Of a stretch of 36,090 nucleotides of DNA, positions 1-36,090 are shown one piece after another; position 1 is the stretch's first letter, and every line of letters begins with the position of its first letter. The position numbers were made by a program, and so were the translations under genes. Below the pieces are notes generated by a model that was not told where the DNA came from, did no database searches, and saw only the letters and a list, made by a program, of their open reading frames with translations. The DNA is from Parachlamydiales bacterium (GTDB taxonomy: Bacteria; Chlamydiota; Chlamydiia; Chlamydiales; Parachlamydiaceae), in contig JAGVJP010000081.1 of assembly GCA_020051075.1 (NCBI GenBank), forward strand, positions 1 to 36,090, read 5' to 3'.

Positions 1-416
1 ATTATAATTGACGCGAAAGAGACGGAGTGCTCGAATGACTTGACAAATTCACATAGCAGGCTAACTCGCTTTTCGTGCCCCTGCCCGTGCCCCTGCCCGC
101 ATCCTATTACCCATATAGTCCACTTCGTCCATCATCTCGCTTAAATAGTTACAAATCTTATTTGATTTTCTTGTGACATATCATCATTTAATTTAGTAAA
201 TTCAATTTTATATAATAAAAATTTATTCAATTCAGGTAAAACCATCATCTTTGTGTTGTTTTCTGGACTTGTCACTCGCTTAAATTAAATTCTTTACACA
301 AATTAAAAATTTTAATTCATATATCAATTAAATAAATTACTATTATTTACTTTTTCGGTGATATATCGTATAACTTCGTGTTGAATTTTAGTAAAATTTA
401 CACAAATAGGTGAGTT
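1..416. other. AT-rich intergenic region at window start
   Basis: No gene is visible here. The only local structure is a perfect 12-nt tandem duplication of CGTGCCCCTGCC at 74-97, a GC-rich island in AT-rich DNA. The end of the region carries a usable ribosome-binding sequence (AGGTGAG, about 408-414) for the gene starting at 417. A TTGACA at 40-45 has no good -10 partner. Confidence 0.6.
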
Positions 417-1958
417 ATGCATGGTGTTGGAAGAGGTCCTAAGTTGAGTGGAATAAGTTTTTATAATAATAGCTCTGAAGAAGAAACTAAATATTCAGAT
501 TCGTCCGATGAATCGGGATTATCAATATTTGGATCATTAATTATTTGGGGACATGACCAGTCGCCTTCGTCAGATGAGTTATCAGTTGAATCAAATGATT
601 TACCTTATGAATTAAATGGTTCGCCTACATCTTTTGATGACTCGTTGAGTAGTTTGCCTAAATCTCCATATGTGATGAAAAGGTGTATAGAATCTATTGA
701 AAATGACGACCTCCAACCTGCTGGGTCGAACGAGCAATCATCAATAAAATTTGCAAAGACAGCATCAAATAGAAGTCTTAATTTTCTATTCTCAACATCA
801 ACCAGCGAATCGCCATCAAAAAGTTTGACAACAGAACCACCCTTCACCTCATCGATCACGTCAACGGTAAATCAGCAAACAACGCAATCTAAGAGTTTGC
901 CAAGTTTGCCAATTAGACTATCTTTTCCTACCGTTTCATGCGCTTCTTTGCCTATGCCTGATAGTTCATCTTTGCCAAGATCGTCAAGTCAGTCCTTACC
1001 TAAACCTAATTCCGAAAAAAAAGCTATTGTCACAACAGGCAAACGGGTCCCTCCCCAGACTCCTCGTAAACCGCCCAGTTCGTTAACTCGTTGGATTCCT
1101 GGTTTTGTTTCACCTGCATTGGCGGCATACAATAAATACCTCTCAATCATTCGAGGGTTAGACAATGGTAGACTGACATATCAAGGGCATGATTATCAAG
1201 TAGAAGCGATTGCAGGAGCCAAAGGGCAATATAAAAAAGCATTTATTGTTTGTCCTGGGCAACCAGAATTAATTCCAGGGCGTTCAAATGAAGAGATTTT
1301 GATCAAGGCTTTCCATGAAGAATGCGTGACAAAAGATTTCGCACAAATTGATCAGTTGACGCGTCAATCAATCAAACAATTTCGTGAATGTTTACAACAC
1401 GGTATTCCTGTCGCGTCCATTCTAAACATCGATCCTTCTACTGATTGTTTGATAGGCGATGTTTTTATTGTTCCGAACATTCCTTATGCTGTAGATCCCC
1501 AGCAATGGGCCATTCAAAGCGATGGGACAGATCCTCTCAAAGAGAGAAAGCCGGCCGATTTTCTTGAAATTGTCTCTGTGAAGCCGATTTTTAATACTGC
1601 AATCGCAAAACTCGTAAATCTTGATGCAAAACCAGATAATTTTCGCTTTTATTATAAACAAACAAGAGATGTGGTTGTTTCCGATTTTAGAGAAGTTGTA
1701 GAGGAAGGCGGAGAAAGCGACGATGATGATGTTGATCCTTTAGTTCTTATAGAAACGGTATGTAACCTATTCAAAGGTGTCGCTGAATGGGCAAATAACC
1801 GCCTTGAGGTATGGAACTTTCTCACTTCAGACTTTACACGGCTGAATCAACATAAAGATATTGTGTTTCTCGTAGAACAAGGACGGAAAGAGCATGAGGA
1901 AGTTGAGGAAAATAGATCAAAGAATGGCAGCGCGTCGTCGTCATCTAGCCACATTTGA
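417..1958 (+). CDS. Ser/Pro-rich protein with divergent protein-kinase-like C-terminal half
   Basis: No firm family is recognised. Seen: residues 1-225 are low complexity, Ser/Thr/Pro-rich and acidic near the start, with repeated SLP words at 160-195 (SLPSLP, SLPMP, SSLPR, QSLPK) and a basic PPQTPRKPP stretch at 212-220. Residues 230-490 look globular. They contain a glycine-loop-like GAKGQYKKAF (267-276), ILIKAF with Lys297, LDAKPDNF (402-409) and VVSDF (420-424), in the spacing and order of kinase subdomains I, II, VIb (DxKxxN) and VII (DFG, here DFR). The kinase-like reading is therefore inference from motif order. A short acidic run (433-440) and a poly-Ser tail (506-511) follow. There is no signal peptide or TM segment. 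The start at 417 is chosen because GGTGAG lies just upstream. The 3' end overlaps the convergent hydrolase gene by 14 bp. AT-rich composition and the Ser-rich N-terminus would suit a secreted effector, which is untested. Confidence 0.75.
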   Translation: MHGVGRGPKLSGISFYNNSSEEETKYSDSSDESGLSIFGSLIIWGHDQSPSSDELSVESNDLPYELNGSPTSFDDSLSSLPKSPYVMKRCIESIENDDLQPAGSNEQSSIKFAKTASNRSLNFLFSTSTSESPSKSLTTEPPFTSSITSTVNQQTTQSKSLPSLPIRLSFPTVSCASLPMPDSSSLPRSSSQSLPKPNSEKKAIVTTGKRVPPQTPRKPPSSLTRWIPGFVSPALAAYNKYLSIIRGLDNGRLTYQGHDYQVEAIAGAKGQYKKAFIVCPGQPELIPGRSNEEILIKAFHEECVTKDFAQIDQLTRQSIKQFRECLQHGIPVASILNIDPSTDCLIGDVFIVPNIPYAVDPQQWAIQSDGTDPLKERKPADFLEIVSVKPIFNTAIAKLVNLDAKPDNFRFYYKQTRDVVVSDFREVVEEGGESDDDDVDPLVLIETVCNLFKGVAEWANNRLEVWNFLTSDFTRLNQHKDIVFLVEQGRKEHEEVEENRSKNGSASSSSSHI

Positions 1959-2967
1959 CATTAGTATTAAGCCAAGTCAATAACGCTGCTGTCAGTTGAG
2001 GGAAATTTGTTAGGGTGTGGTTTCCATTCTTGATTTCCCAATAGTCTACTTGGTGTCCTGTCTCTTTTAAGGCGTTAACCATGTGATAGCCTTCATCTAG
2101 GGTGATGCGACTATCAGCAGTTCCTTGGACGACTAAGATAGGGAGAGATTGGCTGATTGCAGGGATTGTCTTTAACGGATCGCGTTTAGCAATCCATCCC
2201 TCACCTGAAGGGCTGTCTTGGTAGCCAAAGTCATCGATGAGCATCTGTTTCATATCATCGGGGCGGGAAGCAATTTGTTGGTGTAAATCGAGGATGCTCG
2301 ATAATGCCACCACTTTTGTGACCCGCTTCTGTAGTTCTGGGTAGCGAGCCAGCGTCAAAAACATCTCCAACCCACCGCGGCTTGGTCCGATCATGAATAA
2401 ACATTTTGATTGAGATGAAAAATTCAACTCTTTGTTTAGAGTTGGAAGGTAGTCGATCAGGTTTTTGATGTCGGCGACGTCGTTTCCGCCAAATTCATCG
2501 TTTCCTTCACTGATGCCGCCTCTTAATGTCGAAGAGAGGATGGTATAATCTCCAAGAGTTGCTAAGTCGTCCCCAGGAAAAGGAAGAGCAAAATTCCGAT
2601 TGCCAGTGCGGAATAACATAAGAGTTGGTGCATGATTGGCTTGAGGTGTGAAGCTGATGAATCCTTTGATCCATAACCCTTCACTTGGATAGCGGATGGC
2701 GAAGATTTTTCTTTGGTGGCTTTGTATCGATGCTCTAGCTTCTGCAGTTGTATAAGGACTGGCCAGGACTTCCTGAGTGATCTCCTTCCAGTTCTCGTTT
2801 GGTCCGAGTCGATAGAATTTTTCTATTGCCGTTGAATCACTCGCAATCTGAGCATTCTGATTTAAAAGAGCTGCTGTTGAATCAGCGGCATTTAAAGAGA
2901 ATAGGAAAAAGAGTGAGAATAGCAGAAATAGGCTGTGTCTCATAGCTGGCCTTTTTGTTGATTGCAT
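1945..2967 (-). CDS. secreted S9-like alpha/beta hydrolase (prolyl-oligopeptidase family)
   Basis: Predicted exported serine hydrolase. A signal peptide (MRHSLFLLFSLFFLF...LNAADS) starts at Met9, so translation may begin at 2943 rather than 2967. An alpha/beta-hydrolase fold follows: nucleophile elbow IGPSRGG with Ser196, acid in VQGTADSR (Asp285), and His317 in NGNHTL near the C-terminus, in the order and spacing of S9-type peptidases and acyl-aminoacyl peptidases. At 340 residues it carries the hydrolase domain with only a short N-terminal region and no full beta-propeller. The substrate cannot be read from sequence; peptide or ester hydrolysis in the periplasm is the family expectation. 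Its 3' end overlaps the convergent gene ending at 1958. Its 5' leader contains the left arm of the long inverted repeat (3000-3129). Confidence 0.85.
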   Translation of the reverse strand: MQSTKRPAMRHSLFLLFSLFFLFSLNAADSTAALLNQNAQIASDSTAIEKFYRLGPNENWKEITQEVLASPYTTAEARASIQSHQRKIFAIRYPSEGLWIKGFISFTPQANHAPTLMLFRTGNRNFALPFPGDDLATLGDYTILSSTLRGGISEGNDEFGGNDVADIKNLIDYLPTLNKELNFSSQSKCLFMIGPSRGGLEMFLTLARYPELQKRVTKVVALSSILDLHQQIASRPDDMKQMLIDDFGYQDSPSGEGWIAKRDPLKTIPAISQSLPILVVQGTADSRITLDEGYHMVNALKETGHQVDYWEIKNGNHTLTNFPQLTAALLTWLNTNVKCG

Positions 2968-2999
2968 GATTTGGATGCATCAATCGTGCCATCGATTGC

Positions 3000-3129
3000 A
3001 CAAGATAAGCAAAAGGGACAAAACAGGATGGGCAAGATCGCTTCGCGGCAGGATAGGCAAGATAGAGCAAAAAAATATACAGGATGGGAAGGATAGAAAA
3101 GATAGTGATGATTAGATGCAGCAATTCTG
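3000..3129 (+). repeat. left arm of long inverted repeat (palindromic element family)
   Basis: This arm is the reverse complement of 3268-3388, with about 4 mismatches over 121 aligned bases plus one 9-nt insertion (around 3097-3105, the AAAAGATAG unit). The 138-bp spacer (3130-3267) is AT-rich and presumably holds the divergent promoters. The 27-nt core at 3079-3105 starts ACAGGATGGG and ends GATAGAAAAGATAG; near-identical cores occur at 25081 and 32706. Confidence 0.9.
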
Positions 3130-3267
3130 GGTCAAAAACATCCCACAGGAATCCTAAGATAAAGAACAAGGAAGGTTGTTAAATTCAATGAATGCGCTTT
3201 GTCCCTGTTATGGATAAAGAATAATTTTATTTTTTATTTCTCATTTTTCGAGAAAATATTTTTCACT

Positions 3268-3388
3268 CAGAATTGCTGCATCTAATCATCACTATCCTTC
3301 CCATCCTGTATATTTTTTTGCTCTATCTTGCCTATCCTGCCGCGAAGCTATCCTGCCTATCCTGTTTTGTCCCTTTTGCCTATCTTGT
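3268..3388 (-). repeat. right arm of long inverted repeat (palindromic element family)
   Basis: Partner of 3000-3129. It begins CAGAATTGCTGCATC and ends TATCTTGT, and lies about 64 nt before the dipZ start. The left arm lies about 57 nt before Met9 of the hydrolase, so the two divergent genes have matching 5' leaders. This copy lacks the 9-nt GATAG-type duplication present in the left arm. Confidence 0.9.
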
Positions 3389-3451
3389 GAAGCTTGCAAT
3401 TTATGAGATGCACCTGTACTAAGAAGGATGGTAGGAAGGGGGAAATCATCC

Positions 3452-5191
3452 ATGTTCATATTAGCCCTATTTGCTTTCATGGCTGGATTGGTGACGGTGT
3501 TATCCCCTTGCATTCTACCAGTTCTTCCTGCGATATTGTCAGCAAGTTCAACCGGGGGAAATCGTCGGCCTCTCGGCGTCATTTGCGGACTCCTAACCAG
3601 TTTTATCTTCTTCACTCTTACGCTGAGTACACTCGTTCATGCATTGGGAATCTCTGCTAACGTTCTGCGCTATGTTGCTATCGCTTTGATTGCTGTGTTT
3701 GGATTGATTCTTTTCTTACCCAAGCTCAGCAATTGGTTTGCTTCAGCAACAGGCTCTTTAGCGGATGTTGGAGCTAAGGTACAGGCGATTTCCCAAGGAC
3801 AAAAACCTGGATTTGTCAGCGGATTTTTTATCGGTTCAGCGTTGGGATTAGTTTGGACGCCTTGTGCAGGACCGATTTTAGCCGCTATCACGACCTTAGT
3901 CGCAACACAGCAGGTCTCATGGCAAATTGTGGTGTTGACGGTTTCCTATAGCCTGGGTGCTGGGGTCCCTCTTCTTCTCATTGCATTCGGAGGCCACCGT
4001 TTAGTGACGTCGTCCCCTTGGCTATCAAGCCATACCGAGTCGATTCGCCGCCTCTTTGGAGCGGTGATGCTCCTCACAGCAGCTGCATTAGCGTTTCAAT
4101 GGGATGTTCTGTTTCAGCAGATGGTGCTTGATTATCTCCCCAGCTTCAATGTGGAAAATCACCCTCTTGTGAAAAAAGAGCTTGAACACTTGCGAGGCCC
4201 TTCCCGCTTTTCGCCTTCTGTGATTCAGTCTAAGGAGAGGAAAACAGGGGATTTGCCAGTCCTTGGCCAGGCTCCACCTATTATCGGAATTTCTGCCTGG
4301 ATCAATACCTCGCCCCTCACTCTGGAGCAATTAAAAGGGAAAGTTGTTTTAGTGGATTTCTGGACTTATAGCTGCATCAACTGTATCCGAACATTCCCTT
4401 ATCTTCGAAAATGGTATGACAAGTATCACGACAGAGGATTGGTGATTATCGGGGTTCACACACCTGAATTTGAATTCGAGAAAGATGAGAACAATGTTCG
4501 CGGTGCTGTGAAACGGTTTGAAATTAAATATCCCGTAGCATTGGATAATCAATACCAAACTTGGCAATCGTTCTCAAACTTCTACTGGCCTGCTCATTAT
4601 CTGATCGATCAAGAAGGAGATGTCAGGGAGATCCATTTTGGAGAAGGAGGGTATCAAGAGACTGAAAATGCCATCCGGTCGCTGTTGAACCTTCCTCCGC
4701 TCCTTGTCAAAGAAGAGAAAGAAGAAGCTGCTCCGATTATGCAAGGAATGACTCCTGAAACTTATTTAGGGTATAAACGGGCTGAGGCCTATGTCGCAGA
4801 AAACCGCATCGTCAAAGATGCCGCCGCTTCTTATGGCTATCATCAGCCTGTTGGTTCGAATGAAGTGGCTTTGCAAGGAATGTGGACAATTGGGGAAGAA
4901 TCTATTCTTTCTCAATCGGATTCATCTCGTTTGACGATTAATTTTAAAGCTGATCGTGTCCACCTGGTTTTGGGAGGGGTAAGTTCAAAGCCGATTCAAG
5001 TTGAGCTCGACGGACATCCGCTCCCGGAGAAATACCGTACTGAAGATATGAATGGGAAGGGGGAGATTATCGTTCATGAGCCTCGAAAATATGATATCGT
5101 CGATTTAAAAGGAGAGGATGGCCGCCACCTCTTAACGATTCAGATCCCTCAAGGTGTTGAGGTCTATGCCTTCACCTTCGGAGCCGAATAA
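3452..5191 (+). CDS. dipZ: DipZ-type membrane thiol-disulfide protein (CcdA domain + thioredoxin-like domain)
   Basis: A cytochrome-c-biogenesis/thiol-redox membrane protein that passes electrons from cytoplasmic thioredoxin to a fused extracytoplasmic thioredoxin-like domain. With the start at 3452 it has 579 residues. Residues 1-225 form a CcdA-like multispanning domain with paired cysteines in SPCILPVLP (Cys20) and TPCAGPI (Cys138). Residues 270-415 form a TlpA-like thioredoxin fold with CINC (Cys308, Cys311) and the cis-Pro region WPAHYLID. Residues 440-579 form a beta-rich C-terminal domain like the CBM-like module of mycobacterial DipZ. An upstream in-frame ATG exists at 3428, but AGGAAGGGGG sits 10 nt before the ATG at 3452, and the hydrophobic first helix starts there. 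The stop abuts the stop of the convergent gene at 5192. The partner substrate is unknown; a role in disulfide handling of envelope proteins is inferred. Confidence 0.9.
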   Translation: MFILALFAFMAGLVTVLSPCILPVLPAILSASSTGGNRRPLGVICGLLTSFIFFTLTLSTLVHALGISANVLRYVAIALIAVFGLILFLPKLSNWFASATGSLADVGAKVQAISQGQKPGFVSGFFIGSALGLVWTPCAGPILAAITTLVATQQVSWQIVVLTVSYSLGAGVPLLLIAFGGHRLVTSSPWLSSHTESIRRLFGAVMLLTAAALAFQWDVLFQQMVLDYLPSFNVENHPLVKKELEHLRGPSRFSPSVIQSKERKTGDLPVLGQAPPIIGISAWINTSPLTLEQLKGKVVLVDFWTYSCINCIRTFPYLRKWYDKYHDRGLVIIGVHTPEFEFEKDENNVRGAVKRFEIKYPVALDNQYQTWQSFSNFYWPAHYLIDQEGDVREIHFGEGGYQETENAIRSLLNLPPLLVKEEKEEAAPIMQGMTPETYLGYKRAEAYVAENRIVKDAAASYGYHQPVGSNEVALQGMWTIGEESILSQSDSSRLTINFKADRVHLVLGGVSSKPIQVELDGHPLPEKYRTEDMNGKGEIIVHEPRKYDIVDLKGEDGRHLLTIQIPQGVEVYAFTFGAE

Positions 5192-6094
5192 TCACACCCC
5201 GCCGTTCTTGACGAGTTTGTCCCAGTATTTGCGCATTTCGCGGTTGAGATATAAACGAATGCTCTTATAGTCGGGCCCTTTTGCGGGATATTCAGTGTCA
5301 ATGAAAGCAAACAACCCCTCTTTTGTTAAGGCGATGTTATCGGGCCGATAGCTTGAACCTTTGGCGCGGCTGATGATCACGTAAAGTTCATCCAAGTGCT
5401 CACGGGTGATTTTAGTGCGCCAAGCTCTGTAATTTTCTTTCTTGGGAGCGAGGTTCATATTCTTAGCGATTAGTATCGCATGATGCCTGACATAACCTTC
5501 TTCTAGTGGAGGCGGAGAGGGGTGTGCTGGGAGAGGGTAAATCCATTTATCGGCGACAACAAAGTGCTTAAAGCCTTTTTTCTTAATCACATTTCTGATC
5601 TTCTCAGCCCCTTGGCAACGTTTGACAAGCCATTCCCAACTTTCTTTACCATATTTTTTCCTGTTATCGTTGTCGAGGTATGCTTTAACGATATGGTGGG
5701 GGAGTAAAGGATGCTTTGCAACATAGACAAATGACCGTTTGCCAATTGAGAACGTTTTAAACCCTGCTTCAGTAAACGTCTGTTCGTTTGCTGTCGCCCG
5801 TTTTTCGAGAAAAATAGCATCGAGTTTGCCTTTCATCGGATGCTTTTGTGGAATCAGATAAGGGCGTAACTGCTTTTTGATTTTCGAAGGAATGTAAGGA
5901 TTGCCATCTAAATTGTTGTTCTCCTTCGATCGAACAATCGGGTTTTCAAAGGCTGTAGAAGCAAACTCTTGATCGTAAACTTCTTCTAACCAGGCATCCA
6001 AATCATTCGTATCAAAGTATTTGGAGTCAGCAACTGACGCATGTAGAGTTAAAAGCGAGCTAAACAAGAGGATAATATAAATCATTTTTTTCAT
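5192..6094 (-). CDS. exported protein with kinase-like motifs, function unknown
   Basis: A 300-residue protein with a clear N-terminal signal peptide (MKKMIYIILLFSSLLTLHAS, cleavage near 20-23). No family was recognised with certainty. Motif order suggests a degenerate protein-kinase-like fold: IVKAYL (Lys137) could be the subdomain II lysine. SSYRPDNIAL (247-256) resembles a catalytic loop with Asp252/Asn253, and FAFIDTEYP (Asp266, 262-270) occupies the place of DFG. The HRD His/Arg are not conserved. The mature N-terminal region (25-105) is acidic then basic with no motif. The stop codon immediately follows the dipZ stop on the other strand. It could be an effector or a periplasmic protein; the signal peptide points to Sec export. 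The kinase assignment is inference only. Confidence 0.75.
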   Translation of the reverse strand: MKKMIYIILLFSSLLTLHASVADSKYFDTNDLDAWLEEVYDQEFASTAFENPIVRSKENNNLDGNPYIPSKIKKQLRPYLIPQKHPMKGKLDAIFLEKRATANEQTFTEAGFKTFSIGKRSFVYVAKHPLLPHHIVKAYLDNDNRKKYGKESWEWLVKRCQGAEKIRNVIKKKGFKHFVVADKWIYPLPAHPSPPPLEEGYVRHHAILIAKNMNLAPKKENYRAWRTKITREHLDELYVIISRAKGSSYRPDNIALTKEGLFAFIDTEYPAKGPDYKSIRLYLNREMRKYWDKLVKNGGV

Positions 6095-6162
6095 ATTAAA
6101 GATGAGTGAAATTTTAGATATAATAGAATTTACACAAGTGGCTATTTAATTTAAACTGATAT

Positions 6163-6975
6163 TTAATGTTTGTCGCTTGACGCAAGATAATTGGTCAGAA
6201 TCTCATGGAGAGTTTCGTTAGACGCAAGAACTGTCGATGGGACTGACAAAGAAACCGGAAAGGAGTGGTTTTGCGACACTTTTCCACCAGCTTCTTCAAC
6301 TAAGATCTGTCCCGCTGCAAGATCCCATGGAAAGATATTGCACATCCAGAAAGCATCAGCTTTGCCGGCCGCCACATAAGCTAAACTGAGTGCCGCAGAG
6401 CCTATATTTCTAAAGATCGTTCCTGTTTTGCTCAGATGTAGAATTTTTTGGACGTTTAATAGAAGTGCCTCATCCATCACATAAGGCAATCCTGCTGCAA
6501 TGAGACAATGCTCAAGATTGTCTATCTGACTGACATGAATTTTTTTGTCGTTCAAATAGGCTCCTCGACCTCTTTCTGCGACAAATAGCTCGTCCGTCAT
6601 CGGTTGGTAGATGATTCCGCAAATGATCTGTCCATGCTGATAAGCGGCGATGCTGATGGCGAAGAGGGGAAGATGGTGAGCAAAGTTTGTTGTCCCATCA
6701 AGCGGGTCGATGATCCATAAGACATTCTCGTCTTGAGTAAAACCGGTGGATAGTCCACTCTCTTCTGCGAGGAAGTGATCATTCGGAAAGACTCCTTGAA
6801 TTGTTTTGATGATCAATGCTTCTGAAAGGTGATCATATTCTGTGACGAAATTCTGATGACCAGGTTTTGCAGTGATCTCAAAGTCTGAACCAAATCCTTT
6901 GCGCAAGATTGCACCTGCTTGTAGAGCCGCTTGAGTCGCTGTGAGGGTGTAGTTTGAGAAAGTAGATTTGTCCAT
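6163..6975 (-). CDS. suhB: inositol monophosphatase family protein (SuhB-like)
   Basis: A Mg2+-dependent phosphatase of the IMPase/SuhB family, 270 residues, the usual length. The metal-binding signature is intact: AEESG (Glu71/Glu72), WIIDPLDGTTNF (Asp90, Asp93, 88-98) and the C-terminal FPWDLAAGQILVEEAGG (Asp218, 216-231). It hydrolyses inositol-1-phosphate or related sugar phosphates; family members also include CysQ-type and NADP phosphatases, and SuhB acts on rRNA antitermination in enterobacteria, so the physiological substrate is open. AGGA lies before the ATG. It is divergent from the 54-residue acidic gene at 7143. The nearby PTP-like phytase (7481-8410) makes an inositol-phosphate role plausible but unproven. 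Confidence 0.9.
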   Translation of the reverse strand: MDKSTFSNYTLTATQAALQAGAILRKGFGSDFEITAKPGHQNFVTEYDHLSEALIIKTIQGVFPNDHFLAEESGLSTGFTQDENVLWIIDPLDGTTNFAHHLPLFAISIAAYQHGQIICGIIYQPMTDELFVAERGRGAYLNDKKIHVSQIDNLEHCLIAAGLPYVMDEALLLNVQKILHLSKTGTIFRNIGSAALSLAYVAAGKADAFWMCNIFPWDLAAGQILVEEAGGKVSQNHSFPVSLSVPSTVLASNETLHEILTNYLASSDKH

Positions 6976-7142
6976 TGCAATTCCTTTATTGTATGAATAA
7001 TCGTTTTATTTTATTGTTTTTTCTGGAAAGGGATAGCCATGATTTTTTCGGTAAGAGTTACCGTTGAAACCCTGTCACGCTAATCCGCTATCAAATATAA
7101 ATTGTAGCTAGTTTTTATTAAGCTGTAAATGGTGAGGTATCA

Positions 7143-7307
7143 ATGTTTAATAACCAGTTTTCTGACGAAGAGGATTTCGACGCGGAAGAAGAATTAGATG
7201 ATTTCGGTGACGAAGACGAAGATGAAGATTTAGATGAGGATGATGAAGACTTTGAAGACGATGAAGACTTTGAAGACGATGATGACTTTGAAGAAGAAGA
7301 AGACTAA
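7143..7307 (+). CDS. 54-residue highly acidic protein
   Basis: A short ORF that codes MFNNQFSDEEDFDAEEEL and continues almost wholly as Asp, Glu and Phe. About 70% of its residues are acidic. The tail contains imperfect repeats of DEDFEDD, with Phe every 6-7 residues (37, 43, 49). GTGAGG lies 6-11 nt before the ATG, a good Shine-Dalgarno spacing. There is no TM segment or signal peptide. The function is unknown. Very acidic small proteins can shield basic DNA- or RNA-binding proteins, and in Chlamydiae histone-like Hc1/Hc2 would be a possible basic partner, but this is speculation. A palindrome (7336-7403) follows 28 nt after the stop and may end its transcript. Confidence 0.65.
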   Translation: MFNNQFSDEEDFDAEEELDDFGDEDEDEDLDEDDEDFEDDEDFEDDDDFEEEED

Positions 7308-7335
7308 GTCTCTCTAAAAACTTTGTGCTAAGCAA

Positions 7336-7403
7336 AAAACAGGATAGGCAGGATCGCTTCGCCTGCCTATCCTGCCGCGAAGCGATCCTGCCTATCCTGT
7401 TTT
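7336..7403. repeat. palindrome with perfect 26-bp arms; bidirectional terminator and repeat-family member
   Basis: The left arm 7336-7361 and right arm 7378-7403 are perfect reverse complements (26 bp), with a 16-nt loop. It sits between the convergent acidic gene (stop 7307) and phytase gene (stop 7481). On the minus strand the stem runs directly into six Ts, so it would work as an intrinsic terminator for the phytase transcript. Read on the minus strand, 7403-7362 matches the 3020-3061 portion of the long inverted repeat almost base for base, so the same element family is used here at gene 3' ends. Confidence 0.85.
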
Positions 7404-7480
7404 GCCCCTTTATGCTTATCCTTGTTCCCTTTGCGACTCTTGTGCTCCTTTGCGTTAAAAAAGGGGGATGTTTGCAGCAT

Positions 7481-8410
7481 TTACATATTGCGGAGAACAT
7501 AGAGTGACCAGGTCGTTTGAAACTGGTCGTTATTGGTCCGGCAATAATCATAGAATTCTTTCAAAAACTGCAAGCGGTCTATCTGGTAGCTCGCGGACCA
7601 TCTGCTATTCGCTAATTCCATATTCCTGCCACCAATATACCATTGCCGTTTCATGATGTCGTCAAAGGTCACCTTTTTGGCATTTTTCATCATATCATAC
7701 ATCGTCATAAGAGTCGTTGTTCTTCCTATGCCTGCAGAACAATGAAAATGCAGCCAAGTATCGTGCGGGAGTTGTTGCACAAATTCGATAAAGCGATCGA
7801 CAAGGTGGTAAGCAGGGGTAATATGATCAGTTAGAGGAATGCGAAAGTAGTCGATGTCATGTTCTTGAACTAATCGTTCTTCGGTAGAGGCGTGGTGTAT
7901 TGTAAAGGGGATGCTGACGGTTTCATAATCTTCATGCTCTTGAATCCCTTTATTGATGATTTTATTTAAAACAACGTTCTTTTTTTGGAGCGACTGCTCG
8001 AGCAAGCTCTTTTCCTCTTGTTTGATTTTGCCTAATCTTTTCCCAACATTGGCCCAATCGCGCATCCCATACCAGGACACAGCTGTTCCATTAAAGAAAC
8101 CATGACTTTCCTGGCGTAAATCGACGACGATGACGCGATGGTTTCGTGGAAGAGAGTTAATGATTTTCTTCAGTGAATTTTTGGAAAATTGACCGCTTCC
8201 AGAAATTTTAAGAGAATCCAGTCCTTCCCGTGTGGGGAGATTAGGTCCTGTGATCTTATAGGGATCTTGAACAGTCCTAAAATTGCGTGGAAGGACATAA
8301 TCATCTTTCATGTTGATGACTAAAATAGGTTCCATCTGGGCACTCACCGTTGACATCCAGAAGGATGCTATGATAAATAATATTTGTAGAAAGTTTTTAA
8401 ACATCTTCAT
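7481..8410 (-). CDS. secreted PTP-like phytase / inositol polyphosphate phosphatase
   Basis: A cysteine-phosphatase-fold enzyme of the PTP-like phytase group (type member Selenomonas PhyA). Seen, numbering from the ATG at 8410 (309 residues): a hydrophobic signal peptide to about residue 24; REGLDSLKISGSGQFS (62-76); VDLRQESHGFFNG (96-108) followed by AVSWYGMRDWAN, a combination characteristic of this group; general-acid loop PLTDHITP (Asp195); and the P-loop HCSAGIGRT (Cys224, Arg230). It is expected to remove phosphates stepwise from myo-inositol polyphosphates. The first in-frame start is a TTG at 8425; ATGs at 8410 and 8404 are more likely, the latter with GGGATGAAG before it. It follows prfC in the same direction by about 22 nt and may be co-transcribed. 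Bacterial relatives include host-acting effectors, so action on host InsP6 is a reasonable guess. Confidence 0.9.
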   Translation of the reverse strand: MKMFKNFLQILFIIASFWMSTVSAQMEPILVINMKDDYVLPRNFRTVQDPYKITGPNLPTREGLDSLKISGSGQFSKNSLKKIINSLPRNHRVIVVDLRQESHGFFNGTAVSWYGMRDWANVGKRLGKIKQEEKSLLEQSLQKKNVVLNKIINKGIQEHEDYETVSIPFTIHHASTEERLVQEHDIDYFRIPLTDHITPAYHLVDRFIEFVQQLPHDTWLHFHCSAGIGRTTTLMTMYDMMKNAKKVTFDDIMKRQWYIGGRNMELANSRWSASYQIDRLQFLKEFYDYCRTNNDQFQTTWSLYVLRNM

Positions 8411-8432
8411 CCCATTTTTTATCAATATTTTT

Positions 8433-10037
8433 TTAAGATAACATGTCTACAAGCTGATGCTCGGGGTTTTGCTTCATCGCATATTGCTTATCCCAAACTT
8501 CAGTGAACAGGACAATAGGTCTCTCAAAACGATCCTGGACTATTAATGAGGTTGTTGTCTTTTTAAATGTCTCAAGCTCTCCCAATAACCATCCACTGCA
8601 ACTGTAAGGGAGTGGCGTTAAAATTGTCTCTACTCCATATTCATCCTTTAAGCGGTATTGCATCACTTCGAATTGGAGCTGTCCAACGGCAGCAAAAATC
8701 GCTTCGCCGCTCGAATCATAGGATTTTAATAGCTGAATCGCTCCCTCATCGGATAACTGAAAGATTCCTTTATCAAAAGATTTCCGTTTGCCGACATCTT
8801 TGGGTTGCAAACGTGCAAAAATTTCAGGTTGAAACTGGGGTAGCGGCTTAAAGTTAAAACCGCCTGTCATTGATATCGTATCGCCGATGGCAAAGACGCC
8901 GGGGTTGATGACGCCGATGATATCTCCTGCATAGCCGACGTCGAGGGTCGTTCTTTCTCCTGCCACCATACCATGAGGACGCGATAGCCTGACCTCTTTC
9001 CCTAATCGGTGATGTTTAACCACGAGGTCACGTTCAAAGCGGCCTGAGCATATGCGTAGGAATGCCATGCTGTCGCGATGCCGTTTGTCCATATTGGCCT
9101 GTAGTTTGAAGACATAAGCGCTGAATGGGGTGTCGATAGGGTCGATCAGGATTTCTTCTCCTTTCAGCGTATCTGCTAGGCGTGCGTGAGGGGAGGGGGC
9201 AAATTCGATGAAGGCATCAAAGAAAGGTTCAATCCCATAGTTGGTCAAAGCTGATCCAAAAAAAACTGGAGTGATGTCACCGGTAAGGAATTTCTCAACA
9301 GAGAAAGGATTTCCTGCAGTTTCGAGGAGTTCGAGTTCTTGTAAGAGCTCTGTATAGAGAGTCATTCCGATCCGCTCTTTGGCTTCATTGCTATGTAGAG
9401 GGAATCTTTCGATGCCGGCTTTGGTCGCTCCGCCGGCAGAAGTTTTACTAAAGAACAAACACATGTTTGATAAGCGGTCCACAACACCAATAAATTCTTT
9501 GCCTGTCCCAATTGGCCAATTGATCGCTGAAGAGTGAATTTGGAGAACCTCTTCAACTTCGTTCATAAGGTCGAGGGGATCTCTGCCAGGCATATCCATC
9601 TTATTGATGAACGTCAGCACGGGGATTTTGCGGAGGCGGCACACTTCGAATAGCTTTCGTGTTTGCTTCTCAACGCCTTTTCCGGAATCGATGACCATAA
9701 TCGCGGAGTCAGCAGCTGTCAGGGTGCGATAGGTGTCTTCAGAGAAGTCTTCATGGCCAGGGGTGTCAAGGACGTTGACGAGAAAATCTTTGTAAGGGAA
9801 CTGCATGGCAGAGGCGGTAATGGAGATTCCACGCTCTTGCTCCATTGACATCCAGTCTGAAGCGGCAGCTTTTCTGCCTTTCCGTCCTCTAACCATGCCA
9901 GCAGTATGGAGCATGCCTGAGTATAGGAGTAATTTTTCAGTTAAAGTGGTTTTACCTGCATCAGGGTGGCTGATGATCGCAAATGTTCGCCTCTTATCGC
10001 ACTCGTCTTTAAGGGTCAAACGGTCTTGCATGTTCAT
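8433..10037 (-). CDS. prfC: peptide chain release factor 3
   Basis: RF3, the translational GTPase that recycles RF1/RF2 from the ribosome after peptide release. It has 534 residues, the usual length. G-domain motifs: SHPDAGKTTL (23-32), effector/switch I region QERGISITAS (67-76), DTPGHEDF (91-98) and NKMD (145-148). A domain-II beta-barrel and the RF3-specific C-terminal domain follow (YDSSGEAIFAAVGQLQFEV region). The prokaryotic-RF3 switch I wording QERGISIT distinguishes it from EF-G. An ATG two codons downstream (10031) is an alternative start. It is probably the first gene of a two-gene unit with the phytase. Upstream (10038-10239) is AT-rich with TATAAT-like sequence on the minus strand near 10071 but no clear -35. 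Confidence 0.95.
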   Translation of the reverse strand: MNMQDRLTLKDECDKRRTFAIISHPDAGKTTLTEKLLLYSGMLHTAGMVRGRKGRKAAASDWMSMEQERGISITASAMQFPYKDFLVNVLDTPGHEDFSEDTYRTLTAADSAIMVIDSGKGVEKQTRKLFEVCRLRKIPVLTFINKMDMPGRDPLDLMNEVEEVLQIHSSAINWPIGTGKEFIGVVDRLSNMCLFFSKTSAGGATKAGIERFPLHSNEAKERIGMTLYTELLQELELLETAGNPFSVEKFLTGDITPVFFGSALTNYGIEPFFDAFIEFAPSPHARLADTLKGEEILIDPIDTPFSAYVFKLQANMDKRHRDSMAFLRICSGRFERDLVVKHHRLGKEVRLSRPHGMVAGERTTLDVGYAGDIIGVINPGVFAIGDTISMTGGFNFKPLPQFQPEIFARLQPKDVGKRKSFDKGIFQLSDEGAIQLLKSYDSSGEAIFAAVGQLQFEVMQYRLKDEYGVETILTPLPYSCSGWLLGELETFKKTTTSLIVQDRFERPIVLFTEVWDKQYAMKQNPEHQLVDMLS

Positions 10038-10075
10038 TTTTGTGGACTCTCTTATGATCTAAAAAAAACATTATA

Positions 10076-10093
10076 ATTTTACAACAATATAAT
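10076..10093 (+). repeat. 18-bp sequence repeated in inverted orientation at 11342-11359
   Basis: ATTTTACAACAATATAAT here is the exact reverse complement of 11342-11359. The two copies flank the coiled-coil gene (10240-11283). No transposase lies between them, so they may be shared upstream control elements rather than element ends. Confidence 0.6.
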
Positions 10094-10239
10094 CGCATTA
10101 AATATATGTTAAGAAAGTATAAAAAAAATCGTTCTCCAGGTTGGATAATTTATTACATATACAAATATGAATTCTAGTTATTCGAAAAAATCAGAGGTAT
10201 ATAGAAAATATTGTGAAATACTGATCATTTTTGAGATAA

Positions 10240-11283
10240 TCATTTAAAGGTGTTGTGAAACTGTTTTAGCTCTTTATTGGCTGCCCTAAAAAATTCTGCG
10301 GCGCGATATTTCTCACTATTGGAAAAATTCTGAATATAAAATTCATTTAATTTTTTTGACAGATCCTTTGCCTCTGAGACATAAGTTCTTTTAGGGTTTC
10401 TTGAGATGAAAGTCTGAAACTGTTGAATCTCGGCAAACATATGCCTGAGGCGGGCTAATTCAGAATTCCTTAAATAGCTCTTCTCCGATCTCTCAGGATC
10501 AAGTGAATCCTTCGCGAGTTTATGATATTTCCATTTAATGATCTCTTTGAGGGATTCACACATGACAGTTGTTCTTTCGATCACAGCGGGCGATTTATCC
10601 CGAATTCTTGGGAGTTTTTTTAAGGTTGGCATCCTGCTTGGGAATTCTTTTTTCGCGAGGACATCTGTATCACTTGAAGTCTCTGTCAACTGCCGATGAA
10701 TGTTTTCCTCATCGAATTGTCGTTTGCCTCCGTATGAATAAGGTTCACGGTGTGTCTGCTCTTCTATGGCTTCTATCTGACTTTCCATCTGAGAGACACG
10801 CGAATAAAATGTAGATGAAGGGATACCTCTAGCAACCTCGTTAGCGACCTTGGAGATGCGTCCTTTCGTTGTTTCAAGATCAACTTGTTGCATGAATTCG
10901 GAATACCATTTGAGTTTTTTTTGTGCATCTTTGTAAAGATGTTTTAATTTGCCTTCTAGATCACTATTTTCTTTAACACTTTCTTTGAATAGTTCTTTCG
11001 TGCTTTCTCTGGTAATAAAAATATCATTGATAATTAATCGATAATTAAGGGTGTCTTCAGTACGATGACTCCAATCACGGTTCTCCATTCTTTCTTTTTT
11101 TTCGTGAACTTCTGTCATGGCAGTTTTGGCATGTTCTATCCTCTCTCCTAGTTCTTTAATTTTTCCTGGAAGGAATGTATGAGTTTCTTCTGCATCGTGA
11201 ATTTCTTTTTGAATCGCATCACTAAAATTAGTTAATGATTTTATTAAATCAATTTCACTATAGATAGGTTTAAAAGAAACCAT
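10240..11283 (-). CDS. hypothetical coiled-coil protein
   Basis: A 347-residue protein without a recognised family. It is charged and predominantly alpha-helical, with heptad-like stretches at about 35-70 (GKIKELGERIEHAKTAM...), 95-135 (STKELFKESVKENSDLEGKL...) and a helical C-terminal third containing RNPKRTYVSEAKDLSKKLNEF. There is no signal peptide, TM segment, Cys cluster or catalytic motif. A good ribosome-binding site (AGAGGTGATTT) precedes the ATG at 11283. It stands alone between prfC and uup with AT-rich flanks and an inverted 18-bp repeat on both sides (10076-10093, 11342-11359). It is likely a lineage-specific structural or secreted protein; no function is claimed. Confidence 0.75.
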   Translation of the reverse strand: MVSFKPIYSEIDLIKSLTNFSDAIQKEIHDAEETHTFLPGKIKELGERIEHAKTAMTEVHEKKERMENRDWSHRTEDTLNYRLIINDIFITRESTKELFKESVKENSDLEGKLKHLYKDAQKKLKWYSEFMQQVDLETTKGRISKVANEVARGIPSSTFYSRVSQMESQIEAIEEQTHREPYSYGGKRQFDEENIHRQLTETSSDTDVLAKKEFPSRMPTLKKLPRIRDKSPAVIERTTVMCESLKEIIKWKYHKLAKDSLDPERSEKSYLRNSELARLRHMFAEIQQFQTFISRNPKRTYVSEAKDLSKKLNEFYIQNFSNSEKYRAAEFFRAANKELKQFHNTFK

Positions 11284-11341
11284 AAATCACCTCTTTCTTT
11301 ATAGCAAACAAGCAACTATTTTCATTATAATTAAAATATTA

Positions 11342-11359
11342 ATTATATTGTTGTAAAAT
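11342..11359 (-). repeat. 18-bp sequence, inverted copy of 10076-10093
   Basis: ATTATATTGTTGTAAAAT on the plus strand is the exact reverse complement of the copy at 10076-10093. It lies about 60 nt upstream of the coiled-coil gene's start codon. Confidence 0.6.
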
Positions 11360-11423
11360 CTGATAGTTGCGAGATTATTATGAGAGAAGTTTGACTGGAC
11401 AAGACGGAACTGGGCAACTTTTT

Positions 11424-11570
11424 AAGGGACAAGGGACCAAAAGGACCAAAGGGACCTAAAAAGGGACGTAAGGGATAAAATTTTTTGTAAAAATTTGGTT
11501 ATTAAACGTTTGTGAAAGAAAAAAAAGTCCTTTTGGTCCCTTTTTAGGTCCTTTTGATCCCTTGTCCCTT
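11424..11570. repeat. imperfect inverted repeat built of GGGAC words
   Basis: The left part (11424-11467) contains AAGGGACAAGGGACCAAAAG. The right part (11527-11570) contains its near reverse complement. GGACCTAAAAAGGGAC (11452-11467) also pairs perfectly with GTCCCTTTTTAGGTCC on the right. AGGGAC and GGACC words recur every 8-10 nt, so several alternative hairpins are possible. It follows the uup stop (11595) and may act as a 3' structure. A shorter AAGGGACAAGGGA string recurs at 18296-18308. Confidence 0.75.
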
Positions 11571-11594
11571 TCTTCGTGTTCTTTCGTTCTTTCG

Positions 11595-13412
11595 CTACTG
11601 CTTCATTTCGAGTTCTTGCCACCGCTCATAGAGAGTATTGAGGGTTTGGTGAAGCACATCGAGTTCGTGACAGGTAGCTTGGAGCTCAGCGCCTTGAGAG
11701 GCAAAAACGGGATCATCGATTTTCTTTTGCAGCTTTTCGATTTCGCTTTCGAGAGCAGAGATTTTTCCTTCTATCTGTTCCCACTCCCGTTTTTCTCCAA
11801 AGGACATCTTTTTAGAGCGGCTTTCAACGCGCTGAGGCGCTTGCGCTTCCTTCTTCTCGACTTTTTCTTTGGCTCGCGTCCGTTCCTGCTTTTGTTGCTC
11901 TTCTTGAAAGGCTTCCCATTGCAGATAGTCGGCAAATAGGGTGTCGTCACAGCCAGTTCCTAATCCTATGATGACGTTGCAGATTTGATCTAGCATGTAG
12001 CGATCGTGTGAGATCAGGACGATAGCCCCAGGGAACTCTTGCAGACTATTTTCTAAGATCTCTAATGTTGGGATGTCGAGGTCATTTGTCGGTTCGTCGA
12101 GCAGCAAGATATCTGCGGGCTGGAGCATGAGACGTGCGATATGGACCCGGGCCTTTTCTCCTCCAGAGAGCTGGCTGAAGGGAAGATCTAAGCGGTCGGG
12201 AGAGAATAGAAAACGACGGCACCACGAGTTGACGTGGATCGACTGTCCCCGATAATAGACGGTGTCCCCTTCCGGAGCAAGAGCTCGCCGCAGCGAAGTC
12301 TGCGGGTCGAGCTGCGCCCGATGCTGATCAAAGTAGACGATTTTCACTCCGTCGGCGATTTTGATCGTCCCTTTGTCGGGTTGGATTTCCCCAGTCAGCA
12401 GTCGGAGAAATGTCGTTTTTCCACTGCCATTTAAACCGACGATACCTAATCGCATTCCAGGATATAGTGTAAGAGTGATGCCCGCAAAAAGCGAACGTCC
12501 TCCTAACGATTTCGTCACATTCGTTGCAGCGAGCAGTTTCTGTGATTCCCGCTTCGATGAGGAGAAATCAATTTTCGCTGTTTGAGTCAGGTTGCGCCCT
12601 TTCAACTCAGAGAGTTCGTCGATCAGGCGGTGCGCCTCTTGGATGCGTGAAACAGATTTTGTTGTTCGAGCTTTAGGATTTTGCTTGAGCCACTCGATCT
12701 CTCGCCGGACTTTTGAAGAGAGTGATTTTTCCTGCTGCATCTGTCCGCTGAGGAAGTCATCCCGCTTTTCCAGGAAGGTTGAATAGGAGCCCTCAGCTGA
12801 AAATAACCCTTTAGGATAGCTTCGATTGATCTCCATCATCCGAGTGGTGATGTGCTCTAAGAAGTAGCGGTCATGGCTGATGACGATATAGGCAAAAGGG
12901 GCTGTTTGAAGAAACTTCTCCAGCCATTTCACCCCTTCCAGATCGAGATGGTTGGTTGGTTCATCTAAGAGGAGAATATCTGGAGCACGGATCAGCTCAG
13001 CGGCAATGGCTAATCTTTTCTGCCACCCCCCAGAAAGTGATGAAGCTAGCTCTTCCTCGTTGGCGAAGCCGAAGTTGCTCAAGGTGATGGCAATCTGCAC
13101 CTCTTTCTCTTGTTGATCGAGATGGGAATCAGTCCCGAGTGCATTCAGAAGGACTTCGTTGAGTGTCTGGGCGGGAAATAAAGTCTCTTGAGGAACGTAG
13201 CCGACACGGACAGATTTGGTCCGGGAGACAACCCCTTCGTCAGGAGTGTCACTCCCTGATAATATCTTGAGGAGGGTGGATTTGCCAGCACCATTAGGGC
13301 CGATCAGTCCAATTTTATCCCCTTTACAAATTCCAAAAGAGAGCCCGCGGAAGAGAGATCTTCCGCCATAAGACTTACCGATGGTTTGGCAACTGAGCAA
13401 TAAATTCATCAT
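11595..13412 (-). CDS. uup: ABC-F family ATPase, Uup-like
   Basis: A 605-residue soluble protein with two ATP-binding-cassette domains and no membrane segments, i.e. an ABC-F ribosome-associated ATPase. Domain 1: Walker A GPNGAGKST (38-46), signature LSGGW (126-130), Walker B ILLLDEPTNHLD (146-157). Linker 205-290 holds the charged P-site-tRNA-interaction arm. Domain 2: GLNGSGKTT (326-334), LSGGE (415-419), LLLDEPTNDLD (436-446). The C-terminal 100 residues (505-605) form a basic then coiled-coil extension, the feature that points to Uup over other ABC-F subtypes. The start codon ATGATG directly follows the lysS stop with no gap, so translational coupling is likely. The general family role is resolution of ribosome stalling; in E. 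coli Uup affects precise transposon excision. Confidence 0.88.
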   Translation of the reverse strand: MMNLLLSCQTIGKSYGGRSLFRGLSFGICKGDKIGLIGPNGAGKSTLLKILSGSDTPDEGVVSRTKSVRVGYVPQETLFPAQTLNEVLLNALGTDSHLDQQEKEVQIAITLSNFGFANEEELASSLSGGWQKRLAIAAELIRAPDILLLDEPTNHLDLEGVKWLEKFLQTAPFAYIVISHDRYFLEHITTRMMEINRSYPKGLFSAEGSYSTFLEKRDDFLSGQMQQEKSLSSKVRREIEWLKQNPKARTTKSVSRIQEAHRLIDELSELKGRNLTQTAKIDFSSSKRESQKLLAATNVTKSLGGRSLFAGITLTLYPGMRLGIVGLNGSGKTTFLRLLTGEIQPDKGTIKIADGVKIVYFDQHRAQLDPQTSLRRALAPEGDTVYYRGQSIHVNSWCRRFLFSPDRLDLPFSQLSGGEKARVHIARLMLQPADILLLDEPTNDLDIPTLEILENSLQEFPGAIVLISHDRYMLDQICNVIIGLGTGCDDTLFADYLQWEAFQEEQQKQERTRAKEKVEKKEAQAPQRVESRSKKMSFGEKREWEQIEGKISALESEIEKLQKKIDDPVFASQGAELQATCHELDVLHQTLNTLYERWQELEMKQ

Positions 13413-14993
13413 TTAGACCGGTTTCATCCATGGGAAATAGAGCACATCCCGAATTGAGTGGGAATTTGTCAAAATCATGATCAGCCGATCGATGCCGATG
13501 CCGATACCTCCTGTGGGAGGCATTCCTTGGCAGATCGCTTCGATGAATTCTTCATCCAAGGGGCTGGCCTCTTCGTCGCCTGCATCGCGCCGGTCTGCCT
13601 GCTTCTCCAGCAGTTGACGCTGCATGACAGGGTCATTGAGTTCGCTATAAGCATTGCACATCTCTTTGGAGAGGATGAAGCTCTCGAAGCGTTCAACAAG
13701 CCCTTGCTTTCTGAGGATAGGGTCTCGATGCGGTTTGCATAATGGCGTCGTCTCTATCGGATGGTCGTAGATATGGTGTGGCTGAATGAGGTGAGGTTCA
13801 ACAACGACTTCGAAGAGTGCTGCGATGAGGAGCCCGCGGCTTAATCCATTGAGTTTTTTCAAATCACAATGACCGCTTTCTCTGAGCTTTGCCCTGATGT
13901 CGTCATCGGTGAGGCTGTCTGGGTCGATGTCGCCATAGACTTTGATGCTCTCCATCATCGTCATCCGCTTCCAAGGAGCTTTCATGTCTATCATAATCGG
14001 CTCTTCACCTTCTTGCGGCGTATAAGGGACGACTGTTGTACCATATAAATCAAGAGCGAGCCGTTCAAACAACTGTTCGACAAAGACCATCATGTCTTTA
14101 TAATCCCAGTAGGCAGCATAGGCTTCCAGAAGAGTAAATTCGGGATTATGCGTTCGGTCGATCCCTTCATTGCGGAAGACTCGTCCCATCTCATAGATCC
14201 GGTTCATTCCGCCGACAATCAGTTTTTTGAGGGGGATTTCGAGCGAGATCCGGAGAAACATCTCTTGTTCCAACGCATGCAGCTCCGTTTTGAATGGACG
14301 TGCTTCAGCCCCACCATAGATCGATTGAAGGATCGGCGTCTCCACCTCGAGAAACTGGTGCTCTTTAAAGTAGTCCCGGATTTGGTGGAGGATATGCGTC
14401 CGTTTCCTGAAAAGGTCTCCCACTTCCGGGCGTGAAATGAGGTCGAGCCATCGCTTGCGGTAGCGGAGTTCTTTGTCGGCAAGGCCTGAATGCTTATCAG
14501 CAAGGGGGAGCAGTGTTTTGCTCAAGAGAGTGACTTCTTTAGCAAAGAGAGTCAGCTCGCCTTTATTTGTGTGAAAGAGATGCCCTTTGATCCCGATGAT
14601 ATCGCCTAGATCGATTTTTTTCTCAATGAACTTGTAAGGCGAATGTTCTGGTTCGCTGCTTTCCGGGTGGTAGCCATGCAGTGTTGTGGTGTCGCGGTTG
14701 AGCATGATTTGAATGCGTCCCGTGTCGTCTTGCACGTGGGCAAAAGCATTCTTTCCCATCGAGCGGAATAGGATCACGCGGCCGGCAATGGTCGCCTCCG
14801 GCGTTGTCCCCGCTGCTGCGTCGTCGCTATGGCCGATCGTCGCTTCACCATATTCCTGCTGCAATTCCTTCGCATGATGAGCAGGGACATATTTGGGAGG
14901 GTAAGGGTCGACATGAGCGCGGCGGATTTCGTCTAATTTGCGTGAGCGGTTCTGAAATTCTTCATGTTGGTGGTAGTCGGGAGTTTTTGTCAT
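13413..14993 (-). CDS. lysS: lysyl-tRNA synthetase, class II
   Basis: Charges tRNA-Lys. It has 526 residues, the class II LysRS length. The N-terminal OB-fold anticodon-binding domain (about 65-160) includes GRVILFRSMGKNAFAHVQDD. Class II motifs: motif 2 RVFRNEGIDRTHNPEFTLLE (271-290) and motif 3 GIGIGIDRL (496-504) near the C-terminus. The pairing of LysRS with uup downstream and a small membrane protein plus rimO upstream suggests one minus-strand transcript of translation-related genes. The start at 14993 follows an AAGGCC-type upstream sequence and gives the expected N-terminus. Confidence 0.96.
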   Translation of the reverse strand: MTKTPDYHQHEEFQNRSRKLDEIRRAHVDPYPPKYVPAHHAKELQQEYGEATIGHSDDAAAGTTPEATIAGRVILFRSMGKNAFAHVQDDTGRIQIMLNRDTTTLHGYHPESSEPEHSPYKFIEKKIDLGDIIGIKGHLFHTNKGELTLFAKEVTLLSKTLLPLADKHSGLADKELRYRKRWLDLISRPEVGDLFRKRTHILHQIRDYFKEHQFLEVETPILQSIYGGAEARPFKTELHALEQEMFLRISLEIPLKKLIVGGMNRIYEMGRVFRNEGIDRTHNPEFTLLEAYAAYWDYKDMMVFVEQLFERLALDLYGTTVVPYTPQEGEEPIMIDMKAPWKRMTMMESIKVYGDIDPDSLTDDDIRAKLRESGHCDLKKLNGLSRGLLIAALFEVVVEPHLIQPHHIYDHPIETTPLCKPHRDPILRKQGLVERFESFILSKEMCNAYSELNDPVMQRQLLEKQADRRDAGDEEASPLDEEFIEAICQGMPPTGGIGIGIDRLIMILTNSHSIRDVLYFPWMKPV

Positions 14994-15013
14994 TTTAAGG
15001 CCTTTAGGGGAGA

Positions 15014-15193
15014 TTAATCATAATTTTCAGCTTTGATTACAATAGGATTCGTATAGCCTGTCCTGCTGTATTCAAGCCGTGCATAAGCTTGTAATGTTGT
15101 CCAAACCAAGGCGATCATATACAAGAGCAAGGTTAAGACGAATAACTTAGTTTGTAGATGAGAATTTCTAAACGCTTTCAGCATTTGCCGCAT
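15014..15193 (-). CDS. 59-residue single-pass membrane protein
   Basis: A short gene filling the gap between rimO and lysS. It encodes MRQMLKAFRNSHLQTK followed by a hydrophobic helix (about residues 17-32, LFVLTLLLYMIALVW), then a polar tail ending in KAENYD. GGGGGTG lies 5 nt before the ATG, which is strong support for translation. The spacing is 15 nt after the rimO stop and 20 nt before the lysS start, all on the minus strand, so it looks like part of the same operon. The topology would be N-in with about 16 positively charged residues' worth of cytoplasmic segment and an outside tail of about 25 residues. No family is recognised. Confidence 0.65.
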   Translation of the reverse strand: MRQMLKAFRNSHLQTKLFVLTLLLYMIALVWTTLQAYARLEYSRTGYTNPIVIKAENYD

Positions 15194-15208
15194 ATCACCC
15201 CCGAATCT

Positions 15209-16627
15209 TTATAGAACTCTTCCAACGAGATCATACCCGGCAACGTCTGTAATTTCAACTGAATAGATCGATCCAAATTTTTTAACTTTTCTGCAGTCGT
15301 TGATGATCACCTGTCCGTCGATGTCAGGGCATTGGCCATAATACCGTCCGGTCATCAAGTACTCCGATTCAGGGTGATAGCCTTCAACAAAAACAGAAAG
15401 TTTTTTTCCGATCATTTTCTTCTGCCGTTTTTTCACAACCTTCTGTTGGATCTCCATGAGTTTCTCATATCTCTGCTGCTTAACCTCTTCGGGGATCTGA
15501 TCTGGCAAAGAGTAGGCGGGGGAGCCAGGCTCTCGTGAAAACTTGAAGATCCCCACGTTGTCGAGAGGATGCTCTTGAATAAAGCGGGCGAGCTCTTCAA
15601 ACTGCTCGTCGGTTTCTCCTGGAAAACCGACAATCAAACTCGTGCGGATGACGATCCCTGGGATCTCTTTTCTCAGCTTAGAGATGATATGAATGATGTC
15701 TTCTTTAGATGTGGCTCGCCGCATGGCTTTGAGGATGTCGTTGTTGATGTGTTGAATTGGCATATCAAGGTAGGGGCAGATGCGGCTGTCGCTTTTGACG
15801 AGGGCGATGAGTTCGTCGGTGATTTCATCAGGATAAAGATAAAGGAGCCTGAGCCAGAAAGGTTTGTCGACGCTGAGAAAACTCCGTAGAAGGGTAAGAA
15901 ATGCGGCCAAATTCTTGGAGCCTTTGTCTTTTCCGTAGTCGCCTAAGTCTTGTGCAATCAAGATGATCTCTTGCACACCTTGGTTGAGTAGCAGGTTGAA
16001 TTCTTTGAGAATCTGCTCTTCGCTTTTGCTTTTTAACGGCCCTTTAATGGTTGGGATGACACAATAGGCGCACCGCTTCCGGCACCCTTCTGCAATTTTT
16101 AAATAGGCATAATGCTTTGGTGTTGAAAGACACCTTGGAACCTCGCCAGCTTCGAGGTAGCTCCTCGCTGTGGTGACGAGTTCTCCCTGCTGCGTTGCCT
16201 GAACGGCCTGTAAGATCCCTTCGACATCGCCCGATCCCAATAAGTAGTCGATAGAGGGGAATGTCTCTTTGAGATGGTCTTTATGAGTCTGGACCATGCA
16301 CCCCGTGACAATCAATTTTGCGCTCTTTTTTCGATTTGCCAACGTCTCCCGGACAGTGTCCATCGACTCTTGTCTGGATGCTTCGAGGAATCCGCATGTA
16401 TTGATAACGATATAATCAGCTTCTTCCAAAACGGGGGCAGGCTCGTAGCCAGCTCTTAAAAGAATGCCTAACATCACCTCGGTGTCGACAAGGTTCCGCG
16501 GACATCCCAAACTGATGAAGTTGATTTTATTTCCGCTAAAATCAAACTTCGTCCCAGCAGGGAGATCGCTCGGGCGGCGTGGTTCTTGAGGTTCACTTTG
16601 ATTAGACTCTTTGTATATTTTGAGCAT
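15209..16627 (-). CDS. rimO: ribosomal protein S12 methylthiotransferase RimO
   Basis: A radical-SAM enzyme that adds a methylthio group to the conserved Asp of ribosomal protein S12. Using the ATG at 16627 (472 residues): an N-terminal UPF0004 domain starting INFISLGCPRNLVDTE, with [4Fe-4S] cysteines Cys42, Cys78 and Cys110; the radical-SAM motif CRKRCAYC (Cys182, Cys186, Cys189); and a C-terminal TRAM domain (about 400-472). The wording SLGCPRNLVD favours RimO over MiaB. An in-frame upstream extension to 16666 starts with GTG; the ATG at 16627 is preferred because AGGA lies 6 nt before it. It is probably first in the run to the 59-residue protein, lysS and uup, and is divergent from the permease. 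Confidence 0.93.
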   Translation of the reverse strand: MLKIYKESNQSEPQEPRRPSDLPAGTKFDFSGNKINFISLGCPRNLVDTEVMLGILLRAGYEPAPVLEEADYIVINTCGFLEASRQESMDTVRETLANRKKSAKLIVTGCMVQTHKDHLKETFPSIDYLLGSGDVEGILQAVQATQQGELVTTARSYLEAGEVPRCLSTPKHYAYLKIAEGCRKRCAYCVIPTIKGPLKSKSEEQILKEFNLLLNQGVQEIILIAQDLGDYGKDKGSKNLAAFLTLLRSFLSVDKPFWLRLLYLYPDEITDELIALVKSDSRICPYLDMPIQHINNDILKAMRRATSKEDIIHIISKLRKEIPGIVIRTSLIVGFPGETDEQFEELARFIQEHPLDNVGIFKFSREPGSPAYSLPDQIPEEVKQQRYEKLMEIQQKVVKKRQKKMIGKKLSVFVEGYHPESEYLMTGRYYGQCPDIDGQVIINDCRKVKKFGSIYSVEITDVAGYDLVGRVL

Positions 16628-16693
16628 AGCGGGTCCTTTTCTGGCTCGAGAATTTTCTTTTATCACAGGATTTTATCACAATAGAGAATTATA

Positions 16694-16722
16694 TTGACAA
16701 TACTTTTAGTTTGAGTTAAGAG
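16694..16722 (+). promoter_or_regulatory. possible promoter upstream of the permease
   Basis: A perfect -35 TTGACA (16694-16699) is followed after 17 nt by TAAGAG (16717-16722), a weak -10. It points towards the permease gene 117 nt downstream. Only the -35 is convincing. Confidence 0.3.
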
Positions 16723-16838
16723 TAATTCTTAAAAAACCCAAAGTGCAAATTTTTGTCCCTATTTCGCTATGGACTGCCCTGCACACACGGACGTAGCATC
16801 AACAGAAATTTCCACACGCGTAAAAAAAGGAACTTCAT

Positions 16839-18290
16839 ATGAGTTTATGGCGAACGAAATCTGTCGAATATCTCGAAGAAGAGGCTTTTGGAGGGACGAC
16901 GAAGTTAGAGCGCTCTCTCGGCCCTTTTAGCTTAGTGCTGCTTGGTGTGGGGGCGATTATCGGCGCTGGATTATTCTCCATTACAGGCATTGCAGCGGCT
17001 GAACATGCGGGTCCTGGCATTGTCCTCTCTTTCATTCTCGCGTCGATCGGATGTCTTTTTGCCGGCCTTTGTTTCAGTGAGCTGGCTTCGATGATTCCTG
17101 TTTCTGGAGGGGCATACACCTATACGTATGCCACATTAGGAGAATTTGTTGCTTGGATCATTGGTTGGACATTGATTCTTGAATATGCCGCTGGCGCTGC
17201 CGTCGTTGCCATCAGCTGGTCTGCTTATATTGTCTCTTTTTTCCAAATCTTCAGCCTCGACCTCCCTCATGTCCTTCTCGCCTCTCCCTGGCAATCTGTT
17301 CAGCTGCCTGATGGCTCGGAGATCTATGGATGGATTAACCTTCCTCCTTTATTGATCGTCATCCTCCTCTCTTTTCTTCTCATTGGGGGGATAGATAAAT
17401 CAGCAAAGGTCAATGCAGTCCTGGTTGGTATCAAAGTTGCTGTCGTTCTCATTTTCATCGCGGTCGGTTTAGCGTATGTTCAAGAAGCTAACTATGTTCC
17501 GTTCATCCCTGAAAATACAGGAAATTTCGGCAAATTTGGATGGAGTGGGATCCTGAGAGGTGCTGGCATCGTCTTCTTGGCTTATATTGGGTTTGATGCT
17601 GTCGCCACAGCAGCACAAGAGGTGAAAAATCCTCAAAAAGACCTACCCAAAGGGATCATCGGATCGCTCCTCATCTGCACCATCCTCTACGTTCTCTTTG
17701 CCCTTGTGATGGTTGGATTAGTCCCTTACGAACAGCTTAATGTTGCGGCTCCTGTTGCCCACGCCATCAATCAAACGCCTTTTCTCTGGCTGAATGGGTT
17801 GATAAAGCTCGCCATCGTTGCAGGACTCACTTCGGTGGTGTTGGTTCTGTTGTTAGCACAATCGCGGATTTTCTTTACCATGTCAAAAGATGGACTCCTC
17901 CCCGCAATTTTCTCTGTTGTCCACCCCCGCTATCACACGCCTTGGGTTTCTAACTTGTTTTTGATGGTCATTGTAGGTGGTTTTGCTGCTTTTGCTCCCC
18001 TCTCTCTCGTCGGCCAGCTGACAAGCATTGGAACGCTGTTAGCCTTTGCCATCGTTTGTGCGAGTGTCATTGTGCTGAGGAAAACTCGGCCAGACCTTCC
18101 ACGTCCATTTAAAACGCCATTTGTTCCATTGTTCCCTATTTTGGGGATAGTGATCTGTGTGGGAATGATGTTTTCATTGGGCTTGGCGACGTGGATCCGT
18201 TTGGTTGTCTGGATCGTCATCGGTTTGGGTGTCTATTTCCTCTATGGGAAGAACAACAGCCACTTAGCGAAACATAAGGAAGGGATCTAA
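16839..18290 (+). CDS. APC-superfamily amino-acid permease (cationic amino acid transporter type)
   Basis: An inner-membrane secondary transporter, 483 residues, with about 12 hydrophobic segments. The APC consensus in TM1 is clear: LLGVGAIIGAGLFSITG (34-50), followed by GPGIVLSFILASIGCLFAGLCFSELASMIPVSGGAYTY, the TM2/TM3 signature of the CAT/YfnA branch. The YIGFDAVATAAQEVKNPQKDLPKGI region (TM6 and following loop) is also diagnostic. The short C-terminal tail is basic. Amino-acid uptake from the host would suit an intracellular bacterium. The exact substrate (cationic or other) cannot be decided, and an agmatine/arginine link to aguAB is only a thought. AAAGGAAC before the ATG supports the start. 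Confidence 0.88.
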   Translation: MSLWRTKSVEYLEEEAFGGTTKLERSLGPFSLVLLGVGAIIGAGLFSITGIAAAEHAGPGIVLSFILASIGCLFAGLCFSELASMIPVSGGAYTYTYATLGEFVAWIIGWTLILEYAAGAAVVAISWSAYIVSFFQIFSLDLPHVLLASPWQSVQLPDGSEIYGWINLPPLLIVILLSFLLIGGIDKSAKVNAVLVGIKVAVVLIFIAVGLAYVQEANYVPFIPENTGNFGKFGWSGILRGAGIVFLAYIGFDAVATAAQEVKNPQKDLPKGIIGSLLICTILYVLFALVMVGLVPYEQLNVAAPVAHAINQTPFLWLNGLIKLAIVAGLTSVVLVLLLAQSRIFFTMSKDGLLPAIFSVVHPRYHTPWVSNLFLMVIVGGFAAFAPLSLVGQLTSIGTLLAFAIVCASVIVLRKTRPDLPRPFKTPFVPLFPILGIVICVGMMFSLGLATWIRLVVWIVIGLGVYFLYGKNNSHLAKHKEGI

Positions 18291-18309
18291 AGGAAAGGGA
18301 CAAGGGAAC

Positions 18310-18375
18310 AAAAAAGGTAATTGCAGAACTCGAAAAAAATCCAAAAAACTGTCTTTTCGAGCTTTGCAATTACCT
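18310..18375 (-). terminator. intrinsic terminator (minus strand) after the 18443-18940 gene
   Basis: The arms 18315-18336 and 18354-18375 pair over 22 positions with 2 mismatches, around a 17-nt loop. On the minus strand the stem ends in a run of six Ts (plus-strand As at 18310-18315), fitting termination of the hypothetical gene whose stop is at 18443. On the plus strand it could also mark the permease 3' end, but lacks a T tract there. Confidence 0.75.
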
Positions 18376-18432
18376 GCTCTCTATTGTTTTGGGTCTTGAC
18401 CCCACGTTTTGGTCGCGGAGCTCCCTCCGCGC
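18376..18432 (+). repeat. 57-bp dispersed repeat, copy A
   Basis: Starts GCTCTCTATTGTTTTGGGTC and matches 35880-35936 at 52 of 57 positions. Its 3' part contains a hairpin, CGCGGAG-CTCC-CTCCGCG. It lies directly next to the terminator of the neighbouring hypothetical gene. Confidence 0.85.
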
Positions 18433-18442
18433 TTACCCCAAA

Positions 18443-18940
18443 TTAGACGAGGTATAATAATTTCAGAGGCCCTGGATAGTCAGGTTCTGGGTGTGGACCG
18501 TGATTTTGGTATCCCATACAATGAGTGCATACGGAAGCATCAGCGGCTATGTTTACTAGATTAACGAAAGTTGCAATGACATCCAGAGAAGCATTAATCA
18601 CTCTTCCATAAGGAGCAAAAGCCTCCATTGCTCCTCGAAACATCTGAGTAATTCCTGTGAGTAAAGCTTCATCATAATAATGCTGAATAATCACACCTCG
18701 TTCTGCTCTGCGCTCACCAATCGCTAAAGTCGTCGCACAGATGAGGAAGCCTGATATCATTCGGATGCAGCCAGAGACTCGAGAAGTGCGGGGCATATAT
18801 CCTAAAATGTTTAACGTGGCGTTATGGAGCCTTAAACAGGTCACGATGATGTCGCGAGCATCCTTAGGATAACCGTAATTAGTATGCCACTGTAAATTAA
18901 ACGTGCTGTTATTAATAGATGCTAGACCATAAGTATTCAT
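18443..18940 (-). CDS. hypothetical protein with a C-terminal CxxC motif
   Basis: A 165-residue protein from the ATG at 18940. The reading frame extends to 18988, but AAGGGAAA lies before 18940, and the upstream part is lysine/phenylalanine-rich filler. No family is recognised. The central half is helical and moderately hydrophobic (SGFLICATTLAIG, then RVINASLDVIATFVNLVNIAADA), perhaps one or two membrane-associated helices. SVCTHCMGY near the C-terminus contains a CxxC pair. The tail is Pro/His-rich (HGPHPEPDYPGP). It is a single minus-strand gene, flanked by plus-strand genes and ended by a strong hairpin terminator. Probably lineage specific. Confidence 0.65.
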   Translation of the reverse strand: MNTYGLASINNSTFNLQWHTNYGYPKDARDIIVTCLRLHNATLNILGYMPRTSRVSGCIRMISGFLICATTLAIGERRAERGVIIQHYYDEALLTGITQMFRGAMEAFAPYGRVINASLDVIATFVNLVNIAADASVCTHCMGYQNHGPHPEPDYPGPLKLLYLV

Positions 18941-19091
18941 AAATTTCCCTTGTAGTTTATTTTTGTTAAAAAATGTTGCTTTTTGCACATTGTAAAACGC
19001 ATGGGAAATAAATACAAGTTTTTTTGATTGAAAGGGTAATCGATTTTCTGTATGTTTCGGTTTTTAACATTTTACGAACAGGAGAGGACGC

Positions 19092-20540
19092 ATGCCTCAA
19101 GCAGATATTGGATTGATCGGACTAGCCGTGATGGGACAAAATCTCGTTCTAAATATGAATGACCATGGCTACACCGTTGCAGTATTTAACCGGACAGTCT
19201 CCAAGGTAGATGATTTTATCGCTGGTCCTGCCAAAGGGACTAAGGTTATCGGAACACACTCTCTTGAAGACTTAGTTAACCAACTCAAAAGTCCTCGACG
19301 TGTGATGTTGATGGTCAAAGCAGGGGAGCCAGTCGACGAATTTATCGATTTATTAGTCCCTCTTCTCGCGCCAGGCGACATCATCATCGACGGGGGAAAC
19401 AGCCTTTTTACTGATACGATTCGCCGGTGTACCTCTCTCAAACAAAAGGGGATTCTCTACATCGGCACTGGGATTTCAGGCGGGGAAGAAGGCGCACGCC
19501 ACGGCCCTTCGATTATGCCAGGAGGTAATGAAGATGCATGGCCACATGTGAAGGGGATTTTCCAAGCTATCAGCGCTAAAGTTGACGGAGAGCCCTGCTG
19601 CGATTGGGTCGGTGACGAAGGCGCTGGACACTATGTCAAAATGGTGCACAATGGTATAGAGTATGGCGATATGCAGCTGATCTGCGAAGCTTACAGCCTT
19701 CTCAAAAATGTTCTTGGATGCAGTTCTCAAGATTTATATCAGATCTTTACCGAATGGAATAAAGGGGACCTCGATAGCTACCTGATCGAAATCACCTCCC
19801 ATATTTTTAAGGTCAACGACACCGATGGAACCCTCTTGCTGGATAAAATTCTCGATGTCGCAGGGCAAAAGGGGACGGGGAAATGGACTGTCATCAATGC
19901 GGCCGATTCAGGAATGCCGTTGACTCTTATCGCAGAAGCTGTTTTTGCCCGCTGCCTCTCAGCATTGAAGGAAGAGCGGATTGAGGCGAGCCGCCTGCTA
20001 AAAGGGCCGAAGGCCGCATTCAAAGGGGATAAAACTGAGTTTACGAAAGCGATACGCGAAGCCCTCTACTCCTCTAAGATCATTAGCTACGCACAAGGCT
20101 TCATGCTCATGCGCCAAGCTGCTTCTGAGTATCATTGGAAACTTAATTACGGCGGGATCGCTTTGATGTGGCGTGGGGGTTGTATCATCCGCAGCCAATT
20201 CCTAGGGAAGATCAAAGAAGCGTACACCAAGAACCCAGCTCTTAAAAACCTCCTACTCGATGACTATTTCTTAAAAGGAATTGAAGAGAGGCAGCAAGGG
20301 TGGCGTAAAGTTGTTGCGACAGCTGCAGAATTGGGGATTCCAATCCCTTGCTTCAGCACTGGACTCGCCTTCTATGACGGCTATCGCTCGCCGCAGCTGA
20401 CAGCTAACCTCATCCAGGCTCAACGGGATTACTTCGGCGCCCATACTTATGAGAGAACAGATCAACCCCGTGGAAAATTCTTTCACACGAACTGGACTGG
20501 GACGGGCGGTAATGTGAGCGCAGGTTCTTATAATGCGTGA
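19092..20540 (+). CDS. gnd: 6-phosphogluconate dehydrogenase, decarboxylating
   Basis: Oxidises 6-phosphogluconate to ribulose-5-phosphate with NADP+ reduction and CO2 loss, the last oxidative step of the pentose phosphate pathway. It has 482 residues, the standard homodimeric form. Seen: NADP-binding fold [17 protein letters not shown] (6-22) with Arg34 in VFNRT; substrate region [19 protein letters not shown] (127-145); catalytic Lys183, His186, Asn187 and Glu190 in [18 protein letters not shown]; and the C-terminal tail [15 protein letters not shown] that reaches into the partner subunit. An excellent ribosome-binding site (GGAGAGG) lies 7 nt before the ATG. It appears monocistronic; a GCCCAGGC-type hairpin follows at 20594. 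Confidence 0.97.
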
Positions 20541-20593
20541 TATCCAACATATATCCATTTTTCAGGGCTCATCATTATGGGTAAAAGGACTCG

Positions 20594-20613
20594 CCCAGGC
20601 TGTCAGGCCTGGG
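20594..20613 (+). terminator. hairpin downstream of gnd
   Basis: The CCCAGGC stem (20594-20600) and GCCTGGG (20607-20613) enclose a 6-nt loop, with no T tract. The same 18-nt string (17 of 18 identical, starting GCCCAGGC) recurs at 35573-35590, so this is probably a dispersed hairpin rather than a gnd-specific terminator. Confidence 0.45.
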
Positions 20614-20657
20614 GATGGTTCACATCAATTGAGGAGATCGGATGCCTGCCTAGTTCT

Positions 20658-21062
20658 CTAGAATCTTCCCCAATTTCTATCGATAAGATTTACAACTATC
20701 ACAGTGATTGCAAAGCTTGCGGCGCTGTATGGGTGGAGAAAATTATTTGTGGCTAAGAAAGTTGCTCCTGTCGCCATGGGGATTCCTAATGAGGCGCTAT
20801 TCAAAAAAACATCGTTTCGTCTAAAGCCGCTGCTGAAAATCGCTAACAAGGTTGTGACCGCTAAAGTGATCGCGACAACCTCTGGCGCTCTGCTTTTGGT
20901 GAGAACTCCGATGCAGTAACCTACTCCTCCCATCAATGTTGAAATGAGAACAGGATAAGTATCTCTTTCATGAGATGCTTTGCTCATGTAATAACCTAGA
21001 CACCCCACTACAGCCCCTAATGCTGTCGCTGTGAATACTCCAGTTGAAGGTAAACTAACCAT
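20658..21062 (-). CDS. small multispanning membrane protein, paralogue of the upstream gene
   Basis: A 134-residue hydrophobic protein with about four predicted TM helices (8-26, 36-54, 60-76, 90-127). It aligns along its whole length with the preceding gene product (21081-21614). Shared blocks are STLMGGxGYCxGVLTxSRAP, VAITLAxT, DxFLNSxSLxIPMATG and YSAA..AITV...LI; about half the positions are identical. GGGAG precedes the ATG, and the gap to the upstream gene is 18 bp, so the pair is an operon formed by tandem duplication. No known family is recognised. This copy lacks the polar C-terminal tail of its paralogue. Confidence 0.72.
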   Translation of the reverse strand: MVSLPSTGVFTATALGAVVGCLGYYMSKASHERDTYPVLISTLMGGVGYCIGVLTKSRAPEVVAITLAVTTLLAIFSSGFRRNDVFLNSASLGIPMATGATFLATNNFLHPYSAASFAITVIVVNLIDRNWGRF

Positions 21063-21080
21063 ATTGAACTCCCTGATAAT

Positions 21081-21614
21081 TTATTTGTTATTGGATAATT
21101 GCATTCTCTTATATTCCTCTGCACTCATCGTCTTGTTTTCCGTTTGCTGAGGTCTGAAGCAACTGAAGAAATCCATGGTAATCCTAAACAGATTAGTACA
21201 AGGCCTAAAGCTAAATTCAGGGAAGTCGCAACTTTGGATTAAATCTATTGCGACGACAGTGATCGCTATCGCTGCAGCGCTATATCCATTGATGAGGGCA
21301 TTTCTGCTCAGGATAGTCATTCCTGTGGCCATTGGGATCGCCAAGGACATGCTATTCAAAAAAGTATCGTGCCTGGAATGGTATGTTCGACAAACTGCTG
21401 CTACGAAATTGGTCATCGCCAAAGTGATTGCGACGAGATGCGGGGCTCGGCTTCCTGTAAGGACTCCGAAACAATAGCCTAATCCACCCATAAGGGTTGA
21501 TGCCATGAAGAGCTCCGTTGTATCTCCAGTTGCTCGATTTGCAAAATACCCGAAACCACCGACTGCAACTCCTAAAGCTGTGGCGACGATAGGGCTGGAA
21601 GGGATATTAACCAT
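21081..21614 (-). CDS. small multispanning membrane protein with cytosolic tail, paralogue of the downstream gene
   Basis: A 177-residue protein; the first ~128 residues form four hydrophobic helices homologous to the 20658-21062 product. Unlike that protein it has a ~50-residue polar tail (SFRPCTNLFRITMDFFSCFRP then QQTENKTMSAEEYKRMQLSNNK). AGGAG lies 7 nt before the ATG at 21614. Glycine-rich helices (ALGVAVGGFGYF, TLMGGLGYCFGVLTG) and a conserved SRAP loop are the most notable features. There is no homology I can name. It may be an inclusion-membrane or envelope protein, by analogy with paralogous small membrane proteins in Chlamydiae, but the bilobed TM hairpin of Inc proteins is not clearly seen. 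Confidence 0.72.
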   Translation of the reverse strand: MVNIPSSPIVATALGVAVGGFGYFANRATGDTTELFMASTLMGGLGYCFGVLTGSRAPHLVAITLAMTNFVAAVCRTYHSRHDTFLNSMSLAIPMATGMTILSRNALINGYSAAAIAITVVAIDLIQSCDFPEFSFRPCTNLFRITMDFFSCFRPQQTENKTMSAEEYKRMQLSNNK

Positions 21615-21821
21615 ATGAACTCCTAATATATTAGAGGTAAAAGATGAAGATCATATTAATGTATATTGATGTTTTATATCAATAAAAAAATAAAAAATTG
21701 GTGCGAGAATTGTAAACCAGACTGTTGCGCAGCGTTCCTAAATGCAGGATTTATTAAATCTTAATAGAATTGATTTATACCTTTGTCATTCTTTAAATAA
21801 AACGGCAAGTTAAAAAATAAA

Positions 21822-23588
21822 ATGAATCATTTATCCCTTTCTTCTTTAGCGTCAATCACTAGTGCTTCATCTTCTTCTTCAACATCATCATCTTCTTCAA
21901 CATCATCATCGTCTTCTTCATCGGAGGGGTCTCGGGGGAAATATGTTCCACCACATCGGCGTCAACAAACACCCTCTTCCGTCCCGCGAGAGAAGCCGGA
22001 TGCTTATCCTGATAGAGACCTGCCGCGATCTCCAATCGATGCACCTCTATTAACAGCGCGTATAAACTATTGCCGCCAATACAAAGAACTCTCTCGTATT
22101 TTTGACAATTACTCAACTCAGTTTAATCCGTTTCATATCAGCTGTTTTTTCAATAAGCTTGCCGAAAAAGAGTTTATTAAACGTAGCCGCAAGGACACAC
22201 CAATTCTAGATGGGCTACAAAGATTGCTTGAGACAAAAATAGGAGAATTCTCTCCAAGGCAGATTTGTAACATCACCTGGGCTGCTGGAAAAGTCCTTGA
22301 AAACAAGTGCGCCTTCTCCAAACTTCTGACTCATACGTTTTTTGAGAAGAGGATGTGGGCGAATGATGTCAAGGTTGAAGAGTTGGCAATGTATTTGAAT
22401 GGACTTTCTCACATGGACATCAAAATAGTTGATTTAGCTGCAGAAATAAGCTCCTACATCATCCAGAATCCCTCTCTTCTCAACGATCCATCCACTTCTT
22501 TAGGTGCAATAGGCTTATTAGCGAGCGGATTGCACAGCCATGGAGTGTTGACCCCCTCGTTATTGCAGATGATGATCGAATCTTTCCATGCAAAGGGTGG
22601 GATTCATGCTGCCAACAACAAAGAAATTGTTTACCTGTTGAAAAGTGTTGTCGGATTAGAGTTTTTCGACAGGGACTTTTTCGACAGTATCCTCCAAAAT
22701 TTGGTGAGTTCTCGTTTGGATCAAGGTGAAGAATCTTTATGGTATTTGGTCTCCATCGGGAGATGTTTCGCTGATATTCGCTACGATCATCCAAAACTGA
22801 TCAAGTTGCTGCATGTTTACCTCACATCGGATCAGATCGGGAATTTCCATGATTTTGATCTTCCTAATATCGCCATGGTCCTTGCTGAAATTGCTCCTGA
22901 TGATAGTTTTAACGAAATCTCCACCATTCTCAGTGAAATGGAAAAAAGATACCATCGATCGTCATACCGTCGATTGAGTCCTGATAACTTCTTACAAGCT
23001 TGTTGGGCTCTCGCATGCACAAAAAACGAAGAAAATGAGCTATTGTTTTTGGAAAAAGTTGCTTTCACCCTAGCATTAGCTGAGAATAACATCGAACAAT
23101 TACAACACCTTGATAGATTTCAGCTTTATCAGATTGCTTTTTTAGCCAATCGCGAAGATATTATCAGCCGTTTAGAAAGAGAACCTGAATTTTTGATTCT
23201 GGATTTGGAGGTGAGCATGACCCAACAACGCATTGGCGATATTTTAGCAAGCAGGGGATATGAACTCGTTGTAGAACAGAAAGTGAGAGGATTTAGTTTT
23301 GATATCGTCATGGAAAAAAACCTCCATGAGGGGAAGCCTGTCGTTATCGAAGTCGATGGGGTGTATCACTTTACTCAATCAGGAAACGAAACTGGATCGA
23401 CCCGTCTTCAATCGCAAATCATTAGAAAGCTTGGCTATTCTTTAATTAGGGTGAATTTAATGATGCATGAAACACCTGAGTCCCATGCAGATGAGATCTG
23501 CAAGCAGTTGGCCCAGTCAAGCCACCTTGCAGCACCCCGTCCCAAACAACCTGGATCTGTGGGCTTTGAGCCCCTTGCTTCTGATTGA
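21822..23588 (+). CDS. RAP-domain protein with FASTK/OPR-like helical repeats and Ser-rich N-terminus
   Basis: A predicted RNA-binding protein, 588 residues. Residues 11-37 are a Ser/Thr tract encoded by near-identical TCA/TCT codon runs. Next, RGKYVPPHRR (38-47) resembles the YxPPHxR motif of DDX3/Ded1-type helicases. Residues 85-455 are alpha-helical repeats with phrases such as SPRQICNITWAAGKVL, EELAMYLNGLSHMDIKI and SPDNFLQACWALACTK, the pattern of FASTK/OPR repeats in organellar RNA-processing factors. Residues 465-548 are a RAP domain (QRIGDILASRGYEL, FSFDIVM, VVIEVDGVYHF, TRLQSQIIRKLGYSLIRVN), a fold related to PD-(D/E)XK nucleases; Asp494, Glu510 and Asp512 fall near the expected acidic positions. 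RAP proteins are common in apicomplexans and plastids and rare in bacteria, mostly intracellular ones. Role inferred: binding of own or host RNA. There is no signal peptide; type III export is possible but unshown. Confidence 0.85.
   Translation: MNHLSLSSLASITSASSSSSTSSSSSTSSSSSSSEGSRGKYVPPHRRQQTPSSVPREKPDAYPDRDLPRSPIDAPLLTARINYCRQYKELSRIFDNYSTQFNPFHISCFFNKLAEKEFIKRSRKDTPILDGLQRLLETKIGEFSPRQICNITWAAGKVLENKCAFSKLLTHTFFEKRMWANDVKVEELAMYLNGLSHMDIKIVDLAAEISSYIIQNPSLLNDPSTSLGAIGLLASGLHSHGVLTPSLLQMMIESFHAKGGIHAANNKEIVYLLKSVVGLEFFDRDFFDSILQNLVSSRLDQGEESLWYLVSIGRCFADIRYDHPKLIKLLHVYLTSDQIGNFHDFDLPNIAMVLAEIAPDDSFNEISTILSEMEKRYHRSSYRRLSPDNFLQACWALACTKNEENELLFLEKVAFTLALAENNIEQLQHLDRFQLYQIAFLANREDIISRLEREPEFLILDLEVSMTQQRIGDILASRGYELVVEQKVRGFSFDIVMEKNLHEGKPVVIEVDGVYHFTQSGNETGSTRLQSQIIRKLGYSLIRVNLMMHETPESHADEICKQLAQSSHLAAPRPKQPGSVGFEPLASD
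21869..21926 (+). repeat. Ser-codon simple repeat within the RAP gene
   Basis: Two tandem copies of a TCTTCTTCAACATCATCA unit and flanking TCA/TCT triplets encode the Ser/Thr tract at residues 16-35. The unit length is a multiple of three, so slippage would change tract length but not frame. Confidence 0.75.
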
Positions 23589-23751
23589 TAAAAACCATGA
23601 TCAGTCTCAGCTAACGTAATAGCTAGCGCAAAGAAGAAGAACATCTCCCCTATGGCTATAAATTCTCCTCTTTGCGCCTTTGTGTCTTCTTTGCTTCTTT
23701 GCGTTAAAAAAAAGAGAGGATGAGGATGTGAATAGTTACCGCGTCTCCAAA

Positions 23752-24987
23752 TCAGTTTTCCCATTTCCCTTTCTGGATGAGCTTGACTTGCTTGCCGCTA
23801 TAGGTGATGGCATCGACATCGACATATTCGTTCGAGATCATCATGTCGACATGGACGTTGCTGACATTGCATCCGACTGCAGCTAGTTCTTCCGGTGTCA
23901 TCTTGGTGCCCCCATCAAGGCAGAAGCTGTAGGCGAAGCCCAAAGCGATATGGCAGGCAGCATTTTCATCGAACAAGATCTCTTCGAAGACCCTTCCGCT
24001 TTGGAAGATAGGGGAGTCAGTGCCGACAAGGGCAACTTCGCCTAAATAGCGTGCTCCTTCATCTGTCTCAATATACTTGGTGAAGTTCTCTTTGCCTTCA
24101 TCGGCATCGAAGTGGATGAGTTTGCCTTCTTTAAATTCTAGACGCAATCCTTTGATTAGCTTCCCATTGACGAGGATCGGCCGAGTCACTTTGACTTTTC
24201 CAGTTGTTAAATTGCGGTCTGGCGTTGTGAAGCATTCTTCAGTAGGAATATTTGGTTCGAATTCAGCGCGCGGTCCGCTGCTGCCTCCTGCTGCAAAGAG
24301 GGCTTTGTCATTTAAGAATACCCTGAGATCTGTATCTGGACCAGTAAAATGCAGTTCTTTGATTTTGAGGTGATTTAAATAGGCGGCACGTTCTTTTAAT
24401 ACGGTATTGTGCTTTTCCCAGAGTTTTTGGCAGTCTGGCTGATCTGCCCTGCAAATTTTAAAGATCTGCTCCCACAAAGCCCAGTAGGCTTGTTCTTCGT
24501 CCAATTCAGGGAAAATCTTCTTTGCCCATTTAGGTGTTGCAGCGGCGGCAACGGTCCATTGGACTTTGGATTTGCCCACGCCTTCGTTGAAATAATATTT
24601 TAACGCTTTCCAGTAACTGCTGCTGATGGTGTTATTTTTCTTGGGATCTTGATCAGATAAGGCTTCAGGGTATTCGCTGCCGATGATCCGAAGGATCGCA
24701 GCCCCTTCGTCGACAAATTCATTAAATTTCTCTGTGACATACTTTGGGACATAAGAGAGATATTCTTCATCAGTCGTTTCTTGAATTCGGGTTCTTGTGA
24801 GCAGGGGGTCGACGAAGTCGACGTTGACATGTTTGGCGCCTCGGCGGTAAGCAGCTTTGTATAGAAGAGCGATGAAATCACGGTGAATGAGTTCTCCAGT
24901 GATATTGACAATCTGTCCTTGTTGGACATTCACACCATAGTCAATGAGTAAATTGGCATAGGTCTCGAGTTTTTGTTTGAAATCCAT
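23752..24987 (-). CDS. M29-family metallo-aminopeptidase (AmpS/PepS-like)
   Basis: A cytoplasmic aminopeptidase that removes N-terminal residues from peptides with two divalent metals. It has 411 residues, the family length. Metal ligands are in the expected positions: Glu250 in IPTEECFTTPDR, Glu317 in ARYLGEVALV, His346 in NAACHIALG, and His379/Asp381 in GCNVSNVHVDMM. The C-terminal segment NEYVDVDAITYSGK is also typical. Peptide recycling is the likely role, sensible for a bacterium importing host peptides. The palindromic element at 25051-25110 lies in its 5' leader. The leader region (24988-25149) holds no other gene. Confidence 0.93.
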   Translation of the reverse strand: MDFKQKLETYANLLIDYGVNVQQGQIVNITGELIHRDFIALLYKAAYRRGAKHVNVDFVDPLLTRTRIQETTDEEYLSYVPKYVTEKFNEFVDEGAAILRIIGSEYPEALSDQDPKKNNTISSSYWKALKYYFNEGVGKSKVQWTVAAAATPKWAKKIFPELDEEQAYWALWEQIFKICRADQPDCQKLWEKHNTVLKERAAYLNHLKIKELHFTGPDTDLRVFLNDKALFAAGGSSGPRAEFEPNIPTEECFTTPDRNLTTGKVKVTRPILVNGKLIKGLRLEFKEGKLIHFDADEGKENFTKYIETDEGARYLGEVALVGTDSPIFQSGRVFEEILFDENAACHIALGFAYSFCLDGGTKMTPEELAAVGCNVSNVHVDMMISNEYVDVDAITYSGKQVKLIQKGKWEN

Positions 24988-25050
24988 AGAGGTAAACCTT
25001 TGAGTTAGGAATCTTTTCTGAGAATTTAAAGGGATTTGAAATTAAATAAA

Positions 25051-25110
25051 ACCACTATCCTTCCCATTCTGTCAAATTTTACAGGATGGGCAAGATAGGA
25101 AAGATAGTGT
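25051..25110 (+). repeat. palindromic element in the 5' leader of the M29 peptidase
   Basis: ACCACTATCCTTCCCATTCTGT (25051-25072, written here as a left arm) pairs with the right arm starting ACAGGATGGG (25081). The right arm contains the extra 9-nt GATAG-type unit, as in the other copies. The 27-nt core at 25081-25107 differs from the 3079 and 32706 cores at only three positions. Confidence 0.85.
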
Positions 25111-25149
25111 TGATTAAGATGAGAAGGTCTTAGTCTGAGCGTATGGCAC

Positions 25150-25794
25150 TCAAGGGATAAGGATATCTTTGCCTTTAGTTTTGATAATCATTTTGCCTGG
25201 TTTAGCTCCATTGGTAAGGAGAATACGGCTGAACCCTCCGACAGCTTCGGTAAGCTCACCTTCTGTTGAAGTAAAGAAGTTAGGGAGAGGTTGATTATTA
25301 TTTTCTAATACAGACAGGATATTGGTTCTTCCCCATATTGTGATCGCACCAATGAACTCCCCATTCTCTGGATTATACAGACTTGTTGATCCATTTGGTG
25401 GAGCAAGAGCCGTGCCCAATGTTACAAATCCACTGACTTGCCTTCCATGGATCCAAACAATATTGGGATGGGTTGGAAATACTCTTACAGCATCAATGAT
25501 GCCTACAGCCTCAAAATTTGTCCCTGTCACAGGACTGAAAGGAACAGCTTTCGTCGAACTGATAAAAACTGAGCCTTTGATAATACGGTTGCCTTTAGCT
25601 TTGAGATTAATTTTGGTAACGTTTTCGCCAAATCCATTGCTGAGAGGATTAGGGTAGAAATAAGTTCCTCCCCCCTTAACAATAACAGATTGTTTATGGT
25701 GTAGATCTGAAGAATCGTGAGACCCAGCGATTAATCCGGTTGTAGTAACAGTCATGAGTGCTAATGTAAACAGATAATTTATAAATCTATTCAT
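25150..25794 (-). CDS. secreted beta-rich protein, function unknown
   Basis: A 214-residue protein from the ATG at 25794. The frame extends to 25863, but AAAAGGTAG precedes 25794, and a signal peptide begins exactly there (MNRFINYLFTLALMTVTTTGLIAG, cleavage near 23). The mature part is rich in Gly, Thr, Val and Ile with short alternating hydrophobic strands (IVKGGGTYFYPNP, RIIKGSVFISSTK, FEAVGIIDAVRVFP, GEFIGAITIWGR, EAVGGFSRILLTNG), so a small beta-barrel or jelly-roll is likely. Only superficial likeness to dirigent/allene-oxide-cyclase barrels is seen and not claimed. There are no cysteines in the mature part. It is likely extracytoplasmic, possibly surface-associated. It lies between smr and the peptidase on the same strand. 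Confidence 0.68.
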   Translation of the reverse strand: MNRFINYLFTLALMTVTTTGLIAGSHDSSDLHHKQSVIVKGGGTYFYPNPLSNGFGENVTKINLKAKGNRIIKGSVFISSTKAVPFSPVTGTNFEAVGIIDAVRVFPTHPNIVWIHGRQVSGFVTLGTALAPPNGSTSLYNPENGEFIGAITIWGRTNILSVLENNNQPLPNFFTSTEGELTEAVGGFSRILLTNGAKPGKMIIKTKGKDILIP

Positions 25795-25879
25795 AGAGAC
25801 TACCTTTTCTTGAGGGTTATGGTGTTCACCATTGGTATATATGGGATCGTCACTTTGAATCAATTATTTTTTCAAAGAT

Positions 25880-26134
25880 CTAAAATTTGAAGTGGACGAA
25901 GATGCGTCCAAAATTTTTGCTGTCCTTTTCGATGCGATGAACCAATGCCTTGATATTTTTCTGTTCAAGGAAGCGGAGAACCTTTTTCTTCAACTGCCCG
26001 CTTCCCTTTCCTGGAATGATCTCCACAAGGGTAATTTTTTTTTCGACAGCTTCGTTGATGATTCTAGTCAATTCGTTGTCGATGAGCAATCCTCGATTGA
26101 AAATCTCATGCAAGTCCAGTTTCAGTTTAGCCAT
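25880..26134 (-). CDS. Smr-domain protein (small MutS-related)
   Basis: An 84-residue stand-alone Smr domain from the ATG at 26134; a GTG two codons earlier (26140) is the alternative. Diagnostic features are the N-terminal LDLHE (6-10), where DLH is the Smr box, and PGKGSGQLKKKVLRFL (41-56), the H/GKGxG loop. Smr domains bind or nick branched DNA, or cleave mRNA at collided ribosomes as in the eukaryotic NONU-1/Cue2 group; the substrate of short bacterial versions is uncertain. The start overlaps the aguA stop by 8 bp, so it is probably translated from the same mRNA. Confidence 0.85.
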   Translation of the reverse strand: MAKLKLDLHEIFNRGLLIDNELTRIINEAVEKKITLVEIIPGKGSGQLKKKVLRFLEQKNIKALVHRIEKDSKNFGRIFVHFKF

Positions 26135-27182
26135 GATCACCCACAGGCTCTTGTTGGCTGAGGCAGTGGAAGCTCCCTAGGCCCCAAATGATGTCTCTGG
26201 AGTCGAGGCCGACCACGTCTCTGTCTTTGAAACATGCCGCAAGCTGCTCGAGAGCGATCTCATCCTGCGGGTCGTTGAAAATAGGCACAATCACTGCGGC
26301 ATTGGAGATGTAGAAGTTGGCATAACTGCAGGGGAGCATCTGTCCTTCCATGAAGAATGGAGCTGGCATCGGCAGGTCGATGACGGTGAGGGGAGTGCCG
26401 TTGAGCAGTTTCATCTGAGTTAAGGCTTTTCGATTTCGCTGCAAAACTGCATAGTCCGGGTGGGATTTGTCCTCAGCGACGACGGTGACAACGGTGTCCG
26501 TGCTGACAAAGCGGGTCAAGTCGTCGATATGGCCGTCGGTGTCGTCCCCCTCAATTCCATCTTCGAGCCAGAGAATCTGTTCGACGCCATAGAAGTCGAT
26601 GAGATACTGCTCGATTTGACGTTGGCTGAGGGAAGGGTTTCGGTTTGGATTCAACAGGCAAGCCTTCGTTGTCAGAACCGTTCCAGCGCCGTTGAATTCG
26701 ACAGACCCTCCTTCCATGATGATCCCTGGGTGGAAACAGGGCAGCCCTAAAGATTGGGCGGTCTTGGTTGGGATGACATCGTCGAGGTCATGAGGAGGGT
26801 ATTTTCCTCCCCACGCATTGTAGTCCCAATCGACGATGACCTTTCTATCTATCTGTGTGTTGCGGACAACAAATGCAGGACCGTGGTCTCTGCACCAAGC
26901 ATCATTGGTCGGGTGGAGAAAGAACTCCACCTGATGGAGGTCGACTCCAGCTGCCTTCAGGCGCTGCTCTGCGCCTTGCTGCATTTCTGGGCTGCAGACA
27001 TTAATCCGAACTTTTTCCCCCTTGACGAGGTGGCCAATAAACTGGCAGTAGATGTCGAAGATCGCTTCAATTTTTCCAGGCCAGGTGTTCTCGTTGTGAG
27101 GCCAGCTGAGCCAAGTGGCTTCATGCCTCTCCCATTCAGCAGGAAAATGATAGCCTAGCTGTTTTGGCGTGGCCACCATCAT
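26127..27182 (-). CDS. aguA: agmatine deiminase
   Basis: Converts agmatine to N-carbamoylputrescine and ammonia; a member of the guanidino-modifying (PAD-like) superfamily. It has 351 residues. Seen: substrate-binding WLSWPHNENTWPG (24-36), DAWCRDHGPAFV (94-105), MEGGSVEFNG (156-165) with Glu157, DGHIDDLTRFV with His218, and the catalytic Cys340 in GLGSFHCLSQQEP. The full catalytic set (Glu, His, Cys) is present. The 5' end overlaps aguB by 4 bp (ATGA), and smr overlaps the 3' end. With aguB it makes putrescine from agmatine. No arginine decarboxylase is seen in the window, so agmatine must come from a gene elsewhere or from the host. Confidence 0.95.
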   Translation of the reverse strand: MMVATPKQLGYHFPAEWERHEATWLSWPHNENTWPGKIEAIFDIYCQFIGHLVKGEKVRINVCSPEMQQGAEQRLKAAGVDLHQVEFFLHPTNDAWCRDHGPAFVVRNTQIDRKVIVDWDYNAWGGKYPPHDLDDVIPTKTAQSLGLPCFHPGIIMEGGSVEFNGAGTVLTTKACLLNPNRNPSLSQRQIEQYLIDFYGVEQILWLEDGIEGDDTDGHIDDLTRFVSTDTVVTVVAEDKSHPDYAVLQRNRKALTQMKLLNGTPLTVIDLPMPAPFFMEGQMLPCSYANFYISNAAVIVPIFNDPQDEIALEQLAACFKDRDVVGLDSRDIIWGLGSFHCLSQQEPVGDHG

Positions 27183-28063
27183 TTCACCTCATCATCGAGG
27201 AATCGGGATGTGATCGGCTGGTAGGTCTCGATGCGGCGGTCGCGCAGAAAGGGCCAGTGGGTGCGATAATAGTCCGATTGAGCGAGGTCGACATCGACGA
27301 CAGCAACATCTTCGGCGGCATAGGGCGCCTGATAGCTGATGGCGCCGAATGGGTTCGCCACAAAAGATCCACCCCAAAACTTCAGTTCATCTTCGATGCC
27401 AGTCCGATTGACGGCGATGACATGGACGCCATTGGCGATGGCATGACTTCGTTGGATCGTCTGCCAGGCCTCATATTGGAGGCGGTTTGTTTCTTCGTCT
27501 TGACTTAATGCCCACCCGATGGCAGTCGGATAGAATAGCATCTGTGCGCCCATCAAAGAGGTGATCCGCGCAGCTTCCGGGTACCATTGATCCCAGCAAA
27601 TGAGCACGCCGATTTTAGCATAGCGGGTCTGAAACACTTTGTAGCCGAGATCGCCGGGGGTGAAGTAGAACTTCTCATAGAAGCCAGGATCATCGGGGAT
27701 GTGCATCTTTCGATATTTTCCTAGATATTCGCCGCCAGCATCGATAACAGCTGTGGTGTTGTGGTAGAGTCCTTCTGCACGCTTTTCAAACAAGGAGGCG
27801 ACGATGACGATGTCATAGGCTGCAGCAAGCTGGGAGAGTCGGTCTGTAGTGGGCCCTGGCACCTGTTCTGCAAGGGCGAAGTTGTCATAGTTTTCGGTGT
27901 TGCAGAAATAGAGAGAGCGAAAAAGCTCCGGCAAACAGACAATCTGGGCCCCTTTGTCGGCGGCTTCTTTGATTTTCTCTATTGCAGAAGTGATGTTTTT
28001 TTCGGGTTGTTGTTCGCATCTCGGCTGTATGATACCCACTTTTATCGTTGACTTTTGTTTCAT
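27179..28063 (-). CDS. aguB: N-carbamoylputrescine amidohydrolase
   Basis: A carbon-nitrogen hydrolase of the nitrilase superfamily, 294 residues. It hydrolyses N-carbamoylputrescine to putrescine, CO2 and ammonia. The Glu-Lys-Cys triad is intact: Glu46 in CLPELF, Lys119 in KYRKMHIPD, Cys156 in LICWDQWYPEAAR. FYEKFYFTPGD and the WPFLRDRRIETYQPI ending are those of the AguB/NLP1 group. The gene is read before aguA with a 4-bp overlap, the order typical of this two-step pathway. Its own start follows glyA (stop 28083) by about 20 nt, so glyA-aguB-aguA-smr may be one transcript. Confidence 0.95.
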   Translation of the reverse strand: MKQKSTIKVGIIQPRCEQQPEKNITSAIEKIKEAADKGAQIVCLPELFRSLYFCNTENYDNFALAEQVPGPTTDRLSQLAAAYDIVIVASLFEKRAEGLYHNTTAVIDAGGEYLGKYRKMHIPDDPGFYEKFYFTPGDLGYKVFQTRYAKIGVLICWDQWYPEAARITSLMGAQMLFYPTAIGWALSQDEETNRLQYEAWQTIQRSHAIANGVHVIAVNRTGIEDELKFWGGSFVANPFGAISYQAPYAAEDVAVVDVDLAQSDYYRTHWPFLRDRRIETYQPITSRFLDDEVK

Positions 28064-28082
28064 GAGGCACGCTCCATTATTT

Positions 28083-29558
28083 CTATATTTCTATTTCAGG
28101 ATAAAGAGGAAACTGCTGTAGAAGGTTGGTCACCCGAGCTTGAGCTTCTTCTAAAATCGCCGGGTCAACGACGGAGTTGGCTTTGCTTGGCTGGCCTGTT
28201 TTTTCAACTGTTGTTGGCTTTGTATGCGACAGGATTGAGACGATGATGTCGGCAATCTCTTCCATCTCCACTTTGCCCATCCCTAGCGTTGTCAAAGCAG
28301 GCGTCCCTAGTCTGATGCCTGAGGTATACCATGGACCTTGAACGTCAAACGGGATCGCATTTCGATTTGCTGTGATCAATGCCGACCTCAACGCTGTTTC
28401 TGCATGCCGCCCTGTCAATCCAAACTTGGAGACATCAACAATCATCAAGTGGTTTTCAGTTCCCCCTGTGACAAGTCTCACCCCCTTAGAGGTGAATCTT
28501 TCCGCCAGGGCTTGGGCATTGTTTACAATGTGGTTTGCATACGTTTTAAAGTCAGGTTGATTTGCTTCTTGAAAGGCGATGGCTTTGGCTGCCATGACAT
28601 GGGGCAGTGGGCCGCCCAACACCATGGGACATCCTTTATTCACCGACTCAGCAAAGTCTTTCTTGCAGAGAACGATCCCTCCTCTAGGACCTCTCAACGT
28701 CTTATGCGTTGTTGAAGAGACGATATCAGCGTACGGGATCGGGTTATATTCTCCAGTGAATACCCCGCCAGCGACTAATCCAGCAAAGTGGGCCATGTCG
28801 ACGAAGAGGACGGCTCCAACAGAATCGGCAATTTCACGCATTTTAGCGAAGTTGAGCCGGCGCGGATGCGCGGAATACCCGGCGAGGAGGATGGCCGGCT
28901 TCTCTGCCATCACCTGTTTAGCGAGTGCATCATAGTCTAGCAATTCCGTTTTTCTGTCGACGTCATAAAGAACTGATTTCATGATTTTTGAGGAGATATT
29001 ATGGCGATAGCCATGGGTGAGATGGCCGCCTGAATTCAACGACATCCCCATCAATTTTTGGTTGACGAGGAGCTGACGAATGGATTCATATTCTTCTGGA
29101 GTCAGTTCGTCGATGGATTTTTTCCCCAGTTTCTCCAAAGCAGGTGTTTGCACTCGATGAAGAAGAATGGCCCATATCGCCACTAAATTGGCATCGGCGC
29201 CAGAGTGAGGCTGCACGTAAGCGTGGTCGCAGCCGAATAACTTGATCAGCTCTTTCTGCGCCAGCTCTTCGACAGAGTCGACGTTGTTGCAGCCTGCGTA
29301 AAAACGGTGGTGTGGATAGCCTTCGGCGTATTTATCTGTTAATAGGTTTCCCATGGATAACTGAACGGCTAACGATGAGAAATTCTCTGAGGCAATCAAC
29401 TTGAGGTGGGAACGCTCATCTTTAAGTTCTTGTATGATCGCTTGTCCAACTTCGGGGTAGACGCTGTTGATGTGATCTAAAGCTGCCAGATAGGCTATCG
29501 CAGCTGTACGAGACTGCTCAACCGGGTGTTTAGCGAGATATTTCTTTAATAAAGACAT
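28083..29558 (-). CDS. glyA: serine hydroxymethyltransferase (chlamydial long form)
   Basis: A PLP enzyme that interconverts serine and glycine, loading tetrahydrofolate with a one-carbon unit. It has 491 residues, about 70 more than the common bacterial form. Much of the excess is an insertion at about 134-170 (HRVQTPALEKLGKKSIDELT...), as known from Chlamydia GlyA. Conserved parts are LIASENF (54-60), DKYAEGYPHHRFYAGC (75-90), HSGADANLVAIWA (118-130), and the PLP lysine Lys286 in SSTTHKTLRGPRGG. In Chlamydia the enzyme also racemises alanine for peptidoglycan; that side activity may apply here but cannot be read from sequence. A perfect GGAGG lies 5 nt before the ATG. Confidence 0.97.
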   Translation of the reverse strand: MSLLKKYLAKHPVEQSRTAAIAYLAALDHINSVYPEVGQAIIQELKDERSHLKLIASENFSSLAVQLSMGNLLTDKYAEGYPHHRFYAGCNNVDSVEELAQKELIKLFGCDHAYVQPHSGADANLVAIWAILLHRVQTPALEKLGKKSIDELTPEEYESIRQLLVNQKLMGMSLNSGGHLTHGYRHNISSKIMKSVLYDVDRKTELLDYDALAKQVMAEKPAILLAGYSAHPRRLNFAKMREIADSVGAVLFVDMAHFAGLVAGGVFTGEYNPIPYADIVSSTTHKTLRGPRGGIVLCKKDFAESVNKGCPMVLGGPLPHVMAAKAIAFQEANQPDFKTYANHIVNNAQALAERFTSKGVRLVTGGTENHLMIVDVSKFGLTGRHAETALRSALITANRNAIPFDVQGPWYTSGIRLGTPALTTLGMGKVEMEEIADIIVSILSHTKPTTVEKTGQPSKANSVVDPAILEEAQARVTNLLQQFPLYPEIEI

Positions 29559-29579
29559 AGAACCTCCTTTATGTATTTA

Positions 29580-29686
29580 AAACACAGAGGACACAGAGGG
29601 CACGGAGGAAGTAATTTCAATCATTACCTGCGTTCATTATTGTTCACCATGTGTCTAATCTCTGTGTTCTCTGTGCCTCTGTGTTT
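29580..29686. repeat. inverted repeat of CACAGAG words between valS and glyA
   Basis: The left arm 29580-29602 (AAACACAGAGGACACAGAGG...) and right arm 29661-29686 (...CTGTGCCTCTGTGTTT) are imperfect reverse complements. An inner GTAAT/ATTAC hairpin sits at 29610-29627. The region of about 150 bp has no gene. It may be the 3' structure of the valS mRNA or the glyA leader. Confidence 0.7.
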
Positions 29687-29707
29687 CTATTTGTGAGAAG
29701 CTGCTTG

Positions 29708-32578
29708 TTATGTTTCTAAAGACGCTAGTTTTTGCGTAATCTCGCGCAGTTCTTTGTTTCCCTGTTCGAGTTGCTCCCTCAGCTTTGCAATGAGCTGCTG
29801 TGGAGCCTTGTTGACGAACTCATCATTTGCCAGCTGAGTCTGGAGCTTCTCCTGAGCCGCTGTTAATTTTTCTTTCTCTTTATTGAGCCGCTTTAATTCT
29901 TCATTGAATAGTTCTTCAGGGAGCGGCAGCATGATTTTAAGTCCGCGGCAGACCCCTGTCGAGGCGAATCCTAAATCCGGTTCTTGATTTTGAATAGAGA
30001 TTTTGTTCGCTTTCACTAAGGCTGAGATCATCAGGAAGTTATTTTGGACAATTTGCCAATCGAGGTCATGAGCAGAGCCAACGATATAGACATCGGTCGC
30101 TGCTCCAGGCGGAAGCTTCATCTCGCCGCGGATATTACGGATGGTGTAGATCACCTGTTCCATCAAAGCAAACATCGCATCGACTTCAGGGTTGATGTCC
30201 CTTTCTCTCACAGGCTGCGGATAGGGGGCAGCGATGCAAGCGGAGCTCTGGAGAGCCGCTATGCATTCCTTTGTGTAGGGGTCGCAATCGTCATGGATTG
30301 AAATTGAGGCATCGACACCGTTCAACTGCTCTTTCAGGATGTGGAAAATCTCTTCAGTGATGAAGGGCACGATGGGGTGCATCAGCCGTATGGACTGACA
30401 CAAGACGATGACAAGAAGTTTCTGTTTGTTAATTCTTTCCTGTGGAGTTCCGACTTTTCCAAAAAGCACCGGTTTTGAGAATTCGACATAGAAGGCGCAG
30501 AATTCCTTCCAGAAAAACTCATAGGCTTCCATCGCTGCTTGATCGAATTCATATTTTTCAAGATGGCCGTTGACGCTTTTGACAGTCCGATTCAACGTCG
30601 ATAGAATCCACCGGTCTTCGAGGGTCAATAGCTGTTCGTTCAACCCCTGAGCAAGGATGTGGCCGTGCAGCGCAGTTTTGTTTTCAACGTCGTTGCCTTC
30701 CAAGTTCTGTAAAACAAAGCGGGCGCCATTCCAAACTTTATTGGCAAAGTTTTTAAACTCTTCAAAACGGCGCCTGTCAAGATCTATCTGCCTCGCATGG
30801 GTTGTGCTCGCGCAAAGCGCCATCCGTACAGCGTCGGTGCCATATTGGTCGATCATTTCGATCGGGTCGATGACGTTGCCTTTCGTCTTAGACATTTTCT
30901 CCCATTTGGAGAGCACCTCTTTAGGCTGAGGTTTGCCCAAGTCGTAAGCGAGCCGTTCTTCTTCAGAGACATAGGCGACGCCGCCGTCAGGTTTGTTCCG
31001 CCAATACGATTTGCCATAGATCAAGCCGTTCATAAAGGTTTCAGGAAAGGGGACCTCTCCCATCACATAGTTCCCGAGGGCGAGCATCCGGGCGATCCAG
31101 AAGAATAAGATGTCATGTCCGGTGACAAGGACTGCATTGGGATAGAATTTATCTAAGACAGCATTTTGTTCTGGCCATCCAAGAGTGGAAAATGGCCATA
31201 GGGCTGATGAAAACCACGTGTCGAGAACATCGGGATCTTGAATCCAGTCTTCCGGAGCGGCTTTGACTTCTTCAGGTTCATCAGGGCCTTCATGGCAGAT
31301 CAGCTGGGAGGGATCTGTTCGGTGATACCAAATGGGGATCCGATGTCCCCACCACAGCTGTCTGCTGATGCACCAGTCGCGCAGGTTGTCGATCCAGTGG
31401 AAGTAGGTGGACTCCCAATAAGAAGGGATGAGCTTAGTTTGTCCTTCAACAACAAACTTCTTGAGCTCCCCGGCAAAACCGCTCATCTTGACAAACCACT
31501 GTTTGGAAAGATAGGGCTCTATCGTCGCTTTGGAGCGGTAGGAGACTCCAACGCGGTGGGTGTGGCGGTCGATTTTCTCTAGCCATCCTTCTTTTTCTAA
31601 CTGTTTGACCACGGCTTCCCTGGCTTCAGCCATCGTCAGCCCTTCAAAAGGGCCGCCGTTGGCGTTGATCCGTCCATCTGGCGTCATGATGTTGATGAGG
31701 GGGAGTCCGTGGGCAAGTCCCATCTGATTGTCATTAGGATCATGTGCTGGAGTGATCTTGACAGCGCCCGTTCCAAAGGAGGGATCCACTTGCGGATCTT
31801 CGATGATGGGGATGACGCGATGAGTGATCGGGAGTTTAATCTGCTTGCCGACGAGATGCGAATAACGGAGATCTCCTGGCGAAACCGCGACGGCGGTGTC
31901 TCCGAGCATGGTCTCTGGACGTGTCGTTGAGATGCTGATGAAGCCCGATCCATCGGCCAATGGGTAGCGGATGGTCCACATATAAGAATCCCGTTCTTCA
32001 TATTCGACTTCGTCATCGGCTAAAGCTGTCTGTGTGACGGGGTCCCAGTTGACGAGGTAGTCCCCGCGGTAGATGAGACCTTGGTCAAAGAGTTTTTTAA
32101 ATGTTGTTCTGACGGCTTGGTTATTCTTTTCATCCATCGTGAAGCGGAGGCGGGACCAGTCGCAGGAACATCCGAGCATCTTGAGTTGGTTGATAATCCG
32201 CGATTCGCTTTTTTCTTTCCATTCCCAGACGTGGTTAAGAAACTCTTCTCTGGAGTAGTCCTTTCTTTTCTTCCCTTCGGTGTTGATGAGATGCCGTTCG
32301 ACAACAGTCTGAGTGGCGATGCCGGCATGGTCTGTTCCTGGCACCCAGAGAACTTCAAAGCCTAACATCCGTTTCCATCTGATTAAGATGTCTTGCAGGG
32401 TGTTGACAAGGGCATGTCCCATGTGGAGGATGCCGGTGACATTCGGAGGGGGCATGACGATGCAATAAGGAGGTTTATCGGAGTTGACGTCAGCGATGAA
32501 ATAGCGGAGGCCATCCCAAAATTGGTACCATTTGGCATCGGTGTTCTTAGGGTCGTAGCTTTTGGGGAGATCGGCCAT
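29708..32578 (-). CDS. valS: valyl-tRNA synthetase
   Basis: A class I aminoacyl-tRNA synthetase for valine, 956 residues, of full bacterial length. The HIGH-equivalent PPPNVTGILHMGHAL (43-57) and KMSKTKGNVIDP (561-572) are intact. The editing CP1 domain is present (STTRPETMLGDTAV, 217-230; THRVGVSYRSKATIEP, 340-354). The C-terminal coiled-coil arm characteristic of ValRS occupies the last ~70 residues (LNKEKEKLTAAQEKLQTQLAN...). Upstream, the palindromic element at 32671-32741 lies about 95 nt before the start codon. It is divergent from phr. Confidence 0.97.
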   Translation of the reverse strand: MADLPKSYDPKNTDAKWYQFWDGLRYFIADVNSDKPPYCIVMPPPNVTGILHMGHALVNTLQDILIRWKRMLGFEVLWVPGTDHAGIATQTVVERHLINTEGKKRKDYSREEFLNHVWEWKEKSESRIINQLKMLGCSCDWSRLRFTMDEKNNQAVRTTFKKLFDQGLIYRGDYLVNWDPVTQTALADDEVEYEERDSYMWTIRYPLADGSGFISISTTRPETMLGDTAVAVSPGDLRYSHLVGKQIKLPITHRVIPIIEDPQVDPSFGTGAVKITPAHDPNDNQMGLAHGLPLINIMTPDGRINANGGPFEGLTMAEAREAVVKQLEKEGWLEKIDRHTHRVGVSYRSKATIEPYLSKQWFVKMSGFAGELKKFVVEGQTKLIPSYWESTYFHWIDNLRDWCISRQLWWGHRIPIWYHRTDPSQLICHEGPDEPEEVKAAPEDWIQDPDVLDTWFSSALWPFSTLGWPEQNAVLDKFYPNAVLVTGHDILFFWIARMLALGNYVMGEVPFPETFMNGLIYGKSYWRNKPDGGVAYVSEEERLAYDLGKPQPKEVLSKWEKMSKTKGNVIDPIEMIDQYGTDAVRMALCASTTHARQIDLDRRRFEEFKNFANKVWNGARFVLQNLEGNDVENKTALHGHILAQGLNEQLLTLEDRWILSTLNRTVKSVNGHLEKYEFDQAAMEAYEFFWKEFCAFYVEFSKPVLFGKVGTPQERINKQKLLVIVLCQSIRLMHPIVPFITEEIFHILKEQLNGVDASISIHDDCDPYTKECIAALQSSACIAAPYPQPVRERDINPEVDAMFALMEQVIYTIRNIRGEMKLPPGAATDVYIVGSAHDLDWQIVQNNFLMISALVKANKISIQNQEPDLGFASTGVCRGLKIMLPLPEELFNEELKRLNKEKEKLTAAQEKLQTQLANDEFVNKAPQQLIAKLREQLEQGNKELREITQKLASLET

Positions 32579-32670
32579 GAATTTATACTCTCTGAAATAA
32601 GGATATATAATGGTGCGAGGGTAACATAGATGACATTTTCAATAAAGGATATACATGCCTCTCGTTGAAT

Positions 32671-32741
32671 TATCCTGCCCTATCCCCCTCCATCCTGCTA
32701 ATTTTACAGGATGGGGAGGATAGTAAAGATAGGGCAGGATC
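32671..32741 (+). repeat. palindromic element in the valS-phr divergent region
   Basis: The left arm TATCCTGCCCTATCC... (32671-32697) pairs with 32707-32741. The right arm has an extra 9-nt TAAAGATAG unit, exactly as in the copies at 3000 and 25081. The 27-nt core is 32706-32732. Read towards valS, the hairpin is CCATCCTG, a TAAAATTAG loop, then CAGGATGG. Confidence 0.85.
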
Positions 32742-33039
32742 AATTCCGCGTCGTATAATCATAGTATTTTAACCTGTATGTTAGTTTTTTGCTGACTTAC
32801 GTGCTATTTTATCAAAACAATTCTTACCATCGATCAGTAACTTGCAAGATCCTGATAATGAAGAGATCTTAAGTTCTTCTCCTTCGAGTTCAAGAACGTT
32901 TCTGTTGTTATGAAATCGGAGAAGATGGTAAAACCATTCTAAAATATTTTGGAACTACTGCTATGCTATGAAAAACTTAGAAATAGCGGTATTTTCTCTC
33001 GGAATGTAAGCTGTTTTCACTGCAGGACCTTTTTTAGAG
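32742..33039. other. gene-free upstream region of phr
   Basis: About 300 bp without a supported gene. No strong promoter or hairpin was seen apart from the adjoining palindromic element. It presumably holds the phr promoter. Confidence 0.5.
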
Positions 33040-34479
33040 ATGAATGTTGCTCCAACACTATTATGGTTCAGGCAAGATCTAAGACTTGAAGATCACCCGG
33101 CTCTGCAGGCAGCCATGAATAAAGGGGGAGCGATCATCCCTGTCTATATCTGGTCGCCCGAAGAGGAAGGGGAGTGGGCGTTGGGCGGGGCGAGCAAATG
33201 GTGGCTCCACGGTTCTTTATCTAGTCTGCAAAAAGAATTGCATGAGGCTGGACTTTCCTTGATTATCCGTCGCGGCTCCTCTATAGAGGTGCTGAACAGC
33301 ATCGCTGCTGAAGTTGGCGCCGACGCAATTTTTTGGAGCCGCCGCTATGAACCTCATGCGATGGAACGAGATGCGGCGATAAAGGCAGCGTTGAGAAAAA
33401 GTGGATTCCACCCACAAAGCTTTAATAGTTCCCTCCTTTATGAACCGTGGACGATTTCAAATCGTCAGCAGAAACCTTTTCAGGTATTTACTCCTTTTTG
33501 GAACCATTGTACAAGGTTCCAGGAACCCGACTTTCCTTTACCTAAACCCCGTACGCTTACCCATCATCGCTATCGAAATGCTATTGATTCCGACTCTCTC
33601 GATAGGCTGGATCTTCTGCCCAAATGCCGATGGGATAGCGGCTTAGCAGAGTGTTGGAAGCCTGGGACGACGGCAGCAAAAGAACATCTCAACGACGCCC
33701 TGCAGAGAGTGGTCGCTTCCTACATCGAAACGAGAGATTATCCAGCGATTTCTGGGACTAGCGCCCTTTCCCCCTATCTTCACTTTGGGGAGATCTCCCC
33801 CCGAATGATTTGGCATGCTGTGAAACAGCATATCCACGGTGAAGCGGGTGAGCCTTTTCTGAGGCAGCTGGGATGGCGTGAGTTTGCTCATCATCTGCTC
33901 TACTATTTTCCTCATACTCCTCATCAACCCTTAAGGAGTCATTTTAATGCGTTCGCTTGGAATGACGATGACAAGCTCCTTCGAAAGTGGCAGAGAGGAC
34001 ATACAGGCTATCCTATCGTCGACGCTGGGATGAGGCAGCTTTGGTCTACAGGGTGGATGCACAACCGTGTGAGAATGATTGTCGGTTCTTTTCTCGTCAA
34101 AGATTTATTGCTCCCTTGGCAAAGAGGGGCGCAGTGGTTCTGGGATACCCTTGTTGATGCTGATCTTGCAAATAATACGCTTGGATGGCAGTGGGTTGCC
34201 GGCTGCGGCGCTGACGCCGCCCCATATTTCAGGATCTTCAATCCTGTGAGGCAGGGAGAAAAATTTGACGAAAATGGGATTTATGTTAAACAGTGGCTGC
34301 CTGAGTTGAACGATCTTCCTGCTCAGTGGATCCATAAACCTTGGGAAGCGCCAGAAAAACTCCTTCGTCAAGCTGGGGTGGTTCTGGGAGAAACATATCC
34401 ACACCCTATCGTTGATCACTCCCAAGCACGAGAACGGGCGTTGCAGGCTTTTGCTGCTATAAAAGGAGTTGAAAAATGA
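33040..34479 (+). CDS. phrB: deoxyribodipyrimidine photolyase (class I)
   Basis: A light-driven repair enzyme for UV cyclobutane dimers, 479 residues. The N-terminal alpha/beta antenna domain starts TLLWFRQDLRLEDHPAL (6-22). The C-terminal FAD-binding helical domain contains YPAISGTSALSPYLHFGEISPR, LRQLGWREFAHHLLYYFP, GYPIVDAGMRQLWSTGWMHNRVRMI and DADLANNTLGWQWVAGCGADAAPYFRIFNP, which carry the FAD- and dimer-binding residues and electron-transfer tryptophans. These match CPD photolyases more than cryptochromes, but (6-4) activity cannot be excluded. A photolyase suggests an organism exposed to light in its extracellular stage. Confidence 0.95.
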   Translation: MNVAPTLLWFRQDLRLEDHPALQAAMNKGGAIIPVYIWSPEEEGEWALGGASKWWLHGSLSSLQKELHEAGLSLIIRRGSSIEVLNSIAAEVGADAIFWSRRYEPHAMERDAAIKAALRKSGFHPQSFNSSLLYEPWTISNRQQKPFQVFTPFWNHCTRFQEPDFPLPKPRTLTHHRYRNAIDSDSLDRLDLLPKCRWDSGLAECWKPGTTAAKEHLNDALQRVVASYIETRDYPAISGTSALSPYLHFGEISPRMIWHAVKQHIHGEAGEPFLRQLGWREFAHHLLYYFPHTPHQPLRSHFNAFAWNDDDKLLRKWQRGHTGYPIVDAGMRQLWSTGWMHNRVRMIVGSFLVKDLLLPWQRGAQWFWDTLVDADLANNTLGWQWVAGCGADAAPYFRIFNPVRQGEKFDENGIYVKQWLPELNDLPAQWIHKPWEAPEKLLRQAGVVLGETYPHPIVDHSQARERALQAFAAIKGVEK

Positions 34480-34574
34480 AAATACAAACCCAAATATACA
34501 GATCTCATAGGCCTCTTTGAGGTCATAAAAAGTATTACTCATAGAAATGCTGAAGATCTTGTGTTGTAATAAAA

Positions 34575-34604
34575 TTGACAAAAAAAAATCGAATCCAATA
34601 TAAT
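34575..34604 (+). promoter_or_regulatory. consensus sigma-70-type promoter
   Basis: TTGACA (34575-34580) and TATAAT (34599-34604) both match consensus exactly, with an 18-nt spacer. Transcription would start near 34611, about 33 nt before the ATG at 34644. It is the best promoter in the window and serves the hypothetical membrane-anchored gene. Confidence 0.85.
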
Positions 34605-34643
34605 CCTTTTTATTACTAAATAACCTAAAGGTTAAGAAAAAAT

Positions 34644-35510
34644 ATGAACGTTTCAAATGTAGCATTAATAACAAATCACAATTTAAATCATCGCCTTTTC
34701 AGTAAACCTGCGATTGCTATCGCGGTTGCTCTTACGATTATTGCAGCTTTAGGCGCCTATCTATTCTATAAAGGGTATTTCTCGTTTGCTGCGAGAGCTA
34801 ATCCTTCCCCGACAATTCTTTCTCATTCTTCAAGTATTTCGAAGCCATCTAGTTTAGAGGGAGTCTCACCTGTTGAACCTGTTGTTTCAGAATCCATTCC
34901 TTTAACGACTTCTATAAAATGTCACCTCATGAAGTCTCGTGCTAGAATTGTTCTCGTAGATTCGAAAAATCAAGTAACTATATTACCATCTAAGACATAT
35001 GATGCTATAGCTGATTGTCAGGCTGACTATTTTCAATTTGATAGTCGACAAGGGCATTGGGTTGCTTATTTTAAGACCTCTGACTCTTCGTATGATTGTT
35101 ATGACATTTCAAATGACGGTGCTCGCCTTCGGAAATATCAGAGAGCTAATATAGATCATCAATATCCCCTTTATAGTGGGAATGATTTATTCGTTGGGTT
35201 ATCAGATCTTCAAAAGAAGTGTGTTTTAATTGAGGACAATTTATGGATTCCAAAAGAGGTTCACGATTGTGCAAAAAATGGTAATGCAAGTTACATCGAA
35301 ATCACTGATAGGGAATGGCGCATCATTTTTGAAAATTCTGATTCAATCGGATATATATTAAAAGGGGCAGATGTATTTGAAAGTAATGGGGAGATATCGA
35401 AAATCTTTTACACAGAGCCATGCCCAACCTCGTCGCAAGCATTCCCTATTTTTTATTCCCTTAAAAAAGACAAATTCTTTTATACATACACAGAGTTGAT
35501 GAATTCCTAA
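34644..35510 (+). CDS. membrane-anchored hypothetical protein
   Basis: A 288-residue protein of unknown family. It has a short polar N-terminus, one TM helix at about 22-43 (PAIAIAVALTIIAALGAYLF), a Ser/Pro-rich linker (50-90) and a C-terminal domain of about 190 residues with many aromatic and acidic residues (FQFDSRQGHWVAYFKTSD, EITDREWRIIFENSD), probably beta-rich and facing outside the cytoplasm. There is no lipobox or catalytic motif. It is expressed from a fully consensus promoter 40 nt upstream, which implies strong housekeeping-type transcription. Codons and base content are more AT-rich than the neighbouring phr gene, suggesting a different history. A small hairpin with a T tract follows at 35577. 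Confidence 0.7.
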   Translation: MNVSNVALITNHNLNHRLFSKPAIAIAVALTIIAALGAYLFYKGYFSFAARANPSPTILSHSSSISKPSSLEGVSPVEPVVSESIPLTTSIKCHLMKSRARIVLVDSKNQVTILPSKTYDAIADCQADYFQFDSRQGHWVAYFKTSDSSYDCYDISNDGARLRKYQRANIDHQYPLYSGNDLFVGLSDLQKKCVLIEDNLWIPKEVHDCAKNGNASYIEITDREWRIIFENSDSIGYILKGADVFESNGEISKIFYTEPCPTSSQAFPIFYSLKKDKFFYTYTELMNS

Positions 35511-35576
35511 TCAACGTATGATAATATATATTGTCGCAAGCTTGTTTAGGCACGAAGTGCCGGCATATCATAGCCC

Positions 35577-35597
35577 AGGCCGTCAGGCCTTACTTTT
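35577..35597 (+). terminator. weak hairpin plus T tract after the hypothetical gene
   Basis: An AGGCC-GTCA-GGCCT stem (35577-35590) is followed by TACTTTTTT. The stem is only 5 bp. It contains the 18-nt GCCCAGGC string shared with 20593-20610. A second small hairpin, GGCAC-GAA-GTGCC, lies at 35549-35561. Confidence 0.4.
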
Positions 35598-35651
35598 TTA
35601 AAATATTATTTTACAACAGATCCTTTTCAAACATGAAAAAAGGATCTCCCA

Positions 35652-35828
35652 CATTACAACTCACCTTACGCACCGGAAGTGACATTTCGGCTGAGCCAAA
35701 GCCCCGGGGTTGCGATTCCGTCGACGCCCTTATATTTGCTTCAATATTAGAGCGCCGACGGAGCCGCAACCGCGGGAGCTTTGGCTTCAGCCCAAATGCC
35801 GCTTTCCGGTGCGTAAGGTGAGTTACAA
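35652..35828. repeat. 177-bp imperfect palindrome
   Basis: The left arm 35652-35729 and right arm 35751-35828 are reverse complements at roughly 85% (judged by eye), around a 21-nt AT-rich loop. Exact sub-blocks include CTCACCTTACGCACCGGAA and GCCAAAGC. Two overlapping open frames run through it on both strands but are by-products of the symmetry. Confidence 0.85.
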
Positions 35829-35879
35829 TACGACTCAACGCGAATTTTGGGAAGCTGGCGCTGTTTAGCTGCTACCGCA

Positions 35880-35936
35880 GCTCTCTATTGTTTTCGGCCT
35901 TGACCCCACGTTCCGGTCGCGGAGCTCCCTCCACGC
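35880..35936 (+). repeat. 57-bp dispersed repeat, copy B
   Basis: 52 of 57 bases match copy A at 18376-18432. The internal hairpin has one G to A change (CTCCACGC instead of CTCCGCGC), so it would be weaker here. Same orientation as copy A. Confidence 0.85.
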
Positions 35937-36090
35937 GCATACTTGTACCCACATCTTTTTGCAAAACTCTTACCCCTCTTGCAGCCCTTCGAGGCTGCGA
36001 TACTTAACTTATTCATACCCAGGGCGTTGCCCTTACCATTACCCATTTTTTTCAGCGCGAAGCGTTTGGAGTGCGAAAGTCCTCTTTCGC
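35937..36090. other. gene-free tail with serial short hairpins
   Basis: No gene is seen. Short hairpins follow one another: GCAGCC..GGCTGC near 35983-36000, GGGC-GTT-GCCC near 36021, CGC-GAA-GCG near 36056, and GCGAAAG..CTTTCGC at the very end. They resemble intergenic remnants of repeats continuing beyond the window. Confidence 0.5.

Follow-up and report, generated by a model that had tools for sequence, protein, structure and literature searches.

A dispersed family of MITE- and REPIN-like palindromes, probably mobile, in a Parachlamydiales genome

The repeated cores found near genes in a 36,090-nt stretch of Parachlamydiales DNA (the whole stretch analysed, hereafter the window) are parts of a palindrome family that is dispersed through the genome and built on the 9-nt unit NAGGATNGG. 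We consider it probable that the family consists of MITE-/REPIN-like non-autonomous mobile palindromes, likely not regulatory leaders, and that one of its forms is a two-way hairpin at gene 3′ ends. Two forms were distinguished: S, a palindrome of ~60 bp with an asymmetric loop, and L, two ~35-nt arms in inverted orientation; copies occur singly, nested and as composites. The 18-nt pattern ACAGGATNGGNARGATNG gave 316 exact matches across the genome and the reversed-pattern control none. Placement and orientation were analysed on 699 kb of sampled sequence, 24% of the genome.

Within the window, the 27-nt cores starting at 3079, 25081 and 32706 (ACAGGATGGGAAGGATAGAAAAGATAG, ACAGGATGGGCAAGATAGGAAAGATAG and ACAGGATGGGGAGGATAGTAAAGATAG, respectively) differ at three positions only, as the preliminary description had stated, and the word CAGGATNGG is present in 11 copies against 1.27 expected, a number reached by 0 of 100 shuffles (Table 1). 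The hairpins claimed there were likewise predicted, with RNA folds of −22.6 kcal/mol (z −4.6) for the 25081 copy and −40.5 kcal/mol (z −6.4) for the 32706 copy. The supposed one-sided 9-nt GATAG duplication, by contrast, proved to be the 9-nt periodicity that runs through the element (CAGGATGGG AAGGATAGG AAAGATAG). The 3079 core is embedded in a larger structure, in which 2999–3103 pairs with 3285–3389 (105-nt arms, 93% complementary, 181 nt in between) and the outer arms are of the L form. The palindrome at 25053–25109 lies 72 nt ahead of the M29 peptidase start and 56 nt past the previous stop; it matched model R1 with an E value of 2.5e-14, R1 having been built with this copy included. A hairpin of the same family that the preliminary description lacked, at 7336–7403, is situated between the convergent 3′ ends of an acidic ORF (+, ending at 7307) and a PTP-like phytase gene (−), its strict arms being 32 and 81 nt away from these genes. 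Its predicted RNA fold is −54.1 kcal/mol on the + strand and −58.1 kcal/mol on the − strand. Across the window, Rfam gave 0 matches at the gathering score, and a consensus terminator scan, which counts loops of 3–8 only, did not list 7336–7403.

Table 1. Members of the palindrome family in the window.
Feature	Positions	Strand	Remarks
Composite L+S inverted repeat	2999–3389	.	Divergent hydrolase (−) and DipZ-like (+) genes on either side; genes by Pfam
3079 core, S-type half within the left arm of the 2999–3389 repeat	3079–3105	+	
Right-arm counterpart of the 3079 core, described earlier as the 'shorter copy before dipZ'	3285–3309	−	From the inverted-repeat listing
L-type hairpin	7336–7403	.	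Arms 7336–7362 and 7377–7403, 27 nt, 100% complementary
S-type palindrome, core 25081–25107	25053–25109	.	Same-strand gap
S-type palindrome, core 32706–32732	32672–32740	.	Gap between divergent valS (−) and photolyase (+)

The S palindrome, expressed as CCNATCCTGN{7,12}CAGGATNGG, was found in 53 exact cases, with 0 in the control. There were 37 strict S matches, one of which (loop CCGTTG) was dropped as a chance match, the control also yielding 1; one further copy, which crossed the boundary of a fetched segment, was left out of alignment A1. The loop is asymmetric and nearly invariant, with A29, A30, T32 and T34 each at 90% or more and T33 invariant; a few atypical loops were oriented by a scripted rule. 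Model R1 gave 140 strand-matches in the own genome, where scoring covered 141 of 3288 candidates and many places are counted twice, once per strand, as well as 78 in G024 and 17 in G005. A match was present in 8 of 38 family genomes. Arrays of S copies with a 90-bp period were also observed.

The preliminary description had favoured a regulon, in which the palindrome would be a structured 5′ leader or a regulator-binding site kept in a fixed orientation ahead of its targets. The near-invariant asymmetric loop is in keeping with this, and the four core-like sequences of the window, including the dipZ copy, do point one way relative to the downstream gene. Across the 699-kb sample, however, 17 S copies had the same orientation and 17 the opposite, and the same-strand gaps alone gave 6 and 6. 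Within the window, two of the four copies are arms of a single inverted repeat between divergent genes, so the agreement of the 3079 core with the dipZ copy is automatic, and the 32706 copy has both orientations at once because it also lies between divergent genes. The lesson is that palindromy can make a few copies in one window agree in orientation. Nor was the claimed 5′-leader placement borne out: S copies were distributed as expected from length-weighted chance (4 convergent vs 3.4 expected, 7 divergent vs 6.3; n = 20), and those in same-strand gaps were nearer the upstream stop (7) about as often as the downstream start (5). The S stem showed no covariation above shuffles (0.154 vs 0.169 shuffled). 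With the S form failing on orientation, placement and compensatory pairing, and with S copies lying in arrays and with transposon ends, a regulon is a very improbable explanation. The REP-like alternative that had been named beside it is supported by the 316 matches, the inverted doublets, the covarying arm hairpin, the L copies at 3′ ends and the occurrence of S within a transposon bounded by terminal inverted repeats.

This miniature transposon has the end GGCTATTTTCATAACTTCGTCAA, paired as terminal inverted repeats in the S-bearing element with 150–430 bp between the ends; 30–32 end sequences were found in the own genome. Three non-S modules adjoin 13 of the 36 sampled S copies compared to 25 of 2000 random windows. 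Adding a fourth module, which overlaps the S repeat, raised this to 16 of 36, with 0 of 48 for L elements without S nearby; 20 of the 36 S copies, including both from the window, had none of the four modules nearby. Identical 8-bp flanks were seen at three insertions: TCCATTTA (C1), GATTTTCG (C63) and GAATTTAT, the last shared by element ends on two contigs, where C92 stops and where C97 begins; these contigs appear to break inside one element. Six end pairs with both ends on one contig were listed, one of them nested in another; the 8-bp duplication was present in two and absent in four, and 15 left and 14 right flanks had three 8-mers in common. Because the identical flanks fit such movement, we infer that the S element was moved by a transposase acting in trans. 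By Pfam, no transposase was found beside the two exact end matches in relatives (both in G141), where the neighbours were a protein kinase gene and three ORFs that match no Pfam family, and the one transposon copy searched against plasmids gave no match. The end sequence was found within 3 mismatches in 6 of 232 genomes, the own genome counted; beyond this genome and G141, four had near matches.

L elements numbered 57 in the 699-kb sample and share an 18-nt arm. Each ~35-nt arm holds a mini-hairpin, the middle varies among copies, and no sharp end or duplication was definable. For 38 arms, the mini-hairpin covariation was 0.268 vs 0.089 shuffled (reached by 0 of 500 shuffles); less sensitive measures were ordinary, with two pairs changed on both sides (reached by 107 of 500) and five further pair types (131 of 500). 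The stem covaries between genomes, which have arm versions with CGC, CGGC, CGCC or CGAC stems. In the outer 14 nt, arms were more alike within pairs (0.517) than between pairs (0.426; 0 of 5000) for a set of 45 pairs, some of them out of one element. Within-pair likeness was also better in G026; in G012, where the middles differ among the copies shown, arm matching was weak (249 of 5000 for the outer part, 1948 of 5000 for the inner). At no more than 3 mismatches, 69 arms were in inverted doublets (partner with at most 5 mismatches) and 26 were single. With 36 control matches beside 137 arms at 5 mismatches, a test of doublet against single divergence was confounded and was set aside.

L is concentrated at gene 3′ ends. 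Convergent gaps held 23 of 51 copies vs 8.6 expected (p 2.5e-6) and divergent gaps 8 of 51 vs 16.1 (p 0.015); these figures replaced a more extreme earlier count for part of the sample (16 convergent, 16 tandem, 2 divergent and 22 at an edge). For same-strand gaps, 15 of 20 copies were nearer the upstream stop (p 0.04), and 59 gene 3′ ends had an L element within 150 nt, all of them at 98 nt or less, a distance counted without a random-placement control. Four or more A directly outside the arm, which place a T-run on the strand leaving the hairpin, were present for 64 of 106 arms; among all CAGGAT words of one strand, the arms included, the figure was 52 of 509. In G012 only 3 of 17 gap copies were convergent. 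An ordinary-terminator test, with 0 of 59 vs 1.2 expected, was uninformative. By its placement, its T-runs and the 7336–7403 fold, L has the features of an intrinsic terminator, namely a stable predicted hairpin and a T-run at gene 3′ ends. The enrichment past stops and in convergent gaps, together with the T-run that often leaves the hairpin on either strand, suggests that L is likely to be a two-way 3′-end hairpin.

Two explanations of L dispense with mobility. Ordinary intrinsic terminators might have been selected and converged on one sequence, which would account for the 3′-end placement, the T-runs, the covarying mini-hairpin and the G012 copies with differing middles. Convergence would not, however, place an identical 18-nt arm at dozens of unrelated sites or yield genome-specific arm versions, and it does not account for the single, nested and composite copies. 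Terminators are also not the general style of this host, since the predictor finds them at few other genes (25 of 272). We therefore regard convergence as unlikely. Palindrome-templated repair by strand switching, which would keep the arms alike in an L element having neither function nor transposition, fits the closer within-pair match of arms seen both in the own genome and in G026, and also a palindrome at C32:7469 with 58-nt matching arms. By itself it neither disperses copies nor explains the 3′-end bias, and the mini-hairpin covariation sits within one arm; as a full account it seems doubtful, to about the same degree. Under the mobile-element reading, the palindromes are likely to have proliferated as small, non-autonomous mobile elements, with S carried partly by the miniature transposon, presumably moved in trans, and L likely working, or being tolerated, as a predicted two-way 3′-end hairpin.

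A more specific version would have the lone RAYT copy L in trans to gene 3′ ends, the copies now being portable two-way terminators, and a DDE-type transposon carry the same 9-nt word as S; its probability is small. One RAYT was found in the genome (C99:875-1420, NF047646), with no family arms in the 0.9 kb before or the 2.6 kb after it. No arm was found at 18 loci of RAYT and its homologues, two of which had isolated CAGGATNGG words. By hand-compiled lists, two or more pattern matches were present in 7 of 13 genomes with a RAYT against 13 of 219, an association that is not specific, because Y1 transposases in general show the same tendency (11 of 25 against 1 of 24, hand count). Linkage by proximity was rejected. 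Single words occur near Y1 genes at loci L102 and L105; the L102 word belongs to a CAGGCCTGACCCCCAATCCTG-type repeat. At locus L108, the presence of a diverged S copy close to a Y1 remnant looked coincidental. If the scheme were true, one 9-nt word would serve as the common currency of chlamydial mobile repeats.

Known systems offer partial parallels. REPINs and BIMEs, as portrayed in sections of PMC3116915 and PMC3733652, are REP doublets tied to RAYT tyrosine transposases. The shared features are short conserved arms arranged as inverted doublets around a variable middle, compensatory changes, tandem clusters with flanks, and many extragenic copies, mainly in convergent and same-strand gaps. 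Compensatory changes were found for L (in the mini-hairpin, and in the arm matching of the own genome and G026) but not for the S stem. Unlike in REPINs, the arm consensus AAATAACAGGATAGGCAGGATCGCTnnnGCGGCAGGAT has no GTAG/CGTC tag, the genome's RAYT is not flanked by the repeat, and direct 9-nt repeats lie inside the chlamydial arms. Like the BrickBuilt MITE of Porphyromonas gingivalis, described in portions of PMC4596501, the transposon is bounded by inverted repeats, intergenic, multi-copy and internally tandemly repeated; it differs from what those portions describe in that its internal 90-bp unit holds a 9-nt-period palindrome also present outside the transposon, and in its 8-bp target duplication; no parent IS was found at the end matches inspected. 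The GTAG-/CGTC-tagged REPs of the PVC superphylum are similarly small palindromes located mostly downstream of genes (parts of PMC3733652). In the main text of PMC3733652, Protochlamydia and Waddlia are not mentioned, and 'chlamydia' occurs in the superphylum name and a reference. No earlier report of high-copy REP-/MITE-like palindromes of this kind in chlamydiae was found in the open-licence literature.

The pattern is patchy in chlamydiae, being present in 34 of 232 genomes, the own genome counted. A scan of genome contigs gave at least 59 loci, with titles that place at least 23 of them outside the chlamydiae; three loci that carry the title Verrucomicrobia SZAS-7 were counted as chlamydial, since two of them match sites in G083, a genome of the same phylum as the own genome. 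Spread beyond chlamydiae was rejected, as 22 of the 23 non-chlamydial loci among the matches listed looked like isolated matches by eye; the remaining one (Opitutaceae, L193) was a ACAGGATTA-type hairpin.

If real, the family would represent a heavy, lineage-specific palindrome load in a likely intracellular lineage. Such palindromes would help to explain assembly breaks and would offer a strain marker, and 3′-end formation in a Parachlamydiales genome would become testable.

The three 27-nt cores reported in the preliminary description were all present in the window, with mismatches between them at three positions, and CAGGATNGG was strongly enriched there (11 occurrences against 1.27 expected). 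These cores, with a shorter copy before dipZ, had been described as four like-oriented 5' copies that could be leaders or protein-binding sites of a regulon, with a REP-like selfish repeat as the alternative. They were not four independent copies, as a single 390-bp inverted repeat, lying between divergent genes, has the first core in one arm and the dipZ copy in the other, and the divergent genes around the third core give it no single orientation as a 5' copy. An additional family member that had escaped that description was found as a hairpin with predicted folds of -54 and -58 kcal/mol. These sequences belong to a real, large palindromic repeat family, most likely mobile DNA, whose two forms differ in placement.

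Window positions of family members and of other dispersed repeats
Feature	Position	Remarks
27-nt core	3079	
27-nt core	25081	
27-nt core	32706	
L-form hairpin	7336-7403	perfect 27-nt arms; between convergent 3' ends
CTTTGCG...GTTAAAAAA repeat	7428-7462	24 nt from the L-form hairpin
CTTTGCG...GTTAAAAAA repeat	23677-23711	
57-nt dispersed repeat	18376-18432 and 35880-35936	91% identity; unlike the CAGGATNGG family

The ACAGGATNGGNARGATNG pattern had 316 exact matches in the genome of the window (2.94 Mb, 133 contigs) and none for the reversed control pattern. Across the phylum, at least one match was found in 34 of 232 genomes and two or more in 20, this genome included in the former count; the next counts were 46, 24 and 19 in the chlamydial genomes G012, G026 and G024, respectively. 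Genomes with one lone match may owe it to chance. A hairpin with ACAGGATTAACAGGAT arms at a locus in Verrucomicrobia (Opitutaceae, JAHFTG010000140.1) hints that the AGGAT word also occurs outside the chlamydiae. On one G012 contig (C7), a broken Y1 transposase lay between GGGGTCAGGCCTG repeats, another unit within the same family of genomes.

The unit common to the family, read off the sequence, was the 9-nt NAGGATNGG. The S form, a palindrome of about 60 bp with an asymmetric loop, followed CTATCTTTCCTATCCTTCCCATCCTG-TCAATTTTTA-CAGGATGGGAAGGATAGGAAAGATAG in its best copies. Strict matches numbered 37 (control, 1) in a 699-kb sample drawn from contigs with family matches, and exact S cores across the genome numbered 53; the arrays seen had 90-bp units in up to four copies. 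Covariation in the S stem was no higher than in shuffles, as expected if the copies are recent and of one sequence. At C32:7469 of this genome, 58-nt arms of identity 1.00 flank a 9-nt loop; such a palindrome is long for a stably kept bacterial sequence.

The L form is an inverted pair of arms of about 35 nt, ACAGGATAGGCAGGATCGC-TTC-GCGGCAGGAT, each with a mini-hairpin. The sample held 57 L elements, in 29 of which both arms reached the strict threshold. Between genomes, both sides of the mini-hairpin stem changed (CGC, CGGC, CGCC, CGAC, CGCT, CGGCT and their complements). For 38 distinct arms from retrieved loci, limited in number per genome, 88.4% of cells were paired and covariation was 0.268 compared to 0.089 when shuffled (0/500 shuffles) and 0.109 for the best slid version; the counts of pairs and of pair types were ordinary (107/500 and 131/500 shuffles). 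Arms of the same pair were more alike than arms of different pairs in this genome (45 pairs; outer 14 nt 0/5000, inner 40 nt 9/5000) and in G026 (10 pairs; 0/5000 and 1/5000), and weakly so in G012 (16 pairs; 249/5000 and 1948/5000).

Placement was assessed with a simple hexamer scorer that called 531 genes over 85% of the sample, the gene contexts being approximate. The 57 L elements comprised 23 in convergent, 20 in same-strand and 8 in divergent gaps, 5 at contig edges and 1 genic. They were commoner than expected in convergent gaps (23/51 against 8.6, p = 2.5e-6) and rarer in divergent gaps (8/51 against 16.1, p = 0.015), and in same-strand gaps the upstream stop was the nearer gene end for 15/20 (p = 0.04). 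As raw distances with no random-placement baseline, all 59 gene 3' ends with an L element inside 150 nt had it within 98 nt. In related genomes, where genes were called on short stretches and the remaining clusters lay at edges or in genes, the convergent, same-strand and divergent counts were 3, 12 and 2 (G012, n=17), 4, 6 and 1 (G026, n=11), 1, 1 and 2 (G023, n=4) and 3, 2 and 2 (G024, n=7). CACAGAG-type repeats adjoin some L elements elsewhere too, by eye, and gene 3' ends may be a location common to L elements and CTTTGCG/CACAGAG-type repeats.

Of the 25 S copies without L, 9 lay in same-strand gaps, 7 in divergent and 4 in convergent ones, 4 at contig edges and 1 in a gene, in line with expectation. 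A fixed orientation to the downstream gene was not observed: with 30 of 36 copies in gaps, and each divergent gap yielding one of either kind by construction, the 34 element-gene pairs split into 17 same and 17 opposite, and same-strand gaps alone gave 6 and 6. The regulon reading is thus without support.

Outward extension of S copies revealed inverted ends, GGCTATTTTCATAACTTCGTCAA, past which likeness continued in some copies by eye; an S repeat within such ends is a MITE in structure. Two complete elements had identical 8-bp flanks (TCCATTTA at contig C1, GATTTTCG at C63), and GAATTTAT recurs at element ends located where C92 finishes and C97 begins, suggesting a single element split by assembly. 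Among 15 left and 14 right flanks, exactly these three 8-mers were shared; four other listed end pairs, one nested, had no duplication. Three transposon modules (pieces of the miniature inverted-repeat transposon) lay at most 260 nt from 13/36 S copies, compared to 25/2000 random windows; adding a fourth, which overlaps the S repeat itself, gave 16/36 S copies and 0/48 L elements without S nearby. No module was found near the window's own S copies, so their history is read from that of the family.

With up to 3 mismatches allowed, the GGCTATTTTCATAACTTCGTCAA end was present in 6/232 genomes, own included. Among relatives, the exact end occurred only in G141, of another chlamydial family, at two mirror-image places on one contig; Pfam identified a protein kinase gene beside them but no transposase, and three neighbouring ORFs matched no Pfam family. 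The last 40 nt of an element end in G141 equalled those of the copy on our contig C31, and the mirror-image pair may reflect transfer, contamination or assembly fold-back. A search of our genome found one RAYT (NF047646, 88.6 bits, cut-off 80), whose flanks carry no family repeat, and one IS200-type Y1 gene. RAYT homologues were found in 13/232 genomes, own included, and at least two repeat matches in 7/13 of these compared to 13/219 others (p = 1.5e-5); within our family the figures were 4/7 and 8/31 (p = 0.18). This association carries little weight because Y1 transposases in general follow the same trend.

Like L elements, REPINs are doublets around a variable middle, show compensatory changes and form tandem clusters (PMC3116915), and REPs share the 3' placement (PMC3733652). 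The RAYT lacks a flanking repeat and the L arm lacks a tag, so L is not classed here as a REPIN; it resembles one in looks and perhaps in behaviour. The S element within its inverted ends is nearest in style to BrickBuilt (PMC4596501). We found no existing name for the family and no report of it among the open-licence full texts searched; in a 2026 paper on a hydra-associated chlamydia (PMC13229535), the passages found on repeats concern ordinary insertion sequences, and the string 'palindrom' does not occur.

A T-run of at least four followed on the exiting side at 64/106 L arms, and a consensus terminator scan did not list the window's L hairpin; a comparison with ordinary terminators gave a non-discriminating 0/59 against 1.2 expected. 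The S form would have spread via a transposase acting in trans and the L form in a REPIN-like manner, and L hairpins with their T-runs are predicted to end transcripts from either side.
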